From positions 900,001-964,000 of the forward strand of contig NZ_CP158190.1 in the NCBI RefSeq assembly GCF_040250305.1: DNA of 64,000 nt, in the 5' to 3' direction. The notes under the pieces were generated by a model, which worked only from the letters and a program-made list of their open reading frames with translations, ran no database searches and was not told where the DNA came from. Each line of letters begins with the position of its first letter. Position 1 is the stretch's first letter. A program made the translations under genes and the position numbers. This stretch comes from Peribacillus frigoritolerans. GTDB taxonomy: Bacteria; Bacillota; Bacilli; Bacillales; DSM-1321. This document shows, one piece after another, positions 1-64,000 of this stretch.

Positions 1-21
1 TTTACTCCGGAGCATATTCAA

Positions 22-441
22 ATGCATATAATGATTCAGTTTAATAATCAAATTGTTATTGGAAATGATATTCCTAGTGGGTTAAATTTATGGGATGATT
101 ATATAGTTGGAATAGAGAAATTTTTAAACGGTGAGAACGTTGAAATACCTTATGGGATCGATCCATATCTTATGAAGTTGATCTCCATAAACAGCAATTC
201 ATTGGAACTTTCTATAGTGGGAGATTGGGAACCTGTTAAGGTGTTTGCACAAGATATATTACCAAAAAGAGAATTATTTACAGCCATTTTAGATGGAGCA
301 GAACACTTTTGGAATACATTGATTGATTATAAAGTGTTTGAGGAAAAAGATATAAAGGACACAGCATCTAGAGAATATCCGAAACTAATGATTAAAGAAA
401 TTGAAAAATTGAGTGCGAAGGTAAAAACTTTGTTTAAATAA
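22..441 (+). CDS. Hypothetical protein, possibly 5'-incomplete
   Basis: A 139-residue acidic soluble protein with no family I recognise. It has no signal peptide or membrane segment and ends in a lysine-rich helix. The reading frame is open to the first base of the window, so the true start may lie upstream. The ATG used has only a weak CGGAG upstream. Its stop is followed within a few bases by a decayed copy of the array repeat, so it is probably the outermost surviving cassette gene. No function is proposed. Confidence 0.6.
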   Translation: MHIMIQFNNQIVIGNDIPSGLNLWDDYIVGIEKFLNGENVEIPYGIDPYLMKLISINSNSLELSIVGDWEPVKVFAQDILPKRELFTAILDGAEHFWNTLIDYKVFEEKDIKDTASREYPKLMIKEIEKLSAKVKTLFK

Positions 442-445
442 AAAG

Positions 446-491
446 AGCTAAACTTGAGGCAGCCTTTTAAGGAACTAACAGGGAAAGTTCG
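446..491 (+). repeat. Array repeat, decayed copy (hairpin plus right box)
   Basis: A GAGGCAGCC half-hairpin, CTTTT, then GGAACTAACAGGG and AAAGTTCG match the centre and right box of the array repeat. The left box is gone. This is the furthest upstream trace of the array. Confidence 0.55.
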
Positions 492-559
492 TTTCAGAAG
501 GAATTTCAATTTAAATTTTTTGAGATAAACAAAAAGCATTCTCTTAGGTAGATAATGTA

Positions 560-630
560 AAATCAAAAGACAAAGACTACTCTCCAAAAAAGTAGTCCAT
601 TGTGCAGTAAAAAGGGCACCAAAAGTGCCC
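560..630 (-). terminator. Two terminator hairpins for the minus-strand MDR gene
   Basis: Read on the minus strand, GGGCAC-ttttg-GTGCCC is followed by TTTTT (608-630). Further on, GACTAC pairs with GTAGTC followed by a T-rich run. Both lie downstream of the oxidoreductase gene ending at 797. Nothing else is evident between 631 and 796. Confidence 0.55.
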
Positions 631-796
631 GACCATTCACTTAGTAAGCGTGTAAGTAAAGATTTTCCTTGAATTTTCTGCCCTGAACTTCTTTGTGGTT
701 TGTTTTATTATAGGCTTTGAAATTTTTGGATCTATAGAGATTCTCACTGTACCGTCTATTTTTAAATGAACATGAAGTTGTTAAAGTGCCTATTCA

Positions 797-1801
797 TTAC
801 CAATCATTTTTCAAAACAATTTTACCTATCGCCTTGCCTGACTCCAAGTACTCATGGGCCTTTGAGACTTCATCAAACGTGAACATGTTTGGATCCACCA
901 GCGGGCGCAGCTTACCTTCCTCAACCACCTTGGCAACCTTCTTTAAAATTTCTCCATATTGCTTATGCATGTCCTTATTTAATATCTTCAACAACATAAA
1001 GGTAACATGTAGAGAAAGTCCCTTTGAATGCACTGGGGAGAGGTCATGAGTCGAACGGGCAGCAATGGCTGCCACCGTTCCATGTACCGCAGCCGCCTCA
1101 AAAGAGCGATCAAGGTTTTCTCCCCCCACCGTGTCAAACACAACGTCAAATCCTTTTCCGGCTGTATATTTTTGTACATAGTCGTGGACGCTTTCTTCTC
1201 GATAATTGATCGTTACATCTGCCCCAAGGCGCGTGCCAATCTCCAGCTTCTCTTGCGAAGAGGCAGTTGTATAGACTGTCGCGCCTTTCCATTTGGCTAG
1301 CTGAATGCCAATGTGGCCTACACCGCCGGTTGCTGCATGGATCAGTATATCTTGACCAGTGACTAGATTTGCCCGATTGAATAATGCTTCCCAAGCGGTA
1401 ATGGCAACCAATGGTAAAGCAGCGGCTTCTTCCATCGTCAAATTTTTCGGCTTGTGAGCAAGTAAATCAGCATCTGCCAGCATAAACTCCGCAAGTGCAC
1501 CGCCAGTCCCTTTAAAACCACCCGCACACCCAAACACTTCATCGCCAACTTTATACTCAGTCACTCCTTCACCCACTGCAGATACCAATCCTGCAACATC
1601 ACCATGTAAAACGGCTGGAAACTCGGGGGCAACGGCTGGAACTGCACCAGCACGGACTTTCGTATCAATAGGATTTACACTTGAAGCCTTGACTTGAATA
1701 AGTACATATCCAGGTATTAATTCGGGTTTTGAAATCTCTTCAAGCTGAAATACGGATGGATCACCAAATGATTGAATAATTTGTGCTTTCACTTTAGTCA
1801 C
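797..1801 (-). CDS. Zinc-independent MDR oxidoreductase (quinone reductase-like)
   Basis: Medium-chain dehydrogenase/reductase of 334 residues, the usual length for NADPH:quinone reductase-like enzymes. It has an N-terminal GroES-like domain (about 1-125) with HGDVAG, then a Rossmann domain with AATGGVGHIGIQLAK near residue 155 for the NADPH pyrophosphate. The structural-zinc cysteine cluster of alcohol dehydrogenases is absent, which fits the quinone oxidoreductase branch. Family members reduce quinones or enones in the cytosol; the substrate here cannot be read. It stands alone on the minus strand, facing away from the chemotaxis receptor gene, with terminator hairpins downstream. Confidence 0.85.
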   Translation of the reverse strand: MTKVKAQIIQSFGDPSVFQLEEISKPELIPGYVLIQVKASSVNPIDTKVRAGAVPAVAPEFPAVLHGDVAGLVSAVGEGVTEYKVGDEVFGCAGGFKGTGGALAEFMLADADLLAHKPKNLTMEEAAALPLVAITAWEALFNRANLVTGQDILIHAATGGVGHIGIQLAKWKGATVYTTASSQEKLEIGTRLGADVTINYREESVHDYVQKYTAGKGFDVVFDTVGGENLDRSFEAAAVHGTVAAIAARSTHDLSPVHSKGLSLHVTFMLLKILNKDMHKQYGEILKKVAKVVEEGKLRPLVDPNMFTFDEVSKAHEYLESGKAIGKIVLKNDW

Positions 1802-2216
1802 TCCTATTTATTTTTATGGGGAATGTCTCATTACCTATGCATGTTAAGGATCGTAGGCAATAACATGAAAAGTAAGAATATTTAGTCTTTGTTTGTAAAA
1901 TCAATGATACTTTATCTACTATAAAATTAAAAGTTAAGCACATTTTTTAAAGGGAATTTAAGAGAAGTCTCTTAAATCATTAAAATATTAATATGATTTT
2001 TATTACTAATATATCAGTGATGGTAGCGTGAAGGTTGGAGCAAATACTTAAGTGCAGTTTTAAGCAATATCTATATTAGTTGAAGAGTGAGCTGTAATAT
2101 AGGCGGCTTTATTTTTATTGTTACAGAAGGTTTTTATCTTCATAAATAAGCTGAAATTCCGATATAAAAGGTGAGTGAATGTTAAAAATTTATAGCTTTT
2201 TAGGAGATGTAAACAA
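1802..2216. other. Divergent intergenic region, no gene seen
   Basis: AT-rich spacer between the divergent oxidoreductase and chemotaxis receptor genes. It must hold both promoters, but no box is clear enough to assign. AGGAG lies just before the TTG start of the receptor. Confidence 0.5.
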
Positions 2217-3902
2217 TTGAAAATTAAAACGAGATTGATAACTACAGTTTCCATTCTTATTGGAACTATTCTAATACTGGGGAGCTTTGCTGTTTATGTA
2301 ATAGATGCATTATCCGAAAGAAATTCTATACTTCAGGATAAGATGGAAATTCAAAAGGCTGTTATTGGAATTCAATATCGCCTGGCAGGTTTATCAAATG
2401 ATGAAAGGGCATTTATCATAACTGGGGATAAACAGTTTGCCGAAGGGATGGAAGAAAAAGCAAATGATGTACAAAAGAAAATCGAAAGAATTAAGGAACT
2501 TAATAATGAAAAGAATTACGGGGAGAAAATAAATAATCTAGAAGAAAACTTTAATGATATTTGGGAAATGAACCAGCAGGTAATTAGCATTCATATAGAA
2601 GATCCTGAAGGAGCTAAAAACTTGCACTTTGGAGAAGAAAGAACTCTTAGGAAAGAAGTGCTGGATCCATCAGTAGATGAATTGGTGGAATCTCTCAATG
2701 CCGATGTTACCAATATACAATCGTTAAATGACCGCAATTCTGATTTTAGTAGGGGAGCCTTTCTCTTCCTGGCAATTGCTTCATCGATAGTTGGACTCGC
2801 GTTATGTATTTTGCTATTAAGGTCAATTCTAATGCCACTTGGAAAGTTAAACCGCCAACTAGAGGAAATAGCCACAGGTGATGCTGATTTAACTAAGCAT
2901 ATGGAGGTTACAGGCAATAATGAATTTGGTCAACTGGCTAAATCGTTTAATATCTTCGTGGACTCGCTTAGACAAATGATTTCTCAAATTGGCATATCAT
3001 CCGAACAAGTGGCAGCTGCTTCTGAAGAGCTTTCGGCCAGTACCGAACAGTCTATAGTAACATCGGATCACATCTCGGAAACGATGCAAGCGATAACTCA
3101 TAGCAATATTGAACAAAGCCAGTTAACAGTTAACAGTCTAAAGGCGGTAACCGATTCACTAAACAGCATCATTTTGGTAGCTTCGAATACATCAAAGGTA
3201 GCAGAGGTTTCATCAAATATGAGAGGGCAAGCTGAAAGTGGTGAAAGCTCGGTAAAAGAAATGCTCGAGCAGATGAAATCCATCAATCTGTCTGTTGACA
3301 TGGCGGATAAAGGAGTCACCTCGTTAGTATTTAGCGCGACACAAATTAAAGAAATCTCCACTCTAATTACTGATATTTCAGGTCAGACGAATTTACTTGC
3401 ATTAAACGCTGCAATTGAGGCTGCTAGAGCCGGGGAGCATGGCAAAGGATTCGCAGTTGTTGCAGAAGAGGTTAGGAAATTAGCCGATCAAACCAGTCAA
3501 TCTGCAAATAATATCCATAAGCTTGTTTCAACCATCCAAAATGAATCAAACGAGACCGTTAATAATATTCAAATTGTAAGAGATAATGTGGACTCTGGAA
3601 TAAAGCTTTCAGAAGAAACGGTTACAAACTTTGAAGAAATTTTAATTTTAATTGAGCAGGTAACATCTCAGATTCAAGAAGTGGCAGCAGCTACCCAGTT
3701 TATAAAGAATGGCTTTGAAGAACTGCAGCAAACCATTGAAATAATTGCTGAAGGGTCGCAGGAAACATTAGCTGGCACTGAAACAGCTGCTGCTGCCAGT
3801 AAGCAGCAATTGGCCTCAATTGAGGAGGTATCGAATGCAACAATTTCCTTGACCGGATTGGCGGAGGAATTGCAGGAGATGATTTCTCGTTTCAAGGCTT
3901 AA
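2217..3902 (+). CDS. Methyl-accepting chemotaxis protein
   Basis: Transmembrane chemoreceptor of 561 residues. TM1 spans about 8-29 and is followed by an extracellular four-helix-bundle sensor (30-180, with the typical FIITGDKQF helix), TM2 (about 181-205), a HAMP domain (205-257) and a cytoplasmic signalling coiled coil. The conserved hairpin tip (about 378-430) contains [20 protein letters not shown], the CheA/CheW contact region. It starts at TTG with AGGAG upstream. The ligand is not predictable. It is monocistronic, with a strong terminator directly after the stop. Confidence 0.93.
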
Positions 3903-3904
3903 CG

Positions 3905-3945
3905 AAAAAAATGCCCCCAAGCGATTAGGTTTTGGGGCATTTTTT
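3905..3945 (+). terminator. Rho-independent terminator after the chemoreceptor
   Basis: ATGCCCC pairs with GGGGCAT across a 16-base loop that can pair further, followed by TTTTTT. Confidence 0.85.
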
Positions 3946-4012
3946 ACATTTGAAACTATTTATCTGGTATTTGTCATGCTAAAAAAGTTAATCAGAATAG
4001 AGATACAGCATT

Positions 4013-4172
4013 ATGGAACGGGTATGCGAGACTCCTTCGGGAAAAGCGCATCTAGCGGAGACACCGCGGGCGGACCGCCTGCTTGAAAGCAAGTGCCTGG
4101 AATGGAAATCCACATCCCAATTGTACAACCATAAAGAAACTGTCGACAAACTCAATTACTATCGAGTTTGTC
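4013..4172 (+). repeat. GC-rich dispersed palindromic element (single copy)
   Basis: A GC-rich block with GAGACTCCTTCGGG, GCGGAGACACCGCGGGCGG and GAAAGCAAGTGCCTGGAATGG is followed by a GACAAACTC/GAGTTTGTC hairpin. It is related in layout and wording to the three tandem units at 53.2 kb. The open frame running through it is read-through of non-coding repeat and is not annotated. Confidence 0.6.
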
Positions 4173-4174
4173 TC

Positions 4175-4243
4175 AGTCTGGAGCTGTCTGGAAGGCAGCT
4201 CTTTTTTTATGCAGCTAAAGAGAAAGGTTGTTTGAATAAGATA
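4175..4243 (+). repeat. Array repeat, decayed copy
   Basis: GGAGCTGTCTGGAAGGCAGCT followed by a long T run, TTATGCAGCTAAAG and GGTTGTTTGAATAAG match the type A hairpin and a worn right box. It directly abuts the GC-rich element. Confidence 0.65.
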
Positions 4244-4298
4244 TAAATAATTTTGTGGTAAACTATATATATAATGTAAATAAAAGGGGAAAATTTAA

Positions 4299-4664
4299 TT
4301 GGGATTCTTAGTGTTCATTATGTTCTTTATCATTATTATTATTCTTGCTCTCTTTATAAATAAATTTCTAACGAAATGGCTTGGTGTAGAAAGGAAAGAA
4401 AAGTTATCAGAAACTCCTGGTAAGAATATTGACCGATGGGGAAGAGGTATAATCTTATTAATTTTTTTATGTACTCTTCCCTATGCAATAGAGAACAGAA
4501 ATGTTATAAAGTGGTATTGGATATGCTTTTTAATTGTATCAATTGGTTTTCAGTCGTTTATGGAGTGGAAGTACCTGAAAACCTCAAAACAATATGTCAT
4601 TACACTTACTTACATATTGTTAGCTCTAGTTATCATGTATTTTATAGATTATTTTATTTACTGA
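4299..4664 (+). CDS. Small membrane protein, hypothetical
   Basis: A 121-residue protein with about four hydrophobic segments: an isoleucine-rich N-terminal helix (1-22), then about 50-66, 70-88 and 99-119. Short charged loops lie between them. No family is recognised. The TTG start has AAGGGGAAAA upstream. It sits alone between two array repeats, as one cassette, with its own AT-rich leader. Confidence 0.7.
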   Translation: MGFLVFIMFFIIIIILALFINKFLTKWLGVERKEKLSETPGKNIDRWGRGIILLIFLCTLPYAIENRNVIKWYWICFLIVSIGFQSFMEWKYLKTSKQYVITLTYILLALVIMYFIDYFIY

Positions 4665-4679
4665 ATCTATCTATTGTCA

Positions 4680-4740
4680 AAAAGGGGTTGCTGCGGCAAG
4701 CCTTTTTCTTATGGTCCTATAGGAACAGGTTAGTTCAACG
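4680..4740 (+). repeat. Array repeat, type B, left box lost
   Basis: GGTTGCTGCGGCAAGCCTTTTTC hairpin-terminator, TTATGG, then a right box whose left arm is worn but whose right arm GGTTAGTTC is intact. Confidence 0.7.
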
Positions 4741-4803
4741 AAGATAAGATATAATTTGGATTAATATACAAAATTTTAATGAAAATAGAAGGGAAGCGTG
4801 AAT

Positions 4804-5247
4804 ATGACAGAAATGGTACCACTGACATCGGAGAATTTGGAGCTATGTATCGAACTCTACATGAATGTTTTTAATCGTGAACCATGGAATGAAAGATGGA
4901 CATATGAAACGGCTAAAGAGAGACTTTCCGACTTATTGAATACGCCTAAATTTCTTGGCTTTTTATTTCATGTAGATCACAATCCAGTTGGTTTTGTTGC
5001 TGGAAATAGTAAGGTGTCTTATCAAGGTTTAACTTATTATTTGGCAGAGCTTTGTGTGAATAATGAAATGCAAGGCAAAGGGCATGGCTCAAAAATGCTT
5101 CGATCTTTAGAAGCTGAACTGCAGAAGAGAGAGATTAAAAGTCTATATTTATTAACGGCTAATGACGGTCATGCAGAAGCATTTTATCTGAAAAATGATT
5201 ATGTTGTAAATGAAGATAGGGTGGTTATGAAGAAAAATTTATTTTGA
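4804..5247 (+). CDS. GNAT family N-acetyltransferase
   Basis: Acetyl-CoA-dependent acetyltransferase of about 147 residues, the common single-domain GNAT length. Motif A, with the pyrophosphate-binding loop MQGKGHGSKML, lies near residue 90-100 after the beta strand YLAELCVNNE. A C-terminal FYLKNDY helix-strand matches motif B. The substrate is unknown. ATG at 4804 has AAGGGA ten bases upstream; a GTG six bases earlier is the alternative. Its last codons overlap the region before the PepSY gene, so the two form a small operon inside the array. Confidence 0.85.
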   Translation: MTEMVPLTSENLELCIELYMNVFNREPWNERWTYETAKERLSDLLNTPKFLGFLFHVDHNPVGFVAGNSKVSYQGLTYYLAELCVNNEMQGKGHGSKMLRSLEAELQKREIKSLYLLTANDGHAEAFYLKNDYVVNEDRVVMKKNLF

Positions 5248-5270
5248 AAAGTAGTCAAGGGGGGATGGAA

Positions 5271-5801
5271 TTGTCGAAATCTGTAAAGTTGTATCAATTA
5301 AGCCGAAAAATACATAAATGGACTGGATTGGTTTTATCCGTTTTTTTTATGTTCATTGCAGTCACAGGCCTCGTACTTGTTTATATGATGCCACTCGGAG
5401 TGGCTGATGAGTTAAGGACGGGGAAAGAAGCGAGTCCAGATCAAGCGATACCTATGGAGAAGGTCGTGTCCATTGCTACGTCTCAGGATCTTCCAGGTGC
5501 GGATTCGGTTGAAGATATATTTAGAATTGAATATAGACCAAGTGCAAATGTGTACCAGGTTCGCTTTCATAACGGTCAAGGTGTTCAAATAGATGTAAGT
5601 ACGGGAAAAGTGTTATCCACAAATCCAGATTACTCGACTTTCCTGATTACTTTGCATGATGGATCCTTCTTTGGCGATTGGTATAGATACAGTATCCTCA
5701 CAATGACCGGTTTATCCTTAATACTGCTGTCATTTTCCGGGTATTACATGTTCGGGTATCCTCTCTATAAGCGTCTAATGGCGAATAAAAGGCAATCTTA
5801 A
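5271..5801 (+). CDS. PepSY-domain membrane protein
   Basis: A 176-residue protein with RKIHKWTGL, typical of PepSY-associated membrane proteins, leading into TM1 (about 18-40). An extracytoplasmic PepSY-like segment (about 60-118, with VYQVRFHNGQGVQIDVSTGKVL) and TM2 near residue 140-162 follow. Relatives act with iron uptake or peptidase regulation; the role here is not known. TTG at 5271 is chosen because AAGGGGGG lies six bases before it. It follows the acetyltransferase closely and precedes fosB. Confidence 0.75.
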   Translation: MSKSVKLYQLSRKIHKWTGLVLSVFFMFIAVTGLVLVYMMPLGVADELRTGKEASPDQAIPMEKVVSIATSQDLPGADSVEDIFRIEYRPSANVYQVRFHNGQGVQIDVSTGKVLSTNPDYSTFLITLHDGSFFGDWYRYSILTMTGLSLILLSFSGYYMFGYPLYKRLMANKRQS

Positions 5802-5815
5802 TCTGAGGTGGTAAT

Positions 5816-6238
5816 GTGTCTATAAAAGGTTTGAATCACTTTTTATTTTCAGTTTCCGATTTAGAGAGTTCCATAGAATTTTATCAAAAGGTTTTTGATG
5901 CAAAATTATTAGTTAAGGGCAGAACTACAGCCTATTTTGATTTGAATGGAATGTGGATTGCCCTGAATGTTGAAAAAGATATTCCCCGTAATGAAATAAG
6001 CCATTCATACACACATATAGCATTTTCCATAGAAGAAGCTGACTTTATTAACATGTACGAGAAACTAATCGGATTGAATGTAAACATCCTGTCAGGACGT
6101 CCAAGAGATGAAAAAGATAAGAAGTCTATTTATTTCACTGATCCAGATGGTCATAAGTTTGAGTTTCATACAGGTACTTTACAAAATAGAATAGATTACT
6201 ACAAACAAGAAAAAGCACATATGGAGTTTTTCGACTGA
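5816..6238 (+). CDS. fosB: Metallothiol transferase FosB (fosfomycin resistance)
   Basis: Close match to Bacillus FosB, a VOC-fold Mn/Mg enzyme that adds bacillithiol (or cysteine) to the epoxide of fosfomycin in the cytosol. The 140-residue length is normal. Metal ligands are visible: His8 (GLNH), His67 (SYTHIAF) and Glu116 (GHKFEF). The family blocks GRTTAYFDLNG, KDIPRNE and SIYFTDPDG are intact. The start is GTG with GAGGTGG upstream. It lies in a multi-gene cassette after the PepSY gene. Presence suggests fosfomycin tolerance but does not prove it. Confidence 0.93.
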   Translation: MSIKGLNHFLFSVSDLESSIEFYQKVFDAKLLVKGRTTAYFDLNGMWIALNVEKDIPRNEISHSYTHIAFSIEEADFINMYEKLIGLNVNILSGRPRDEKDKKSIYFTDPDGHKFEFHTGTLQNRIDYYKQEKAHMEFFD

Positions 6239-6274
6239 TAAGTAAGCTATTTTCAAATGAAAAGGGGAACGTTC

Positions 6275-6967
6275 ATGAAAACTATTGGCCTTATTGGCGG
6301 CATGAGCTGGGAGTCATCTTTAGAATATTATCGAATCATTAACGAAGAAGTAAAAGCCAAATTGGGAGGATTGCATTCAGCCAAGTGCATTTTATATAGC
6401 GTGGATTTTGAAGAAATCGAACGCTACCAAGCTGAAGGGGATTGGGAAAGCTCAGGCAAATTATTAGGCGATGCAGCTTTGTCTTTGGAAAAGGCAGGTG
6501 CCGAAATGATTCTTATTTGTACAAATACGATGCATAAAGTGGTCGGATATATTGAAGAAAAAGTCAATTTACCGATTTTACACATTGCTGATTCAACGGC
6601 AAAACAAATTCAAAAGTCCAAAATCAGTACGATTGGTTTACTGGGCACTAAATATACGATGGAGCAAGACTTTTATAAAACACGAATAGAGTCTAATGGT
6701 ATCAAGGTTTTGATACCAAATGATGAGGATAGAAAAGTCATCAATAAAGTAATTTATGAAGAATTATGTTTAGGGGAAATTCAACAATCATCAAGGGAAT
6801 ATTACAAAAACGTAATCAAGGGGTTAGTTGATGATGGAGCGGAAGGAATAATACTAGGCTGCACAGAAATTGGATTACTAGTAAAACCCGAGGATTCCGA
6901 AGTGCCATTATTCGATACAGCTGTAATACATGCCATTGAAGCCGTAAATATGGCATTGGAAAAATGA
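6275..6967 (+). CDS. Aspartate/glutamate racemase family protein
   Basis: PLP-independent amino-acid racemase of about 230 residues (RacX/YgeA type). It starts MKTIGLIGGMSWESS. Two catalytic cysteines are visible: Cys82 in ICTNTMH and Cys196 in GCTEIGLL. Family members interconvert L- and D-amino acids by two-base proton transfer. ATG at 6275 follows AAAAGGGG with good spacing. It is the last gene of the multi-gene cassette that contains fosB. Confidence 0.9.
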   Translation: MKTIGLIGGMSWESSLEYYRIINEEVKAKLGGLHSAKCILYSVDFEEIERYQAEGDWESSGKLLGDAALSLEKAGAEMILICTNTMHKVVGYIEEKVNLPILHIADSTAKQIQKSKISTIGLLGTKYTMEQDFYKTRIESNGIKVLIPNDEDRKVINKVIYEELCLGEIQQSSREYYKNVIKGLVDDGAEGIILGCTEIGLLVKPEDSEVPLFDTAVIHAIEAVNMALEK

Positions 6968-6977
6968 TTTGATGACA

Positions 6978-7049
6978 TTGTGCTTTAAAAAGGAAGGTTG
7001 CTGTGGCGGCCTTTTTTTGTGGAGTAAAAGGGGCAGGATAATTCAGGGA
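6978..7049 (+). repeat. Array repeat, type B, worn
   Basis: TGTGCTTTA remnant of the left box, GGTTGCTGTGGCGGCCTTTTTTT hairpin, then AGTAAAAGGGGCAGGATAATTC as a worn right box. Confidence 0.65.
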
Positions 7050-7130
7050 ATTTTCAATCAAATAAATGGAATTATGTGTTAAAGTTTTACTATAAGAATT
7101 GGGACTCATCAAATTTAAAGGGAGAAAAAG

Positions 7131-7332
7131 ATGAGAAATGTAATATATATATATTTATTACTATTTTAATTTGGATCTTATCAGGAACTTTTTTGTTCAT
7201 CCATAGTAAGGGTCTGATGAATGTTAATCCTTGGGGGATGCACAATTTTGATACAAATAGCAGTTATTCTATTACCGGTTATTGGACTATTTTTGTCAAT
7301 TCTTATTAAGAAAGCTTTTCTTCATGCTTAAG
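7131..7332 (+). pseudogene. Small two-TM membrane protein, frameshifted twice
   Basis: A start MRNVIYIY with GGGAG upstream is in frame 0. The hydrophobic middle (FITILIWILSGTFLFIHS) is in another frame, and a second hydrophobic segment (ILIQIAVILLPVIGLFLSIL) ending at 7332 is back in frame 0. The frame changes fall in an alternating AT tract and at a run of five G, both slippage-prone. Read across both, it would be a protein of about 66 residues. It is either a decayed gene or a slippage-switched one. Confidence 0.4.
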
Positions 7333-7390
7333 CTGTGCTTATGCAGCTAATTGATTAGAAATAAAATTTATATTGCAGTAAAGGAGAAGG

Positions 7391-7594
7391 TTGGACTTGA
7401 TAAAGATAGATACAGTTTTTTCATATATTCTTCTAGGAGTGATCGTATTTTACGCCTTGGAGTGGTTAGCTGTTGGTTCAGGTTTCGGGGTACTTGTTGG
7501 CGGGAGTTTTGGTTTACTTTTATTTATAGCCAATCATATTAGTAAAAATCAAAAAAACATGGGTAATACGGAAGAACCTGATGACAAGCAATAA
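7391..7594 (+). CDS. Small membrane protein, hypothetical
   Basis: A 67-residue protein with one long hydrophobic stretch (about 9-48, probably two helices split by GSGFG) and a polar tail NQKNMGNTEEPDDKQ. TTG start with AAGGAGAAGG just upstream; a second in-frame TTG lies two codons on. No family recognised. It is followed directly by an array repeat. Confidence 0.6.
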   Translation: MDLIKIDTVFSYILLGVIVFYALEWLAVGSGFGVLVGGSFGLLLFIANHISKNQKNMGNTEEPDDKQ

Positions 7595-7608
7595 ATATTA
7601 ATATACTA

Positions 7609-7689
7609 GTCTAACGGGTGCTTTACATTAATAACAGGGTTGCTGTGGCAGCTCTATTCTTATGAAAAGGGGCAGGTTAGTTGAATAAG
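7609..7689 (+). repeat. Array repeat, type B
   Basis: Left box CTAACGGGTGCTTTAC, hairpin GGTTGCTGTGGCAGCTC with a short T run, TTATG, then GGGGCAGGTTAGTTGAATAAG. The left arm of the right box is eroded. Confidence 0.85.
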
Positions 7690-7739
7690 ATATTTTGGAT
7701 AAATGTATGTAAGAATTAGTAATATAAGGGGGGATTCTT

Positions 7740-8291
7740 ATGATATATGATAATCTAAATAAAACAATTACCACTAAAAGGCTAGTACTAAGACTTTTTC
7801 AAATATCTGATGCAGTAGCTGTTACTAAACTTTGTAATAATTATAATATTTATAAAAATACATTGTACCTACCTTATCCATATACTATAGATGATGCTTT
7901 ATCATGGATTGAGCATCATCTTAATAATTTTAATGCTAATAAATCATATGAATTTGCTATAACAGATAAGGAAAGTGGAGAATTATATGGAGCTATAGCG
8001 CTATCTAACAACCACAAGTTTAATCATGGTGAAATAGCCTATTGGATTGGTGAAAAATTTTGGGGAAATGGATATGCTACAGAGGCAGCGCAAGCTATAT
8101 TACATTTTGCATTTGAAGAAAAGCAATACCATAAAGTATTTGCTCGTTACTTTAATTCAAATCCAGCTTCAGGAAGAGTAATGCAAAAATTAGGCATGAA
8201 AAAAGAAGGGGTATTAATTGACCATGTGAGGAAAGAAGACCGATTTGAAGATCTAGTATGTTATGGGATTATAAACTCAGTAGGATTATAG
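7740..8291 (+). CDS. GNAT acetyltransferase, RimJ/RimL type
   Basis: A 183-residue acetyltransferase of the group that modifies protein or small-molecule amines. It opens with TTKRLVLRLFQISDA, the standard RimJ/RimL start, and has YWIGEKFWGNGYATEAAQA (acetyl-CoA loop, about 100-118) and ARYFNSNPASGRVMQKLGM near the C terminus. The ATG has GGGGGATTCTT upstream. Sole gene of its cassette. Target unknown. Confidence 0.88.
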   Translation: MIYDNLNKTITTKRLVLRLFQISDAVAVTKLCNNYNIYKNTLYLPYPYTIDDALSWIEHHLNNFNANKSYEFAITDKESGELYGAIALSNNHKFNHGEIAYWIGEKFWGNGYATEAAQAILHFAFEEKQYHKVFARYFNSNPASGRVMQKLGMKKEGVLIDHVRKEDRFEDLVCYGIINSVGL

Positions 8292-8348
8292 ATTATACTG
8301 AGGGAGATATGCTAAATTATTAGCCAAATGGTGGACCGATGGTTTAAT

Positions 8349-8411
8349 GGGTTCAACCAGATATATTTGGCTGAACTTCTTTTAGTAAAGGGTTCTTTAC
8401 TTCAACTTATT
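8349..8411 (+). terminator. Terminator hairpin followed by a left-box remnant
   Basis: GTTCAaCCA pairs with TTGGcTGAAC and is followed by TTCTTTT. Directly after comes TAAAGGGTTCTTTACTTCAAC, which resembles a worn type B left box. From 8430 to 8535 a stop-bounded frame codes a short acidic peptide without a start, perhaps a gene remnant. Confidence 0.5.
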
Positions 8412-8559
8412 GCTATTGTCATAAAAACATCCTGAAAACAAGAAATATAAAGATTATGATTATGAGCGTGAGGATGATTTTATAAATATAGATATGGAAT
8501 ATTTAATAAGTAGGATCACTATCTCGTTAATGTAGTACTAACGGAGGAGAAACAGACAT

Positions 8560-9009
8560 ATGCCAGAAAATAAAAATGATTCATTTCGTGATATGAATAT
8601 AAAAGAAAAGATGGCAACAGTTGCCGGATTAGCATTTCTCATTATTCTGGTAGTGGGCTTTGTTATGGGGCTTTATTTCTTTGGACTGGCAGGGATTTTT
8701 GAACTGCTCGGCGTTCGGTATGAATCTATCTGGTCATTGGTTATTTTTGTTGTCAGTTTCTTTATTCTAGGCATCATTGTCGAATTGTTTTCCAAAGCAA
8801 TTTTCAAGCTGTCTGTCCGAAATATAACAGGAAAAATAAAGGTGTTTTTTATCCGAATCGGTTTTGAAGGCACATCGAACTGGCTAGTACTGTTCGCAGT
8901 GGATGAGTTTATGAAAAGTATTACACTTTCCTTGAAAACCGAGATTATTATTGCATTGCTACTTGCCATAATAGAAATTGTTTTCGACGATGATAAGGAA
9001 ATCCCCTAA
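8560..9009 (+). CDS. YrvL-like membrane protein
   Basis: A 149-residue protein with a polar 18-residue N terminus and four hydrophobic segments (about 22-48, 55-82, 103-118, 125-143). The layout and the GIIVELFSKAIFKLSVRN block resemble the Bacillus YrvL family of small membrane regulatory proteins. That assignment rests on recollection of the family and is moderate. ATG at 8560 follows GGAGGAG. No clear repeat lies on its 5' side apart from the remnant near 8390. Confidence 0.55.
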   Translation: MPENKNDSFRDMNIKEKMATVAGLAFLIILVVGFVMGLYFFGLAGIFELLGVRYESIWSLVIFVVSFFILGIIVELFSKAIFKLSVRNITGKIKVFFIRIGFEGTSNWLVLFAVDEFMKSITLSLKTEIIIALLLAIIEIVFDDDKEIP

Positions 9010-9136
9010 TAAAACAATTTACTTAAGTATAATTAGGGATTTCCTGTACCTCAGGTGTAGAATAATGGAGTTGGAAGTGAACTTAGCTCGTGATTTATAT
9101 TATTTAAGGCAAAGACAGACTCAAAGGTAAGACAAA

Positions 9137-9412
9137 TTAGCCCATGCTGAGATTTTTCCATATTCACCGTGCATTTTTGGTCCACCATTTATAAAAATCT
9201 TCTTTGAAAATTTGAATCAAGATATCCTAATAATGGGCTTCTGTATATCCGGTCACGTACGGACCTTATATGTTTAGAGGCCATCCTGGAATCTTAGGTA
9301 AAGGCGTATCAACAGGTAATGAACCAATTTTCGCTGCTTCTTTTAATAAAAGTTCTTTATTTTAAATCCCCATTCATTCCACGATTCTTCTAAACTCGGC
9401 TAATTCTTTCAT
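9137..9412 (-). pseudogene. Nonsense-riddled gene remnant
   Basis: Starting at an ATG with GGAAGGAG upstream, one continuous frame of about 91 codons reads like protein (MKELAEFRRIVE, then KEAAKIGSLPVDTPLPKIPG, then ILIQIFKEDFYKWWTKN). It is broken by five in-frame stops and no frameshift. This is the pattern of point-mutation decay. Family not recognised. It occupies most of the gap between 9010 and 9512 and is antisense to the array. Confidence 0.5.
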
Positions 9413-9512
9413 GTGAATGACTCCTTCCTTGTTTATTCGAACTGTGCAACATTAAAACTCATATAATTTTCCACTATTTGGTTTATAATGATAGTAAGGA
9501 GTTGTTGTTTAA

Positions 9513-9887
9513 TTGAATGTTACTAATATAAGTACATCCATTTGTGAAGATATTATAATTACTAATTTGACAGGTTTCATAACCCTTGCTGATGTAAACA
9601 CCTGGTTTAATTCATTTGAGAAAACGTGCTATTCATTTATTAGACAAGGAAAAAAGTATAAGTTGTTAGTTAATCGTAAAGGTTATACTCCAGAACATTT
9701 TTCTGTACAAAAATTGTGGAAAGACAAATTTTTCTCTAATAATATATTAGAGAACACCATTGCAGTCGCTTTTTTATTAGAAGAAGGTGATATTCTAATT
9801 CACCTTGAACAGTCTAATACCAAAGACAATGCAATGTTCTCAAGTAATTATGACCAATTAATTGACTGGCTTACTAAATATAAATAA
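9513..9887 (+). CDS. Hypothetical cytosolic protein
   Basis: A 124-residue soluble protein. The order of strands and helices (IIITNLTGFITLADVNTWF, KKYKLLVNRKGYTP, TIAVAFLLEEGD) looks like an STAS/SpoIIAA-type fold, but no signature is decisive and no function is assigned. TTG start. It is followed by a small hairpin and the repeat copy at 9.9 kb. Confidence 0.6.
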   Translation: MNVTNISTSICEDIIITNLTGFITLADVNTWFNSFEKTCYSFIRQGKKYKLLVNRKGYTPEHFSVQKLWKDKFFSNNILENTIAVAFLLEEGDILIHLEQSNTKDNAMFSSNYDQLIDWLTKYK

Positions 9888-9901
9888 CGGATTATTACTC
9901 C

Positions 9902-10047
9902 TAAGTTGCTGAAAGGTAACTTTTTTTAATGCACAGTTTGTGTCAACTCTGCAATAAGCTATAGAACTAACGGGTGCGTTAGCTGAAGATCGTAGCTGTC
10001 TTTAAGGCAGCTTTTTTCTTATGGAACTAACGGGGCAGGATAGTTGA
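9902..10047 (+). repeat. Array repeat, type A, with accessory GCACAG box
   Basis: Three parts lie in a row: a small AAGTTGCT/AGGTAACTT terminator hairpin (9902-9928), the accessory box GCACAGTTTGTGTCAACTC (9931-9957), and a full type A copy (9964-10047) with left box GAACTAACGGGTGCGTTAG, hairpin AGCTGTC-TTTA-AGGCAGCT and right box AACTAACGGGGCAGGATAG. Confidence 0.92.
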
Positions 10048-10193
10048 AGAGTGCTGTTTGATCTTTATTCAACAATTGGGCCATTTAATGGAATAAGGCT
10101 TAATGAACGGTCAGTTGAAGAAAAAAGGTTATTTCGTTCTATTGTCGAATTTAGTCTATTTAAGAAGATTAGGATTTTCAAAGGAGAAAGAGT

Positions 10194-10544
10194 ATGCAAA
10201 AAAAGGGACAATTAGAAGTTTTTAACCTACACGAATTAATAAAAGACCAAAAGGACTACACAAATTTTATCGTAAGTGAAGTAAATGACCACGCTCTTAG
10301 AATAGCTGTGATAAATGGAGAATTTCACTGGCATAAACACGACGATTGCGATGAATTATTTTATGTATTAGAAGGTGAACTTTTCATAGACCTAGAAAAC
10401 AATGAAACAGTTTCTTTGAAACCAGGTGAAATATTTACTGTTCCTGCTAATACAATGCATCGTACTCGTTCAAACGAACGGACAGTTAATATATGTTTTG
10501 AAAAGGCGAGTATTGACGTAAAAGGAAGTAACAGTGAGTTGTAA
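10194..10544 (+). CDS. Cupin-domain protein
   Basis: A single-cupin protein of 116 residues. Motif 1 is HWHKHDDCDELFYVLEGE (about 42-59), giving two histidines and a glutamate as metal ligands. Motif 2 is PGEIFTVPANTMH. Such small cupins are sugar-modifying enzymes, dioxygenases or metal-binding proteins; the reaction is not predictable. ATG with AAAGGAGAAAG upstream. Sole gene of its cassette. Confidence 0.85.
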   Translation: MQKKGQLEVFNLHELIKDQKDYTNFIVSEVNDHALRIAVINGEFHWHKHDDCDELFYVLEGELFIDLENNETVSLKPGEIFTVPANTMHRTRSNERTVNICFEKASIDVKGSNSEL

Positions 10545-10572
10545 TTATCTATGGGGTTATTTCACTAAAGGG

Positions 10573-10605
10573 CGCATTTCATTAATATGAAATGCGTTAT
10601 TTTTG
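10573..10605 (+). terminator. Terminator after the cupin gene
   Basis: CGCATTTCAT-taat-ATGAAATGCG followed by TTATTTTTG. It is preceded by CACTAAAGG, possibly a left-box remnant, so this may be a cassette boundary with a different hairpin. Confidence 0.75.
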
Positions 10606-10630
10606 TTTAACAATCATTTACAAAAAATTA

Positions 10631-10662
10631 TTAATCAGTTAAACTGATAATATGATTAACTG
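10631..10662 (+). promoter_or_regulatory. Inverted repeats, likely MarR operator
   Basis: ATCAGTTAAACTGAT is a near-perfect palindrome, followed by a second related half (ATTAACTGAT), immediately upstream of the ribosome binding site of the MarR-type gene. MarR proteins commonly repress their own operon from such sites; binding here is inferred. Confidence 0.55.
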
Positions 10663-10681
10663 ATAATTGGAGGTGATTAAT

Positions 10682-11125
10682 CTGTATTTAAATAATTCTT
10701 ATGGTTTTTTGCTAGCAAAAATTGAGGAAGAGATGGAAGAACGCTTAATAAATAATCTTTCGCCACTAAAAATCAACGCAAGACAATTTGGAATCTTACA
10801 ATTTATTGAAGATAATCCAGATTCCTCACAAATCACAGTTTCCAATGCACTATTTATTGACCGTACAACAATGGTGGCACATGCTGATCATTTAGAGGAT
10901 TTAGGTTATATCAAAAGGATTAAAAACCCAAATGACAGAAGGTCATTTGTTCTAACCATAACGGATCAAGGTGAAGAAAAATTAAGGTTAGGAAGAAATT
11001 ATCTTGAGGATACTGAATTAAGCGTTTTATCATCTCTAACTAAGGAAGAAAAAGAAAAATTAAAATCACTTTTGTTAAAAGTTTGGAGATCAATTCAAAA
11101 GGAGGAAAAGGATGAATCGTATTGA
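10682..11125 (+). CDS. MarR family transcriptional regulator
   Basis: A winged-helix dimeric regulator of about 147 residues. The helix-turn-helix region contains QFGILQFIEDNP and DRTTMVAHADHLEDLGYIKR, and the wing reads NPNDRRSFVLTIT, the MarR signature. GGAGGTGA at 10669-10676 cannot precede the upstream TTG. It points to a CTG start at 10682, an unusual start codon. The next gene (rhodanese) overlaps its end by 14 bases, so both are one operon, probably autorepressed through the palindromes just upstream. Confidence 0.85.
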   Translation: MYLNNSYGFLLAKIEEEMEERLINNLSPLKINARQFGILQFIEDNPDSSQITVSNALFIDRTTMVAHADHLEDLGYIKRIKNPNDRRSFVLTITDQGEEKLRLGRNYLEDTELSVLSSLTKEEKEKLKSLLLKVWRSIQKEEKDESY

Positions 11126-11513
11126 GTATTTTAAAGCAAGGTTAGAAGCTAACATGAGTCCAATGGAATATAGAAATGCAATAAAAGATTTCCCTGAAGG
11201 CTATGTTTTAATTGATGTAAGAGTGGGACCCAATGAAATGAAGAAAGAGAAGTTGCAAGGTGCTCTCGTTATGCCTTTAGATCAAATTCCGAATAGGATA
11301 GATGAATTACCAAAAGAAAAGACACTGGTTTTATATTGTTGGGATACTTGGTGTACACTTGCTGCAAAAGCAGCCATTCTTTTATTAGAGAATGGTTTTA
11401 ATGCTAAAGAGCTTTACGGTGGATTAGCAGCTTGGAAGACATTGGGGCTTCCAACTGAAGAACTTGGAAGCAATCAAAACTCTTTAACAAGTTCTGTAAA
11501 CTGTGAGTGTTAA
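11112..11513 (+). CDS. Rhodanese-like domain protein
   Basis: A single rhodanese domain of 133 residues, carrying sulfur on an active-site cysteine. YVLIDVRVGP and GALVMPLDQIP are the two family blocks. The active-site loop reads LYCWDTWCT, with Cys76 and Cys81 (Cys76 occupies the expected catalytic place). It ends in CEC. ATG with AAAGGAGGAAAAGG upstream, inside the end of the marR-like gene. Such marR-rhodanese pairs often respond to thiol or sulfide stress; that role is inferred. Confidence 0.85.
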   Translation: MNRIEYFKARLEANMSPMEYRNAIKDFPEGYVLIDVRVGPNEMKKEKLQGALVMPLDQIPNRIDELPKEKTLVLYCWDTWCTLAAKAAILLLENGFNAKELYGGLAAWKTLGLPTEELGSNQNSLTSSVNCEC

Positions 11514-11538
11514 ATGAATTTAATATTAAAAGTAGGCT

Positions 11539-11614
11539 TATTCAAGAAAAGGGCGCGATTCTTGAATAAGTTTCGCTTTTCTTAATGAACTAACGGGTGC
11601 GTTAGTTCATTAAG
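11539..11614 (+). repeat. Array repeat: GGGCGC variant plus bare simple site
   Basis: First a palindromic block with 12-base arms (CTTATTCAAGAA and its complement) around AAGGGCGCGA, ending in TTCGCTTTTC. Then a bare site at 11584-11611 with perfect 11-base inverted arms (AATGAACTAAC) around the 6-base spacer GGGTGC. No hairpin-terminator follows, so only one recombination-type core is present. Confidence 0.85.
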
Positions 11615-11677
11615 GATCACAAAAATAATCAATCTTTTTATAAAGTAAACAAGAAGATTAAAAATATATGTTGTTCG

Positions 11678-11714
11678 AAAAAGGGGAGGGTATAGATATT
11701 CCTTCCCCTTTTTG
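11678..11714 (+). terminator. Bidirectional terminator-like hairpin
   Basis: AAAAAGGGGA pairs with TTCCCCTTTTT. It lies in the long gene-free stretch 11615-12096, where nothing else except the duplicated 45-base segment is evident. Confidence 0.65.
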
Positions 11715-11890
11715 TTTACAGTTAAATTTGTATGACTGTATTGTTTATAATGTACTCGATTTTGTATCTCAAAACAGTTTAGTGATTGAATTGGTGCGGT
11801 TTTGAGTGGATTAATAACTCTATGTACTCAAATCCATGTCCCCAATGTACTTATCTTTGTGTCTTCGTACAGCGACTAGGATGAATAGAT

Positions 11891-11980
11891 CTAAAAACAT
11901 TTTTCATCGTATTTTATTCTGGAGAAGATAGATTACTAAAAACATTTTTCATCGTATTTTATTCTGGAGAAGATAGATTA
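11891..11980 (+). repeat. Perfect 45-bp tandem duplication
   Basis: Two adjacent identical 45-base units, each starting CTAAAAACATTTTTCATCG and ending AGAAGATAGATTA. They lie upstream of the macrolide phosphotransferase gene, so the duplication may alter its promoter or leader. Confidence 0.9.
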
Positions 11981-12096
11981 GATGATATATTATAAAAATG
12001 TATTAATTGAGATTTTTTGGAAATATTTTTCTCAGAAAGAAAAACAGGTTATTCCAATAAACTTGCTTTTTTTTACAAAAAGAATAGGAGAAGGAA

Positions 12097-13005
12097 GTGA
12101 TCGCTTTGAAGAAACAGCAAGCAGCAGAAATAGCAAGAAAGTATGGTTTGAAAGTGAAAGAGGAGTCTCTTGTATTCAACCAATCAGGTTTGGACTTTCT
12201 AGTTGTCTATGCAGAAGATGATAAATGCGAGGAATGGGTGCTAAGGTTTCCGAGACGAGAAGATGTGATGCCTAGGACCTCAATCGAGAAGAAAGCATTG
12301 GATCTTGTCAACAAATATGTCACTTTTCAGACTCCAGTCTGGTCGGTTTATGAAGATGATCTGATAGCGTATAAAAAGTTAACTGGAGTACCAGCCGGCA
12401 CGATCGATCCAGAGATTCAAAACTATGTGTGGGAGATGGATTATGAAAATGTTCCTGAACAGTTTCATCAGACATTAGCCAAAGCTCTGGCTTCGCTGCA
12501 TACAGTGCCGAAAGCAGAAGCTCTTAAAGTAGGACTGATTGTCCATACAGCAGAGGAGGCAAGAAAATCAATGATCGAGCGTATGGAAAAGGTAAAAGCG
12601 GAATTTGGCGTAGGTGAATCCCTATGGAAACGTTGGCAGACCTGGGTGAAAAATGAGGAATTGTGGCCTCAGGAGACAGGTTTGATTCACGGAGATGTTC
12701 ATGCTGGGCATACGATGATTGATAAGGATGCCAACGTAACCGGTTTAATCGACTGGACTGAAGCAAAAGTAACAGATGTATCAAATGATTTTGTTTTCCA
12801 TTACCGCGTATTCGGGGAAACAGGCCTGGAGAAACTGATCGACTACTACAGGAAAGCAGGAGGGATTTACTGGCCTGCCATGAAGGAGCACATTATTGAA
12901 CTTACTGCGGCATATTCTGTTGCAATTGCTGAGTTTGCAATCATCTCAGGCTTGGAAGAGTATAAGCAGATGGCAAGAGAAACATTGGAATTGGATGACC
13001 GTTAG
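12097..13005 (+). CDS. mph: Macrolide 2'-phosphotransferase (Mph family)
   Basis: Antibiotic kinase of 302 residues, strongly resembling the MphB/MphC group that phosphorylates the 2'-hydroxyl of the macrolide desosamine using GTP. The N-lobe has [12 protein letters not shown]. The catalytic loop is [14 protein letters not shown], with His198 and Asp200. The metal-binding segment is [12 protein letters not shown]. All expected catalytic residues are present. GTG start, AGGAG six bases before. The unit has its own long leader with a 45-base duplication. It predicts macrolide inactivation; the exact subclass is not certain. Confidence 0.9.
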
Positions 13006-13261
13006 CATTAAGCAAAAAATAAAGTAATTATGGGAAAATACAGTTCTTCTCAATGAATAATAACTGCTAAGTTTTTCTCTTGGATTACTTCAGTGGTGTG
13101 AATAAAGAATTCACAAGCCAAAACGCATGCGTTTTCACAGAGAAAATCTTAAACCTTTACACAGTACGACTAACTCACGACAAAAAAGGTCACGATGAAA
13201 GGCATAAAGTTTTTTTTGTAACTACACACCCAAAATTATAAATATGTAAAGATACATATTA
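13006..13261. other. Gene-free spacer after mph
   Basis: Contains a short AAAACGCATGCGTTTT palindrome near 13130. No gene-like frame is seen; it leads into the next repeat copy. Confidence 0.4.
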
Positions 13262-13338
13262 GTTTAACGGGTGCTTAATTAGGGAGTTGCGTTAGCAACT
13301 CTTTTTCTTATGGAACTAACGGGGCAGGTTAATTGAAG
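13262..13338 (+). repeat. Array repeat, GAGTTGC hairpin variant
   Basis: Left box TTTAACGGGTGCTTAATTAG, hairpin GAGTTGC-GTTA-GCAACTC with TTTTTC, then AACTAACGGGGCAGGTTAATTG. Confidence 0.92.
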
Positions 13339-13439
13339 AAGAAAATAGGATTTTAATGTTACTATTTAATGTTACTAATTGAAATTAATGTTAAAGTAAG
13401 TGTGGAAAAAATTTCAAAAAATAAATGAGGGTGTTTAAT

Positions 13440-13928
13440 ATGTTTAGGTTTAGTTTTTTGTTTCAGTTTGGTATAGCATCTATTTTACTTTTAATTTCTA
13501 CTGTTTGTGCTTTATATGAAGGTAGTGCAATCGTAGATCATCCTAGCGAATGGAAGTACTCAACACCATTTTCCCAATTTTTATACGGTGAGGTAAATAG
13601 TAATAGCTATATATCACAACTTGACTACTTTATATACGCAGCTAAATTTCAACCAACTTTTCCTGCCATTATGGTAATAAGCAGTTTATATTTGTTAATT
13701 CGTATTGGATACCATTTATTAAAGCAACAGCATAAACGGTTTGCTTATTATTTATCTTTTTGGGGTGGAGTATTATTCTTACTTAGTTATTTTATTTTTA
13801 ATTCTCCTACATTTGGTGGTCAAATTTTTTTCTATATTTGGTTAGTGAGTGGTGTATTGTGCATTGTAATTGCTGTAATAACTTATTTTCAGATTTTAAA
13901 TCGTAACACAAACGAAATTACAAATTAA
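13440..13928 (+). CDS. Four-TM membrane protein, hypothetical
   Basis: A 162-residue integral membrane protein. Hydrophobic segments lie at about 4-24, 68-85, 98-118 and 126-150, with a polar extracytoplasmic loop between the first two. No family recognised. ATG at 13440 is preferred because GAGGGTG lies just before it; an ATG 15 bases upstream would overlap that ribosome site. Sole gene between a full repeat and a bare simple site. Confidence 0.65.
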   Translation: MFRFSFLFQFGIASILLLISTVCALYEGSAIVDHPSEWKYSTPFSQFLYGEVNSNSYISQLDYFIYAAKFQPTFPAIMVISSLYLLIRIGYHLLKQQHKRFAYYLSFWGGVLFLLSYFIFNSPTFGGQIFFYIWLVSGVLCIVIAVITYFQILNRNTNEITN

Positions 13929-13932
13929 ACTT

Positions 13933-13962
13933 ATTGAACTAACGGGGCAGATTAGTTGTATA
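13933..13962 (+). repeat. Array repeat, bare simple site
   Basis: TTGAACTAAC, spacer GGGGCAG, then ATTAGTTGTA: a right-box type core with no left box and no hairpin. It follows the stop codon of the preceding gene within a few bases. Confidence 0.85.
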
Positions 13963-14019
13963 AAACATGTGTTTATCTATAATTGGTAATATATTCATAA
14001 TTGTAGAGGGGTTGAGAAC

Positions 14020-14499
14020 TTGATAGTAGGAATATTTGAAGCACATTTGCCTGTAAAAAACTTAGATGTTTCAATGGAGTTTTATAAAAAGCTGGGTTTG
14101 GAATTTGCATGGCGTGATGAAGAAACTGCTTTTTTTTGGGTTGAAAAAGGAAAAAGTTGGTTAGGTTTGTGGGAGGGAAATGAGTATCAAACGCCATACC
14201 ATCCTTCCTTACGACATATTGCTTTTCGAGTTTCATATGAAAATTTAAAAGAATCTTTAAAATGGTTAGATTCTATTCAAGTTAAAGTCGTGCCATTTGG
14301 TAGTAGAAAATCTATTGAGCCATTTATTCGACCATATTCAGAAAATGCTTCCGTTTACTTTGAAGACCCTGATGGTAACAGTTTGGAAATGATGTGTTCT
14401 GTTGAAGTTCCTAATGCTTTAAAACATATTAATGATAAGCTGTCCTTTGAAGATTGGGAGGAATTAGCTAAAAGTAAATTAAAAAAAGAGAAGGCATAA
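14020..14499 (+). CDS. VOC (glyoxalase/bleomycin-resistance fold) protein
   Basis: A vicinal-oxygen-chelate protein of 159 residues with two beta-alpha-beta-beta-beta modules. It begins IFEAHLPVKNLDVSMEFYKKLGLEF and has RHIAFRV and VYFEDPDGNSLEMM, the strands carrying the usual metal ligands (His of RHIAF, Glu of LEM). The first ligand is His12 in EAHLPV. Substrate unknown; such genes are frequent in cassette arrays. TTG start with GAGGGG upstream. Confidence 0.85.
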   Translation: MIVGIFEAHLPVKNLDVSMEFYKKLGLEFAWRDEETAFFWVEKGKSWLGLWEGNEYQTPYHPSLRHIAFRVSYENLKESLKWLDSIQVKVVPFGSRKSIEPFIRPYSENASVYFEDPDGNSLEMMCSVEVPNALKHINDKLSFEDWEELAKSKLKKEKA

Positions 14500-14517
14500 T
14501 TATTTATATTGCTTATT

Positions 14518-14606
14518 GAACTAACGAGTGCGTTAGCTGAAGATTGGAGCTGTCTTTAAGTTAGCTTTTTCTTTATGCAACTAACGGGGCAGGTTAGTTG
14601 CATAAG
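14518..14606 (+). repeat. Array repeat, type A, with extended right-box palindrome
   Basis: Full copy. The right box has perfect 13-base inverted arms (TTATGCAACTAAC and its complement) around GGGGCAG, so pairing extends beyond the conserved core into the neighbouring cassette. Confidence 0.95.
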
Positions 14607-14662
14607 GATAATGGTTTTTTGTGGTAAAAATCAATAGGAAAAGGATAATAAGGGGGATGACT

Positions 14663-14977
14663 ATGGAAGGGTTGGAAATATACGATTTTTTAAGATTAGT
14701 TTTTATTACTTTTATCATTAGTTTAATTGTTATTACCATTATTTTATTGGTTCAAAAGAAACGGAGCAACCTTGTTAATGGATTCACAGTTAGTATTACT
14801 TCAATAATTTCAATAATTGTTTCTGGTATTAATCTTATTATTATGGGATACATAGCTGATGAATTAAATTTAGGAGGAGATGTTATTTCCTCATATTTGT
14901 TTCTTATAATTTTAGGGTTAAGCATATTTAATTTGTTTATTTACTTTGAAAATAAAAACAGTATTATTAGTGCCTAA
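14663..14977 (+). CDS. Small three-TM membrane protein, hypothetical
   Basis: A 105-residue protein with three hydrophobic helices (about 10-30, 40-62, 73-94) and short loops; rich in isoleucine. No family recognised. ATG at 14663 follows AAGGGGG with seven bases spacing; an ATG two codons earlier is possible. Single-gene cassette. Confidence 0.65.
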   Translation: MEGLEIYDFLRLVFITFIISLIVITIILLVQKKRSNLVNGFTVSITSIISIIVSGINLIIMGYIADELNLGGDVISSYLFLIILGLSIFNLFIYFENKNSIISA

Positions 14978-14994
14978 TAAATAAATTTTGTTCT

Positions 14995-15100
14995 TAAAGG
15001 AGTTGTTAGGGCAACTCCTTTAACGGGTGCGTTAGCTGAAGATTGGAGCTGTCTTAAGGCAATTTTTCTTCTTTAACTAATAGGTGTTATTGTTTAATGA
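14995..15100 (+). repeat. Array repeat with an extra leading hairpin
   Basis: An additional AAGGAGTTG-ttaggg-CAACTCCTT hairpin (14997-15020) runs into TTTAACGGGTGCGTTAG, a type A hairpin (worn), and a degenerate right box CTAATAGGTGTTATTGTTTAATG. Confidence 0.85.
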
Positions 15101-15180
15101 AAAATCTACTATTCTAGTATAATAGTTCTTCTTTTGTCTATACTGTCTATTAATATGGTATAGATTGGAGAGAAACAGAT

Positions 15181-15232
15181 ATGATCTTAACTGAAGTATG
15201 GGGTTTATATAAGGCAGATAATCAAATCCAAT
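15181..15232 (+). pseudogene. Truncated 5' end of a cassette gene
   Basis: GGAGAGAAACAG precedes an ATG and 17 codons of plausible protein (MILTEVWGLYKADNQIQF). The frame then runs into the 3' end of the opposite-strand spo0M gene. It looks like the start of a cassette gene cut off at the junction with spo0M DNA. Confidence 0.35.
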
Positions 15233-16003
15233 TTATCGAGAATAACGGGATAGTATATCCATTAGTTCTTGCTTGGCTGTTTCTACACTTTCTTTTTGGA
15301 AATGTTTGTATTGCACTCGGATCTTGGATTCATCCATTCCTGCTGCACTTTCCAAAAACCCAGAAAGTCCTCTTGCTTTTCTATCCACTTCGATGAATAA
15401 ATCTACGGATTGAGCGTCCGCGACGAATCCGATTTCAACCTCATCAAGGCTTCTTTGGAATGGACCGCCCTTTGGCTTGTATTCGAATTCCTGAAAGACA
15501 CCCGTTTTGCTACGTTTGAAGGGTATATTTTTCACTTTGTTCAAGTAAAACCCTAATGATTCGATTGCTTTTAGGAAGCTACTGACTGTTTCATTTTCAA
15601 ATACGTTTATATAATCGTTATCTTTAGGGTCCAATGCGAACGTCACATCCATTTCCGTCTTCATCCACACAGACACGTCTCCTATCGTGATTGGCGTTTC
15701 GTACGGAAGTTGCAAGGAAAACGGAATCACCTTTTCTTCGCCTTTTTCAATGACGAATGCATCCGAAACCTTTATTTTGTAAAGGGTAACATCATCTAAA
15801 TACTTACGGTCATCCTGTTCCCTCAAAACCTGTGTCATCACATGGATGTACAGCCCATTGATTTCCTGTTGGGTGTTTCCGCCAAGGACAAACACGTTCC
15901 CTTTTACCGTTTCTCCTTGTTTGTATGAATCTTTTTCTAATTTTGTATCCACTTTCGCCGCACCGATTCCGATGCTTGCTTTCATTTTATCAAAAAATGA
16001 CAT
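15233..16003 (-). CDS. spo0M: Sporulation-control protein Spo0M
   Basis: A 256-residue arrestin-like protein matching the Spo0M family in length and sequence (MSFFDKMKASIGIGAAKVDT start, QGETVKGNVFVLGG, an acidic middle, FQRSLDEVEIGFV). Spo0M modulates sporulation and cell-division functions in bacilli. The inner ATG is chosen to match family N termini; AAGGGGGAA lies about ten bases upstream. It is one of few minus-strand genes in the array and has no repeat of its own orientation, so it looks like backbone DNA or a later insertion. Confidence 0.9.
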   Translation of the reverse strand: MSFFDKMKASIGIGAAKVDTKLEKDSYKQGETVKGNVFVLGGNTQQEINGLYIHVMTQVLREQDDRKYLDDVTLYKIKVSDAFVIEKGEEKVIPFSLQLPYETPITIGDVSVWMKTEMDVTFALDPKDNDYINVFENETVSSFLKAIESLGFYLNKVKNIPFKRSKTGVFQEFEYKPKGGPFQRSLDEVEIGFVADAQSVDLFIEVDRKARGLSGFLESAAGMDESKIRVQYKHFQKESVETAKQELMDILSRYSR

Positions 16004-16054
16004 GTACATAATTCCCCCTTTGTAAGTCTATAAATAGCATAGCATAATAGGTTC

Positions 16055-16174
16055 ATGAGCGCCTCTAGAAGTGTGGTTCAAAGTTTAATGGGCCATGAAA
16101 AAAGTGAAACCACAAAAATTTATGCATATCTAAGTGGTGCAATGCGGAGAGACTTGTATAGAAAGTATTTTTAA
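16055..16174 (+). pseudogene. C-terminal remnant of a tyrosine recombinase (integrase)
   Basis: A 39-codon frame ends in a stop and reads VVQSLMGHEKSETTKIYAYL. This is the C-terminal active-site segment of phage-type integrases: the LxGH box with the catalytic histidine, then the TT.IY box with the nucleophilic tyrosine. Everything N-terminal, including the first catalytic arginine, is missing; a stop lies just upstream. A GGGACC/GGGTCC terminator follows, then a bare array simple site. Too short to appear as a normal gene call, but the motif is clear. Confidence 0.75.
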
Positions 16175-16196
16175 GGGACCAAGGGTCCTTTTTATT
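16175..16196 (+). terminator. Terminator after the recombinase remnant
   Basis: GGGACC-AA-GGGTCC followed by TTTTTA. Confidence 0.75.
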
Positions 16197-16202
16197 TTGT
16201 TC

Positions 16203-16234
16203 TTAATAAACTATCGGGGCAGGATAGTTTGATA
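16203..16234 (+). repeat. Array repeat, bare simple site (AACTATC variant)
   Basis: Inverted arms AAACTATC and GATAGTTT around GGGGCAG. Compared with AACTAAC/GTTAGTT in other copies, both arms carry the compensating change, so the pairing is kept. Confidence 0.88.
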
Positions 16235-16293
16235 ATCATGGATAATTTTCCAATTTCAGTATAGTGTAGAAGGAAGAAATGGAGGGATGAAAT

Positions 16294-16800
16294 TTGAGAT
16301 TTTTCAAGATGTTTTCTTTTTGCACTTTAATGATAGTATTCTTAAATGCTTGTAGTTTAGAAACTACAAAAACGAAAAGTGAAATTTTAGAAATACCTAA
16401 TATAGATGAATATACAACCTTATTAGTGCAAAGTGTTGATGAGAAAGGGGTATCTTCCAATTCAACTTCAAAGGTCATTACAGATATTAATGAAGTACAA
16501 GCTTTTATAGAGAAAGTGAACAAAATGGAAGTTGTGCAACCTCCTAATAAGGAGTTATTGGAGAAGAGTAAAGAATTAAATAAAAAAGGGAATTACTTTT
16601 TTGTATTATCCGATAAAGAAACCATGGATAACAAAGTGTACACTATGAATTTTTTTAGTGATGGAAGGATTATGTTTCAAGAACCGAACGGAAAGAAGCA
16701 AGAAGCAAATGGAGCAGAACAGAAAATGATGTATTTATCAAAAGAAAAACATACTGATGTTCTTCTTGAAATGAAAGAATTATTAAACATTAAGTTTTAA
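16294..16800 (+). CDS. Predicted lipoprotein
   Basis: A 168-residue secreted lipoprotein. It has a signal peptide (RFFKMFSFCTLMIVFLNAC) with lipobox LNAC at about residue 17-20, then a soluble domain with VSSNSTSKVITDINEVQAFIEKV. The same plan recurs in other lipoproteins of this array. Extracytoplasmic, membrane-anchored; function unknown. TTG start with GGAGGGATGAA upstream. Confidence 0.8.
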   Translation: MRFFKMFSFCTLMIVFLNACSLETTKTKSEILEIPNIDEYTTLLVQSVDEKGVSSNSTSKVITDINEVQAFIEKVNKMEVVQPPNKELLEKSKELNKKGNYFFVLSDKETMDNKVYTMNFFSDGRIMFQEPNGKKQEANGAEQKMMYLSKEKHTDVLLEMKELLNIKF

Positions 16801-16812
16801 TTAATCCTTAAT

Positions 16813-16900
16813 CAACTAACTGGTGATTTAGCTGAAGATCGGAGCTGTCTTTAAGGCAGCTTTTTCTTATGGCACTAACGGGGCAGGTTAGCTTAATAAG
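16813..16900 (+). repeat. Array repeat, type A
   Basis: CAACTAACTGGTGATTTAG, full AGCTGTC/GGCAGCT hairpin with TTTTTC, CACTAACGGGGCAGGTTAG, CTTAATAAG. Confidence 0.95.
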
Positions 16901-16991
16901 AACAGGACAATCAATATACTATGTAGAATATAATAAGATGATATTGTTTAAAGATTTAGAAAAAACAGTATAAAAATTAGGAGTGTTTGTT

Positions 16992-17486
16992 ATGGTTCAT
17001 GCAAAAGATGTTTTATCGGATCAGTTGTTGTCAAATGCTAATGACCCAAGTTGGTACCTACCATTTTCAGATTCAATAGAAAGATTGTCTGAGGAACATG
17101 CATTTTGGAAGCCAAACGAAGAAAGTAATAGTATTGCTGAAATTGTGCAGCATCTACTATATTGGAATCAAACATGGCAAACAAGGTACCAAAAATCTCA
17201 CGTTGATGCTGTGCCTTCAATAGGAAATAATAATAACAGCTTTATTATTCCTGAAAATCATACTTTTGCTGACTTAAAAAAACAACTATTAGAGGTGCTT
17301 TTACGTTGGCAAGAGTTATTATCTGAAGAAAAAGTTGAGAGAGAAGTTAATGGCTATCCTGGACACGTGAAATGGTGGGCAATACTCGGAAATGTGTCAA
17401 CTCATAACGCATATCACATTGGTCAGATCATTTATATCCGGAAGTTGCAAAATAGCTGGAAAATAGATGCAGGAGTAGATAAATAA
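16992..17486 (+). CDS. DinB-like metal-dependent protein
   Basis: A 164-residue four-helix DinB/YfiT-superfamily protein. The metal-site histidines are visible in QHLLYWN (about residue 55) and in THNAYHIGQI (about 135-144). Members include thiol-dependent S-transferases using bacillithiol; the substrate here is not known. ATG at 16992 has AGGAG eight bases upstream. Single-gene cassette. Confidence 0.85.
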   Translation: MVHAKDVLSDQLLSNANDPSWYLPFSDSIERLSEEHAFWKPNEESNSIAEIVQHLLYWNQTWQTRYQKSHVDAVPSIGNNNNSFIIPENHTFADLKKQLLEVLLRWQELLSEEKVEREVNGYPGHVKWWAILGNVSTHNAYHIGQIIYIRKLQNSWKIDAGVDK

Positions 17487-17511
17487 ATAAAAGTTGCAAC
17501 TAGTGCCTACT

Positions 17512-17598
17512 TGAACTATCGGGTGCTTAATTCAATAAGGAAGGTTGCTGAGGCAGCCTTTTTCTTATGGCACTAACGGGGCAGGTTAGTTCATTAAG
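17512..17598 (+). repeat. Array repeat, type B
   Basis: GAACTATCGGGTGCTTAATTC, hairpin GGTTGCTGAGGCAGCC with TTTTTC, CACTAACGGGGCAGGTTAG, TTCATTAAG. Confidence 0.95.
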
Positions 17599-17620
17599 TA
17601 ATGTTAATTAGAGGTGGAAA

Positions 17621-18001
17621 ATGAGAAAGCGATTAAAGAAAAAATTAGAAAATAGATATAATGCTTTAAATGAAGCCAAACGTCAAAGATTTAAACGAAA
17701 AGGCAATCGATGTATAAGATATGAGTTTTTACCAATTGGAGAAAGGGATAAGTATGCTCTGAATAATGATGAAATAACACCTGAATACCCTTATGCTACA
17801 CACTGGCTGATTGAGGCATTTGATTGGAAGCATTTTTCTCAAATAAGGATTTTTCCTTGTTCAAAAAATGGAGGTACTACAAGTAGCTCCCCAGTTCAAA
17901 TGATTATATTTAGTGATGAGAATGTTAAACAGATTTTAAATACATTTAAAAAAGTAGTTGAAGATATGAAAAGTGATAGGTTTTGGCAAACCATTTATTA
18001 A
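17621..18001 (+). CDS. Hypothetical basic protein
   Basis: A 126-residue soluble protein with a strongly basic N-terminal helix (KRLKKKLENRYNALNEAKRQRFKRK) and a mixed C-terminal domain. No family recognised. ATG with AGAGGTGG upstream, only about 20 bases after the repeat. There is little room for a promoter, so it may depend on read-through. Confidence 0.65.
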   Translation: MRKRLKKKLENRYNALNEAKRQRFKRKGNRCIRYEFLPIGERDKYALNNDEITPEYPYATHWLIEAFDWKHFSQIRIFPCSKNGGTTSSSPVQMIIFSDENVKQILNTFKKVVEDMKSDRFWQTIY

Positions 18002-18028
18002 ACATACTTCAACGCTTAATTTGTTAAT

Positions 18029-18115
18029 AAACTAACGGGTGCTTTACTTCAATAAGGGAGGTTGCTGAAGCAACCTTTTTGTTATGCAACTAAAGGGGCA
18101 GTTTAGTTCATTAAG
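18029..18115 (+). repeat. Array repeat, type B
   Basis: AAACTAACGGGTGCTTTAC, hairpin GGTTGCTGAAGCAACC with TTTTTG, CAACTAAAGGGGCAGTTTAG, TTCATTAAG. Confidence 0.95.
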
Positions 18116-18203
18116 CGTAGCTTAGTCGAACCATAATTATAGACTATTTTTATAAAAAAAACTAAAATTTGGATAACGATATTAATTGGGCGGTGTGTAT
18201 TTG

Positions 18204-18359
18204 TTGAGTAATATAGGTATTCCAGGATTAATTCTATCTTCTCTTTTCGTAATATTAGTATTGTTTTTACTAAGAAAACTAGTGAAACCGAAAAAAGAGC
18301 TTCAACAAAAAATAGATAAACTGGAAGAAGAGGTTCGAATATTAAAAAATCATAAATAA
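18204..18359 (+). CDS. Small TM-plus-coiled-coil protein (51 aa)
   Basis: A short protein starting MSNIGIPGLILSSLF with one transmembrane helix (about 8-24), a basic junction (RKLVKPKK) and an amphipathic heptad helix (ELQQKIDKLEEEVRILKN). The start resembles TatA-type small proteins, but the hinge is not typical, so no name is given. TTG start, GGGCGGTG about seven bases upstream. Sole gene of its cassette. Confidence 0.6.
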   Translation: MSNIGIPGLILSSLFVILVLFLLRKLVKPKKELQQKIDKLEEEVRILKNHK

Positions 18360-18376
18360 TAAAACTATGCTTTAAT

Positions 18377-18463
18377 GTACTAACAGGTGCATTAGCTGAA
18401 GATCAGAGCTGTCTTTAAGGCAGCTCTTTCTTTATGCAACTGTCGGGGCAGGATAGGCTTAAG
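18377..18463 (+). repeat. Array repeat, type A
   Basis: GTACTAACAGGTGCATTAG, type A hairpin, CAACTGTCGGGGCAGGATAG, GCTTAAG. Confidence 0.93.
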
Positions 18464-18573
18464 ACCGATATTAATTTAGTGTAGATGTATAGTAATAATA
18501 ATCAATAAATGTTAAAATTTTCTTAATTTAGTAAGTGATTGTATGAATTTTATTCTTTGAGGAGACAACAATT

Positions 18574-19020
18574 ATGAAAAAAGTTTGTATGAAATTGATA
18601 TTTGCTTTTAGCGTATCTATATTTTTATTCGGGTGTAGTATAGAAAAAGAAGATAAGAAAGACCCTGGGCTTGATAAATCCCAAAAGATAGAAGTATCGT
18701 CAGAAGAAAATCCAGAATTGGTTTTAAACGTTATAGATAATCAAGATGATGTAAATGAATTTGTTAATACACTAGAAGTTGATAAATGGAGTATTGTAGA
18801 TATTCCTTCAAATTCAACTAAAGGGTATATTTATAAGATGTACCAAGAGGATACAGTCAAACTCGGAGAGCCTAATACAGATAAAAAGGAACTTATACAA
18901 ATCGCTACAATTATTACATATAAAGATAGTCCTTATATCGAATTAAAAACCAAGAAACTAAATTTAAATTTTAAAGTTCCAAAAGATGTAGCAGAATACC
19001 TATCTAATAACGATAATTAA
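18574..19020 (+). CDS. Predicted lipoprotein
   Basis: A 148-residue lipoprotein. Signal peptide KKVCMKLIFAFSVSIFLFGC with lipobox LFGC near residue 18-21, then an acidic linker and a domain with NVIDNQDDVNEFVNTLEVDKW, similar in plan to the lipoproteins at 16.3 and 20.8 kb. Function unknown; exported and membrane-anchored. ATG with GAGGAGACAAC upstream. Confidence 0.8.
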   Translation: MKKVCMKLIFAFSVSIFLFGCSIEKEDKKDPGLDKSQKIEVSSEENPELVLNVIDNQDDVNEFVNTLEVDKWSIVDIPSNSTKGYIYKMYQEDTVKLGEPNTDKKELIQIATIITYKDSPYIELKTKKLNLNFKVPKDVAEYLSNNDN

Positions 19021-19108
19021 AACATTAACCATACAACAATTTCGTCAACAGGACGTTATTTCTTCTTATTGAATTAAACCAGCTGGTAGTTTGTGAAGAA
19101 TAGTACTT

Positions 19109-19194
19109 AAACTAACGGGTGCGTTAGCTGAAGATCGGAGCTGTCTTTAGGGCAGCTTTTTCTTTATCCAACTATCGGGGCATTTTAATAGAAG
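19109..19194 (+). repeat. Array repeat, type A, eroded right arm
   Basis: AAACTAACGGGTGCGTTAG, type A hairpin, CAACTATCGGGGCATTTTAATAG. The bases before the left box (TTTGTGAAG...TAGTACTT) are nearly shared with the copy at 28.53 kb. Confidence 0.9.
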
Positions 19195-19208
19195 AAGCTA
19201 CTGTATAA

Positions 19209-19277
19209 TATTTAGAACGAGAAAGAAATGAGAAGCTTGATGAATTAATTAAGGTCAATCAAGGTAAAAAAGATTAA
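19209..19277 (+). pseudogene. Remnant: C-terminal end of a small coiled-coil protein
   Basis: A frame without a start reads LERERNEKLDELIKVNQGKKD and stops. It fills the short unit between two repeats. It resembles the tails of the small membrane coiled-coil proteins elsewhere in the array. Confidence 0.4.
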
Positions 19278-19288
19278 ATAACTTTATT

Positions 19289-19410
19289 TCAACAAACGGG
19301 CGTTAGCGCCATAAGAAGGCCGCCAATTGGCGGCCCTTCTTAATATATGGCTTTTACAATAATCATACTTTCAAATTTAATTAACTAACGGGGCAGGTTA
19401 GTTCAATACA
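19289..19410 (+). repeat. Array repeat, long variant with GGCCGCC hairpin
   Basis: CAACAAACGGGCGTTAGCG, then the strong hairpin AAGGCCGCC-AATT-GGCGGCCCTT, about 40 unrelated bases, and AACTAACGGGGCAGGTTAG. The box pair is kept while the centre is different and longer. Confidence 0.88.
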
Positions 19411-19483
19411 AGGGAACTTTTACCTTTTTCGTTCGTATTAAAAGTAGCAGGAAATAAAGTTGTCCTTTGGAGTAGGTGTATAA

Positions 19484-19861
19484 ATGAAAAAAATGTTAAT
19501 GATCTCAACGATGGCTGCATTAGTATTAGCTGCGTGTGGTGAAGAAAAAGCACCATCTTGGAAAGGTACGTGGAAAAAGAAGGATGGAGAAAAGAGTGTT
19601 TGTCGAGACTCCTTTACCTTTAAAGGGGAAAACAATTTTGAAATTCAAAATTCAAGAGTCCAGGGCGGAGAACAATCTTCTGGAACATATAAGCATATAG
19701 AGAATAATGATTATGAATTTGATTATGGTGGTGGTTTTGACAATTTTACTATTATAGTCGAAAAAAATACGATGAAAGTTCAATTATCAGGCAAAGATAT
19801 CATTTGCGAATATAATAAAGTCGATAAAATTAGAAAAAAATACGAAAATCCTTGGGAGTAA
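19484..19861 (+). CDS. Predicted lipoprotein
   Basis: A 125-residue lipoprotein with signal KKMLMISTMAALVLAAC (lipobox LAAC). A compact beta-rich domain follows: GTWKKKDGEKSVCRDSFTFKGENNFEIQ, then EFDYGGGFDNFTIIVEKNTMKVQLSG. Two further cysteines may form a disulfide. It looks like a small lipocalin-like fold, but that is a guess. ATG start. Function unknown. Confidence 0.75.
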   Translation: MKKMLMISTMAALVLAACGEEKAPSWKGTWKKKDGEKSVCRDSFTFKGENNFEIQNSRVQGGEQSSGTYKHIENNDYEFDYGGGFDNFTIIVEKNTMKVQLSGKDIICEYNKVDKIRKKYENPWE

Positions 19862-20102
19862 TGATTGGAAAGCTTTCATAAGGTCAGTCAGATTTTTACC
19901 CTTTTCATGAAACCAGCGATGTATCCAATCTGTAATTTCCTATTTTATGTATGGTTGGAGGTATAGCAGAACAAGAGATGTCAGCTGCCAGTTAAATCTG
20001 CTATTCATATTTCAATTATCCCTTTTTCTGAACATTTAGTGCATAGAGAACAGCCAGAATTGTATTCACTAACACTACATCCCTTTTTGAAGCCTCTTAA
20101 AG
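19862..20102. other. Gene-free stretch with a possible antisense remnant
   Basis: On the minus strand a startless frame reads EITDWIHRWFHEKGKNLTDL, then is blocked by a stop. It could be a fragment of a lost gene. No intact gene is seen on either strand. Confidence 0.3.
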
Positions 20103-20165
20103 AACTAACAGGTGCTTTACTTCAATAACAGGGGTTGCTGCGGCAGCCTTTCTTGCGTGGCAAAA
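20103..20165 (+). repeat. Array repeat, type B, right box lost
   Basis: GAACTAACAGGTGCTTTAC and hairpin GGTTGCTGCGGCAGCC are present, but the sequence then leaves the repeat (GTGGCAAAATAAC). The break coincides with entry into the block carrying the minus-strand ssp gene. Confidence 0.85.
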
Positions 20166-20217
20166 TAACAGCTACTTGATGTTTCTGTTTCTTTTTTAAA
20201 AATTTGTAAAATTATAA

Positions 20218-20245
20218 ATAGGGATAGTTCAATCACTATCCCTAA
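20218..20245 (-). terminator. Terminator of the ssp gene
   Basis: GGGATAGT pairs with ACTATCCC across six bases, just past the stop codon on the minus strand, followed by an AT-rich tail. Confidence 0.6.
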
Positions 20246-20263
20246 CATTACATATGATTTCGA

Positions 20264-20467
20264 TTAACGAGTTCTTCCGCCTAATTGTTGTTCAGCCATT
20301 TGCACTAAACGTTTTGTAATCTCTCCACCAACAGATCCGTTCGCACGAGATGTTGTATCAGCGCCAAGTGTAACACCGAATTCACTAGAGATTTCGTATT
20401 TCATTTGTTCTAGAGCTTGCTCTGCACCATTAACTACTAATTGATTACTGTTGTTATTTCTAGCCAT
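20264..20467 (-). CDS. Alpha/beta-type small acid-soluble spore protein
   Basis: A SASP of 67 residues that coats and protects spore DNA from UV and heat. The two family signatures are present: [10 protein letters not shown], with the Glu-Phe GPR protease cleavage region, and the C-terminal [20 protein letters not shown]. Length and start (ATG with AGGAG upstream) are normal. It is expected to be SigG-dependent in the forespore. It lies antisense to the array between two repeat copies. It is one of several ssp paralogues normal in bacilli, so no letter is given. Confidence 0.95.
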
Positions 20468-20567
20468 GTTGTCAGCTCCTATTAATGTAATGTGTTACTA
20501 GTCATAGGTTTTGATATTGTTAAGAGTTATATACATAGAATTTAAAATAAATCAAGGCAGTGATTAT

Positions 20568-20672
20568 GTGAAATTAAACTCATCTGTAGCTCTAGAAGGG
20601 AAGAGGGACAGGAAAACATTGAAGCGACCGGGTCGCAAGGTAAGGGTTTCAGAAGCTCCGAAAAGCAAATAA
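20568..20672 (+). CDS. Short basic ORF (34 aa), uncertain
   Basis: GTG start and a frame reading VALEGKRDRKTLKRPGRKV, then VSEAPKSK. Strongly basic, with an AAGG about ten bases upstream. It sits directly upstream of the next repeat copy, where a cassette gene would be expected. There is no family evidence, so it may be chance or a remnant. Confidence 0.3.
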   Translation: MKLNSSVALEGKRDRKTLKRPGRKVRVSEAPKSK

Positions 20673-20700
20673 TCTGATGTAGAGGTTTTCTCCTCCTATT

Positions 20701-20785
20701 GCACAGTTTGTGTCAACTATACAATAAGGCAGGTTGTTTAGGCTGCCTTTTTCTTATGGGACTAACGGGGAAGGATAGTTGAAGA
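20701..20785 (+). repeat. Array repeat with GCACAG box as the left box
   Basis: GCACAGTTTGTGTCAAC takes the place of the usual left box, followed by the hairpin GGCAG-gttgttta-GCTGCC with TTTTTC and GACTAACGGGGAAGGATAG. This suggests the GCACAG box is an alternative left box. Confidence 0.85.
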
Positions 20786-20833
20786 TAAGCTGGTACTATT
20801 ATGTAATGTAAACTTCTGAATTTATGGAGGTGT

Positions 20834-21247
20834 ATGATCAAAAAGATAATAAATTTCACTTCTCTTTTTGTCTTTATGGTGTTGGTCGGTTGTATTGGGG
20901 AAGAAAAAGGACAATTATCAAGAGTAGATGTTCAAAAAATTGATACAGAAGAAAATTACGAAGATGTCGTAATGATAACTGATAGCGAATCAATAGAGCT
21001 GCTAAGGCAGGCATTTGAACAAATCTAATGGGATGATAAAGTGGTTAAAATGGCTAGAAAACCCGACGTAGAAGCTAATTTGTTTTACACTTTTGGTGAA
21101 AATATACCTGAAAGACTTTATGAATATGAAATTTGGTTTAATGAAAGTGTAGGTACAGCAACAATTATTAGCAATAATGAAAACGAAAGTTATGGAGAGT
21201 TAGATAAAGATAATGCACAAGCCTTAAAAAAACTTTTTCTTAAGTAA
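20834..21247 (+). pseudogene. Lipoprotein gene with one in-frame stop
   Basis: A lipoprotein start (KKIINFTSLFVFMVLVGC, lipobox LVGC) reads to codon 64. There TAA interrupts, and the same frame continues for a further 73 codons (WDDKVVKMARKPDVEANLFY...LKKLFLK). A single base change (AAA or CAA to TAA) explains it. The final stop TAA lies inside the left box of the next repeat. The intact product would be about 137 residues and akin to the lipoprotein at 16.3 kb. Confidence 0.75.
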
Positions 21248-21323
21248 CGGGTGCTTTAGCTGAAGATCGGAGCTGCAGGCGTTTTTTCTTTATGGAACTA
21301 TCGGGGCAGGTTAGTTCCATAAG
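21243..21323 (+). repeat. Array repeat, type A, shortened hairpin
   Basis: AGTAACGGGTGCTTTAG (supplying the stop codon of the preceding frame), a damaged hairpin GGAGCTGCAGGCG with T run, and a right box with almost perfect 13-base arms (TTATGGAACTATC / GTTAGTTCCATAA). Confidence 0.92.
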
Positions 21324-21451
21324 CGTAGTGTATTCGTACTGTGTAGTTCGATATTTACACAAACACACTTATTTTTGTTAAAATTAGGTAGTGTTAAATT
21401 ATCATTAAGGGCACAAATTTTTATAATCTAATTCATTAAGGGGCAATTGTT

Positions 21452-21724
21452 GTGCAAAAAATACCAGGACTTATATCCGTTCTAATCCCGTCTGTTTTAA
21501 CATTATTGATCATTAACTTTTTATTTGATATCGTATCCTTGAAAATACAAGGAATGCCACTCGTATTTCCGTTTATACTGTGTCCAATAGGAGCTATATT
21601 TGGATTCGTAGGCTATAAAATGAATCGCGATAAACTTTCGTTAGCTGGAATAATTTTCAACATCATTTTATTTTTGTTCCCAATCTTATATAACATCGTC
21701 GCTATACTTACACAAGGTCCATAA
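21452..21724 (+). CDS. Small three-TM membrane protein, hypothetical
   Basis: A 90-residue protein with hydrophobic helices at about 7-28, 35-54 and 62-86. No family recognised. GTG start with AAGGGG upstream. The cassette leader (AAGCGTAGTGTATTCGTACTG) is closely shared with that of the cassette at 31.15 kb, whose gene is unrelated. Confidence 0.65.
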   Translation: MQKIPGLISVLIPSVLTLLIINFLFDIVSLKIQGMPLVFPFILCPIGAIFGFVGYKMNRDKLSLAGIIFNIILFLFPILYNIVAILTQGP

Positions 21725-21768
21725 TCTTTAGTACAAAGGGGTTGGATTTTTCCAATAAGAGATATATC

Positions 21769-21886
21769 GCACAGTTTGTGTCAACTCTGTGATAAGTCTT
21801 ATAGAACTAACGGGTGCGTTAGCTGAAGATCGGGGCTGTCTTTAAGGCAGCTTTTTCTATATGCAACTATCGGGGCAGGATAGTAA
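21769..21886 (+). repeat. Array repeat, type A, with accessory GCACAG box
   Basis: GCACAG box at 21769-21795, then GAACTAACGGGTGCGTTAG, hairpin GGGCTGTC/GGCAGCT with TTTTTC, CAACTATCGGGGCAGGATAG. Confidence 0.93.
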
Positions 21887-21968
21887 AGGAGTTGTTCAAC
21901 AATTGGGACAGATTGCGAAGGAAGAATTGCTGACTTTACAAAAAGGTAAATTAGTTAAGGATAAATAG
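21861..21968 (+). pseudogene. Short frame reading out of the repeat, probable 3' remnant
   Basis: An ATG inside the repeat opens a 35-codon frame reading VVQQLGQIAKEELLTLQKGK then LVKDK. The protein-like part begins just after the right box, so it is more likely the tail of a lost cassette gene than a true start. Confidence 0.3.
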
Positions 21969-22092
21969 TGGTGAACCGAAAAGAAGGCGTTTTTGAGTGG
22001 AGCTATTATTTGGAATTTAATGCTTAAGATTGGAACCAATGCCCATTTCAAACGTAAGTAATGTAAAAGACTTAAGGTTGGGAGGAATAAGT

Positions 22093-22590
22093 ATGAGGCA
22101 GCTTTATATAAAGCAGAAGGTATTCAGTCTTAGCGGGAAATTTACAGTAAAGGATCAGCAGGAGAAGGATATATATTACGTGGAGGGAAGTTTTATGCAA
22201 GTTCCAAAGACTTTCTCCATTAGGAATACAGCAAGAGATGAAGTAGCACTCATTACGAAAAAGGTGTTCAGCTTTTTACCAAAGTTTTTGGTTGAGGTGA
22301 ATGGCCGAGAGGTATTAACAATAAAGAAGGAATTTTCCTTCTTAAAAGCACGATATACAATTGATGCGGCAGGCATTGAAGTACATGGTAATTGGTGGGA
22401 TATGGATTTTCAAGTTTTACAGCATGGTAAAATCGTAGGTAAAGTGGGCAAGGAGTGGTTCACTTGGGGCGATAGCTACAAGGTTCAAATAATAGATGAA
22501 GAGATGGAAACCATTATTATTGCACTCGTTGTTGCAATTGATTGTGTGAAGGCTGATCAAGCAGCTGCTTCCTCATCAGCGTCGATTTAA
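22093..22590 (+). CDS. LURP-one-related (YxjI-like) protein
   Basis: A 165-residue protein of the LURP-one/Tubby-like fold (DUF567, Bacillus YxjI relatives). It starts MRQLYIKQKVFSLSGKFTVKD and has the repeated beta pattern VFSFLPKFLVEV, EFSFLKARYTI and KEWFTWGDSYKVQI. Members are small cytosolic beta-barrels around a central helix; function unknown. ATG at 22093 follows GGGAGGAATAAGT. An upstream in-frame ATG is ignored because it would precede this ribosome site. Confidence 0.88.
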   Translation: MRQLYIKQKVFSLSGKFTVKDQQEKDIYYVEGSFMQVPKTFSIRNTARDEVALITKKVFSFLPKFLVEVNGREVLTIKKEFSFLKARYTIDAAGIEVHGNWWDMDFQVLQHGKIVGKVGKEWFTWGDSYKVQIIDEEMETIIIALVVAIDCVKADQAAASSSASI

Positions 22591-22712
22591 CGTAGAAGTG
22601 TAAAATTAACAGGCTGACAGTTTTTAAATAATCACGGCTTGAATAGGTGCGTTGAACGGTATCATAAATAAATGACAAGGCCATTTGGTACCAAATATTC
22701 GTTCTTCAGTAA

Positions 22713-22832
22713 TCGGGCGCGATTCTTGAATAAGGTTCGCTTTTCTTATAGAACGAACAGGCTGAAGATCGGGGCTGTCTTTAAGGCAGCTTTTTCTATA
22801 TGCAACTATCGGGGCATGTTAGTTGCATAAAG
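22713..22832 (+). repeat. Array repeat, GGGCGC variant fused to type A copy
   Basis: GGGCGCGATTCTTGAATAAG with TTCGCTTTTC, then a shortened left box GAACGAACAG, type A hairpin, and CAACTATCGGGGCATGTTAG with GTTGCATAA pairing back to TATGCAAC. Confidence 0.88.
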
Positions 22833-22925
22833 AAGTTTCCATTTTTTACACAAATGAAAAGGTGTCAAATGGTATGATTGAAACAGAAATTGTACAGAAC
22901 TTAATTTTTAGGGGGAAATATATTC

Positions 22926-23159
22926 TTGAAAATGATTAGAATTATCTTAGCAATAATTGTTCTTGCTTTATCAGCCTATCAGCTAATTACTGAAAATTTT
23001 GAGTTGATGCCGTATTCTATGTTGTTCTTGGGGGCAATTATGTTAGTTACAGGATTATCCGAACTTCAAAAAGACAGAAAAGGCTTTTGGGGATATATGA
23101 GCATTGGTATCTCTTTATTTGTTTTCTTTGTTTCCATACAGGGTTTCTTAATGAACTAA
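22926..23159 (+). CDS. DUF3953-like two-TM membrane protein
   Basis: A 77-residue protein with hydrophobic helices at about 4-20, 29-46 and 56-74, and the block LITENFELMPYSMLFLGAIMLVTGLSELQ. It resembles the Bacillus DUF3953 family of unknown function. TTG start with AGGGGGAAA upstream. Its stop codon lies inside the left box of the following repeat (AAC TAA C). A decayed second copy of the whole cassette is at 30.36-30.56 kb. Confidence 0.75.
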   Translation: MKMIRIILAIIVLALSAYQLITENFELMPYSMLFLGAIMLVTGLSELQKDRKGFWGYMSIGISLFVFFVSIQGFLMN

Positions 23160-23216
23160 CAGGTGCGTTAGCTGAAGATCGGAGCTATCTTTAAGGTAGC
23201 TTTTTCTTATGGAACT
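23153..23216 (+). repeat. Array repeat, left part, split by IS110
   Basis: GAACTAACAGGTGCGTTAG, hairpin AGCTATCTTTAAGGTAGCT with TTTTTC, TTATGGAACT. The hairpin carries paired changes (TATC/GGTA) relative to other copies. The right box continues at 24824 beyond the insertion. Confidence 0.93.
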
Positions 23217-23340
23217 ACCATGAAAATAGACTTCTGGAATTTAGGGGAAAAGGCAATACTTAAGAAGACGCAGCTCATTGTTTTTTTAAAAAGGGGAGAG
23301 CGCCTAATTTACTGATTTATTGTAGGTAAGTGGACTGAAT

Positions 23341-24564
23341 TTAAGATGCTTCAGGTTCTTGTAACGTAACTGTGTATCCTAAACTTTCAAGTCTTCTTAG
23401 TGAGTGCCGAAAAATTGATTGTTGTCTCTGCTTATCAAAGTAGTCTTCGCCTAAGTCTACATACATTTCTTTTCGAGTTAAGAGATAATAGGAGATACGT
23501 AACATGGCATGAGCGACTACTATTCCTGCTCGTTTCTTACCTTTTCGTGATGCTGTACGCCTATACAGTGCTCCGAGATAGTTTTTAGATCCTCTTACAG
23601 AATGAGCTGCTTCTGTTAATGCTGATCTCAAATACTTGTTTCCTTTTTTTGTTTTAGCCGATTTTCTTTTTCCCGCACTTTCGTTATGCCCAGGAACTAG
23701 TCCTGCCCAAGAACACATATGAGCTGCACTTGGAAACTGTTTCTTAATATCAGTCCCAATTTCAGATAAAATTTGCTCAGCCATTCTTGTAGCTATGCCA
23801 GGAATAGAGTCTAATCGTTCCACATCTTCTTGATAGGAGCTTACTCTTTCCTCGACCTCTTGGTCGAGCATCTCGATTTGCTCTGTTAAAAAATCAATAT
23901 GCTTTAAAATGGTTTTTAACATGAGGCGTTGATGCGAATTGATATAACCTTTAAGGGCGAGTTCTAGTTCATCTTTCTTCTTTTTCATTGTGCGTCGAGC
24001 AAAGTTTGCTAGTTTTTCAGGGTCTTCTTCACCTTCGGCAATTGCGTTAAGCATGTCACGAGCCGAAACACCCATAACGTCTGAAACCACTGAGCCTAGC
24101 TTAATATTTGCGCCCTCTAACACTTTTTGGATGCGATTATGTTGTCTAGCACGTTCTTCAATGATACTTCTACGGTACCGAACTAGTTCACGTAGTTCCC
24201 GTTGATTTCGATCTGGAATGTAACTAGCTTTTAGAAGTCCATGACGAAGAAGTTTGGCAATCCATTCTGCATCTTTAACATCTGTTTTACGCCCTGGCAC
24301 TGCTTTCATATGTTGAGCATTCACAACTAAAAACTCAATCTCTTCAGCTTCTAATAAATTAACAATAGGTTTCCAATATACACTGGTACTCTCCATGGCA
24401 ACATGAGTACAGTTATTCTGTTTAATCCAATCCACTAACTGAATTAGAAAAACAGTTTTTGTTGAAAACGTTTGAATCTCCTTTCCTTCTGGTGTCATAA
24501 TACATGCAGTAATATTGTCCTTATGGACATCCATACCACATGCTCTTTCAATGACTACTTCCAT
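23341..24564 (-). CDS. IS110-family transposase (DEDD recombinase)
   Basis: A 407-residue transposase, full length for the family. The N-terminal RuvC-like DEDD domain has GMDVHKDNI (first Asp), MESTSVYWKP (Glu) and GRKTDVKDAEW (two Asp). The C-terminal Tnp_20 domain has LDSIPGIATRMAEQ and WAGLVPGHNESAGKRKSA, containing the catalytic serine region. ATG at 24564 is chosen because AGAAAGG lies nine bases before it. The frame appears intact, so the element may be active. Confidence 0.95.
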   Translation of the reverse strand: MEVVIERACGMDVHKDNITACIMTPEGKEIQTFSTKTVFLIQLVDWIKQNNCTHVAMESTSVYWKPIVNLLEAEEIEFLVVNAQHMKAVPGRKTDVKDAEWIAKLLRHGLLKASYIPDRNQRELRELVRYRRSIIEERARQHNRIQKVLEGANIKLGSVVSDVMGVSARDMLNAIAEGEEDPEKLANFARRTMKKKKDELELALKGYINSHQRLMLKTILKHIDFLTEQIEMLDQEVEERVSSYQEDVERLDSIPGIATRMAEQILSEIGTDIKKQFPSAAHMCSWAGLVPGHNESAGKRKSAKTKKGNKYLRSALTEAAHSVRGSKNYLGALYRRTASRKGKKRAGIVVAHAMLRISYYLLTRKEMYVDLGEDYFDKQRQQSIFRHSLRRLESLGYTVTLQEPEAS

Positions 24565-24823
24565 TGAAAACATCCTTTCTACGGCTCTCAATATAATTGG
24601 AGGCTGGTGCAAAAACCAGAATAGGATTAATCTACCATGTGTGCTTCCCGTAAGGGAGCGACAGTCAGTGGTGCACCTTGGTCGTTGGAGTCAGACTAAC
24701 GGATGGGCTCTAACGCACCATAGTTCATCGACCTTCCTCTCCCAGCCGTAGAATCAGTATTGACCGTTCTGAACCATTTTCATTCTCTGTGGTGAAGCGC
24801 TGATTTTTGCGCTTCATGGATGG
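24565..24823 (-). ncRNA. Candidate bridge-RNA region of the IS110 element
   Basis: This 259-base non-coding end lies 5' of the transposase. In IS110-subgroup elements this end encodes the bridge RNA that pairs with target and donor DNA. If so, its target-binding loop should match the array right box around the CT (ATGGAACTAACGGGG). RNA boundaries are not determined here; the assignment is by position. Confidence 0.4.
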
Positions 24824-24846
24824 CTAACGGGGCAGTTTAGTTTAGG
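24824..24846 (+). repeat. Array repeat, right part, beyond the IS110 insertion
   Basis: CTAACGGGGCAGTTTAGTTTAGG: spacer and right arm of the right box interrupted at 23216. Confidence 0.9.
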
Positions 24847-24899
24847 AATAAAAGATATAATTTGTAATATTGATTTAATTGAAAGGAGGTTGCTTCATA

Positions 24900-25229
24900 T
24901 GCCAATATGTCCACTGTGGCTATAAATGGGGTTGGATAGAGGCTTTTTTAAAAATGTTTACCTTTTAAAAAAAGTTAAGATGTCCATCCTGTGATTCATC
25001 CCAATACATTTCCAAGAAATCAAGAAAGCTATTAAGCCTATTTATATTTATATCTTTATTGTTTGTACCATTAGTATCATTTGGTATACCTAAAAAGTTA
25101 TGTCTTAGCTTTTGAAATAGTTGCTTATGCTTTGGTTATTATTTTGATGCCATTTAATTTTCATGAACAGCAATTCTCCAATTACTTAGGATACTTTATA
25201 AATAATAACACCACTAATCCTGAGATATA
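24900..25229 (+). pseudogene. CxxC-zinc-ribbon membrane protein, decayed
   Basis: MPICP, frameshift, CGYKWGWIEAFLKMFTF, stop, KKLRCPSCDSSQYISKKSRK, a hydrophobic helix, then a second frameshift and EIVAYALVIILMPFNF. The order CxxC, about 20 residues, CxxC, TM helices matches a family of small Bacillus proteins with paired CxxC motifs. Two frameshifts and one nonsense codon show it is dead. AAAGGAGG remains before the ATG. It follows the IS110-split repeat and overlaps the 3' end of the vanZ-like gene. Confidence 0.65.
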
Positions 25230-25713
25230 TTAATAACAGCAATAATGCAACAATGCATATCGTTCCGATTGAAGCTAAAACATTAAGGATTTTATTTGCT
25301 TTTGTACTAAACAGCTTACAAAATACAATATAAACTCCAACTCCAATAATTCCACCTAATGTATTTCCCATAAAGTCAGTTATATCGCTAGCTCCTATAG
25401 CAAAGATGAATTGCAATACTTCAAATAACAAACTAACTCCTGCTATTACTGCAATCTTTTTCAAGAAAGACCAATTTGGTTTTAGCATACTGATATAAAT
25501 TCCAAATGGGATAAATGCAAGTACATTATAGATTATTTCATTAAAATCTATTTGATTATTTACATTAGCTGAACCAGCAAAAGGGATTAAGTTGATTTCC
25601 CTAAAATCCGGCAAGCCTTGAAATGAAAATTGCATTTTAAAGACTATAATCCATGTTAATGCAAATAAATATACGGCCAACAAGCCAGCAGTAATTTTTT
25701 TTTGATTTTTCAT
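25186..25713 (-). CDS. VanZ family protein
   Basis: A 175-residue integral membrane protein with about five helices and the family core REINLIPFAG, NVLAFIPFGIYISML and GASDITDFMGNTLGGIIGVGVY. In enterococci VanZ lowers teicoplanin susceptibility; most chromosomal homologues have unknown roles. ATG at 25713 is preferred, with GAGGA five to six bases upstream; a TTG four codons earlier is possible. Immediately upstream on the same strand lie remains of a vanY-like gene, so this was a vanY-vanZ pair. Confidence 0.88.
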   Translation of the reverse strand: MKNQKKITAGLLAVYLFALTWIIVFKMQFSFQGLPDFREINLIPFAGSANVNNQIDFNEIIYNVLAFIPFGIYISMLKPNWSFLKKIAVIAGVSLLFEVLQFIFAIGASDITDFMGNTLGGIIGVGVYIVFCKLFSTKANKILNVLASIGTICIVALLLLLIYLRISGVIIYKVS

Positions 25714-25764
25714 ATAAATCCTCAATTCCTAATTCTTTTTCAAATTTATAATTTAAGCTTTATC

Positions 25765-26115
25765 CTACTTTACACTATTGCTATCATCTTCCGAAAATTT
25801 TTCAGCTATTTCTTCTGATAATTTTATTTCACTATTAAGTAACTGGTATCAGGTTGTTAATTCTTTGTGTGTAAATAAATTTATGATATCCGATTTTATA
25901 CCAGCTTGTTGAACAGCATATTCACTGTTAATCAAAAGCAGATTCCCTTGATAGATCTGCTCTTCTGTAATCTCAATCTTTTGGGGATTTTCAGTAGCTG
26001 TATTATCATTTTGTTCATATATTTGATCCTCTACTTTATCTTGGGAAATCGGTAATATATTAAAAATAAAAACTAGAAATAATGCAAAAACCAATAAATA
26101 TCCCCACTTTTTTTT
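25765..26115 (-). pseudogene. Truncated vanY-like D,D-carboxypeptidase remnant
   Basis: The N-terminal membrane anchor (KKWGYLLVFALFLVFIFNILP), an acidic linker and QIYQGNLLLINSEYAV then SDIINLFTHKELT match the start of Bacillus VanY-type M15 peptidases. A TGA interrupts after LTT. The frame then goes on (YQLLNSEIKLSEEIAEKFSED) and ends before the zinc-binding catalytic domain, which is absent. The ATG start also seems lost although AAGGAGGAG is still there. No active enzyme can result. Confidence 0.65.
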
Positions 26116-26523
26116 AGTCTCCTCCTTGATGTAACTTGTTTATAGGATAGGAAAAACTTTTAAAATAAAAAGTGGGGTAAATATTAAATTTTTCTTAAAT
26201 TTTTACTTGTATTTTATTATTAATCTGCTTAGGAATCCGCCATTGGTAATTGTGTCTTTAAAATAAAATTGCGATGTTTGTAAGAAAGATGCGAAGTTTT
26301 GAATAAAGTTGTGATACTTTATCTTTACAATCAAAGATTTCTAAATGAGCTTTGATTGAACTTTTTTAGAAAACGGAGAGTCCATTCAAAATGGTTTCCT
26401 TTTATTAGCCATAGCTTGTGGGTTTACAGAAAATTTTAAATCAAACCTTATTCAAAACCAACACTAATAATTGATGGATTTTGACATACCGCCAGTGAAA
26501 TATGAAATCACGTCGATAAAGTT
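26116..26523. other. Gene-free stretch, nothing recognised
   Basis: AT-rich sequence upstream of the vanY remnant. A loose hairpin around TCTTTACAATCAAAG is visible near 26330; no open frame with a credible start is seen on either strand. Confidence 0.4.
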
Positions 26524-26633
26524 GTTCCGATAAGAATCGCTTTTCTTAATGAACTAACGGGTGCTTTAGCTGAAGGAGCTGTCTTTAAGCAGCTTTTTCT
26601 TATGCAACTAACGGGGCAGATTAGTGAAAGAAT
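26524..26633 (+). repeat. Array repeat, type A with GGGCGC-type remnant upstream
   Basis: GATAAGAATCGCTTTTCTTAAT (tail of the GGGCGC variant), GAACTAACGGGTGCTTTAG, shortened hairpin GGAGCTGTCTTTAAGCAGCT, CAACTAACGGGGCAGATTAG. Confidence 0.92.
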
Positions 26634-26706
26634 AAATTTAAAACAGGACTATTGATTAAGTACGTAGTATTTAAAAAGTGAATGTAAAAAGAGGGGGGGA
26701 ATCTTT

Positions 26707-27069
26707 TTGGAATTTTATAGATTTGACAAAGAAGTAGGAAAAAACGTTTCTCATTTTAATTCAAATTTCATTATGTCTCGAATTGTAAAAACAGAAAAAC
26801 CTACACAAATTGGTTGTATGCATTTAGAAGCTAACGGAATTGTAGGTTTCCATCAAGCTGTTATCCCACAATTGCTCATTGTTGTAGATGGGGAAGGATG
26901 GGTTCGTGGTGATGATGAATTAAAAGTAAATATAAAAGCTAACGATGTGGTCTTTTGGGAAAAGGGTGAAGGACACGAAACAGCAACTGCCACTGGACTA
27001 ACTGCAATTGTAATTGAATCTGAAGAATTAACCCCTTCTAATTTTATGCCAATTAAAGAACATAAATAA
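26707..27069 (+). CDS. Cupin-like protein
   Basis: A 120-residue single cupin. Motif 1 is degenerate (GFHQAVIPQLLIVVDGEGWVRG). Motif 2 reads ANDVVFWEKGEGHETATATG, with GHE in place of the usual PxxxxH. Binding or enzymatic role unknown. The TTG start follows GAGGGGGGGA. Single-gene cassette. Confidence 0.75.
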   Translation: MEFYRFDKEVGKNVSHFNSNFIMSRIVKTEKPTQIGCMHLEANGIVGFHQAVIPQLLIVVDGEGWVRGDDELKVNIKANDVVFWEKGEGHETATATGLTAIVIESEELTPSNFMPIKEHK

Positions 27070-27081
27070 AAAAATCTTGTT

Positions 27082-27165
27082 GAACTAACGTATGCTTTAC
27101 TTCAATGCTAAGAGCTGATCAGCAGCTCTTTTACTTATGGCACTAAAGGGGCAGGTTAGTTCAAT
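27082..27165 (+). repeat. Array repeat, type C
   Basis: GAACTAACGTATGCTTTAC, hairpin AAGAGCTGATCAGCAGCTCTT, then CACTAAAGGGGCAGGTTAG. Confidence 0.93.
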
Positions 27166-27208
27166 TGCATGTTATGATGGAAAAAAATAGATTTTCAGGA
27201 GGATTAAA

Positions 27209-27514
27209 ATGGTTACATGCTATCTGAAATATGTTATTGACCCTTATAAAGTAAAGGAATTCGAGGAATACGGTAAGATATGGATCCGATTAGTTAATAA
27301 ATTGGGCGGTACACATCAAGGTTATTTTCTTCCACATGAGGGCGCTAATAACATTGCTTATGCCTTATTCACTTTCCCAAGTTTAGCAGCATATGAAGAG
27401 TACCGAATAAAAATGGCATTAGATGCAGAGTGTCAGGAAGCTTATAAATTAGCAGAAGAAACTAAATGTATTTTAAGTTATGAGAGAAGCTTTATGCGCC
27501 CTGTATTCGAGTGA
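27209..27514 (+). CDS. NIPSNAP family protein
   Basis: A 101-residue dimeric alpha-beta barrel (ferredoxin-like) protein of the NIPSNAP type: YLKYVIDPYKVKEFEEYGKIWIRLV, GGTHQGYFLPHEGANN, YALFTFPSLAAYEEYRIKM. Relatives are small stress-associated proteins without a settled reaction. ATG with AGGAGG upstream. Single-gene cassette. Confidence 0.85.
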   Translation: MVTCYLKYVIDPYKVKEFEEYGKIWIRLVNKLGGTHQGYFLPHEGANNIAYALFTFPSLAAYEEYRIKMALDAECQEAYKLAEETKCILSYERSFMRPVFE

Positions 27515-27547
27515 GTGAACAGATAAAAACTTATACATATCTTGTTA

Positions 27548-27638
27548 TGCTAACGGGTGCGCTAGTTTAAGATCGGAGCTGTCTTTAAGGCAGCTTTTTC
27601 TTTATGCAACTAACGGGGCAGGTTAGTGAAGTATTAAG
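27548..27638 (+). repeat. Array repeat, type A
   Basis: GCTAACGGGTGCGCTAG, type A hairpin with TTTTTC, CAACTAACGGGGCAGGTTAG. Confidence 0.95.
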
Positions 27639-27672
27639 ACAAAACTTACTTTTGTAATGGAGGAATATCATA

Positions 27673-28446
27673 ATGGACCAATTAAAAGGGAAAATTGCAA
27701 TTATTACGGGAGTAAGCCGTCTGAAAGGGATTGGAGCTGCTATTTGTCAGGAGTTAGCTGAAACGGGTTACCATATATTTTTTACTTATTGGACAGATTA
27801 TGATAAAAAAATGCCTTGGAGTATTGAATTAGATGAGCCCATGAAATTAAAAGAAGAATTAATAAAAAAAGGTGTTAAGGTATCATGTATGGAGTTAGAT
27901 TTAACTTCATATGATGCACCTGAACAACTTATAAATAAAGTTTCTGAACAACTTGGTTATCCTGATATCTTGATTAATAACGCAGCATACTCAACTAACA
28001 ACGATTTTTCTAATTTAACTGCCGAAGAATTAGATAAACATTACAAGGTAAATGTTCGTGCAACGACACTATTAAGTAGTAAATTTGCTCAAAGGTTTGA
28101 TAAGAAATCAGGTGGAAGAATAGTCAATATTACTTCAGGTCAGTTTCGAGGACCAATGCCTGGCGAATTAGCATATGCAACAACAAAAGGAGCAGTTGAT
28201 GCTCTAACTATTACATTGTCGGCTGAACTAGCCCCTTTAGGAATAACGGTTAATGCATTAAATCCAGGTCCAACTGATACAGGGTGGATGACAGAGGAAA
28301 TAAAAAATGAATTAAAACCGATGTTTCCTTTCGGTAGAATAGGAAAACCAAGAGATGTTGCAAAAACTATTAAATTTCTAGTGAGCGATGAAGCAGATTG
28401 GATTACAGGTCAGATTATTCATTCAGAAGGTGGATTTAAAAGGTAA
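27673..28446 (+). CDS. Short-chain dehydrogenase/reductase (SDR)
   Basis: A classical SDR of 257 residues. The cofactor motif is TGVSRLKGIG (about 13-22), followed by NNAAYS and the catalytic Ser-Tyr-Lys set in NITSGQFRGPMPGELAYATTKGA. The C-terminal NALNPGPTDTGWM and EGGFKR blocks resemble FabG-like 3-oxoacyl reductases and relatives annotated with antibiotic or sugar substrates. The substrate cannot be deduced. ATG with ATGGAGG upstream. It is the largest single-gene cassette on this side of the IS element. Confidence 0.88.
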   Translation: MDQLKGKIAIITGVSRLKGIGAAICQELAETGYHIFFTYWTDYDKKMPWSIELDEPMKLKEELIKKGVKVSCMELDLTSYDAPEQLINKVSEQLGYPDILINNAAYSTNNDFSNLTAEELDKHYKVNVRATTLLSSKFAQRFDKKSGGRIVNITSGQFRGPMPGELAYATTKGAVDALTITLSAELAPLGITVNALNPGPTDTGWMTEEIKNELKPMFPFGRIGKPRDVAKTIKFLVSDEADWITGQIIHSEGGFKR

Positions 28447-28532
28447 ATTAAACTAAAAAAGTCTTTGGTTCTAGAACCTTTTTGTTGTATTAAATTCCAA
28501 GGATAGATATCAATTTGTGAAGGATTGTACTT

Positions 28533-28619
28533 AAACTAACAGGTGCTTTACTTCATTATCAGGAGCTGATCAGCAGCTCCTTTTCTTATGCAACTATTGG
28601 GCAGGGTAGTTGTATAAAG
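28533..28619 (+). repeat. Array repeat, type C
   Basis: AAACTAACAGGTGCTTTAC, hairpin GGAGCTGATCAGCAGCTCC with TTTTC, CAACTATTGGGCAGGGTAG. The flank before it is nearly shared with the copy at 19.1 kb. Confidence 0.93.
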
Positions 28620-28679
28620 AAAATTGAAATTTTGTGGTAAAATTAGATAATTATGTAGATTAGGGAGGATATTGAATAA

Positions 28680-28859
28680 ATGAGTAATTGGTTATACATT
28701 CTTTATGCTGTAATTTTAGGAATAGTATCTACGTTTACTGGGGAAATAGTAACCTTTGTTATGTTGGGGGTTATTCTAATTGCATTGAATAATATAAATT
28801 CAACTCTTAAAAAGATTTATCTTCAAAATAATGAGAGAAGTAATAACGAAGATAAATAG
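28680..28859 (+). CDS. Small membrane protein (59 aa)
   Basis: MSNWLYILYAVILGIVSTF begins a hairpin of two hydrophobic helices (about 4-20 and 25-40), then a polar tail (STLKKIYLQNNERSNNEDK). ATG with AGGGAGG upstream, separated from the repeat by a leader with TTTTGTGGTAAAATTAG. No family recognised; clear ribosome site and cassette position support it. Confidence 0.65.
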   Translation: MSNWLYILYAVILGIVSTFTGEIVTFVMLGVILIALNNINSTLKKIYLQNNERSNNEDK

Positions 28860-28884
28860 ATGTGAAAATAATTAATTTGATTTA

Positions 28885-28984
28885 AAACTAACCGGTGCTT
28901 TATTTCAATAACAGGAGCTGATTAGAAGCTCTTTTTCTTATGGAACTAACGGGGCAGGTTTAACGGGTACTTAACTGAAATAAA
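28885..28984 (+). repeat. Array repeat, type C, followed by a second left-box fragment
   Basis: AAACTAACCGGTGCTTTAT, hairpin GGAGCTGATTAGAAGCTC, AACTAACGGGGCAGG, then directly TTTAACGGGTACTTAAC, which looks like another left box joined on. It may be a recombination or slippage scar. Confidence 0.88.
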
Positions 28985-29001
28985 TTAGCGGGAGATTAAA
29001 A

Positions 29002-29139
29002 ATGGATATAATCGTTGGAATTGCCATTGTACTTATTTTGTTTTTTTCTTCAAGCATAATTGAAAAAAGGTTGAAATCTATTGAGAAACAAAACAATCGT
29101 GTAATAGAAATCTTAGAAGAAATAAGAGATAAAAAATAA
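29002..29139 (+). CDS. Small TM-plus-coiled-coil protein (45 aa)
   Basis: One N-terminal transmembrane helix (IIVGIAIVLILFFSSSII) followed by an amphipathic helix (KRLKSIEKQNNRVIEILEEI) and a basic end. Same layout as the 51-residue protein at 18.2 kb. ATG with GCGGGAGAT upstream. Confidence 0.6.
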   Translation: MDIIVGIAIVLILFFSSSIIEKRLKSIEKQNNRVIEILEEIRDKK

Positions 29140-29181
29140 TATGTTATTAAGTAACGAGGTAAGTCAGTTGAAAAAGGGAGT

Positions 29182-29277
29182 TTGTTAGCAAAAAAATCAT
29201 CAATGCTTGAAGGTAGTTCAGAATTTAACGAATTAAGTGACAGACTAGAAGAAAAGAAAAAAGGCTTAATGAACTAA
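29182..29277 (+). CDS. Short ORF ending in the repeat (31 aa), uncertain
   Basis: A TTG start just after AAAAGGGAG opens SSMLEGSSEFNELSDRLEEK and ends with its stop inside the left box of the next repeat (AAC TAA C), as the DUF3953 gene does. It may be a small coiled-coil peptide or a gene tail. Confidence 0.35.
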   Translation: MLAKKSSMLEGSSEFNELSDRLEEKKKGLMN

Positions 29278-29356
29278 CGGGTGCTTTACTTCAATAAGAG
29301 AGGTTGCTGAGGCAGCTTTTTTCTTATAGCACTAAAGGGGTAGGTGGAATAGGTTA
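29271..29356 (+). repeat. Array repeat, type B, worn right arm
   Basis: GAACTAACGGGTGCTTTAC, hairpin GGTTGCTGAGGCAGC with a T run, GCACTAAAGGGGTAGGTGG. Confidence 0.9.
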
Positions 29357-29452
29357 AATGATATTTACGGAGGAAGATATAACTTCAAATAAAAACATTC
29401 TAAATTTCACTTTAAATGGATATACACTATAAAAAAAGGAGGGCAATTCAGA

Positions 29453-29788
29453 TTGGAATTCAAATTTGGGAACGGTGCTATTGTGCTACCCCCTTTACAC
29501 ATTACGATTATCGCAATAATTATTATTTTCTTTTTAGTAAGGTGGAGCAAGAAATTAGAAACACGACGATTTACGATTTTCTTTTACTTTCTGATAAGCA
29601 CTTACATTGCTCCTGTTTTTTCCCGCAGTACAAAAGAAGGTGTCTTTCAGCTATGGATTCCGTTGGGTTTTATATTAGTTTTCTTTTACTTGTTTCGCAG
29701 TAAAAGAAACCATCCATCAAAAATGAAAGCGAGTATTTTAGGACTTTGCATAGCGTTATATCAGTTAATTCTTCAATATGTTAGGTAG
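29453..29788 (+). CDS. Small membrane protein, hypothetical
   Basis: A 111-residue protein with hydrophobic helices at about 12-30, 41-57, 65-82 and 92-107 and basic loops (VRWSKKLETRR, FRSKRNHPSKMK). No family recognised. TTG start with AGGAGGGC upstream. It converges on the minus-strand DUF6176 gene within the same repeat-bounded unit. Confidence 0.6.
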   Translation: MEFKFGNGAIVLPPLHITIIAIIIIFFLVRWSKKLETRRFTIFFYFLISTYIAPVFSRSTKEGVFQLWIPLGFILVFFYLFRSKRNHPSKMKASILGLCIALYQLILQYVR

Positions 29789-29859
29789 TTTTTGGTATTA
29801 GAGCAATTGCTTATTTCAGTGTGTCAAACTATCAAAAAAAAGACCTTAAATAGTAGAGG

Positions 29860-30204
29860 TCATTTCATATTTTGTCTTATATTTTCTGGAATCATAACTA
29901 CTTCTGTTTTTAAATCAACAGGTCTGAATGTTTCATCAATACATTCTTTCCAATACTCTAAATGCTTCTTATCTATCCAGTGGTCTGATTCCTGCACTTC
30001 TTGTCCGCCTTGACCCTGGACAGAGTACCAATATAAAAACTCATCACCATTTAGATATTCTCTAAATATAGTTTCAACATACATTTTTTCGGCTTCAAGG
30101 GTTATTAGCACATCATTCATATTTTCGTTTAGAAACTTTAACCATTCATCTACCCGTTCCGATTTACCTTCCTTAACTCTAAATCTTGTTAGTTCTACAT
30201 TCAT
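29860..30204 (-). CDS. DUF6176-like protein
   Basis: A 114-residue soluble alpha/beta protein: MNVELTRFRVKEGKSERVDEWLKFL, ETIFREYLNGDEFLYWYSVQG, HWIDKKHLEYWKECID. I recall this pattern from the DUF6176 family (ferredoxin-like, unknown function). ATG with GGGGGAGAA upstream. It runs against the array direction, and its 3' hairpin (AAGACCT/AGGTC, near 29838-29866) serves the convergent pair. Confidence 0.7.
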   Translation of the reverse strand: MNVELTRFRVKEGKSERVDEWLKFLNENMNDVLITLEAEKMYVETIFREYLNGDEFLYWYSVQGQGGQEVQESDHWIDKKHLEYWKECIDETFRPVDLKTEVVMIPENIRQNMK

Positions 30205-30258
30205 ATTTCTCCCCCGTTTAATTGGTTATCTTGCTTACATTACATATTTTAGCAGGTT

Positions 30259-30338
30259 TTAACCTAACAGGTGCAATAAGGGAGTACTTTGGCACATCTT
30301 TTTCTTATGGAACTAAAGGGGCAGGCTAGTGAAAGAAG
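30259..30338 (+). repeat. Array repeat, divergent hairpin
   Basis: TTAACCTAACAGGTGCAATAAG, a weak central stem (GGAGTAC...GGCACATC), TTATGGAACTAAAGGGGCAGGCTAG. Confidence 0.85.
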
Positions 30339-30359
30339 TAATTTCCATTTCATAAAAAT

Positions 30360-30560
30360 GAAAAGGTGTTAATGGTATGATTGTAAAAGAAATAATGCCG
30401 AACTTAGTGAGTTAATGCCGTATTATATGTTTTTCCTTGAGGCATATATGTTGGTGACAGGATTAGCCGAACTTCAAAAAGACAGAAAAGGATTTTGGGG
30501 GTATATGAATATTGTTGTCTCTTTATTTCTTTTCTTTTTTTACATACCGTATTTCTTATA
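30360..30560 (+). pseudogene. Decayed duplicate of the DUF3953-like cassette
   Basis: From GAAAAGGTGTTAATGGTATG onward this matches the leader of the gene at 22926. Then an internal deletion of about 95 bp removes the ribosome site and first 20-odd codons. The frame resumes at ELMPYYMFFLEAYMLVTGL and runs through AELQKDRKGFWGYMNI to a stop at the repeat. Homology starts just after the right box, as expected for a whole-cassette duplication. Confidence 0.8.
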
Positions 30561-30650
30561 GAACTAACAGGTGCTTTAGCTGAAGATCGGAGCTGTCTTT
30601 AAAGGCAGCTTTTTCTTTATGCAACTAACGGTGCAGGTTGGTTTCATAAG
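30561..30650 (+). repeat. Array repeat, type A
   Basis: GAACTAACAGGTGCTTTAG, hairpin with one extra A in the loop, CAACTAACGGTGCAGGTTGG. Confidence 0.93.
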
Positions 30651-30690
30651 AGATATAATAAAACTTCAATGATTAAATGTAATAAAAGAG

Positions 30691-30756
30691 TTCAACAAGC
30701 TAAGGTTATTTCGGTAGCCTGTTCCTTATTTGGCTAACAAGGCAGGTTATATTAGG
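30691..30756 (+). repeat. Array repeat, strongly decayed
   Basis: AGCTAAGGTTATTTCGGTAGCC, TTCCTTATTTGGCTAACAAGGCAGGTTATATTAGG: a worn hairpin and right box in the expected order. Confidence 0.5.
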
Positions 30757-30826
30757 CGGGTTTTGTAATGGGATTGTTACTTGAAAAAGAGAAAGTACTA
30801 AACCATTTATCCTGATTAGATATTTA

Positions 30827-31048
30827 ATGATAATAGCAACGGGCTTAATTTTAATATTAAGTTTAATTAACGATTTTAATTTTAGTTTCATAAAATATAT
30901 AATTCTTTTATCAGGAATTGGTTCAATAATAGATGGATTTGAATGTTTTTTTAAAAAAGAGGCTAAGAAGCAGATGTTATTAGATTTTGGTATTGCGGTT
31001 ATATGGTTCGCAGTATTCTTGGTATTACATTTATATGGTGGTTCGTAA
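30827..31048 (+). CDS. Small membrane protein, start probably frameshifted
   Basis: A 73-residue frame from ATG with three hydrophobic helices and the block LLSGIGSIIDGFECFFKKEAKKQ. Upstream, TTG AAA AAG AGA AAG at 30781 looks like the true start but is one base out of frame. Restoring it would add STKPFILIRYLM before the ATG. It is either translated from the internal ATG without a good ribosome site or is inactive. The family resembles small Bacillus membrane proteins of unknown role. Confidence 0.5.
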   Translation: MIIATGLILILSLINDFNFSFIKYIILLSGIGSIIDGFECFFKKEAKKQMLLDFGIAVIWFAVFLVLHLYGGS

Positions 31049-31059
31049 CATTTTTTATA

Positions 31060-31150
31060 GAACTTACGGGTGCTTTAGCTGAAGATCGGAGCTGTCTTAA
31101 AGGCAGCTTTTTCTTATGGAACTAACGGTGCAGGTTAGTTTGTTTAATAA
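31060..31150 (+). repeat. Array repeat, type A
   Basis: GAACTTACGGGTGCTTTAG, type A hairpin, GGAACTAACGGTGCAGGTTAG with a 3-base insertion before TAATAAG. Confidence 0.94.
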
Positions 31151-31243
31151 GCGTAGTATGTTCGTACTGTGTAAAAACAAATATAAACATTTTGTGGAAA
31201 TAATTACATTAATTAGTTAAAATGTTTACGAGGTGATTTTGTT

Positions 31244-31642
31244 TTGGGATACACAGGTTTGTTCGTAATGCTGGCAATTATCTTTTTAATAGTAATTTCC
31301 AATAGGCATTTATTTTGGTGGATAAAAGTCACAATAGCAGCCTATTATTCTGTAATTTCTTATATCTTTATCACTACTAAAAACAAAATTGATAGACAAT
31401 ATGAGAATATTCTTCCTGTACCAGATGCATATTGGGATAAGAATTCAGGATGGGTTAATACAATGGTTGGTTATTATTTCTGGCCTTTGGCAATAATTCT
31501 CCTTTTTATTTACTACAAATGGTATAGAAGTGTACAAAGCAGGACAGCAAAAGGATGGATTGTTGTAAGTTTCATTCCAGCAACTGCTATTTTTTTTATT
31601 ATTACTTTTTTCTTTGGATTTGGATACGGGTACAGACCATAA
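31244..31642 (+). CDS. Four-TM membrane protein, hypothetical
   Basis: A 132-residue protein with helices at about 3-19, 26-43, 74-91 and 104-124, aromatic-rich, with a polar loop KNKIDRQYENILPVPDAYWDK between the second and third. No family recognised. TTG start with ACGAGGTGA upstream. The cassette leader shares AAGCGTAGT and TTCGTACTGTGTA with that at 21.32 kb. Confidence 0.65.
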   Translation: MGYTGLFVMLAIIFLIVISNRHLFWWIKVTIAAYYSVISYIFITTKNKIDRQYENILPVPDAYWDKNSGWVNTMVGYYFWPLAIILLFIYYKWYRSVQSRTAKGWIVVSFIPATAIFFIITFFFGFGYGYRP

Positions 31643-31662
31643 GGTTTGTACCTTTATTTTAT

Positions 31663-31730
31663 TGCATAGTTTGTGTCAACTCTATACTAAGCCTTTTTCT
31701 TATGGAACTAAAGAGCAGGATAGTTGTAAA
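31663..31730 (+). repeat. Array repeat, GCATAG left box, hairpin lost
   Basis: GCATAGTTTGTGTCAACTC, then only CCTTTTTC of the hairpin, GGAACTAAAGAGCAGGATAG. Bases after it (GTGCTGTTTGATCTTTA) are shared with those after the copy at 10.04 kb. Confidence 0.85.
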
Positions 31731-32009
31731 GTGCTGTTTGATCTTTAATTGAGCCATATTCTGGAGTAACTGATTGTGCAAATGATCAAAATTTGAAATA
31801 AATGTTATTAAGTATGCTCTTATTAATTAATAAGGAATGTTGATGGTGGATAATAAAGGCAATATGGAGGCTGCTAGTAACTCCATAGTTTTTTCCACTA
31901 ATGGGTTCCTTTCCGAAATATCCTTGCTGCGTGTATGTTCCAGGGCAACGAGCATTCCACACACTATTAGTAAAAATTTTAAAAGAATTTATGGATTTGA
32001 ATTTGTTGC
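31731..32009. other. Gene-poor stretch before the MocR gene
   Basis: Frames on both strands here overlap each other and lack ribosome sites. The minus-strand frame (NARCPGTYTQQGYFGKEP) reads somewhat protein-like and may be a remnant. No gene is called. Confidence 0.35.
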
Positions 32010-32031
32010 CATACAATTTTATAATTGTATG
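32010..32031 (+). promoter_or_regulatory. Palindrome upstream of mocR, likely autoregulatory operator
   Basis: CATACAAT-tttata-ATTGTATG, with a partial third half-site (GGTATG) ten bases on. The same 8-base arms with the same 6-base spacing recur after the gene at 33462-33483. Confidence 0.6.
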
Positions 32032-32092
32032 ATTAATGTTGGTATGAAAAAGGGTGAGGAATGTGCCGATTAATTCGTTTGAGGATTATCCA

Positions 32093-33445
32093 ATGACATG
32101 GAAGCCGACAATAAATCGAGAAGACAGACCGATTTATCAGGCATTAGCTAAGCAGTTGGAATATGACATTATAGAGGGGCGCTTAGTGCCTGGCACGAAA
32201 CTTCCACCACAAAGGGAGTTAGCGGATTACTTAGAGGTGAATCTAAGTACGATTTCGAAAGCTTTTAAAGTATCTGAGTTAAAAGGACTGGTCAGTGCGA
32301 CCATAGGTAGTGGCACTTATGTTTCGTACGATGCGATTTCGAACGCTTATTTGCTTGCAGAAGAAAAGCCAAAGCATTTAATTGAAATGGGAGCAATTTT
32401 ACCAGATCGTGTGTCGTATGGACCTTTATTTGACTTATTGCAATCGATGTTACAAGAATCAGATTGTGCGAGATGGTTTGGATACAGTCGGCCAGGCGAT
32501 GCGATTTGGCAAAAAGATGCAGGCGTCAAATTATTGAAATTTGCCGGTTTTGAAACGACTAGAGAACATATCTTACTTGCTACTGGCGGACAAAACGCCA
32601 TCACGGCAACACTTGCAAGCCTTTGTCAGCATGGAGATCGAATTGGTGTAGATCACCATACATATCCAGGCTTAAAGACAGCAGCCGCGATGCTGGGGAT
32701 TCAGCTTGTACCGATTCGTTCAGAATCTGATGAAATGAGTCCGGAAGCACTTCTTTATGCATGTAAAAATGAAAATATTAAAGGATTATATATTATCCCA
32801 GATTATCAGAATCCGATGACATATACGATGAGCGTTGAAACTCGTAAGGCTATTGCTGAGTTAGCTGTAAAGTATAATTTATTTATTATTGAAGATGGAG
32901 CGTATCATTTAATCCAAGAAAAAGTGTTGCCGGCTGTAGCGACATATGCTCCTGAGCATACGATTTATATAGCGAGTTTATCGAAATCAATGGCACCTGG
33001 ACTCCGTCTTGCTTATGTGGCAGTTCCTTTAAAATACCTGGATTCTACTCGAAAAGCTCTTTATAATTTAAATATTTCCGTATCGCCACTACTTGCAGAG
33101 TTAGCATCACGAGTAATTGTATCGAATCAGTTTGAAAACATTGTTGCATTTCATAAAGAGGAAACAAAAGCTCGCAATCAGTTGGTTAATCAATATTTAG
33201 GTAAAGAGAACTGTTTAGGTGAAGAAACAGGGATTTTTCATTGGTTACATCTGCCGCATAAGTATACAGGTGACCAATTTGAACAACTAGCTGCAGCACA
33301 AGGTGTACAGGTATATAGTGGAGGGCGATTTGCGGTAGGTAATGTCGCACCGGCAAATGCCGTACGTGTGGGGATTTGTGCTCCAGAAACGAGAGAGGAA
33401 CTTGAAAAAGCTCTTATAATACTAAGAAAAATAATTGAATTGTAA
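32093..33445 (+). CDS. MocR/PdxR-type regulator (GntR wHTH plus aminotransferase domain)
   Basis: A 450-residue regulator. The GntR winged helix (about 8-75: PIYQALAKQLEYDIIEGRLVPGTKLPPQRELA, then LSTISKAF) is joined to a fold-type I aminotransferase domain (about 105-450). The PLP lysine is Lys298 in LSKSMAPGLRL, with ILLATGGQNAI and IPDYQNPMTY upstream. Such proteins sense PLP or amino compounds and control nearby genes. ATG at 32093 is chosen (GAGGA seven bases before); GTG starts further up are possible. The adjacent aminotransferase gene and bracketing palindromes suggest its targets. Confidence 0.9.
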   Translation: MTWKPTINREDRPIYQALAKQLEYDIIEGRLVPGTKLPPQRELADYLEVNLSTISKAFKVSELKGLVSATIGSGTYVSYDAISNAYLLAEEKPKHLIEMGAILPDRVSYGPLFDLLQSMLQESDCARWFGYSRPGDAIWQKDAGVKLLKFAGFETTREHILLATGGQNAITATLASLCQHGDRIGVDHHTYPGLKTAAAMLGIQLVPIRSESDEMSPEALLYACKNENIKGLYIIPDYQNPMTYTMSVETRKAIAELAVKYNLFIIEDGAYHLIQEKVLPAVATYAPEHTIYIASLSKSMAPGLRLAYVAVPLKYLDSTRKALYNLNISVSPLLAELASRVIVSNQFENIVAFHKEETKARNQLVNQYLGKENCLGEETGIFHWLHLPHKYTGDQFEQLAAAQGVQVYSGGRFAVGNVAPANAVRVGICAPETREELEKALIILRKIIEL

Positions 33446-33459
33446 AATAAATATTGTTT

Positions 33460-33494
33460 GCCATACAATAATTATATTGTATGGCTTTTTTTTT
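33460..33494 (+). terminator. Terminator after mocR, doubling as a palindromic site
   Basis: GCCATACAAT-aattat-ATTGTATGGC followed by nine T. The arms are identical to the operator-like palindrome upstream of mocR, so the site may also bind the regulator ahead of the aminotransferase gene. Confidence 0.8.
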
Positions 33495-33649
33495 ACGTGT
33501 TATGATAATTCAAACTTAGTTGGGGGATGAAAGGAAATATTAATTTTGGTGTCATAGGCTTATCCCTTTATATAAAAATCTGAATATTCCAATAAAATAA
33601 GAAGTGGTAGGTAAAAAAATTGAAATGTTAAAGGAAGGAATGTTTACAA

Positions 33650-34852
33650 TTGGAAAATAAATTTGCTGAGAGGGCCCGTCTAGTTAATTCTTCTGAGACC
33701 CGTGAAATATTAAAAGTAACAGAAAGGCCAGAAATCATTTCTTTTGCGGGAGGACTTCCAGCTCCGGAGCTGTTTCCTGTTGAAGCCCTTAAAGTTGCTT
33801 GCAATGTTGTATTGAATGAAGAGGGCGCGGCTTCTCTTCAATATAGTACTACTGAAGGCTATGGTCCGTTGAGAGAAGCTATATGTCAAAGGATGAAAGC
33901 CATTGGGATTAACTCTGCTATTAACAATGTTCTTATCACTTCAGGGTCCCAGCAAGCAATAGATCTTACTGGAAGATTATTTATCAACGAAGGAGATACC
34001 ATTATTTGTGAAAGCCCAACCTATCTTGCAGCAATTAATGCATTTAAATCATACAATGCAAACTTTGTGGAGGTAGCTATGGACAATGATGGGATGATAA
34101 TGGAAGAGCTAGAGAGGAAACTGCAAGAGCATCCTGGCGCAAAATTCATTTATACTATTCCCGATTTCCAGAACCCTACAGGTCGTACATTAAAACTTCA
34201 AAGACGTAAAAGAATGATCGAACTTGCTAATCAATACGATGTACTGATTGTAGAAGATAATCCTTATGGAGCTATTAGGTTTGCTGGAGAGGGAATCCCT
34301 CCAGTGAAACATTTTGACACAGAGAACAGAGTAATTTATATGAGCACGTTCTCTAAAATTTTCACTCCAGGCATGCGAATTGGATGGATTTGTGCAGATC
34401 AATCGTTTATTGATAAGTACGTGGCTTTCAAGCAAACAGCTGATTTACATACCGACAGCTTTGCTCAAAGGATAACAGCTAAGTATATGGAACTTTACGA
34501 TATGGAAGAGCATATTAAAGAAATCAAAGCAGTATATAAAGCAAGATGTACAAAAATGTTAAAATGCATAAAAGAATTCTTTCCGGAAAATTTGTCTTAC
34601 AGTAAGCCAGAAGGTGGGTTGTTTATTTGGATCGAGCTCCCAGAGGGGGTTGATTCCAGACATATATTTACAGAGTGCTTGAAAAATAATGTTGCTTGTG
34701 TTCCTGGTGTTCCATTCTTTCCAAATGGCACACAGAAGAACACTTTACGTTTAAATTACTCGAATATGCCTGAAGACCAAATCATTGAAGGCATGAAGCG
34801 TATGGGGGATGTATTACATCGTGAATTAAATAAAGAGACAATATGTTTGTAA
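33650..34852 (+). CDS. PLP-dependent aminotransferase (2-aminoadipate/LysN-like)
   Basis: A fold-type I class I/II aminotransferase of 400 residues. It has ISFAGGLPAPELFP, LQYSTTEGYGPLREAI, ITSGSQQAID, YTIPDFQNPTGRT, VEDNPYGAIRF and the PLP lysine Lys236 in FSKIFTPGMRIGW. The layout matches the 2-aminoadipate/valine-pyruvate group; the substrate is not certain. TTG start, AAGGAATG upstream. It follows mocR by about 200 bases in the same direction and is its likely regulated target. Confidence 0.9.
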   Translation: MENKFAERARLVNSSETREILKVTERPEIISFAGGLPAPELFPVEALKVACNVVLNEEGAASLQYSTTEGYGPLREAICQRMKAIGINSAINNVLITSGSQQAIDLTGRLFINEGDTIICESPTYLAAINAFKSYNANFVEVAMDNDGMIMEELERKLQEHPGAKFIYTIPDFQNPTGRTLKLQRRKRMIELANQYDVLIVEDNPYGAIRFAGEGIPPVKHFDTENRVIYMSTFSKIFTPGMRIGWICADQSFIDKYVAFKQTADLHTDSFAQRITAKYMELYDMEEHIKEIKAVYKARCTKMLKCIKEFFPENLSYSKPEGGLFIWIELPEGVDSRHIFTECLKNNVACVPGVPFFPNGTQKNTLRLNYSNMPEDQIIEGMKRMGDVLHRELNKETICL

Positions 34853-35019
34853 CTAAAGGAAACAAAAAATAATTAAATCAAACACCAAAACCATTTATAA
34901 ATATATTTACCGTCTAAATGTTTAATGAAAGCACTATTCTTAAAAATATCCAATTTAAAAAATAAGATTTTAATTGTATTATTAATAAATCTTATATTTG
35001 AATAATCAGGAGGCTTATT
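34853..35019. other. AT-rich leader region
   Basis: Carries a loose inverted repeat (AAATAAGATTTTAATTG...AATAAATCTTATATTTG near 34957-35000) just upstream of the leader peptide; a promoter is expected here. Confidence 0.35.
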
Positions 35020-35121
35020 ATGCCAATATCATTTATAAATCCATATATTACAAAGCCCGTTTCGACATCACCACCACCACCGTTTACTCCTGTATATACG
35101 CTTATATATAAAACAGATTAA
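35020..35121 (+). CDS. Proline-rich leader peptide (33 aa)
   Basis: A short ORF with a strong ribosome site (CAGGAGG, seven bases before ATG) encodes MPISFINPYITKPVSTSPPPP then FTPVYTLIYKTD. Four consecutive prolines, a sequence known to stall ribosomes unless EF-P helps, lie mid-peptide. It stops one base before a perfect 12-base-pair hairpin that ends at the ribosome site of the EamA gene. The arrangement suggests a regulatory leader, though a small secreted or structural peptide is possible. Confidence 0.6.
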   Translation: MPISFINPYITKPVSTSPPPPFTPVYTLIYKTD

Positions 35122-35156
35122 GAATCTGCGAAATATATAAGCTGTTTCGCAGATTC
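35122..35156 (+). promoter_or_regulatory. Strong hairpin between leader peptide and EamA gene
   Basis: GAATCTGCGAAA pairs perfectly with TTTCGCAGATTC across 11 bases. There is no T run, so it is not a simple terminator. The 3' arm ends at the GAAGGAG ribosome site of the next gene. It could control initiation or act as a pause element. Confidence 0.65.
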
Positions 35157-35169
35157 GAAGGAGTAGGCG

Positions 35170-36063
35170 ATGAAATCTAAAATTCAGTTTATATTATCAA
35201 TGATTATTTTCGGTACAATGGGTTTAGTTGTGAAAAACATTGATTTATCTTCGAGTGAAACAGCTTTTCTAAGCAGTTCAATTGGGTGTCTCTTTTTAGT
35301 GTTTGTATTTTTCATTATGAAGAAATCCATTCCATGGAAATTAGTGAAAGTTAATGCTTCTACCCTTTTTCTTTCTGCGATTGCATTGGGAGGGAATTGG
35401 ATTTTTCTTTATCAATCCTACGATCATACAACACTTGCCAATGCAACACTTGGGTATTATTTTGCGCCAGTGTTTGTCATGGTTCTCTCGCCATTTGTAC
35501 TTAAGGAGCTTTTACCAATTAAAAAAATTGTTTGTATTGGTGTAGCGATATTAGGTATGTTATTGATTATTGGAAACGGCATTAGCGCCTCTGGTAAAGA
35601 TGATCTACTTGGAATCCTTTTCGGGTTAGTTGCGGCTGCATTTTATTCAGCTTTAATGTTATTAAACAAATTCATTCAAAACATGGGCATGTTAGAGATT
35701 ACAATCATTCAACTTGGAACAACTGCTTTACTTCTCTTTCCCTATGTATTATTCACTGAGGGATTCGGTATCTTGGAAGTCTCAAGATCTTCCGTTCCTT
35801 TTATAATACTCTTAGGCGTTGTTAACACTGGTATTGGCTTTTGGTTATTTTTTTCCGGTATGCTAAAGTTAAAGGGACAAAGCATCGCTATGCTAAGCTA
35901 TGTAGATCCTTTTGTAGCTATACTGATTTCTGCTGTAATCTTACAGGAAAAAATGACAATTGTTCAAATCATAGGTGGCACACTCCTTTTAGGTTCAACT
36001 TTTATTAGTGAAAATAATACAATTAATTTTCGAAAACGACACACGAAGATTTTAACAAAATAA
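35170..36063 (+). CDS. EamA/DMT family transporter
   Basis: A 297-residue exporter-type membrane protein with ten predicted helices in two EamA repeats (about 5-135 and 150-285). The second repeat ends with the usual YVDPFVAILISAVILQEKMT. Family members export amino acids, nucleobases or drugs; the substrate is unknown. ATG with GAAGGAGTAGGCG upstream. It is preceded by a proline-rich leader ORF and hairpin and followed by a strong terminator, so it is its own operon. Confidence 0.9.
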   Translation: MKSKIQFILSMIIFGTMGLVVKNIDLSSSETAFLSSSIGCLFLVFVFFIMKKSIPWKLVKVNASTLFLSAIALGGNWIFLYQSYDHTTLANATLGYYFAPVFVMVLSPFVLKELLPIKKIVCIGVAILGMLLIIGNGISASGKDDLLGILFGLVAAAFYSALMLLNKFIQNMGMLEITIIQLGTTALLLFPYVLFTEGFGILEVSRSSVPFIILLGVVNTGIGFWLFFSGMLKLKGQSIAMLSYVDPFVAILISAVILQEKMTIVQIIGGTLLLGSTFISENNTINFRKRHTKILTK

Positions 36064-36072
36064 AGAAACGGG

Positions 36073-36103
36073 GCAGTGAGGGGAAATCCCTCACTGCTTT
36101 TTA
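36073..36103 (+). terminator. Terminator after the EamA gene
   Basis: GCAGTGAGGG/CCCTCACTGC with TTTTT. The preceding AAACGGGGCAG resembles the spacer of the array right box, possibly a remnant copy. Confidence 0.88.
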
Positions 36104-36175
36104 CTATATTCCAAGTGAAAAGTCTAAGTTTTGTTACACTCTACTGCCACTAAATTACTTCTTTATTTAACTGAC

Positions 36176-36297
36176 GCAGAGTTTGTGTCACTCTACAATA
36201 AGTCTTAATGAACTAACGGGTGAGTTGGCTGAAGATCGGAGCTGTCTTTAAGGCAGCTTTTTCTTATGGAACTAAAGGGGCAGGTTTGTTCAAGAAG
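36176..36297 (+). repeat. Array repeat, type A, with accessory GCAGAG box
   Basis: GCAGAGTTTGTGTCACTC (36176-36200), GAACTAACGGGTGAGTTGG, type A hairpin, GGAACTAAAGGGGCAGGTTTG. Confidence 0.93.
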
Positions 36298-36420
36298 GTA
36301 TTAGGAAATCTTTTGACGAAAATATAAAGAGCTTAGTAAGAAGCGCTTAAAATACCATATAGAAAAACAGGAAAAAACTAACTGCTAAAAAATTCAGGGG
36401 GGAAAATATAGAAACAAACA

Positions 36421-36966
36421 TTACTGATAATCGATGCTCAACAGGAATTAATAGAAGGTAATAAAGAAAAACAAGGAGTCTTTGAGAAAGAAAAAATCAT
36501 TAACAACATTAATACTGTAATTGAAAAAGCGATAAATGAAAGTATCCCCGTTGTTTTTATAAGAGATTTAGATGTTTCAAATGGAGAAGGACCTGGATTC
36601 CAGATACACAGGGATATTAAAATACCATCAACTGCTATCATATTTGATAAAGCTGCCACAAATTCATTTTATGGAACCCCATTACATGAACATTTAAGTG
36701 AAAACAATGTAGATCATATTGTAATAATGGGATGTAAGACGGAACATTGTATTGATTCAGCTGTTAGAACAGCAACAATCAATCATTTTGATGTAACATT
36801 AGTTGGTGATGGACATTCTACTTCTGACTCAAAAAACTTATCTGCAAAACAAATAATCCTTCATCACAATGACACCCTTCACGGTCACTATAATGTAGAC
36901 AATTTTTCACTTGTTAGAAATTCTAATGAAGAATTGTTTAAACCTATTCACAATAATTATCGATAA
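36421..36966 (+). CDS. Isochorismatase-family cysteine hydrolase, start codon damaged
   Basis: The frame from about 36421 reads LLIIDAQQELIEGN, VVFIRDLDVSNGEGPGFQ, FDKAATNSFYGTPL and IVIMGCKTEHCIDSAVRTAT. It holds the catalytic Asp (LLIID), Lys (FDK) and Cys (TEHC) of isochorismatase-like hydrolases at normal spacing, to about 181 residues. The expected start (ATG AAA CAA ACA) appears as ATAG AAA CAA ACA after GGGGGGAAA, with one extra base and no ATG. Only a CTG at 36424 or an internal ATG at 36727 remains. It may be poorly translated or silent. Confidence 0.7.
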   Translation, partial: LLIIDAQQELIEGNKEKQGVFEKEKIINNINTVIEKAINESIPVVFIRDLDVSNGEGPGFQIHRDIKIPSTAIIFDKAATNSFYGTPLHEHLSENNVDHIVIMGCKTEHCIDSAVRTATINHFDVTLVGDGHSTSDSKNLSAKQIILHHNDTLHGHYNVDNFSLVRNSNEELFKPIHNNYR

Positions 36967-36977
36967 TAATCATCTTC

Positions 36978-37066
36978 AATTAACGAGTGCGTTAGCTGAA
37001 GATCAGAGCTGTCTTTAAGGCAGCTTTTTTCTTATGGAACTATCGGGGCAGGTTTGTTGAAGAAGG
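36978..37066 (+). repeat. Array repeat, type A
   Basis: CAATTAACGAGTGCGTTAG, type A hairpin with a long T run, GGAACTATCGGGGCAGGTTTG. Confidence 0.95.
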
Positions 37067-37146
37067 ATTGAAACTTTATTAATTTAGGAATCGTATAACT
37101 GAGAGTAATACGGGTAGGAAACGATAACGATAAGGGATGATAAATA

Positions 37147-37341
37147 ATGGAGACTTGTAGCAAATGCGGCAACGAACTTACTAGAGCCTATATTTCTGGA
37201 ATTCAAGGAGAATTTCAGATAAACAAAGAAGCAAGAGGTTTTTTCACGGATAGTCCGATTTACAGCAAAGTATCTCCTTATGTTTGTTCTAAATGTGGGT
37301 ATTTAGAGTTCTATGTAGAACAACCTGACAAATTCAAATAA
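37147..37341 (+). CDS. Small zinc-ribbon protein
   Basis: A 64-residue protein with two CxxC knuckles (CSKCGNELTRAY near the start and VCSKCGYLEFYVE near the end), enough to bind one zinc. The middle segment is EFQINKEARGFF. It resembles small nucleic-acid-binding zinc ribbons; partner unknown. ATG with AAGGGATGATAA upstream. Single-gene cassette. Confidence 0.8.
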   Translation: METCSKCGNELTRAYISGIQGEFQINKEARGFFTDSPIYSKVSPYVCSKCGYLEFYVEQPDKFK

Positions 37342-37367
37342 TGAAAGGGATTTCTACTTATTGTAAA

Positions 37368-37429
37368 AGACTCAAGGTTGCTGATGCAGCCTTTTTCTTA
37401 TGGCCCTAACGGGGCAGGTTAGTTTAATT
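37368..37429 (+). repeat. Array repeat, type B, left box lost
   Basis: AAGGTTGCTGATGCAGCCTTTTTC hairpin, GGCCCTAACGGGGCAGGTTAG. Confidence 0.9.
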
Positions 37430-37518
37430 AACTGACATTATAATAGGGATGAAATAGAATATAAAACGAAACTTTCTTTATGTATATTCCGTAAGTATTG
37501 TAAAAAGGAGGAAGAAAG

Positions 37519-37752
37519 ATGAAAAGAAATGTTGGGATTTTTATCGTTGTACTCATTTCAATAGGAATGGCTGATTTAATACAGGGAATTATTTTAACAT
37601 CAATATATACACCAGATTCTTACTCAACGAATGGTCAAGAAATGGAACCCTTCCTACAATACATTATCTCAGCTATAACCGTAACCTTAGCTCTTTGGAG
37701 TGTTCACAAGGTAAAGCTTTTATTAAAAGGCTCTAAATCACCAAGGTTTTAA
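37519..37752 (+). CDS. Small two-TM membrane protein, hypothetical
   Basis: A 77-residue protein: helix 1 (about 5-27), a polar extracellular loop (YTPDSYSTNGQEMEP), helix 2 (about 46-66), basic C terminus. No family recognised. ATG with AAAGGAGGAAG upstream. Confidence 0.7.
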   Translation: MKRNVGIFIVVLISIGMADLIQGIILTSIYTPDSYSTNGQEMEPFLQYIISAITVTLALWSVHKVKLLLKGSKSPRF

Positions 37753-37786
37753 TAATAGAGAACATATTGAAAAGACAGGACTTAAT

Positions 37787-37874
37787 GAACTAAAGGGTGC
37801 GTTAGCTGAAGATCGGCGCTGTCTTTAAGGTAGCTTTTTCTTATGGCCCTCTCGGGGCAGGTTAGTTCCATAAG
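37787..37874 (+). repeat. Array repeat, type A
   Basis: GAACTAAAGGGTGCGTTAG, hairpin GCTGTCTTTAAGGTAGC, CCCTCTCGGGGCAGGTTAG, TTCCATAAG. Confidence 0.94.
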
Positions 37875-37989
37875 GAAATGGATTATTTTACACTAATGAA
37901 TAATTACTCTTTATTGTTATTATTTTCTTAAAGGTTCAAATTATTTTAATTTGATATCGTTAATTCACCATTAAGGAATGTGATTTACT

Positions 37990-38199
37990 GTGAGAGCAAT
38001 AAATAAAATTAACTTAGTTACAAAGTTATTAATTTTTTTAATTTTTGTCTCTTTTAATACATATATTTGTTTTTATGCAAAAGACAAAACAGAAGGTATA
38101 GTTACTGCGTGTATAGGTATCTTTCTAGTGATATTGGTTGCAACTATGGGATTTCTTCTAGATAGAAGCAACCATATGTATGTAAGACAAAGAGGATGA
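37990..38199 (+). CDS. Small two-TM membrane protein, hypothetical
   Basis: A 69-residue protein with helices at about 8-27 and 34-54 and a short basic end (DRSNHMYVRQRG). GTG start with AAGGAATG upstream. No family recognised. It shares its cassette with a second tiny ORF just downstream. Confidence 0.65.
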   Translation: MRAINKINLVTKLLIFLIFVSFNTYICFYAKDKTEGIVTACIGIFLVILVATMGFLLDRSNHMYVRQRG

Positions 38200-38237
38200 A
38201 AAAGGAAAGGCAAAAAAGAGGGTTTTTCAAAGGGATA

Positions 38238-38336
38238 ATGATTGAAATTCGTGATTCAATCTTATATGAATTCGTTTTTAACCTCTTTACTCTTATTCCA
38301 AGAATGATAGTTCGTTTAGTAAAAAGTTTATTTTAA
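38238..38336 (+). CDS. Small hydrophobic peptide (32 aa)
   Basis: ATG eight bases after AAAGGG encodes MIEIRDSILYEFVFNLFTLI then PRMIVRLVKSLF: an amphipathic or membrane-bound helix with a basic end. It is too short for family assignment. Such peptides can be toxin-like or regulatory, but nothing here shows that. Confidence 0.45.
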   Translation: MIEIRDSILYEFVFNLFTLIPRMIVRLVKSLF

Positions 38337-38363
38337 CTAATTGTGTCGGAAGTAATTCTTAAT

Positions 38364-38452
38364 GAACTAACGGGTACGTTAGCTGAAGATCAGAGCTGTC
38401 TTAAAGGCAGCTCTTTTCTTTTGGAACTAAAGGGGCAGGTCAGTTCTATAAG
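38364..38452 (+). repeat. Array repeat, type A
   Basis: GAACTAACGGGTACGTTAG, hairpin GAGCTGTCTTAAAGGCAGCTC, GGAACTAAAGGGGCAGGTCAG, TTCTATAAG. Confidence 0.95.
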
Positions 38453-38530
38453 AAATATTTAAAAAGGAAGGGATTTCCTTTTTTTGCTGGAACATATAAA
38501 AGTATATATAAATAAAAGAGGTTGATTTTA

Positions 38531-39145
38531 ATGACAAAGATTTTATTAACTTCTAATGGATTTTTTACAGATTTAATTAAACAACAATTTTTGCAACTAA
38601 TTGATGGAGATTTGAGTAATCTAAAAGCAACAATAATTACTACTGCTTCTCATAAAAAACAAAATAATAGATTCGCAATGAAAGCAAGAGAAGACCTCTT
38701 AGGATTTGGATTTAAGAAGGTTGATTTTATTGATATAGAATTTGATAAACCTGAACTACTTGAGAAATATAATGTAATCTATATCAACGGAGGAAATCCA
38801 TTTTATTTGTTATACCATTTGAAAAAGAGTGGGGCTGACTTAAAATTAAAGGAAATAGCAAAACAAAACACCATATTAGTTGGGGTAAGTGCCGGAGCAA
38901 TTATTCTTGGACCAAACATTAATGTTATAGATTATTTTACTCCTCAAATGAATACCGTGAATATTAAAGATTTAACTGCATTAAGAATAACCGACGAAGC
39001 TATAATTCCTCATTATGATAGGGAGGATTTATTTCCGGACTCTTCTAGCAAGACAATTGAAGATAGGTTGAAAGTCTTCGAAAAGCTAAATAATTGTTCT
39101 GTTGTCAGATTGAGGGATGACCAATTTTTACTTATAAATAATTAA
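38531..39145 (+). CDS. Peptidase S51-family (dipeptidase E-like) protein
   Basis: A 204-residue member of the S51 family, which cleaves Asp-X dipeptides or processes cyanophycin-like substrates. The nucleophile elbow is GVSAGAIILG (Ser near residue 124), with YINGGNPFYLLYHL before it and IPHYDRED after it, the usual order. ATG at 38531 follows AGAGGTTGA. Single-gene cassette. A second S51-type gene lies at 51.6 kb. Confidence 0.85.
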   Translation: MTKILLTSNGFFTDLIKQQFLQLIDGDLSNLKATIITTASHKKQNNRFAMKAREDLLGFGFKKVDFIDIEFDKPELLEKYNVIYINGGNPFYLLYHLKKSGADLKLKEIAKQNTILVGVSAGAIILGPNINVIDYFTPQMNTVNIKDLTALRITDEAIIPHYDREDLFPDSSSKTIEDRLKVFEKLNNCSVVRLRDDQFLLINN

Positions 39146-39153
39146 TTTGTTTT

Positions 39154-39240
39154 TGAACTAACAGTGCGGTAGCTGAAGATCAGAGCTGTCTTAAGGCAAC
39201 TTTTTCTTATGGAACTAAGGGACAGTTTAGTTGAACAAGG
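39154..39240 (+). repeat. Array repeat, type A, worn
   Basis: GAACTAACAGTGCGGTAG, hairpin AGCTGTCTTAAGGCAACT, GGAACTAAGGGACAGTTTAG. Confidence 0.92.
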
Positions 39241-39360
39241 TTCTTAAAAAACCTTAATAGGAGTTATATCAAATACCTCAGTTTATATTCTTTTAAAGGT
39301 TTTATTAAAGTTAAATTGAATTATTAATATGGATAAATAAAACAAAGTTGAGGTGTTATC

Positions 39361-39879
39361 TTGCAGATACTTTTAATTCGACATGGTGAGTCAGAAGACG
39401 ATTTTCTAGAAGAAAATTACGAAGGAACTACAGATTTACCACTAACTATTAAGGGAGTTGAACAAGTAGAAAAAATGTGCCGGCGTGTATCAGAAGAGTT
39501 TCCACCAGAATTCATATGGTCAAGTACCTTGCTTCGTGCTAGTAAAACTGCTGAAACTTTATCAAATACTATCCAATGCCCAGTAACATTCTTAGATGAT
39601 TTACGAGAGATGCAAGATATGGAGAGTAAATTTGATTTTAGATTACGAGCACAAAATGTTCTTTCCTATATTAGAGAGAACAGTGCAAATTATAAACGAA
39701 TTGCTATAATATCCCATGGGGGGATGATTACTAAAATGATTGAAAGCTTTCTTCAATTACCACCCGAAATTAATGATGTGTGGTTCAATTCTAATAATAC
39801 AGGTATACATCTTCTTGAGTATACCGATCATCCATACAAACTTATAAGATTTTTAAATAGTACTACGCATTTGAATTAA
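39361..39879 (+). CDS. Histidine phosphatase family protein
   Basis: A 172-residue phosphoglycerate-mutase-like phosphatase. The catalytic motif is LLIRHGES (Arg7, His8, Gly9), then SSTLLRASKTAETL and ISHGGMITKM, carrying the second histidine near residue 118. All four core residues appear present. Substrate unknown; the family includes phosphatases for sugars and nucleotides. TTG start with GAGGTGTTATC upstream. Last gene of the continuous array. Confidence 0.88.
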   Translation: MQILLIRHGESEDDFLEENYEGTTDLPLTIKGVEQVEKMCRRVSEEFPPEFIWSSTLLRASKTAETLSNTIQCPVTFLDDLREMQDMESKFDFRLRAQNVLSYIRENSANYKRIAIISHGGMITKMIESFLQLPPEINDVWFNSNNTGIHLLEYTDHPYKLIRFLNSTTHLN

Positions 39880-39920
39880 CTTATGTTCATGATAAAAAAT
39901 TTTAACTCCTTTAAAATCAG

Positions 39921-40000
39921 AAGCTGAGCGTTAGCTAATCGGAGCTGTCTTTAAGGCAGCTTTTTCTTATGGCACTAACGGGGCAGGATAGTTCCATAAG
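39921..40000 (+). repeat. Array repeat, type A, last copy of the continuous array
   Basis: Eroded left box GCTGAGCGTTAGC, type A hairpin, CACTAACGGGGCAGGATAG, TTCCATAAG. The next genes are on the minus strand and not in cassettes. Confidence 0.92.
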
Positions 40001-40150
40001 AAAAATTGGAAATATATGTGGTGATATAGGAAGAAATATATTAAGTACATAAACCAAACGGTATACATATAAAAGCTGTTTTTATAATGAAGAGACTCAA
40101 TTAGGGTAAGCAGTAAATATCATTTAACAGAGAGCTTATCGTTATTCCAT

Positions 40151-41209
40151 TTAATTTTCTTTCGTTAATCGACTCATTCGGAATGAAGCAATGATGAGAA
40201 CGATAATAAGAACAATTCCCATATAGCCAAAGATTGGATAGAGAGAGGAAACAAGTTTAGTAAAGCCAAAGAAGCTTGCTATAAACCCTATTAACAGTGA
40301 TGAAATAACGATTACTTTAAATTTTGTGGTCTGGGGATCTGAAAAGCGTGTTCCTAATGAGTAGAACATGCTGACTGCCGTATTGAAAATCATAGCGAAA
40401 AGAACGAGAGAGTACAGAATACCTAAGAGAGGTGAAAAACTGTTGGCGATTCCCAACATTGGCATATCTATATCCGCTACATTATTAATATTTGAGAAAA
40501 TAGTAAGGTGACTAATTATAACAAGTAAACCTAAAGCAATCCCTCCTGTAAGTCCTCCAATGGATGATATCCTTTCATCAGGTTCATTTCCACCCATAAC
40601 AAGTGTCATTGAAGCCCCCATTGCAATGGTTATTGAAATATAGTTTATTGCAGATATAAGCCAATGTCCCGCAGCTGAATTTTGTTCCAGCGCATGTGGT
40701 TCAAGTGACGTAAACGATGAATTCATTGTAAACATACTATAAATAAATAGAAAAAGTACGACAAGAATCAGAAATGGTGTGACGGATGCAATTACCTTAA
40801 TCACACGGTCAACTTTCAGCATAACTGTTATCATAACAAGAACGGTCATAAGAATTGTGCCGATAACGGAAGGTAATCCGAATTGCTGATCAAAGATCGA
40901 GCCTGACCCCGCAATCATGACAATTCCTACACCAAATAAGATGGCGTTCAGAACATAATCAATGATCCAGCCGAGAAAGCGACCACTAATCTTATAAATT
41001 ACTTCCTGATGCGAATCTGTTTGTGTACGACTGCCAAGCTTCATCAGAATCATTCCAAGGTATGCAAAGATAGCGACTGAAATGATAGCTCCAATTGTTC
41101 CCAAGTGCCCGAAGCTTACAAAATACAGCATGGTTTCTTGTCCTGAGGCGAACCCGGCTCCGATAAGAATTCCGATAAAAGCGCTAGCAATCTTAAGGAT
41201 TCTCTTCAT
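40151..41209 (-). CDS. YkvI-like membrane transporter
   Basis: A 352-residue protein with ten or so helices, starting MKRILKIASAFIGILIGAGFASGQE, the GAGFASGQE motif typical of the YkvI family in the APC/LeuT-like superfamily. It is a transporter of unknown substrate, length as expected. ATG with GGAGGACAAC upstream on the minus strand. It marks the right edge of the array; the divergent region toward the last repeat holds no gene. Confidence 0.85.
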   Translation of the reverse strand: MKRILKIASAFIGILIGAGFASGQETMLYFVSFGHLGTIGAIISVAIFAYLGMILMKLGSRTQTDSHQEVIYKISGRFLGWIIDYVLNAILFGVGIVMIAGSGSIFDQQFGLPSVIGTILMTVLVMITVMLKVDRVIKVIASVTPFLILVVLFLFIYSMFTMNSSFTSLEPHALEQNSAAGHWLISAINYISITIAMGASMTLVMGGNEPDERISSIGGLTGGIALGLLVIISHLTIFSNINNVADIDMPMLGIANSFSPLLGILYSLVLFAMIFNTAVSMFYSLGTRFSDPQTTKFKVIVISSLLIGFIASFFGFTKLVSSLYPIFGYMGIVLIIVLIIASFRMSRLTKEN

Positions 41210-41332
41210 GTTGTCCTCCGTTTTTCTTACGTTTATATTTTTTTCTTAACTAGTTGATAGGATTATTATTTGATAGCATCTTTTGATACATAATTTGCTA
41301 AGGAGGCTCCATGGTGGTATTTCTTGAAATAA

Positions 41333-42232
41333 TTAATTTAGACACCGTCCTCTCATGGTACTGAAGTTCCCCAGTACTCTCGGGGGAATAGTCGATTTCC
41401 TGTACGCTACTTCCATCTCTTCATTCAGCTCTTTCGAACGTTTCGCTGCATGATGAATCGCCTGTGAAATGGCTCTGCCACCATTATTTTTCCTTAAAGC
41501 ATCAAGTCCGGATGCTGTCGTTCCATTTGGTGAAGTCACTTTCTCTCTGAGACTTGCCGGTGCCTCGTCGTTCACCATAATCATCTTGGCTGCGCCTAAA
41601 ATCGTTTGGGCGACAATCTCACGGACCATCGCTTCATCCATACCCTTTTTAACGCCAGCGTGTTCCATATGCTCCATTAAATAATAGAAGTAAGCAGGTC
41701 CGCTCCCTGCAATTCCTGTAAAAATATCCATTTGCTCTTCTTCAATTAAGAACACTTTTCCCATACAGCCAAACAGTTCTTTCACTGCTATCACATTGTC
41801 CATCGCTGTATGTTTTCCCGGACATAATGCAGTTGCCGACTCCCGGATCATGCTCGACGTATTCGGCATCAACCGCACAACCTGCTGTCCAAGCTGTAGA
41901 TGATTTTCCATGAATTCAGTGGAAATGCCCGCTAATACAGAAATCACAACTTGATCCACTCTTATTTTATCTTTGAGTGCATCGAGAGCATCTGCTGCTC
42001 CCTGGGGCTTCATTGCCAAAATAAAGAAATCAACGTCTTCATATGGCAATGCATCCTGATGGACCGCATGAACTCCATACACGTGATTCATTTCCTCGAG
42101 TCGTAATTGATTGCTGCGATTTGTCACATAAATTCTCTCTGCTGGTATGCTCCCAATCTGCACAATTCCTGAAATCATCGACTCTGCCATCGAACCGGCT
42201 CCTAAAAATGCAACAGTTTTATCTCTCAACAT
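41333..42232 (-). CDS. proC: Pyrroline-5-carboxylate reductase (ProC/ProI type)
   Basis: Reduces pyrroline-5-carboxylate to proline with NADPH. The Rossmann start is FLGAGSMAESMISGI. Further blocks are RLMPNTSSMI, FTGIAGSGPAYFYYLMEHME, and the C-terminal TVLGAAKMI-like helix and LREKVTSPNGTTASGLDALR. At 299 residues it is about 20 longer than usual, owing to a basic tail (YRKSTIPPRVLGNFSTMRG). The tail may be from a shifted 3' end. ATG with AGGGGGGCATA upstream. Confidence 0.9.
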   Translation of the reverse strand: MLRDKTVAFLGAGSMAESMISGIVQIGSIPAERIYVTNRSNQLRLEEMNHVYGVHAVHQDALPYEDVDFFILAMKPQGAADALDALKDKIRVDQVVISVLAGISTEFMENHLQLGQQVVRLMPNTSSMIRESATALCPGKHTAMDNVIAVKELFGCMGKVFLIEEEQMDIFTGIAGSGPAYFYYLMEHMEHAGVKKGMDEAMVREIVAQTILGAAKMIMVNDEAPASLREKVTSPNGTTASGLDALRKNNGGRAISQAIHHAAKRSKELNEEMEVAYRKSTIPPRVLGNFSTMRGRCLN

Positions 42233-42600
42233 TATGCCCCCCTAAAAGTTCATTGTTCGTAATTCTGTTCGTATTTTTCAACCTTTTTATCGTAACATGC
42301 TGAGATTTAGATTCAAGGGAAGAGAGGACATTCACAAGGAAAAGGCCGAGATAGTGAAGGGAAGCGTTATCATTTGGTGCTAACATGCCAGTCAGGTCAT
42401 TTAATCAGGGATAATCGGCTGTAATCGGGGTATTTGCGATATTTTAGGAAGAAAAACGAAATTAAACAATTCATGTCGTTACAGGTTTTGTCCGCATTTT
42501 TTGTCTGTAAAATGCCCTTTTAATAATCGCTCTCCCATTTTATCTAAGACTTGACCTTAATTTATTGAGGGGAGAAGCACAATTTTTGTCTTTTTATGAA
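42233..42600. other. Gene-free stretch, nothing recognised
   Basis: Spacer upstream of proC and before the isolated repeat-linked gene. No start-bearing frame, hairpin or repeat stands out. Confidence 0.4.
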
Positions 42601-42678
42601 TAGTTACCTGACAATCTTTTAGCAGGCTTCTTTAAGGGGTTTAGCAAGAATATTAAAAATGGCATCCTTTCCGAAGCA

Positions 42679-42957
42679 ATGTATTATGAGATAGGTTTTA
42701 TAAAGACCCTGCAAACAAGTGAGGAAGGGCAACCGACGACTACTTTATTGGCCCAACTAACTTATAGCCCTTTATATATCATCACTGTAATAGTGGCTCT
42801 TGGAGTGCTTATTTTCTTAAGAAGTGAAAAAGGTTGCTTAATGTTTTTGATTAGAATTTGGGCTGTGGGTCATATAATTATTTACTTACTAGCTATTTAC
42901 TTTAATTTAACAACCCTAATTAATGCACAGTTTGTGTCAACTCTGCATAAGTCTTAA
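42679..42957 (+). CDS. Membrane protein fragment ending in the repeat
   Basis: A 92-residue frame: a soluble N-terminal part (MYYEIGFIKTLQTSEEGQ), helices at about 32-46 and 54-78, then NAQFVSTLHKS. The last 11 codons are the GCACAG box of the array repeat read as protein. The frame is open upstream of the ATG (FFKGFSKNIKNGILSEA), so the N terminus is uncertain. The gene was probably cut at its 3' end by the repeat, leaving a chimeric end. Confidence 0.45.
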   Translation: MYYEIGFIKTLQTSEEGQPTTTLLAQLTYSPLYIITVIVALGVLIFLRSEKGCLMFLIRIWAVGHIIIYLLAIYFNLTTLINAQFVSTLHKS

Positions 42958-43015
42958 TGAACTAACGGGTGCGTTAGCACCATAGAAAGGCTGTCAATTG
43001 GCGGCCTTTTGAAAG
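42924..43015 (+). repeat. Array repeat, isolated copy beyond proC
   Basis: GCACAGTTTGTGTCAACTC, GAACTAACGGGTGCGTTAG, then a GGCTGTCAATTGGCGGCC hairpin like that of the 19.3 kb copy. The right box is missing. Confidence 0.88.
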
Positions 43016-43045
43016 TAAATCAAAGTCATTGTTTTTATTAAATCC

Positions 43046-43074
43046 TTGAAAATGTAAGCGCTTTCTATTATAAT
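43046..43074 (+). promoter_or_regulatory. SigA promoter with a CcpA cre site in its spacer
   Basis: TTGAAA and TATAAT are separated by exactly 17 bases, a near-ideal SigA promoter. TGTAAGCGCTTTCT, a full match to the cre consensus TGWAARCGYTWNCW, occupies 43053-43066 between the boxes. CcpA bound there would block transcription when glucose is plentiful. Confidence 0.8.
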
Positions 43075-43080
43075 GATAAT

Positions 43081-43166
43081 GGGTTGGATGGCATGTGTGG
43101 CTGTCATAGTATCTGGCGTAGGCGGGGCCGATACTAGGAAGAGGGCTTAGGAAATGTCCTTTTTTA
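43081..43166 (+). ncRNA. Candidate CcpA-repressed small RNA (about 85 nt)
   Basis: Transcription from the promoter above should start near 43081. No ORF follows. The RNA can fold into a long stem (TAGTATC with GATACTA enclosing GGC/GCC) and a terminator (AAGAGGGC with GTCCTTTT, then T). G-rich single-stranded stretches (GGCGGGG) could pair with ribosome-binding sites. No known RNA family is recognised. Interpretation rests on promoter, fold and terminator. Confidence 0.55.
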
Positions 43167-43261
43167 TTTGTTAAAACTAGTTTTTTATGCGGTCAGAAGT
43201 CAAAATATTAATGCCCATCGGTGAATAATAACATACATAAACAATAAAAACGAAAGACATT

Positions 43262-43289
43262 AAACCCCTTGTGGCCTAAGGGGTTTTTA
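43262..43289 (+). terminator. Terminator-like hairpin
   Basis: AAACCCCTT-gtggcct-AAGGGGTTT followed by TT. It lies in the gene-free stretch 43167-43675. Confidence 0.75.
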
Positions 43290-43440
43290 GCATGCTGCTT
43301 AATTACATCTTCCATAATTAGATAAATAAATATGAATTACAACAAGCTCTAGTGGTTAATCTAGGGGTTTTATTGGTCATCTAGCAAACCCACATCAAGG
43401 TTGTACAAAATCCTGTTAAACGATAAAACATGACTAAGAA

Positions 43441-43473
43441 CCAAACCCTTGATACACATGGGTTTGGCTTTTG
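43441..43473 (+). terminator. Terminator-like hairpin
   Basis: CCAAACCC pairs with GGGTTTGG across 11 bases, then CTTTTG. A second orphan terminator in the same stretch suggests another short transcript or lost gene between 43290 and 43440. Confidence 0.7.
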
Positions 43474-43675
43474 TTGCTACTTCCTAAAATTTACTTTATG
43501 TAAAATAGATTTGTATAACGTATTCATTCGATCCTTTGAGGTCTTCTTCAATGGGAGAGTTTATTTTCTTAATTTAATGGACAAATTATTATAAGTTGAA
43601 ATTGTGCAATGGTACGTTACGTTAATTCAGAATTAGGTGTAAGTTTGTCAAAAAACATATAGAAGTTGGAGAGAA

Positions 43676-45031
43676 ATGAATAGTAAAATAGAGAACTTTA
43701 CAAAACGACTATCTGCTGCTCAAATAATTGTTTTTTATTACCTGGTGGCTGTAGTGGTTTCAACCATTTTATTGCTGCTTCCTATTACTCAAACGCAGAA
43801 TGCAGAGCTCTCATTTATTGATGGAGTATTCATTTCTATTAGTGCGGTAACTGTAACGGGATTATCCACGGCAGATGTAAGCCAGCTGCTTAGTGTTCCC
43901 GGTACGTTTATTTTTGCCATCATCCTCCAGTTTGGTGGAATTGGGGTCATGGCTTTCGGAACCATACTATGGCTTGTATCAGGAAGGAAAATAGGACTCA
44001 GGGCAAGAATACTCATGACGACAGAACAAAACAGCCCCACGTTTTCCGGGATTGTTCGGTTCATACGAATGATCTTCTTTTTCTTTGTCATGATTGAGCT
44101 ATTAGGGGCTATTGTCTTCGGTACATATTTTTTGAAGTATTTCCCAACATGGCAAGAGGCTTATTTGCAGGGTTTCTTCGCCTCTGTGTCTGCTACGACA
44201 AATGCCGGTTTTGATATCACAGGAAAATCACTGATTCCGTTTGCAGACGATTATTTTGTCCTGACCCTTAATATAGTACTCTTTATTATCGGATCCCTTG
44301 GGTTTCCTGTTTTAATGGAGGTAAGCCAGTGGATCAGGCATAAGGGAAAGATGCCATTCCGGTTTTCCTTGTTCACAAAAATTACAACCGCAACTTTTTT
44401 CATACTGATCGTAATTGGAGCCATTCTCATTTATCTGTTTGAGTACAGTCATTTCTATGTGGAAAAGACTTGGCATCAATCCTTTGTCCATTCTTTGTTT
44501 TATTCGACATCTTCAAGGACTGGCGGAATGGCGATCAGCGATGTCAATCAATTTTCAGTACCTACCATTTTGTTACTGAGTATTTTTATGTTCATTGGGG
44601 CATCCCCCAGCAGTGCTGGGGGTGGGATAAGAACCACCACGTTTGCTGTGATGCTGCTTACCATTTACAACTATGCGAAAGGGAACAGAACAATAAAAAT
44701 ATTCAAAAGGGAGATCGATGAGGAAGATATCATCAAGTCATTCATCGTTTTCACAACAGGTATGATCCTGTGCAGTGTGGCAGTTGTCATTCTTGAATGC
44801 ATTGAATCTGCCTTTTCCCTAACGGAAATTTTATTCGAAGTCTCCTCTGCTTTTGGCACTGTAGGCCTTTCGCTTGGCATTACACCGGAATTGAGTACTG
44901 CCGGGAAGGTCGTAATCATGACTTTAATGTTTATAGGGAAAATAGGGATGTTTACCTTCTTATTCAGCATGGGAGGCAAACCAGTTAAACATCCGTATCA
45001 TTATCCCAAAGAGCGCATCATTATAGGATGA
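43676..45031 (+). CDS. Potassium transporter, KtrB/KtrD (TrkH superfamily)
   Basis: A 451-residue K+ channel-like subunit with four M1-P-M2 repeats. The selectivity-filter segments are visible: TVTGLST (about 60), SATTNAGFD (about 168), TSSRTGGMA (about 280) and SSAFGTVGLS (about 395). The length matches KtrD of bacilli, which pairs with a cytosolic RCK subunit (KtrC) that is not encoded beside it. ATG with TTGGAGAG upstream. Monocistronic, with a terminator at 45164. Confidence 0.92.
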   Translation: MNSKIENFTKRLSAAQIIVFYYLVAVVVSTILLLLPITQTQNAELSFIDGVFISISAVTVTGLSTADVSQLLSVPGTFIFAIILQFGGIGVMAFGTILWLVSGRKIGLRARILMTTEQNSPTFSGIVRFIRMIFFFFVMIELLGAIVFGTYFLKYFPTWQEAYLQGFFASVSATTNAGFDITGKSLIPFADDYFVLTLNIVLFIIGSLGFPVLMEVSQWIRHKGKMPFRFSLFTKITTATFFILIVIGAILIYLFEYSHFYVEKTWHQSFVHSLFYSTSSRTGGMAISDVNQFSVPTILLLSIFMFIGASPSSAGGGIRTTTFAVMLLTIYNYAKGNRTIKIFKREIDEEDIIKSFIVFTTGMILCSVAVVILECIESAFSLTEILFEVSSAFGTVGLSLGITPELSTAGKVVIMTLMFIGKIGMFTFLFSMGGKPVKHPYHYPKERIIIG

Positions 45032-45163
45032 AAACGTAATACTGCAAAGGTAATCCATTAATAAATGATAAAAAAAGGTAATCAACATGCAAAAGTGCAA
45101 TACAATTTGTATTGAATATTCTTTTCATCTTCAACTATCCCCCACTTATATTATATAAGCAGC

Positions 45164-45199
45164 AAAAAGGATCTTTCAGTTTTGAAGGTCCTTTTTTTA
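45164..45199 (+). terminator. Terminator after the ktrD-like gene
   Basis: AAAAAGGATCTT pairs with AAGGTCCTTTTT across nine bases, then T. Confidence 0.85.
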
Positions 45200-45663
45200 T
45201 ACCGATAACATTTTATTATGTTAACCATCCCCTTACAAATAAGGTTTTAGTTACATTGATCGCAACCTTTTAGCCCGTGCTAAAAACCTCTGTTTTTCTC
45301 ATAAGGATAAATAATTTTTTTTCAAATTTTTCATCGTACAAGAGACATATATAAATCAGACTCTCGAATATATCCCGTTTAAATTCTTCTAATAATGCGT
45401 TCCAAAAAAATCTGAAATCTACATTATTCAAACATAATCATTTTTATTATACATAATAATAAACAGAAATAACTTTTGTTTGCAATATAACAAACATAAT
45501 AATATAATGTTTGTTAATTGGCAGGAGTCGAGTGTGGTATTTAAAATATGAATTTCACCTGTCCTATATACATTTTGTTGATTATGGATTTCTAAGCAGA
45601 AATTCTGACGGAACATCGTATTGGGTGAAGGACTAAAACGAAAAAATAAAAAGGAGCAATGAT
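45200..45663. other. AT-rich gene-free stretch
   Basis: No credible gene. The minus-strand frame here lacks a ribosome site. It precedes the AAA+/VWA unit and should carry its promoter. ATTATAATA-rich segments are common, so no box is assigned. Confidence 0.4.
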
Positions 45664-46134
45664 ATGAATAGAGATGGATATAGGTATAACTCAATTATCA
45701 CTGTTGAAAATTACGACAAAGTAGATGGTAAGGCTGCCTATGGTAAAGGAATCGATTCGTTAAGCGCAGGAATGCTACAGGGAAAATCTCCTAGAACAGG
45801 AGATATCGTTGGAAAAATTGTAATGACTGATGATTCTGCTCAAGAAATTGAGTTATCTGCCACTAGAATTTTAGATTTAGCCATCCTTATTTTATCGACC
45901 AACTTATATTTTAGAGATGCATATAAATTTGAAAAACTGTATGATCCTGAAAATCCAATCGTTACTGCTTTAGGTTTGCAGGGAAATAAGATGCAAATAG
46001 AAATTGACACAAAAAACGAAAATTTAGATAAAGATATTCAATATTTTTATGATATGTTGCAATCGGATGGCGAAATTTTGGGAGAAAGATTTAGAGTCAT
46101 CAACGATATTATGAAAGATATGGGATATCGGTAA
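45664..46134 (+). CDS. Hypothetical partner of the AAA+/VWA protein
   Basis: A 156-residue soluble acidic protein: SIITVENYDKVDGKAAYGKG, ARTGDIVG-like segment, then LSATRILDLAILILSTNLYF and YFYDMLQSDGEILGERFRVI. No family recognised. ATG with AAAAGGAGC upstream. It ends 13 bases before the AAA+/VWA gene, so the two are surely cotranscribed and probably act together. Confidence 0.75.
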   Translation: MNRDGYRYNSIITVENYDKVDGKAAYGKGIDSLSAGMLQGKSPRTGDIVGKIVMTDDSAQEIELSATRILDLAILILSTNLYFRDAYKFEKLYDPENPIVTALGLQGNKMQIEIDTKNENLDKDIQYFYDMLQSDGEILGERFRVINDIMKDMGYR

Positions 46135-46147
46135 GGAGAGTTATAAA

Positions 46148-48394
46148 ATGATAAGAGGATTTGTCGTTTCAGATGGCAGGAAATTTACAGAAGAAGAAAT
46201 ACAAATGATTTGGAAAAAGCCTCCTAGTCATCAAGAAAGTGTGGAGGAAGTACGTGTTGCCGATACACTCAATAGGAATTGGCAAAATGGAGAACTGCGA
46301 GTCATCAATGTTCTGCTAGAGGGGGATGCTGGCTCAGGTAAAACACAACTTGCCAAAGCTCTCTCTCATGATCTTCAATTGCCATATACGAAAATTACCT
46401 GTTTTGCCGACATGGATAAATCAGATGTTTTCGGCTCACTTTTGCCTGTAATGGAAGAAGCACAAGTGGAAGATAAAAAAATAATTCAGTTTTTTGAACA
46501 TAATAGCACGACGCAGCAGCTTTTAGAAAATTTGTCTTCCTATCTACAATTAAATATGACAGAAACGAAAGAATACTTGGCAAAACTTGAAAAGAAAATC
46601 AAAGACACCGGTAAGAATGTAACCTATAAGTATTATCCATCAGAAATCGTTCGTGCACTACAAGAAGGCTACTTGCTAGAGATACAGGAACCTACTGTCA
46701 TTAGAGATGCATCGGTTTTAGTTGCATTGAATTCCGCTCTTGAAATTGATGGTATTTTAAATACTCCAACTGGAATGATCAAACGGCACCATGATGCTGT
46801 AGTGGTTATTACAACCAATAGAAATTATCAGGGGAATAGACCTCTTAATGAATCATTACGTGATCGAGTTCAACACACGGAACGAATGAATCTTCCTTCT
46901 AAGGAAGTGATGGTCAAACGGGGTTTCAGCAAAGTTGGTTTTGCAGATGAAGAGCTATTAGCAATGATGGCTGAAATCATTATTTTATTAGATGCTATCT
47001 CAAAAGCTAATGGAATCAAAGGTGTAGCAGGAATGAGAAGTTATTTCTATTGGGTGAATGCAGTGCATCAAGGAGAAAATATCTTTGATTCTATTTATCA
47101 AAAAGTTATCTATAAAATCACTACCGATGAAACGGAGATTGGAATACTAGAAAAAGAATTAGAAAGCAGTCAATTATTGGAGCGTATTCAATCTTATTTA
47201 CTGAATCAAAAGAATCCAATGAACAAACCGCAAGCTCCTCTAGGGTCACCAATGGTAGATAAATATGAGGAACAACGAGACGGTGAGGATGAACTTCAAA
47301 AAGATACATCTTCCTTTGATTTTCCAAAAGATGAGGAGGAAATCCAAAATAGTGATTCCGCTTTGCCTCAACAAGAAAAAGGGAATCCATTAGAAATTTT
47401 TTCTGAAAAGAGATCAAAGGACATTGAAATCGATAGTAATAAAGGAAAAGAGCATGAGGAATCTCAAACAGGCATTTCTCAGCAACAAGTAAAACAGATG
47501 CCGGAAATACTAGAGAAGCATGAAGCAGAAAAGAAAAAAGAGTTGAATAAAGAAGCTCGAACGCTTATGAAAAACACGATTCATCAAAAAGAAGGGATCA
47601 TTATCCACCGTCCTCATGCAACGAATGAAAGTATGAGTGAAGCAGAAAGTATTAAAAAGGAAATAACACCTCTTGTGGATAGTATGGCAAGAAAAATTCT
47701 TGCTGTATTAGAAAAAGAAGAGTCAGAAACATACACTCAAGGGAAGTTATACGGTACGCGATTTAATGCTTCTAAAGTTGTGATGGGAGATTATCGTTAC
47801 TTTGATAAAAAAAATCCGCCAACTGAAAATCCCTCTCTAGCTGTAGCAATACGTATAGATGAATCTGGTTCCATGGTTCGGGCTCAACGAATGGAGAGTG
47901 CCAAAAAAGCAATAATCGCTTTAACAGAGTTTTGTAGAATGTTAAATGTTCCTTTGATGATTTATGGAGACACTGCAGATATTAGTCAAAGGGAAATGAC
48001 TTCACTATACTCGTACAAAGAGTTTGATGATGGGTACGAAGGTGTTATAGGAAAAATTGCGACAATGAAGCCTCGCCAAAATAATCGTGACGGTGTTAAT
48101 ATGCGAATATTAGCCGAAAAATTATCGAAACAAGTTGCTTCTACCAAGCTATTGATAAATATTAGTGATGGACAACCAAAAGCCATGCCTAATTATTCTG
48201 GAGATGCAGCGAGGGTGGATATCCAATCAGTTATTAGTGAATATGAAAGAAAAGACGTGCTATTCCTATCTGTGGCTATTGGAGAAGATAAAGAAAAGAT
48301 TGCAGAATTACACGGAAGAGAGAGATTTCTCGATATGACAGACCTTAAGTCGTTTCCTCAAAAATTAGTGGAAACAATCAGTCGCTTTTTATAG
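46148..48394 (+). CDS. Fused MoxR-type AAA+ ATPase and VWA-domain protein
   Basis: A 748-residue protein with three parts. First is a MoxR-like AAA+ domain (about 30-330) with Walker A GDAGSGKT (Lys65), TTNRN and the arginine-rich SLRDRVQ sensor. A charged, glutamine/lysine/glutamate-rich linker (about 350-520) follows. Last is a C-terminal VWA domain (about 565-745) with the MIDAS start DESGS (Asp571, Ser573, Ser575). Separate MoxR and VWA proteins (NorQ/NorD, CbbQ/CbbO types) act as chaperones that insert metals or remodel complexes; fusion of both is less common. ATG with AAGGAGAG upstream. Client or defence role unknown. Confidence 0.85.
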   Translation: MIRGFVVSDGRKFTEEEIQMIWKKPPSHQESVEEVRVADTLNRNWQNGELRVINVLLEGDAGSGKTQLAKALSHDLQLPYTKITCFADMDKSDVFGSLLPVMEEAQVEDKKIIQFFEHNSTTQQLLENLSSYLQLNMTETKEYLAKLEKKIKDTGKNVTYKYYPSEIVRALQEGYLLEIQEPTVIRDASVLVALNSALEIDGILNTPTGMIKRHHDAVVVITTNRNYQGNRPLNESLRDRVQHTERMNLPSKEVMVKRGFSKVGFADEELLAMMAEIIILLDAISKANGIKGVAGMRSYFYWVNAVHQGENIFDSIYQKVIYKITTDETEIGILEKELESSQLLERIQSYLLNQKNPMNKPQAPLGSPMVDKYEEQRDGEDELQKDTSSFDFPKDEEEIQNSDSALPQQEKGNPLEIFSEKRSKDIEIDSNKGKEHEESQTGISQQQVKQMPEILEKHEAEKKKELNKEARTLMKNTIHQKEGIIIHRPHATNESMSEAESIKKEITPLVDSMARKILAVLEKEESETYTQGKLYGTRFNASKVVMGDYRYFDKKNPPTENPSLAVAIRIDESGSMVRAQRMESAKKAIIALTEFCRMLNVPLMIYGDTADISQREMTSLYSYKEFDDGYEGVIGKIATMKPRQNNRDGVNMRILAEKLSKQVASTKLLINISDGQPKAMPNYSGDAARVDIQSVISEYERKDVLFLSVAIGEDKEKIAELHGRERFLDMTDLKSFPQKLVETISRFL

Positions 48395-48592
48395 GAAAGA
48401 TTTAAAAATGGATGAAAAACGCACTCAAAAAAGCACTGTTATGGTATCAATAAAGATTTTTCCGTTTTTTTTTACCCCGTCCTAATTAGAACGGGGTTAT
48501 GCTTGTTTGAGCTTTTAAAATTAAATAACTTTGTGAGAAATTAGGATTTTCCTTCAAAATGCCAGGCAGTGGTCGGCGTATTCTATAATAAA
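48395..48592. other. Convergent intergenic region with a hairpin
   Basis: ACCCCGT-cctaattaga-ACGGGGT (about 48475-48497) lies between the convergent AAA+/VWA and DUF2089-operon genes. It has a T run on its 5' side only. Confidence 0.5.
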
Positions 48593-48874
48593 TTATAGTC
48601 TAACCTTAACCTCAGTGCCGTCCTTTGCTTTGACATCTACTAGCACGATTCCCTTATAATTTTTCAGTTCCTTGACGATAGGCTTTAGCATATTTTTGTC
48701 TATTAACGGAAAGGTAAAGTCCAGTTTTTTTCTTTCGAAGTGCTCTTTTGTCCATTTGTTTACATTTTGCTGAAGAAATTTTGAAGACAAAATGGAAATA
48801 ACAATGTTTAAAATGGCATATGGAACTGGGATGGTAAACCGAACGTCTTTTGCTTTCACTTTTACATACATCAT
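48593..48874 (-). CDS. Hypothetical protein of the DUF2089 operon
   Basis: About 94 residues from ATG 48874: YVKVKAKDVRFTIPVPYAIL, a hydrophobic helix, a basic middle (WTKEHFERKKLDFTFPL) and KGIVLVDVKAKDGTEVKV. Start choice is uncertain because no strong ribosome site is seen; it begins about ten bases after the preceding stop. The KAKDGTEVKVRL end echoes the SANGDTVSVIID end of its neighbour, suggesting related C-terminal folds. Confidence 0.65.
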   Translation of the reverse strand: MMYVKVKAKDVRFTIPVPYAILNIVISILSSKFLQQNVNKWTKEHFERKKLDFTFPLIDKNMLKPIVKELKNYKGIVLVDVKAKDGTEVKVRL

Positions 48875-48884
48875 AAACAAATCA

Positions 48885-49274
48885 CTAATCAATGATGACG
48901 GAAACGGTATCCCCGTTTGCCGATTTAATATCAACAATTTGGCCATCTAATTCGTTTTCGATTGCTTCAATAATAAGGCTTATGTCTATATCTTTAACGT
49001 ATTTTTCCGATTGAGGAATACTCGCTGCGATGCTGTGTCCAGCCACTAATACTGCCTTGACCAGTTTTATAGGCAAATTGACCGTGACGTTATCATTTTC
49101 GGCGGATACAACACGAACTTTTAATGTTTTATCTAAATATTTAGTCGGTTTTTCAAGAAGCTTATTACCTGTCTCTTCTTTCTCTTTTAATATTTGAATC
49201 AATTCTGATCCCTTATCTGCATCAATCTTCCCTTCTTGAACCATTGTTAACACTCTTGTAATTTCCTCTTTCAT
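48885..49274 (-). CDS. SHOCT-like domain protein of the DUF2089 operon
   Basis: A 129-residue protein. The N-terminal 30 residues (ITRVLTMVQEGKIDADKGSELIQILKE) are a SHOCT-like two-helix segment. The rest is beta-rich, ending DGQIVDIKSANGDTVSVIID. Similar proteins follow DUF2089 genes in bacilli; function unknown. ATG with AGGGAGGAATTTATC upstream on the minus strand. Confidence 0.75.
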   Translation of the reverse strand: MKEEITRVLTMVQEGKIDADKGSELIQILKEKEETGNKLLEKPTKYLDKTLKVRVVSAENDNVTVNLPIKLVKAVLVAGHSIAASIPQSEKYVKDIDISLIIEAIENELDGQIVDIKSANGDTVSVIID

Positions 49275-49287
49275 GATAAATTCCTCC

Positions 49288-49653
49288 CTATTCCTCTTTT
49301 AAGAGCTTAATGGCTTCTTCTGGTGTTATTTCGCCATTTTCCAACATGGTGACAACTTTTTTCTCGTCCACTTCATTTTTCTTCTTCTGCACATATCCAA
49401 GGGATGAAATGATGTCAGTTAGCTTGCCTCGAACCGTTGGATACGAAATCCCCAGTTCCTTTTCAACTTCCTTGATATTCCCTCTGCATGTTAAAAATAC
49501 TTCCACAAAATGAAGCTGATCCTTTGATAAGGATGCCAGCTTAGATATTTCAAACTCATTTTCAATCGTAGTGTGACAATGAGAGCACTGCAACTTTGTA
49601 ATTTTCAATGTTTTACTGCAGACAGGACAATTTGTGATTAATTTATAAGCCAT
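49288..49653 (-). CDS. DUF2089 family protein
   Basis: A 121-residue protein with an N-terminal zinc ribbon (CPVCSKTLKI, then CSHCHTTIE), a helix-turn-helix-like middle (KEVEKELGISYPTVRGKLTDII) and a C-terminal SHOCT-like helix pair (ENGEITPEEAIKLLKEE). The layout is that of DUF2089, probably a DNA-binding regulator. First gene of a three-gene minus-strand operon, with a long inverted repeat about 85 bases upstream. Confidence 0.88.
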   Translation of the reverse strand: MAYKLITNCPVCSKTLKITKLQCSHCHTTIENEFEISKLASLSKDQLHFVEVFLTCRGNIKEVEKELGISYPTVRGKLTDIISSLGYVQKKKNEVDEKKVVTMLENGEITPEEAIKLLKEE

Positions 49654-49737
49654 AATGAAATCCCTTCCTTTTATTAATTCGATTATAAAACAATAATTTA
49701 AAAATATAAATAATAAAATTTAAATTTTTAATAAAAA

Positions 49738-49777
49738 TAATCAATAATATTAATTTGTCGTTTAATATTATTGATTA
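49738..49777 (-). promoter_or_regulatory. Perfect 15-bp inverted repeat upstream of the DUF2089 operon
   Basis: TAATCAATAATATTA and its exact complement flank a 10-base loop. The position suggests an operator of this operon or an AT-rich hairpin in its leader. Confidence 0.5.
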
Positions 49778-50226
49778 TCCGTTTTTATTATTCATTCAAG
49801 TATTATATTACCATTAGGGTTGAAATTGTAGACATTCTTCTTGTGTAAAATACCCAGTTACATAATGAGCACGATTACTTAGTCTTTGAGATGCTGATTA
49901 ATAATCCATGGATATTTGATATTAATATTCCAACTATGATGATTCAGCAGTCGTTGGCATTGATGTATGATTTAATGATTTAGAACTTGAAAATTATTAA
50001 GCTTACGGGTTGATTAATCTCCGATTATGCAGTTATTTGAGGACTTAGTCTTTATTAATGTGTGGAATTCCTTTTTCAGCTAAACTCCTCTGATGTCCAC
50101 CAAAACAAGGGTGATTAGGAGTTTGAGATTTTCAAGTATTGTACTATGATAAATTTAAATTAATTGAGTTTGGAAGGGTATGGTACTGTGACCTTACTCT
50201 TACAGACTTATATAAGGAGTGGTGAA
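49778..50226. other. Gene-free stretch, nothing recognised
   Basis: AT-rich. Some start-bearing frames exist but none has a ribosome site or protein-like composition. AAGGAGTGG at its end belongs to the glycosyltransferase gene. Confidence 0.4.
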
Positions 50227-51429
50227 ATGGCACGTGTTTTATTTATTAATGGTGGATCAGAAGGACATATCAATCCAACTATTGGAGTTGTCCAAGAGCT
50301 TATTTCGCGTGGAGAAGAGGTAGTGTACTTTACTATAGAGGCTTATCGAGAACGTATCGAGAAGACGGGAGCTACTGTACGAACAATTGACGGTGAAAAA
50401 TTTATAAAAGCTTTTCTCTCTGGTGGAAGAAATTATTTACTCGAAAGAATCAACGGTCTTTTACGTACGGTAGATATCGTCATACCTAGCGTTCTTGAAC
50501 AGATCAAAGGAGAGCATTTTGATTACATCATCCATGATTCCATGTTTGGTTGTGGACGTTTACTTGCCCAAATCCTTAAGCTTCCCGCAATCAATTCTTG
50601 TACTTCTTTTGCGCAGACAAAAGCATCATTCGATAAAATGCTGGAACAGCTTTCTAAAGAAATACCTGCAGAAAAGGTTAAACCTATATACGATGAATTT
50701 CATAGACTAACGGTAACGGTGAAGGAAAAATATGATGTCGAGATCCATTCTCCTTACGAAGTTTTTTGTAACCCTGCACCACTTTCAATCGTTTATACAA
50801 CTAGGGAGTTTCAACCTTTTAAAGAAGCATTCGACCAAACTTATAAATTTGTAGGTCCATCCATATCTTCACGGTTAAAACAGGATAACTTTGACCTTGC
50901 TGCTATCAAAGGAAAAAGTCCCCTTTACATTTCCCTAGGGACAGTTTTTAACCGGTCTCTTGATTTTTATAAGCTTTGTTTTGAAGCATTTGGAAATAGC
51001 AATCACACGGTTGTGATGTCGATCGGTCAACAAATCCCACTAATTGATTTGGGAGAGATCCCCCAAAACTTCATTGTAAAAAAATATGTTCCACAAACGG
51101 AAGTGCTAAAATGCACTAAATTATTTATCACACATGGCGGAATGAATAGTACCAATGAGGGTCTCTACTACGGGGTTCCTCTAATTGTAATCCCACAAAG
51201 CGCGGATCAGCCGATTATTGCAGAGCAAGTTGCCAATATCGGAGCCGGTATTAAATTACAAATGCAAAGCTTGACTGCAAATCAACTACGTGAGGCCGCA
51301 GATCATGTGTTAAACGACCCATCTTTCCATAAATCTGTTTCAAATATAAGGGAATCTTTTCAAAAATCGGGTGGATATCACCAAGCTGTTGATGAGATTT
51401 TTGAAATTAAAAGACAATACGATATTTAA
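50227..51429 (+). CDS. MGT-type (macrolide-like) glycosyltransferase, GT1
   Basis: A 400-residue GT-B fold UDP-sugar-dependent glycosyltransferase. The N-terminal acceptor domain starts ARVLFINGGSEGHINPTIGV. The C-terminal donor domain has LYISLGTVFNRS, YVPQTEVLKCTKLFITHGGMNSTNEGLYYGVPLIVIPQSADQ, the standard donor-binding region. Bacillus relatives (YjiC/YdhE group) glucosylate flavonoids and macrolides. ATG at 50227 fits AAGGAGTGG; the upstream TTG is unlikely. A worn array repeat follows. Confidence 0.9.
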   Translation: MARVLFINGGSEGHINPTIGVVQELISRGEEVVYFTIEAYRERIEKTGATVRTIDGEKFIKAFLSGGRNYLLERINGLLRTVDIVIPSVLEQIKGEHFDYIIHDSMFGCGRLLAQILKLPAINSCTSFAQTKASFDKMLEQLSKEIPAEKVKPIYDEFHRLTVTVKEKYDVEIHSPYEVFCNPAPLSIVYTTREFQPFKEAFDQTYKFVGPSISSRLKQDNFDLAAIKGKSPLYISLGTVFNRSLDFYKLCFEAFGNSNHTVVMSIGQQIPLIDLGEIPQNFIVKKYVPQTEVLKCTKLFITHGGMNSTNEGLYYGVPLIVIPQSADQPIIAEQVANIGAGIKLQMQSLTANQLREAADHVLNDPSFHKSVSNIRESFQKSGGYHQAVDEIFEIKRQYDI

Positions 51430-51445
51430 AGATGAATGATCGGCG

Positions 51446-51506
51446 GCATTTTCTTAGTGGGTATGGAAATCCTTTTTCTTATGGCACTCTTTGGGCATGA
51501 AGAGCG
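51446..51506 (+). repeat. Array repeat, decayed outlier
   Basis: GGCGGCATTTTCTTAGTGGG, CCTTTTTCTTATGGCACTC and TTGGGCATGAAGAGCG follow the hairpin-T run-right box order of the array. Confidence 0.5.
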
Positions 51507-51561
51507 TTGACCTAAAAAGGTATTGTCCTTTTTACATAGAAAAATAAAATGGGGGACATAT

Positions 51562-52206
51562 ATGGAAATTTGTTTAATTGGTGGCGGAAATCACACAAAT
51601 AATGAATTAGGTGAAGTGTTCTTGGAACTTTCAAAAATGATTAAACCTGAAGCTAAGATTTTAATAATCCCTTTTGCAACCGACAATTCCAGATATGAAA
51701 GTTGGATGGCAAGTATTACACAAGCCTTTTCAATCATGGAGAATGTAAGTATTGAATTATTAAATGAAGACCTTTCAGACAAAGAAATGAAAAAGTCTAT
51801 AATAGAACATGATATTCTCTATTTTATAGGTGGAAAGCCAGAAAGGTTAATCCATGTAATTGAAGAAAAAGGACTTACCCCAATTATCAAAAACTTTCAA
51901 GGTTTTATCATTGGATATAGTGCGGGTTCTTTAGCTTTCTGTAATGATTGCATAATAACAAAAGATAAAGACTATCCAGAAACGGTAGTGATCAAGGGGT
52001 TAGGTTTAGTTGGGTTTTGCGTTGAGGTCCATTACGAGGATAATATAGATGGAGAATTATTTCCCCTATCAAATGAACGAAAGATATATGCAATACCAAA
52101 TGGAAGTGCAGTTTTCTCCAAGAACGGGGAACTATATAAAGGTATAAATGATATCTATTCGTTTCAAAATATGGAAAAGGAAATAGTGAATTCCAAAGTA
52201 TTATAG
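51562..52206 (+). CDS. Peptidase S51-family protein
   Basis: A 214-residue S51-type protein: MEICLIGGGNHTNN, ILYFIGGKPERLIHVI, the nucleophile elbow GYSAGSLAF, and VEVHYEDNIDGEL. Related to, but clearly different from, the copy at 38.5 kb. ATG at 51562 has GGGGGACATAT upstream. It lies between two worn array repeats, so it is probably an old cassette gene. Confidence 0.8.
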   Translation: MEICLIGGGNHTNNELGEVFLELSKMIKPEAKILIIPFATDNSRYESWMASITQAFSIMENVSIELLNEDLSDKEMKKSIIEHDILYFIGGKPERLIHVIEEKGLTPIIKNFQGFIIGYSAGSLAFCNDCIITKDKDYPETVVIKGLGLVGFCVEVHYEDNIDGELFPLSNERKIYAIPNGSAVFSKNGELYKGINDIYSFQNMEKEIVNSKVL

Positions 52207-52270
52207 AACTGGCAGGCGCTTTATCCCAATAAGCCGCGGCAGCATTTTTTATATGCGGGAGCAAGGTCGC
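52205..52270 (+). repeat. Array repeat, decayed outlier
   Basis: GAACTGGCAGGCGCTTTAT, CCAATAAGCCGCGGCAGC with a T run, ATATGCGGGAGCAAGGTCG: recognisable left box, type B centre and worn right box. Last trace of the array. Confidence 0.6.
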
Positions 52271-52302
52271 AGGAAGCTAAGGATAGAGAAAAGGAGACTG
52301 CA

Positions 52303-52614
52303 ATGAAAGTAAATTTAATGATCTTCATTACATCAATAAAAGAACAAGAAAAGAATAGGTTAATGATGAAAACATTTGAATCTGATATTCGTCCTGTTAC
52401 AGGGGATATAATCGATGATCCTGGGTTCGATCCACGATTTCATAATGGATATGAAGTTGTAAAGGTTACCATAAATTATGCTTCGAATGAATGTTTTGTA
52501 TCCCTGCACCCGCTTGCGATCGAAATCGAGGAAATCAGGATGGAAACTTATTTGGAGAAACTGGAAGCACACGGTTGGCGTGCTGTCTCAAAAGAAGAAT
52601 TGAAAAGTATGTAA
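52303..52614 (+). CDS. Hypothetical protein
   Basis: A 103-residue soluble protein with an N-terminal hydrophobic strand (KVNLMIFITSI), then FESDIRPVTGDIIDDPGFDP, FHNGYEVVKVTINYAS and a C-terminal helix pair (METYLEKLEAHGW, VSKEELKSM). No family recognised. ATG with AAAAGGAGACTG upstream; 20 bases separate it from the AHSA1-type gene, so the two are likely cotranscribed. Confidence 0.7.
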   Translation: MKVNLMIFITSIKEQEKNRLMMKTFESDIRPVTGDIIDDPGFDPRFHNGYEVVKVTINYASNECFVSLHPLAIEIEEIRMETYLEKLEAHGWRAVSKEELKSM

Positions 52615-52634
52615 AAATGATAAGGAGTATGTAA

Positions 52635-53132
52635 ATGGAAAAATACTCAACAACCACTTTAAAGATGATTAGAAATTTTGATGTAATGCCTGAAAGGGTA
52701 TTTGATGCATGGTTGAACCCTGGGATGATGAGAAAATGGTTTTTTACATTGGAGGGGACAAATAAAGTGGCACAAAATGATCCTCAAGTGGGAGGTGCTT
52801 GGGAGATTATTGATCATCGCAATGGAAAAGATTATCGGGCGATAGGGGAGTACCTTGAAATGGACCGTCCCAATAAATTAGTGTTCACTTTTAAAATGCC
52901 TCAATTCAGTGAAGCGGCAGATACAATTACAGTTGAGCTGAAAGAACTTCAAAAGGGCTGTGAAATGACATTTTCACAAAACATCACCGTTCCTCATGAA
53001 GAAAATTGGACAGAATCCGATATCGAAAAAGCTCTCGGAGAGTATCACGATGGATCTGAACATGGCTGGAATTTAATGTTTATGGGATTGAAGGAATTGG
53101 TTGAAACTGGACAAGTTAGCTATAAAGGCTAA
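52635..53132 (+). CDS. AHSA1/SRPBCC-family protein
   Basis: A 165-residue START-like hydrophobic-pocket protein: MIRNFDVMPERVFDAWLNPGMMRKWFF at the N terminus, GGAWEIIDHRNGKDYRAIGEYLEMDRPNKLVFTF, and the long C-terminal helix EHGWNLMFMGLKELVE. Members bind lipophilic ligands or act in activator-like roles; ligand unknown. ATG with AAGGAGTATGTAA upstream. Confidence 0.85.
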   Translation: MEKYSTTTLKMIRNFDVMPERVFDAWLNPGMMRKWFFTLEGTNKVAQNDPQVGGAWEIIDHRNGKDYRAIGEYLEMDRPNKLVFTFKMPQFSEAADTITVELKELQKGCEMTFSQNITVPHEENWTESDIEKALGEYHDGSEHGWNLMFMGLKELVETGQVSYKG

Positions 53133-53200
53133 TAGTCATTAGCCGCAGTTTGTAGACAAAAGGGAATTCGGAATGGCATCCCGAACCCTGAAGACTTGGA

Positions 53201-53755
53201 GATCGAAGAAATTTGCGACACTCCTGCCGAAAAACTGGCTAGCCGAGACCCCACAGGCGCTTGTACCGAGGAGGCTTGGCAGAAAGTCGACGGAAAGGGA
53301 GCGGGTTTCTGAAAGCGGCTGGAATGTTTTCTCGAAAAAACTGTAGGCTGATCTCACACCGAATTATGTTTAAGACTAAGTTTTTTCCTGTAATCCTTAT
53401 TGGATCGAAGAAATTTGCGACACTCCTGCCGAAAAACTGGCTAGCCGAGACCCCACAGGCGTTTGCGCCGAGGAGGCTTGGCAGACAGTCGGCGGAAAGG
53501 GAGCGGGTTTCTGAAAGCAGCTGGAATGTTTTCTTGAAAAAACTGTAGGCTGATCTCACACCGAATTATGTTTAAGACGAAGTTTTTTCCTGTAATCCTT
53601 ATTGGATTGAAGAAATTTGCGACACTCCTGCCGAAAAACTGGCTAGCCGAGACCCCACAGGCGTTTGCGCCGAGGAGGCTTGGCAGACAGTCGGCGGAAA
53701 GGGAGCGGATTTCTGAAAGCAGCTGGAATGTTTTCGAAACTCAATTACCGAGTTT
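53201..53755 (+). repeat. Three tandem GC-rich units of 202 bp
   Basis: Units start at 53201, 53403 and 53605 with exact 202-base spacing; the third stops after about 150 bases. Each has a GC-rich palindromic core (GCGACACTCCTGCCG, CTAGCCGAGACCCCACAGGCG, GAGGAGGCTTGGCAGACAG) and an AT-richer spacer. Units 2 and 3 are nearly identical. Related in form to the element at 4.0 kb. All frames through it on both strands are repeat read-through. Confidence 0.92.
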
Positions 53756-53904
53756 GTGCTAATAGTCGTTTGCCAATGAAAAGCTCTTCAAATTAACTGG
53801 AGGGGCTTTTCGGAATGTATTTTTATATATTGACAATTCCCTTTGAATTGGTAATATTTACTTTATTATTACATATGTGATTTTTAATAGAAGGCGGTTT
53901 AATT

Positions 53905-53985
53905 ATGGATGGGAAAATCAGTTACGACGAGTTTCATAAACTGATAGAAAGTGGGCAATATCGCAAATTGGTCATGTTATTATGA
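53905..53985 (+). CDS. Upstream ORF (26 aa) overlapping the EamA start
   Basis: AGAAGGCGG precedes an ATG encoding MDGKISYDEFHKLIESGQYR then KLVMLL. Its stop overlaps the next start as ATGA, the usual sign of translational coupling. It is probably a leader that delivers ribosomes to the transporter gene, which lacks a ribosome site of its own. Confidence 0.6.
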   Translation: MDGKISYDEFHKLIESGQYRKLVMLL

Positions 53986-54881
53986 CTAACTTTATGTACA
54001 TATTTTGTTTATTAGTATGGGGACTTAATTTTATTGCCGTTAAGATTCAAGGTACACCTGTGAGTTTAGAATTATCTTTAACATATCGTTTAGGTTTGAC
54101 GGCAATCCTATTTTTCATTTTATTATGCATTCTTAGACCTAAAGGAAAACCCAAGAAAAAGGATGTTCCATTTATTATTGTGTTTGGAATTTTTAATTTT
54201 GCTTTAAGCTATTTATGCCTTTATTACGCCACTATCTTAAGTTCAGCGGCAATGGTTACTTTAATATTTTCATTGAAAGTCATTTTAACACCCATTGCCC
54301 TTCGTGTTTTTTTGAAGGAACCATTACATCCACGTATCTTAATTGGTGGGATAATTGGTGTGCTGGCTGTTTGTATTGTTATTTATCCGAGTTTAGGTGA
54401 TATTCATGGATTCAATGATATAAAGGGTATCATGATGGCTGTTCTTGGTACCATCCTTACTGCATTGGGCGATGCAAGCTCAGCTAGAAATGCCAGGAAT
54501 AAAGTAAACCCAATCTATGCTAATGTACTTGGATTTACTGCAGGAGGAATTCTTTTAGCGGCAATTGTGTTCATTCAAGGACAAGCCGTCACTTTACCGA
54601 CATCCATTACATATTTATCTGCTTTGTTCTATTTAACTATATTCGCTTCCTTTGGAGCTTGGCTATTCTACCTCAAGCTTGTAGAAAAAATAGGTGGGGC
54701 GAAAAGTGGATACATGGTTGCCCTTTTTCCGGCAATTGGAGGTATAGCTTCAGTGATGATTGGCGAATCAGATCCATCCATTTTCTTGGGAGTTGGCTGT
54801 CTTTTCAGTTGTTTAGGTGCCGCTATTGCATTAGGTTTTGGCATGAATATTGGCAAAAGTAATTTGAAAGAAGAAATTTAA
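53982..54881 (+). CDS. EamA/DMT family transporter
   Basis: A 299-residue ten-helix exporter with two EamA repeats. Near the middle are FIIVFGIFNFALSYLCLYYA and the LKVILTPIALRVFLKEPLHPR hinge. The second repeat ends GEKIGGAKSGYM-like VEKIGGAKSGYMVALFPAIGG. Substrate unknown. The start ATG overlaps the stop of a 26-codon upstream ORF. A VOC gene follows at short distance and may be in the same operon. Confidence 0.9.
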   Translation: MTNFMYIFCLLVWGLNFIAVKIQGTPVSLELSLTYRLGLTAILFFILLCILRPKGKPKKKDVPFIIVFGIFNFALSYLCLYYATILSSAAMVTLIFSLKVILTPIALRVFLKEPLHPRILIGGIIGVLAVCIVIYPSLGDIHGFNDIKGIMMAVLGTILTALGDASSARNARNKVNPIYANVLGFTAGGILLAAIVFIQGQAVTLPTSITYLSALFYLTIFASFGAWLFYLKLVEKIGGAKSGYMVALFPAIGGIASVMIGESDPSIFLGVGCLFSCLGAAIALGFGMNIGKSNLKEEI

Positions 54882-54907
54882 TTCGATTTACAGAGAGGGA
54901 TGGGACG

Positions 54908-55327
54908 ATGGAAAGTAAATGGCCAAATGATATGAATGTAGCGCAAATGCGGGTTGCACGTCCTACTGATCAACTAAAAAAGGTTGTAAAATTCTATTGT
55001 GAAGGATTAGGTTTGAAAAAAATCGGTTCTTTCGAAGGGCACGAGGGATATGACGGCATCATGATCGGGCTTCCTGATTCCAGCTATCATCTGGAGTTTA
55101 CACAACATAAGGATGGCAGTCCTTGTCCTGCCCCATCAAAAGATAATCTGCTTGTCTTTTATATTCCTGAACGTAAAACCATTGAGGAAATCACGAATAG
55201 GTTGAAAGGTATGGGCTATGAACCGGTTACTCCGGAAAATCCATATTGGGAAAAATCAGGTGTTACTATTGAAGATCCGGATGGTTGGAGAATTGTATTG
55301 ATGAATACTCCCGGCATAGGAAATTAA
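54908..55327 (+). CDS. VOC (glyoxalase-fold) protein
   Basis: A 139-residue VOC protein: MRVARPTDQLKKVVKFYCEGLGLKKIGSF, YHLEFTQHKDG, LLVFYIPERKTIEEI, VTIEDPDGWRIVLMNT. The His-Glu metal pattern is only partly kept (HLEFTQH), so it may bind rather than convert its ligand. ATG with AGAGAGGGATGGGACG upstream, 26 bases after the EamA gene. Confidence 0.85.
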   Translation: MESKWPNDMNVAQMRVARPTDQLKKVVKFYCEGLGLKKIGSFEGHEGYDGIMIGLPDSSYHLEFTQHKDGSPCPAPSKDNLLVFYIPERKTIEEITNRLKGMGYEPVTPENPYWEKSGVTIEDPDGWRIVLMNTPGIGN

Positions 55328-55337
55328 ATTTCAAAAT

Positions 55338-55375
55338 GAAACGACCGAAAAGTATCATGCTTTTCGGTCGTTTCG
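55338..55375 (+). terminator. Bidirectional terminator between convergent genes
   Basis: GAAACGACCGAAAAG pairs perfectly with CTTTTCGGTCGTTTC across seven bases. It serves the VOC gene and the minus-strand SDR gene. Confidence 0.85.
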
Positions 55376-55378
55376 GGT

Positions 55379-56245
55379 TTATGAGGACATCGTGATCCCG
55401 CCATTGATGTGAATGCACTGTCCTGTTATATAAGCACCTTCATCAGATGCTAGCAGCACGTAGGCACCTGCATGATCTGCCGGCTGCCCAGGGCGGCCAA
55501 GCGGTGCTTCGGTACCAAATTCGGCAACGGATTGTTCGTCGAACGTCGCCGGGATGAGCGGAGTCCAAATCGGTCCTGGTGCAACCATATTGACCCGGAT
55601 CCCTTTTTTAGCCACATTCTGTGCAAGGCTGCGTGTGAATCCGACGATTGCTCCTTTTGTCGCTGTATAATCCATCAAAGTTGCATGACCTCTGTAAGGA
55701 TTGATCGATGTTGTGTTGATGACCGAGTTGCCTTGTTTCATATGAGGAACCGCGTGCTTGCTCATGTAAAATACTGAATAAATATTGGTGCGGAACGTTT
55801 TGTCCCATTGCTCGTCCGTGATATCCTCAATGTTTTCCGTCGGGAATTGCACCGCAGCATTATTGACGAGGATGTCCAGCTTTCCGAACTCGTCCAGCGT
55901 CTTCGTAATCAATTCCTTACAATTCGCCTCCACGGAAACGTCACTTGGAAGTAGGAGGCAGCGAACGCCTTCCGCTTCAATCAGCTGCTTTGTTTCTTCG
56001 GCATCACCGTGCTCATCTAAATAATTCACAACCACATGGGCGCCTTCCTTTGCATAAGCAATGGCAACCGCACGTCCGATGCCGCTATCTCCGCCTGTTA
56101 TCAAGGCCACGCGGTCCTTAAGCTTACCGCTTCCTATGTAATCCTTTGGCTGAATCGGAAGTGGATTCATCTCAGATTCAATGCCAGGCTGTCTGTCCTG
56201 TGTTTGTCCGGGCTGTCCATTTTTTTGCTGTTCATAAATATTCAA
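55379..56245 (-). CDS. SDR family oxidoreductase (YhxC/YhdF-like)
   Basis: A 288-residue short-chain dehydrogenase of the stress-associated group with an N-terminal glutamine-rich extension (IYEQQKNGQPGQTQDRQPG). Cofactor motif ITGGDSGIGRAVA (about 49-61), NNAAVQ, catalytic INTTSINPYRGHATLMDYTATKGA, and the C-terminal YITGQCIHINGG. Relatives are SigB-dependent or osmotically induced; substrate unknown. ATG with GAGGAGGAGATTT upstream on the minus strand. Confidence 0.9.
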   Translation of the reverse strand: MNIYEQQKNGQPGQTQDRQPGIESEMNPLPIQPKDYIGSGKLKDRVALITGGDSGIGRAVAIAYAKEGAHVVVNYLDEHGDAEETKQLIEAEGVRCLLLPSDVSVEANCKELITKTLDEFGKLDILVNNAAVQFPTENIEDITDEQWDKTFRTNIYSVFYMSKHAVPHMKQGNSVINTTSINPYRGHATLMDYTATKGAIVGFTRSLAQNVAKKGIRVNMVAPGPIWTPLIPATFDEQSVAEFGTEAPLGRPGQPADHAGAYVLLASDEGAYITGQCIHINGGITMSS

Positions 56246-56422
56246 AGAAAATCTCCTCCTCTTAAACTATTGATCTAGTCATACTTTAGCCGTTAAAAAG
56301 TACGGCTAAACATCATCATTCCCACCGATTCCAGCTGTAAACGATTACAAAAATATAGTGAAGAAGGACTTACGGTGTTCAAAGTTGAATTACATTTAAA
56401 TAAAACTTTCAGGGGTGTTAAT

Positions 56423-56857
56423 GTGAATTCGATAGAAACAATACAAGAATTGACCACTAAAGAACAATGGTTAGAAGCCTTTCCAATCATGAATCAGTTG
56501 CGTACTGACCTTACTCAAAAAACATATCTGGAGTTACTTGAAGAAATGAGGAAAGACGGGTACTGTCTGTATGCTTTATATAAGGATAACCAGGTTGTAT
56601 CCTTGGCTGGTTTAAGCTGGAGAGTTAACTTTTATAATAAACGTCATGTATTCATTTATGACCTTGTAACAGATTCTGCACACCGCTCATTTGGATATGG
56701 AGAGAAGTTATTAAGTTATATACATAACTGGGCAAAAGAAAACGGAGCAGCATATGTGGCATTGGAATCTGGAATCCAACGAAACGAAGCCCACCGTTTC
56801 TATGAAGAGAAATTAGATTATGATAAATGGTGCTACTCATTTAGAAAAACGCTGTGA
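56423..56857 (+). CDS. GNAT family N-acetyltransferase
   Basis: A 144-residue acetyltransferase: NSIETIQELTTKEQWLEAFPIM start, FIYDLVTDSAHRSFGYGEKLLSYI (acetyl-CoA loop, about 88-111) and VALESGIQRNEAHRFYEEKL. GTG at 56423 is chosen because AGGGGTGTTAAT lies just before it; an earlier GTG would add 16 residues. Target unknown. Confidence 0.82.
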   Translation: MNSIETIQELTTKEQWLEAFPIMNQLRTDLTQKTYLELLEEMRKDGYCLYALYKDNQVVSLAGLSWRVNFYNKRHVFIYDLVTDSAHRSFGYGEKLLSYIHNWAKENGAAYVALESGIQRNEAHRFYEEKLDYDKWCYSFRKTL

Positions 56858-56874
56858 GTGGAAATAGCGATGTG

Positions 56875-56901
56875 AAAAAGCTAAGCATTCAGCTTTTTTT
56901 T
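56875..56901 (+). terminator. Terminator after the GNAT gene
   Basis: AAAAGCT-aagcattc-AGCTTTT followed by TTTT. Confidence 0.75.
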
Positions 56902-56991
56902 GTGCCATTGATGGTGTGAATGTAAGACACATTGTCCACTATGTGTATCGGATTATAAACATTTTTAGTAAGCAGAGATCAATATAAAATA

Positions 56992-57207
56992 AACTCACGA
57001 GTAAAAGCGTGAAATTCACGAGTAAATTGCCAAAACTCACGAGTAAATCGGCTGAATTCACGAGTAAATTGCCAAAACTTACGAGTAAATCGCTAAAACT
57101 CACGAGTAAATGGCTAAAACTCACGAGTAAACGCCGATTCGACAAATAAAAGCGTGAAAAATTCACGAGTATATGCCCCAATTCACGCATAATAGCCCCA
57201 AACTCAC
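56992..57207 (+). repeat. 21-bp tandem repeat (CACGAGTAAA family), about ten units
   Basis: Units read ACTCACGAGTAAATnGCnAAA with small changes; spacing is mostly 21 bases, with one irregular stretch near 57140. Being a multiple of three, it opens a minus-strand frame with a repeated LLVSF-type heptad. That frame has no ribosome site and is not called. It fills the gene-free gap between 56902 and 57247. Confidence 0.9.
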
Positions 57208-57247
57208 TGGAAATGCTCAAAAACATGGTTTGTTTCAATACAATTGG

Positions 57248-57382
57248 CTGTGTAAGGGTGTAAAGGATATTGAAGAAGGCAATAATTTTCCTTTTATAAG
57301 CAGTTATTGGTTCTGGTGGATTTTATTCATCGTAATCAGTTTATTCATCATGTTTACGACTGTAAATCCATTCTTTCGCTGA
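57248..57382 (+). CDS. Small tryptophan-rich membrane protein, start uncertain
   Basis: The frame ends VKDIEEGNNFPFISSYWFWW then ILFIVISLFIMFTTVNPFFR: one aromatic-rich transmembrane helix with a short acidic N terminus. The helix looks genuine, but there is no ATG. A CTG at 57248 or ATT at 57269 after AAAGGAT are the only options, so it may be a remnant. Confidence 0.4.
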   Translation: MCKGVKDIEEGNNFPFISSYWFWWILFIVISLFIMFTTVNPFFR

Positions 57383-57471
57383 AAAACCCAAATTTTTGTA
57401 ATGATTTATTTAGCCTTGGACATACTTAATTAAGATATCAAAAAGTAACATTTAATTAAGGAGGAAACCCA

Positions 57472-57735
57472 ATGGCTAACGAAAATATACAAATGAAAAT
57501 GGAACATATTTGGCAGGATACATGTGGAACATGGGAAAATTGTACGGAAACCACAATTCAGTCATTCTTGGCAAAATCCGAAGAAAGCAATATAGATCCG
57601 CAATATTGCATGAGCTGGGTGGAACAGCATAAAGCCCAAATACCTGAGTGGGATGCCGTTTCAAAAGTGTCGCTAGACTGGGTTAATCAACATACATCAA
57701 CGGGGTCACCCATTTCAATCAAGGAAGATTATTAA
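57472..57735 (+). CDS. Hypothetical protein
   Basis: An 87-residue acidic, tryptophan-rich soluble protein (HIWQDTCGTWENCTETTIQSFL, CMSWVEQHKAQIPEWDAV, LDWVNQHTST) with three cysteines. No family recognised. ATG with AAGGAGGAAACCC upstream, a very good site. Confidence 0.7.
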   Translation: MANENIQMKMEHIWQDTCGTWENCTETTIQSFLAKSEESNIDPQYCMSWVEQHKAQIPEWDAVSKVSLDWVNQHTSTGSPISIKEDY

Positions 57736-57797
57736 AAGTTATACTTTTGCTGCTTATGAATGGTTCGAACTCCACTATGTTGAAGAGGTGAAGATAG

Positions 57798-57992
57798 TTG
57801 TCAAATAATGAGGAACAAAACGGTAAATCAAATCGTCGGGATCCAGATTACAGAGTTAATGCTTGGGATGAAATGAATGGTGAAGATAAATTTGTACAAT
57901 CAGCCATCCAAGAGGAATTCAATAATCCAGTAATCGAAGAAACGATCTTGAAGTTCAATAAAATAGCGAATGAAGAAGAAAAGGAAACTTGA
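57798..57992 (+). CDS. Hypothetical acidic protein
   Basis: A 64-residue highly charged protein (MSNNEEQNGKSNRRDPDYRV, DEMNGEDKFVQSAIQEEF). Probably mostly disordered with one helix. TTG start with AGAGGTGAAG upstream. Followed by a strong terminator. No family recognised. Confidence 0.65.
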   Translation: MSNNEEQNGKSNRRDPDYRVNAWDEMNGEDKFVQSAIQEEFNNPVIEETILKFNKIANEEEKET

Positions 57993-58001
57993 TTTTGGAC
58001 G

Positions 58002-58026
58002 CGCCCTATAGGGCGTTTTTTTTTTT
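58002..58026 (+). terminator. Terminator
   Basis: CGCCCTATAGGGCG palindrome followed by about ten T. Confidence 0.88.
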
Positions 58027-58196
58027 GAAAAGGTAGAAGGAGCCGCTAATAACTTATTATGCAACAGCTTTACCTTTAAATTTTAAAAAAACAATAATAT
58101 ACAAATAAAGGGAAAAGACATCTTGGTATCGTATAAAGCATAGTATAAATCGTTTTTATTAATAAGTTAGCAATATCAATATTGGGAGTGAGAATC

Positions 58197-59201
58197 ATGG
58201 AAGCAGCGGTAGAAAGGATTTTTTCTAATGAATTGGTGAAATTGGCTGGAGATTTTTTTCAAGTGAATGCGGGGAATCTGGTTAAACTTGGAGATGCAGA
58301 GAACTACGTATTTGAGGTTTACAGGGATGGAACGCCATACATCTTAAGAATGACACATCAATCACATCGTACAAAAGTTCAAGTGCTTGCAGAGTTAAAG
58401 TGGATTGAGTATTTACAAAATAATGGTAGTGAAATTCCTAAAGTTCTCTTTTCGAAAGATAATAACTTAGTTGAAATTGTAAAGGGCTCGGATGGTACGG
58501 AATTTTATTGTTGCCTGTTTGAAAAAGCTCCTGGTGTAAGAATGAAAGTCACCGATGAAAATTTCAACGAACCTTTATTTTTTGAATGGGGAAGAACCAT
58601 TGGCCAAATGCATAAACAAACTAAAAGTTATAAGCCAGAAGCGAAATATAAAAGGCTGGATTGGTATGAAGAGGAATTATTGAATGTCCAGCTCTATCAA
58701 TCCGATGTACCGGAGCAAGTGATCCGCCAACAAGAAGTAATCAAGCAGAAATTAAATGCCCTTCCCGTTCATCAAGCTAATTTTGGCTTGATTCATTCTG
58801 ATATACATAACGGCAATTTCCATTATCATGAGGGGAGGATTCATGTTTTTGACTTTGATGACTGTTCTTATCACTGGTTTGCCAGCGATTTGGCGATCCC
58901 TCTGTACTATCTGATGTGGAGTTTGGAACGTGAAGGGATAAAAGGGCTCGATGAATATGCTGCCAAGTTCATGAGGGAATTCATAAAAGGGTATGAGACG
59001 GAAAATATCCTGGCACCTGTGGAATACGAAACGATTCCTCTATTTTTAAAGCTAAGGGATTTAACGTTATATAACTTTTTTCATAAAAAGTATGATTTGA
59101 AGAATGCGGATCGTTCATTATCCAACACCGTTCAAAAAATCGAACAAAGAATCATGGAAGGCCGAACTATTGTTCACTTCAATCCGAACATGGTTCATTA
59201 A
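58197..59201 (+). CDS. APH-family phosphotransferase (SrkA/HSK2-like)
   Basis: A 334-residue kinase of the aminoglycoside-phosphotransferase/choline-kinase fold. The N-lobe has NYVFEVYRDGTPYILRMTHQS, the catalytic loop is LIHSDIHNGNFHYH (His and Asp near 198-201), and the metal-binding segment is VFDFDDCSYHWFASDLA. This resembles homoserine-kinase-II or stress-response kinases more than drug kinases; substrate unknown. ATG at 58197 follows GGGAGTGAG. The GNAT gene starts 11 bases after its stop. Confidence 0.87.
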   Translation: MEAAVERIFSNELVKLAGDFFQVNAGNLVKLGDAENYVFEVYRDGTPYILRMTHQSHRTKVQVLAELKWIEYLQNNGSEIPKVLFSKDNNLVEIVKGSDGTEFYCCLFEKAPGVRMKVTDENFNEPLFFEWGRTIGQMHKQTKSYKPEAKYKRLDWYEEELLNVQLYQSDVPEQVIRQQEVIKQKLNALPVHQANFGLIHSDIHNGNFHYHEGRIHVFDFDDCSYHWFASDLAIPLYYLMWSLEREGIKGLDEYAAKFMREFIKGYETENILAPVEYETIPLFLKLRDLTLYNFFHKKYDLKNADRSLSNTVQKIEQRIMEGRTIVHFNPNMVH

Positions 59202-59212
59202 GGGGGATTGGC

Positions 59213-59728
59213 ATGTCAGGTGCATATATGATCCGGACTGGTGTATTGGAAGATGCGGAAGCCGTTTTGGATGTACAGAATTCCGTCATTTCCGAAGGCG
59301 AGTATTTTATTACGGTATCGGAGGAGTTCAATAAAACACCAGAACAACAAAGAGATTGGATACGAAGGTTATTGGAAAATGAACGGGAAACCATCATCGT
59401 GGCCGATATGAATGATGAAGTGGTTGGATGGATAGCATTTCAAGCGGAAAATAGGAAGAGAATGTCCCACAAGGGCTCATTTGGGGTGATGATCAGAAAA
59501 AATTTCAGAGGGATGGGAATTGGAAAAGAGCTTATTGAAGCGTTATTGGATTGGGCAGAAGCCAATCCGTTGATTGAAAAGGTGAGTTTAGGAGTTTTTT
59601 CAACAAATCATCGGGCAATATCACTGTATAAAAGGCTGGGGTTTATTGAAGAGGGCAGTAAAATAAAGGAATTCAAGATGAGTGAAAATGAATACGTTGA
59701 TGATATTATCATGTACAAGTTGGTTTGA
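59213..59728 (+). CDS. GNAT family N-acetyltransferase
   Basis: A 171-residue acetyltransferase of the phosphinothricin/YhhY-like type: MIRTGVLEDAEAVLDVQNSV, SFGVMIRKNFRGMGIGKELIEALLDWAE (acetyl-CoA loop RGMGIG near residue 98-103) and LGVFSTNHRAISLYKRLGFIEEG. ATG with AAGGGGGATTGG upstream. Likely cotranscribed with the kinase gene before it. Confidence 0.88.
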   Translation: MSGAYMIRTGVLEDAEAVLDVQNSVISEGEYFITVSEEFNKTPEQQRDWIRRLLENERETIIVADMNDEVVGWIAFQAENRKRMSHKGSFGVMIRKNFRGMGIGKELIEALLDWAEANPLIEKVSLGVFSTNHRAISLYKRLGFIEEGSKIKEFKMSENEYVDDIIMYKLV

Positions 59729-59732
59729 TCAG

Positions 59733-59777
59733 ACCGAAAGAGCATGAATGGATTCAATACATGCTCTTTCGGTTTTG
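59733..59777 (+). terminator. Bidirectional terminator
   Basis: ACCGAAAGAGCATG pairs perfectly with CATGCTCTTTCGGT across 13 bases, then TTTG. Confidence 0.88.
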
Positions 59778-59820
59778 TTATGTATCTATTTTTATAGTAA
59801 AACGATATTTATGTCATGCA

Positions 59821-60618
59821 TTATTTAATTACTCTTACCTTCACTTGCTTTCTTCCCCACGTTAAAGCATCCGCTTCTTTCGCGATGAAGACATCGATTC
59901 TGTTTCCTTTGATCGCACCGCCCGTGTCTGCAGCGATGGCTTGTCCATAGCCTTCGACTTCAACGATGGAGCCTAGCGGAATCACGTTCGGATCGACTGC
60001 AATCAGTTTGGCATCATCATATTTTTCTAAATCGACGCCCATTCTTGTAGTGCCTGAACATCCCTCGCAGCTCGCTGTATATGCTGTACTTGTTACCGTC
60101 AGTTCTTTAACGGCTGAGCTTGCCGAACTGGCTCTTTCTTCTAATTTACTTAAGGTCCGTGCACCGGCTATACCGTCAGCGGATAATCCCTTTTGCTTTT
60201 GAAAGTTGATAACGGCTTGCTTTGTACCTGATCCATAAATACCATCGACCGTTGATGAGTAAACATCCCAGGCTTTCAATAGCCTTTGCAGTTCAGCTAC
60301 AGGTCTTCCCATATCCCCGCTTTTCAGGACCTGTATTTTCTGATTCGTTTGTGTTCCTGATATTCCATCGACTTTAAGCCCTGATTTTTCCTGAAACTTC
60401 TTTACGGATTCCTTTGTAATCGGTCCGTAGTAACCTGTTGCTTCATGATAGGGAAAAACCCCTTTTGTCAGTAATAATTCTTGTAATTCTTTAACATCAC
60501 TATTACTCATTCCAAATGAAAGTGTGCGATCCTTCGCTGCGGCTTCGCCTTTAGTTGGCATGCAAACTCCTAGAATGAATACAGAAGCCGTTAGGATCGT
60601 TAATAAAATTTTCTTCAT
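59821..60618 (-). CDS. Secreted peptidoglycan-binding 3D-domain protein (YocH-like)
   Basis: A 265-residue exported cell-wall protein. Signal peptide MKKILLTILTASVFILGVCMP, then two PG_binding_1 domains (about 34-80, FGMSNSDVKELQELL; about 90-140, GDMGRPVAELQRLL). A C-terminal 3D domain (about 175-265) carries TAYTASCEGCSG and the three-aspartate motif in IAADTGGAIKGNRIDVF. 3D domains are lytic-transglycosylase-like (YocH, MltA relatives). ATG at 60618 follows GAGGAGG. LysM repeats of YocH are replaced by PG_binding_1 modules. Confidence 0.88.
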   Translation of the reverse strand: MKKILLTILTASVFILGVCMPTKGEAAAKDRTLSFGMSNSDVKELQELLLTKGVFPYHEATGYYGPITKESVKKFQEKSGLKVDGISGTQTNQKIQVLKSGDMGRPVAELQRLLKAWDVYSSTVDGIYGSGTKQAVINFQKQKGLSADGIAGARTLSKLEERASSASSAVKELTVTSTAYTASCEGCSGTTRMGVDLEKYDDAKLIAVDPNVIPLGSIVEVEGYGQAIAADTGGAIKGNRIDVFIAKEADALTWGRKQVKVRVIK

Positions 60619-60907
60619 GTTTATCCTCCTCGTTGTTTCCTGCAATTAAACCATTCGTTAAACTATCACTCTTTTAGGCGCAGTTAAGTAAAAACACCGC
60701 GAAGGCACTAAGTAATTGTTAAAACATGTAACAGAAAGAAAAGAAATGAGGCGGAGATCGGGTTACCTTATCCTTATTAATTAGCGAATTCTGGAAAAGG
60801 GTCAGGCTTCATAGAAACGAACGGAACCGTTTGGTTGAACAGGGGCTTTCATTCATGTACGTTTAAGTTAATAGAAATTCTATTTTAAGATTAAAGGAGG
60901 AAATTAT

Positions 60908-61561
60908 TTGATTAAGGCAGTTATTTTCGACTTTGATGGTTTGATTTTAGACACGGAAACGGCTTGGTATGAGGCTTATAAGGAAACGATGGCTTTTTAT
61001 GAATCTGATTTGCCTCTCGAACATTTTGTTACATGTATCGGAACTGATAATACTGAACTTAATCAGTACTTCAAAGATCGGTTGGGGGAAGGGTGTAATA
61101 TTGAAGAAATTGAATCCAGAGCAAAAAGCCTCCATGAAGTAAAGATGAAAACATCACAGGCACGTGAAGGTGTAAAGGATTATTTAGAAGAAGCAAAAAA
61201 AAATGGATATAAAATTGCCCTTGCTTCAAGCTCGACAAAAGAGTGGGTCACTCATCATTTGGGGGAACTCGGACTGTTACACTATTTTGAAGTTATTATC
61301 ACAGGGGATGAAGTAGAAAAAGTAAAACCAGCGCCTGATTTGTATGTAAAGGCAATTGAAGTTCTGGGCATTCAGCAGACAGAAGCCGTAGCATTTGAAG
61401 ATTCGTTAAATGGGCTTCAAGCGGCCCTGACTGCTGGTTTAAAATGTGTGATCGTTCCTAATCCCGTGACGGAAGCTTTAGCTTTTGAAAATCATCATTT
61501 ACGCCTCCGTTCCATGGTGGATAAGAGCTTGTCTGACGTCATAAAACATATTGAACAATAA
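60908..61561 (+). CDS. HAD-superfamily hydrolase (YhcW/beta-PGM-like)
   Basis: A 217-residue HAD phosphatase with an alpha-helical cap. Motif I is IFDFDGLILDTE (Asp8 nucleophile, Asp10), motif II is ALASSS, with a lysine in EKVKPAPDLY, and motif III is VAFEDSLNGLQAA. It looks like Bacillus YhcW and relatives that dephosphorylate small sugar or nucleotide phosphates. TTG start with AAAGGAGGAAA upstream. Monocistronic. Confidence 0.88.
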   Translation: MIKAVIFDFDGLILDTETAWYEAYKETMAFYESDLPLEHFVTCIGTDNTELNQYFKDRLGEGCNIEEIESRAKSLHEVKMKTSQAREGVKDYLEEAKKNGYKIALASSSTKEWVTHHLGELGLLHYFEVIITGDEVEKVKPAPDLYVKAIEVLGIQQTEAVAFEDSLNGLQAALTAGLKCVIVPNPVTEALAFENHHLRLRSMVDKSLSDVIKHIEQ

Positions 61562-61603
61562 GCGTTCGAAGGAAAGTATAGTATGATAAAGGAATGAAAC
61601 CGC

Positions 61604-61632
61604 GCCGAAGATGGCAGAGTCTTCGGTTTTTC
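61604..61632 (+). terminator. Terminator after the HAD gene
   Basis: CCGAAGA-tggcagag-TCTTCGG followed by TTTTTC. Confidence 0.82.
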
Positions 61633-61671
61633 TGGTTTTAAAAGTTATATTTTGGTGGGGAGGGTGAGTTT

Positions 61672-62166
61672 ATGGGATTGCGTTTCAATGACGAAGGAGT
61701 CCGGCTGCGGAAGGTCAAGGAGAGTGATCTTCCTATCTTTTTCGAGCAGCAATTGGATCCTGCCGCAAACTATATGGCTGCTTTCACATCTAAAGATCCA
61801 TCAGACAAGGCGGCTTTTTTGACACACTGGAAGAACATCTTATCGAACCAGGATATTCAAAAAATGACCATAATCCACAACGAATGTGTTGCGGGCAGCA
61901 TTCTCAAGTTTGAACAGTTTGGTAACCCGGAAGTGAGTTATTGGATCGGGAAGCAATATTGGGGGAAAGGAATCGCTACAGATGCACTGCTCCATTTTTT
62001 GCCGAAACTAAAAGTCCGTCCTGTTTATGCCCGCGCAGCCAAGGATAATCTTGGTTCCCTCAGGGTGCTAGAGAAATGCGGATTTGAAAGATTCGATGAA
62101 GACAAAGGATATTCTCATGCAAGAGGCAAAGAGGTTGAAGAATTCATTTTGAAACTTGAAAGTTAA
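61672..62166 (+). CDS. GNAT acetyltransferase, RimJ/RimL type
   Basis: A 164-residue acetyltransferase: GVRLRKVKESDLPIFFEQQLDP start, VSYWIGKQYWGKGIATDALLHFL (acetyl-CoA loop, about 84-105) and ARAAKDNLGSLRVLEKCGF. Target unknown. ATG with GGGGAGGGTGAG upstream. Confidence 0.87.
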   Translation: MGLRFNDEGVRLRKVKESDLPIFFEQQLDPAANYMAAFTSKDPSDKAAFLTHWKNILSNQDIQKMTIIHNECVAGSILKFEQFGNPEVSYWIGKQYWGKGIATDALLHFLPKLKVRPVYARAAKDNLGSLRVLEKCGFERFDEDKGYSHARGKEVEEFILKLES

Positions 62167-62215
62167 GATAATAATAACAATATCGTTTAGCCTATGAGGA
62201 AACGGGTGACATACA

Positions 62216-62449
62216 ATGGGATATAAGATTTTTTCCATCATTTTTATTTTATGCGGTCTTTTTGTAATGTGGTTCGCCATTTTTGGCAAAAAGAAAGAGA
62301 TCAAAGAGATAGGCATACCAACGAATTTCATCGATGTAATATTAATGATGATATATAAGCTTTTACCTTCCATTATTAGAAAAATCCTTCTTCTTGCATT
62401 GGGTCTTGCCATTTCTATCGGATTTACTTATATATTGTTTAAGTTATGA
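62216..62449 (+). CDS. Small two-TM membrane protein, hypothetical
   Basis: A 77-residue protein with helices at about 4-24 and 52-75 separated by a charged loop (FGKKKEIKEIGIP). No family recognised. ATG with ACGGGTGAC upstream. It stands 50 bases after the acetyltransferase gene. Confidence 0.65.
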   Translation: MGYKIFSIIFILCGLFVMWFAIFGKKKEIKEIGIPTNFIDVILMMIYKLLPSIIRKILLLALGLAISIGFTYILFKL

Positions 62450-62557
62450 AAAATTTTACTTATTAGATAAAATAATCCTGAAACTTTATTCTTGCGGAAT
62501 CGTATTAAATGGTAACGATATATAGGAGTTGTTGCTATTTCGAAGAAAAAAAAGTAA

Positions 62558-62656
62558 TGGCGTGTTTATGATAATGGGAATTATGGGGGCGGGAAGTTGA
62601 CGCCGGCGCAGGACTTGATGTTATTTCAAAATAAGGTCAAGGACAGGAAAATATAA
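62558..62656 (+). pseudogene. Gene remnant without a start
   Basis: A stop-bounded frame of 32 codons reads RVYDNGNYGGGKLTPAQDLM then LFQNKVKDRKI. It is more GC-rich and protein-like than its surroundings. It appears to be an internal or terminal piece of a lost gene; family not recognised. Confidence 0.35.
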
Positions 62657-62795
62657 AATTCAACTCTATTGATTACAGCTGATTCAAGGGGTGTTTATAT
62701 CCAAATAGAAGAATATCAGTATAGTAATAAAATGCATAATATGGTAATGTTGAATTTGTGTTATTTTGGAAAATATAAAAAAAGGAAGGTATTAT

Positions 62796-63728
62796 ATGTC
62801 TGAATCGGTTCTTAAGGTTCAATCCTTAACTAAAAAAATTGGAAAAGCAACCATCGTAGACAATGTCAGCTTTGAAATAAAAAGCAATGAAATATTTGGT
62901 TTGCTTGGTCCGAATGGAGCTGGTAAGACCACGATCATCCGTATGATCACAGGTCTCATCAATCGTACGGGCGGTACTGTCATGATCAACGGCAGTGACC
63001 TCGATAATGATTTTGAAGGTGCAATGAATCAATTGGGGGCCATTGTTGAAAATCCGGAGTTTTATAAGTACATGACAGGCAGAAAGAATATCCTGCATTA
63101 TGCCCGAATGTCATCCAATGACATATCCAATGAGAGAATAGAAGAGGTCATTAAGCTTGTCAAACTGGATCATGCCATCGATAAGAAGGTTAAAACATAT
63201 TCATTAGGCATGCGTCAGCGCCTTGGAGTGGCACAGGCCATTTTACATAAACCGTCGTTATTGATTTTTGATGAACCGACGAATGGCTTGGATCCGCAAG
63301 GGATTCGCGAGTTTCGTGATTATTTGAAAGTACTGGCAAGTGAAGGCGTCGGGATATTGATTTCTTCACATTTACTATCGGAGATGCAATTGATGTGTGA
63401 TAGTTTTGCCGTTATCGAAAAGGGAAAATTGATACATACGAAAGAACATATTGTTGATGAAAAAACCGAAACGATCAATGAAGTTTCATTCACTGTCAGT
63501 GATGGGAAGCTAGCTAAAACAATCCTTCAAGAACAGTTTGCGGATATTGCGATTCTCAAATATGATGCGAAGACAATCTCCGTATCGGCCACCCGAGAAC
63601 AAACGGCCGAGATAAACAGGAGTTTTAATGTAAATGAACTGGATGTCTTTGAAATTGGCATTACGAGAAAATCGCTGGAAGATAAATTCTTTGAAATCAC
63701 TGAGCAGGAAATGAGGGAGTCTGTATGA
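62796..63728 (+). CDS. ABC transporter ATP-binding protein (BcrA-like)
   Basis: A 310-residue ABC ATPase. Walker A GPNGAGKTT (about 38-46), signature YSLGMRQRLGV (about 136), Walker B LLIFDEPTNGLDPQ and H-loop SSHLLSEM. A C-terminal regulatory extension (about 215-310) is typical of bacitracin or lantibiotic-type and Nat-like exporters. ATG at 62796 follows AAGGAAGG. The permease gene starts overlapping its stop (ATGA), so they form one transporter operon. Confidence 0.92.
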   Translation: MSESVLKVQSLTKKIGKATIVDNVSFEIKSNEIFGLLGPNGAGKTTIIRMITGLINRTGGTVMINGSDLDNDFEGAMNQLGAIVENPEFYKYMTGRKNILHYARMSSNDISNERIEEVIKLVKLDHAIDKKVKTYSLGMRQRLGVAQAILHKPSLLIFDEPTNGLDPQGIREFRDYLKVLASEGVGILISSHLLSEMQLMCDSFAVIEKGKLIHTKEHIVDEKTETINEVSFTVSDGKLAKTILQEQFADIAILKYDAKTISVSATREQTAEINRSFNVNELDVFEIGITRKSLEDKFFEITEQEMRESV

Positions 63729-64000
63729 TGTCCTTAGTGAAAAATGAATGGATGAAAATCTTTTCAAAAGTATCAACTTATATATTCATCGCTTTTCTAT
63801 TATTGGCAGCATTAGGGGCTGCAGTCATCGATTATAAACTAAGTCCCGAAGAAACGAGTAAAGATTGGAAGCAAGAATTAAAGGCAGATATACAAGAACA
63901 GCAAAAGGCATTGGAATCCACTAAAATCAGTGAAGATGAAAAAGCCGTGATTATGGAAGAGATTAATCACAACAAGCAACTGTTGGCTGATAATATAAAC
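63725..64000 (+). CDS. ABC transporter permease, N-terminal part (runs off the window)
   Basis: The first 92 codons of an ABC-2 type permease: MMSLVKNEWMKIFSKVSTY, one hydrophobic helix (about 19-40, IFIAFLLLAALGAAVI), then a charged extracytoplasmic region (SPEETSKDWKQELKADIQEQ). Cut by the end of the window. Start ATG overlaps the ATPase stop codon. Together they should form a BcrAB-like exporter or resistance pump; substrate unknown. Confidence 0.85.
   Translation, partial: MMSLVKNEWMKIFSKVSTYIFIAFLLLAALGAAVIDYKLSPEETSKDWKQELKADIQEQQKALESTKISEDEKAVIMEEINHNKQLLADNIN

Follow-up and report, generated by a model that had tools for sequence, protein, structure and literature searches.

The window analysed here comprises 64,000 nt of the Peribacillus frigoritolerans contig NZ_CP158190.1 (positions 900,001-964,000, forward strand) and carries short genes alternating with copies of one repeat. 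A profile built from 22 full copies gave 47 matches on the plus strand and one on the minus strand of the window (nhmmer, E≤0.05) and none in the reversed window, and 43 whole or partial copies lie on the plus strand at 4172..43010. The initial annotation had reported about 45 copies in one orientation, each following a mostly single short plus-strand gene of a Bacillaceae chromosome, and all of this agrees with the profile matches, the ORF list and the host genome. Minus-strand exceptions among the genes include a Spo0M-like gene (15233-16009) and an IS110-family transposase gene (23341..24612, Pfam), whose element seems to split the right site of the repeat starting at 23154.

The extent originally given for the array (4680..40000) proved too narrow. 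Between 780 and 964 kb of the contig, 114 plus-strand matches and one minus-strand match were found, the array spanning ∼793-943 kb (roughly 150 kb) of the 5.6-Mb contig, so that the window holds its 3' part. The last array site is located at 42960..42977 (plus strand), beyond which lies chromosomal sequence conserved in genomes G000 and G101. Counted independently of the profile, the left motif of the repeat gave 57 matches with at most two mismatches on both strands, where copies are often counted twice because the motif is nearly palindromic (6.1 expected; none of 100 shuffles reached 57), and the right motif gave 24 (0.33 expected). An Rfam search returned no match reaching the gathering score, and a tRNA scan found none. 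Additional repeat clusters are present at other places in the same genome. A chromosomal dif site was noted ∼1 kb from an array in this genome.

Structure of the repeat

The geometry R''-6 nt-L''-hairpin-L'-7 nt-R' was described correctly at the outset. The arm R' and the reversed arms R'' and L' follow one consensus over 378 sites, GTTAGTT(c/g)(a/c)ATAAG, and the L'' arm is mostly GTTAGCTGAAGATC or TTTACTTCAATAAG; the left spacer is GGGTGC in 220 and the right spacer GGGGCAG in 293 of these sites. Since one ∼14-bp consensus is common to the four arms, each repeat can be read as a pair of Xer-type core sites (14-6-14 and 14-7-14) around a terminator, and its attC look arises because four copies of one arm form two palindromic core sites around the terminator hairpin. 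In a model copy (14512..14606, plus strand) the left core site consists of an arm at 14512-14525, a 6-bp spacer at 14526-14531 and an arm at 14532-14545, the right core site of an arm at 14572-14585, a 7-bp spacer at 14586-14592 and an arm at 14593-14606, with the hairpin between them. The occurrence of 6- and 7-bp spacers within one system is unusual for a single recombinase.

Each repeat contains a short terminator hairpin with a left site (arm-6 bp-arm) before it and a right site (arm-7 bp-arm) after it, and with two sites per repeat, gene modules (R'-gene-R'') alternate with small hairpin modules (L''-hairpin-L'). Hairpinless sites, in which two arms are joined directly, occur in both versions, R''-GGGTGC-R' at 11588..11607 and R''-GGGGCAG-R' at 13937..13957 (both plus strand); an occasional left-right exchange via the common GGG may delete the hairpin.

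It is possible to read the same geometry as a folded single strand, in which attC-like hairpins (R'' paired with R', L'' with L') are formed and the recombinase carries both strand exchanges through, swapping hairpin tips while genes move as cassettes. The pairing geometry is indeed present in the sequence, the long form is adopted in two of seven single-strand folds, and the free reassortment of hairpins described below is the expected remainder of a complete exchange between two folded sites. However, three of the seven folds give two local hairpins, a recombinase gene of ∼0.84 kb found in the same slot is long for a hairpin tip, and no pairing covariation was detected over 378 sites for R''/R' (z 1.10) or L''/L' (z −1.38), an absence which is compatible with folding; on balance, a folded substrate appears unlikely. 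RNAalifold gave no consensus structure, and the search for flank pairing within the same copy was negative. Complementarity between the start and the end of the same unit, considered as an integron signature, was rejected as not significant (z 1.20 in the window; z 0.16 for 7-mers over 287 units); a z of 2.63 for the flanks beyond the 7-mer came from one of 11 registers and was not taken as support.

Exchange of modules between genomes

The initial annotation had itself proposed that a cassette system be sought in unit exchange between genomes with boundaries in the repeat, and this comparison spoke for such a system. Among 29 homologous unit pairs between related genomes, six of them untestable, homologous neighbours were found on none of 28 testable sides, and both flanks were kept in 3 of 177 site pairs. 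Modules are also rearranged within the species, where 10 of 16 testable adjacencies differ and a second genome (G101) carries ∼9.2 kb of other modules at the repeat 36211..36290 (plus strand), with both boundaries at sites. An immobile repeat of the REP or bcr type, scattered singly at fixed sites with conserved genes, does not fit this arrangement, as the arrays are dense, neighbours are rarely kept and rearrangement occurs within the species.

Two modules may serve as examples. The glyoxalase-like gene module 13951..14525 (plus strand) has a homologue in G001 with 97% identity over the unit and a different upstream arm; its homologue in G043 is 98.7% identical over the first 150 bases, the common part starts at ATTAGTT, and it is preceded by a hairpin missing here. 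The module 37861..38371 (plus strand), also present in G023 and G001, lies behind three different upstream arms in the three genomes and is followed in G023 by a hairpin of the other type.

To place the boundaries, each family contributed a single pair to positional profiles, in which 45 of the 52 families on each side were scored. IS110 pairs had been removed: leaving out ten sites whose upstream flank holds IS110 took 9 of 107 right and 0 of 65 left pairs from the junction counts. On the left side, the match in L' (position −8) is 0.44 against a background of 0.48, and from R' onwards it is 0.82, 0.76 and 0.87 against 0.61, 0.48 and 0.33 at positions 0, 1 and 7. On the right side, the match is 0.89 against 0.74 at the end of R'', then 0.56 against 0.54 at position 17 and 0.42 against 0.42 at position 20, in L'' and beyond. 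On walking along the right side, the two members of a pair most often begin to differ at the first base beyond the 6-bp spacer (25 of 77 pairs), and in 15 of the 77 no difference is met over 55 bases. On the left, the conservation of L' and its flank keeps walking from locating the boundary: in most of the 54 pairs the members first differ between −28 and −13, and in only four between −9 and −6. The placement of the left boundary in the spacer relies on the positional profile. The exchange boundaries thus point to both spacers, and the gene likely moves as R'-gene-R''. Instead of the single exchange point in the right box assumed originally, the repeat appears to have two, in which case the upstream gene mostly travels without the attC-like body.

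Homologous recombination among similar repeats could reshuffle genes as well, making a site-specific enzyme unnecessary. Such repeats are very numerous and ∼80% alike, the left boundary escapes walking, and large arrays exist in genomes without an intact recombinase; nevertheless, the concentration of first divergences at one base of the right junctions, the return of the arm beyond the spacer to near background on both sides, with no gradient across the ∼95-bp repeat, and the presence of a recombinase gene in the slot make this explanation very unlikely.

The hairpin enclosed by L'' and L' shows almost no linkage to either of its neighbours. Two unrelated hairpin types exist, and among IS-free pairs the type switches in 20 of 65 on the right and 14 of 46 on the left, near the random 0.33; counted by family, in 14 of 41 and 12 of 38; where the gene flank is at least 95% identical, in 9 of 31 and 8 of 22. 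With IS110 pairs still included, the right count is 24 of 71. In nine pairs at six loci, one and the same gene end has a hairpin in one member and none in the other; 33 hairpinless gene-end loci were found, of which only the six of right type were counted, and 35 hairpinless gene-start loci were left uncounted because degenerate left sites mimic them. Hairpins downstream of common genes are slightly more alike than random (0.81 versus 0.75, p=0.041), as integrons would give, and are at least 0.9 alike in 12 of 65 IS-free right pairs. As a thin control, where nothing had moved the hairpin likeness was 0.98 in one within-species case and 0.95 and 0.67 in two others.

A tyrosine recombinase gene in the hairpin slot

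In relatives, the hairpin slot encodes a 279-aa Xer-like tyrosine recombinase. The gene was found through a 38-codon remnant in the window, where it is broken (15181-16174): its first 17 codons lie at 15181..15231 (plus strand), likeness to the intact gene (L073:769-1608) then stops at the Spo0M-like gene (15233..16009, minus strand, PF07070), and its last 38 codons and stop follow at 16058..16174 (plus strand), the sole match to this C terminus in the genome, with full-length homologues in relatives. The slot module is bordered on its 5' side by a left-type site (15018..15035) and on its 3' side by a right-type site (16209..16229) directly after the remnant and its terminator, both on the plus strand.

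Of 78 recombinase loci, from many genera, 29 are flanked by a left site and, on the opposite side, a right site; at a background of 0.034 and 0.035 for the two sites, both would occur by chance in ∼0.1% per orientation. At least one slot site is missing in the other 49. In the stretch around the locus, at least one repeat (E≤0.1) was detected in 68 of the 78 loci and at least three in 46, while ten gave none with this profile. An uninterrupted recombinase is present in only three of ten junction-compared genomes (G004, G006, G023); G000, G001, G013, G047 and G050 have no match at 1e-60, G007 has a partial match and G043 a match with nine stops. Across the genus, 21 of 36 genomes are without a recombinase match.

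The residues R-K-H-R-H-Y, which we take to be catalytic, are conserved in nine aligned proteins and invariant or at least 90% conserved in 46. The enzyme is two-domain (∼280 aa), its top model scores are to XerD, XerC and XerA, and the closest solved structure in Foldseek, by E-value, is XerA. Four proteins scored singly fell below the cut-offs of the XerC, XerD and XerA models, whereas the best of 46 reached E 6.9e-67 to the XerA model, whose own title is "site-specific tyrosine recombinase/integron integrase", and may pass its cut-off. The protein resembles the simple Xer/XerA recombinases, as these are outlined in PMC8138268, in its two domains, length and conserved catalytic residues, and differs from them in being linked to arrays of module sites. 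In a phylogenetic tree, those recombinases whose label gives transcription in the array direction form one clade (100/99); poor extraction of the outgroup reading frames deprives the root of this tree of any meaning. A PF00589 search of the host genome itself gave 14 matches, none in the window. Other candidates near repeat clusters were dropped, namely L010/L012, which looks like a phage-type integrase in two frames, L013, which looks like a short remnant, and L014, which looks like a three-gene recombinase set.

Proposed mechanism and related systems

The arrays probably consist of paired core sites recognised by a recombinase, at which genes have changed neighbours with boundaries in the two spacers, through the Xer-like tyrosine recombinase encoded in the arrays of relatives and broken here. 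We predict binding of the recombinase to the double-stranded ∼14-bp arms, with strand exchange in the spacer, and infer that it is the agent, working by excision and insertion. Left sites would mostly pair with left and right sites with right, a gene moving with the hairpin of one side, and genes and hairpins would reassort as a result. Points that count against this reading are the broken gene in this strain and its scarcity among the compared genomes, the ten recombinase loci without a repeat and the 49 with an incomplete slot, the two spacer lengths, the residual likeness of downstream hairpins, the left boundary that walking does not locate and the thin control for unmoved hairpins.

Of the known systems, the Acinetobacter dif modules would be the closest in mechanism, here with a dedicated recombinase. 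As described in PMC13141974, discrete modules of two alternating kinds lie between short two-arm sites of alternating orientation with a ∼6-bp spacer, carrying accessory genes and undergoing shuffling; the arm consensus, the spacers and the unlinking at both spacers reveal the same plan in our array. The Acinetobacter sites are dif-like and found on plasmids of one genus, with few modules, whereas the present system has more than 100 repeats in one chromosomal array, extends over many genera of Bacillaceae and near kin, uses 6- and 7-bp spacers fixed by orientation and a short terminator as one module kind, and carries in relatives its own recombinase in a module slot. Whether excision occurs in Acinetobacter is reported differently, one study having seen none for site pairs (PMC11705084) and another having detected deletions and inversions (PMC13141974). 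For the plasmid dif (pdif) modules, the host XerC/XerD is assumed to act (PMC13141974).

Were host XerC and XerD to run the modules here too, the array-borne recombinase would be a passenger, and the alternation of inversely oriented modules known from Acinetobacter (PMC13141974), together with the large arrays in genomes without an intact recombinase, would fit. Yet the host has its own single dif-like site, ACTTCCTATAATATATATTATGTAAACT, at 2,708,943, with one mismatch to the query, the module arms (GTTAGTTcAATAAG) bear no resemblance to it, and a dedicated recombinase occupies the slot in 29 of 78 loci from many genera, all of which renders host control very improbable. The query was what we take to be the B. 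subtilis motif.

Relative to chromosomal integrons (superintegrons), the system would work alike yet be built differently. Both have large same-orientation arrays in which small genes, mostly single ones, each precede a palindromic repeat, together with a tyrosine recombinase and accessory gene content; here, however, the gene mostly moves without the attC-like body, which is near random to both neighbours with R'' separable from L'', and the recombinase lies in a repeat slot, the right-type site after it, with a left-type site opposite in 29 of 78 loci, looking like a slot border rather than a distinct attI. The integron integrase model TIGR02249 gave 96.6, 88.1 and 114.2 bits for three proteins against a cut-off of 265, and among 46 aligned members 95 bits for the first, with a best E of 4.3e-31. 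IntI-type integrases are characterised by a specific insertion in the catalytic domain (PMC8138268). In our profile alignments TIGR02249 matches in two pieces, residue 185 of L082 aligning to profile position 179 and residue 201 of L073 to position 235; as these two proteins align with each other without gaps, ∼40 profile positions are missing from the recombinase. A true integron, with an IntI-type integrase and whole attC sites travelling with their genes, is extremely unlikely despite the single-gene array, the attC-shaped repeat and the slight downstream-hairpin linkage, given the integrase scores, the mostly unlinked hairpin body and the apparent second exchange point in the R''-L'' spacer, and an integron identity is not supported, the recombinase being Xer-like and no pairing covariation speaking for a folded attC.

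The initial annotation knew of no description of such a system, and none was found among the titles and abstract openings returned by a literature search. Firmicutes are regarded as all but devoid of large gene-cassette platforms, the IntegronFinder 2.0 survey, as reported in PMC9024848, listing a single complete integron and a few attC clusters that lack an integrase. It is conceivable, although we lean slightly against it, that beside integrons and Acinetobacter dif modules these chromosomal arrays represent an independent third kind of platform for gene capture. Genes and transcription terminators would then be mobile modules of their own, joined alternately by two kinds of core site, and the dedicated Xer-derived recombinase running them in many genera of Bacillaceae would itself be a module. 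If so, these bacteria would have an integron equivalent that standard integron models are not built to find, and a large, fast-turning part of their accessory genome would be explained. The adjoining of a matching recombinase to its sites would offer a natural system for studying module excision. Loci on viral contigs (74) and one annotated plasmid region were used for distribution only.

Anatomy and distribution of the repeat

The arm and spacer consensus was derived from 378 well-placed sites of ten genomes, and one consensus proved to be common to all four arms of the repeat: the reverse of R'' reads GTTAGTTcAAtAAg, the reverse of L' GTTAGTTCCATAAG and R' GTTAGTTgAAtAAG, while L'' reads GTTAGCTGAAGATC or, together with the second hairpin type, TTTACTTCAATAAG (the latter read from the alignment of full copies). 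Of the 378 sites, 220 have GGGTGC as the left spacer and 293 have GGGGCAG as the right spacer. Given the shared consensus and these spacers, each repeat can be read as two complete core sites of two arms each, 14-6-14 (R''-spacer-L'', left) and 14-7-14 (L'-spacer-R', right), placed around a hairpin. The latter is short and followed by T's, and such hairpins account for many of the plus-strand terminator-like sites, which number 26 (9.5 expected) and 25 (8.8 expected) over both strands of the two array halves. Among the 378 sites, no pairing covariation beyond |z| 1.7 was detected in any register, except between the two flanks of one gene unit (z 2.63, in a single register of 11). Seven folds computed for single-stranded DNA gave a long attC-like form in two cases and two local hairpins in three. 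Reading by eye showed that several gene modules end 3' with a second recurrent short motif, CACAGTTTGTGTCAACTCTGCATAAG with variants, placed just 5' of R'' or a right-type site (window ∼9935, 20705, 21765, 31663, 36178 and 42925).

The abundance of the repeat in the window is far above chance, the left motif having 57 matches (6.1 expected, both strands counted) and the right motif 24 (0.33 expected). A search profile built from the alignment of 22 full copies matched the window 47 times on the plus strand, 43 of these at 4172-43010, and once on the minus strand; the same profile had zero matches in the reversed window. The window covers bases 900,001-964,000 of a single 5.6-Mb contig, of which the 780-964 kb region holds 114 profile matches on the plus strand and one on the minus. 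With a covariance model, at least 145 copies were found in the source genome at E≤0.1 (150 of 3,088 candidates scored), and 393 kb of fetched stretches gave 176 matches at E≤0.05, a few of which represent one copy on both strands. Additional clusters were located by this model at 1.43, 1.89, 2.71, 3.13-3.17, 3.28-3.32, 4.43, 4.59 and 5.26 Mb. Among 41 genomes, repeat matches at 1e-4 occurred in 24 of 25 within the source genus and in 5 of 16 outside it.

One dif-like site was found in the source genome (contig position 2,708,943) with a B. subtilis dif motif as query. It lies ∼1 kb from a repeat cluster, with a hairpinless left-type site in between (fetched stretch L053, 6943-8018). Of the 199 profile matches in all fetched clusters of this genome, 186 would point in the direction of replication if the contig starts at the origin and the terminus is close to the dif-like site.

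Exchange of gene units and the position of the boundaries

Array stretches of five genomes yielded 285 units (median 761 bp) and 29 homologous pairs; homologous neighbours were present on none of the 28 comparable sides, 6 unit pairs being comparable on neither side. The set was extended to ten genomes (831 profile matches, 479 full sites with flanks), in which 68 site pairs share the downstream gene (left junctions), 112 the upstream gene (right junctions) and 3 of 177 both. Discarding the pairs that an IS110 element had brought about left all 65 of the left and 98 of the 107 right junction pairs, which fall into 52 left and 52 right families.

Positional identity was scored for one pair per family (45/52 families on each side) and is given here as observed/background. 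At left junctions it is near background in L' (0.60/0.56 at -9, 0.44/0.48 at -8) and rises from R' on (0.82/0.61 at 0, 0.76/0.48 at 1, 0.87/0.33 at 7), hence R' belongs with the gene. At right junctions the pairs have R'' in common (0.89/0.74 at its final base) and the first spacer base in part (0.78/0.56), and from L'' onward identity falls towards background (0.64/0.48, 0.56/0.54 and 0.42/0.42 at 13, 17 and 20). In a base-by-base walk over 77 right pairs, first divergence peaks at the base directly following the 6-bp spacer (25 pairs; 15 show no divergence inside 55 bases), and on the left (54 pairs) it is scattered, mainly from -28 to -13, owing to the conservation of L' and its flank. Thus, the right boundary is located well, and the placement of the left one depends on the positional profile.

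The similarity of hairpins adjoining shared genes scarcely exceeds that of random hairpins (0.77 on the left, p=0.20, and 0.81 on the right, p=0.041; random 0.75). A switch between two unrelated hairpin types was seen in 20 of 65 right pairs and 14 of 46 left pairs free of IS110 (expected fraction 0.33), including 9 of 31 right and 8 of 22 left pairs with flanks at least 95% alike, so that the types interchange at about chance frequency. In 9 pairs at 6 loci the hairpin is both present and absent at the same gene end; for instance, TTTACTTCAATAAGGG comes after the gene end AAGTAACGGGTGC in genome G023, and GTTAGCTGAAGATCGG comes after it in G001. In integrons the whole attC travels with its gene, and the modules therefore behave unlike integron cassettes. 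The sole within-species repeat with both flanks conserved by our criteria has a hairpin 0.98 identical, a thin control (n=1).

In G101, a genome marked as belonging to the same species, contig C4 matches window 31,060-36,220, continues with ∼9.2 kb of other modules and resumes at 36,257. Both ends of this segment coincide with sites of the repeat at 36211, the left boundary having no hairpin and GGGGCAG as spacer. A homologue of at least 90% in the source genome exists for 42 of 129 G101 units, and of 16 testable adjacent pairs 6 were kept and 10 lost.

At window 23154-24848, the L' arm of a right site is apparently interrupted by an IS110-family element. Across genomes such an element was found in the upstream flank of 10 of 479 sites, and it seems to target module sites, much as integron attC is the target of certain IS1111-family elements (PMC11187229).

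The recombinase and the nature of the system

The window retains two remnants of a tyrosine recombinase gene, the first 17 codons (15181-15231) and 38 codons of the C terminus (16058-16174), separated by a Spo0M-like gene on the opposite strand; the source genome gave no second match to this C terminus. In relatives the genes encode 279 aa, and within the genus a match at 1e-60 is present in 15 of 36 genomes, in some of them incomplete or with stops. Among the ten junction genomes, the gene is uninterrupted in G004, G006 and G023, partial in G007 and broken in G043, and G000 (the source), G001, G013, G047 and G050 have no match at 1e-60; an intact recombinase is now missing from most of the array-bearing genomes compared, a main weakness of the reading proposed below.

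Named genomes yielded 187 stretches coding for a relative, of which 78 loci were retained, 68 with at least one and 46 with at least three repeats in the fetched stretch (E≤0.1). At 29 of the 78 the gene is flanked by a left-type site and, on its opposite side, a right-type site (backgrounds 0.034 and 0.035), at mostly similar distances; it is directed against the array in 22 and with it in 7. To judge from these flanking sites, the recombinase gene at the 29 loci is an occupant of the hairpin slot, the L''-to-L' position between two sites.

The catalytic residues R-K-H-R-H-Y are conserved in the proteins. The product of locus L073 scores 205.8 with the NCBIfam model of XerD (cut-off 329.6), 201.5 with XerC (335.15), 201.1 with XerA (220) and 96.6 with the integron integrase (265); the XerA model may be passed by some of 46 members (best E 6.9e-67). 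A Foldseek search with the predicted fold (mean pLDDT 83.8, pTM 0.61) placed XerA first by E-value and integron integrase 2a3v at rank 14.

The best-supported reading is a Xer-type system with two kinds of modules, in which the array-borne recombinase would act on double-stranded DNA by excision and insertion. In its working such a system resembles both integrons and dif modules but falls under neither definition: its sites lack the resemblance to host dif expected of dif modules, and an integron, which the initial annotation had taken as its model, fails the integrase family, insertion and linkage tests. Searches of open-access papers, judged by title and abstract opening, turned up no description of such a system.

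Gene content and neighbouring recombinase genes

Pfam assigned array genes to GNAT acetyltransferases, glyoxalase-fold proteins, racemase, cupins, MarR, DinB, short-chain dehydrogenase, peptidase S51, histidine phosphatase, NIPSNAP, LURP-one-related and DUF4306, and a phosphotransferase-family gene (APH, PF01636) lies inside the array at 12097-13005. Six of 30 scanned reading frames had no Pfam match at 1e-3.

In addition to repeats, a Peribacillus simplex plasmid (G006:C2; locus L323, NZ_CP011009.1 161526-176219) harbours two tyrosine recombinase genes, one of them an uninterrupted member of this family, and is a possible vehicle for modules. Three consecutive recombinase-like genes, which we take to resemble Tn554-type sets, adjoin the 3.13-3.17 Mb repeat cluster (L014, 3,168,042-3,171,530).
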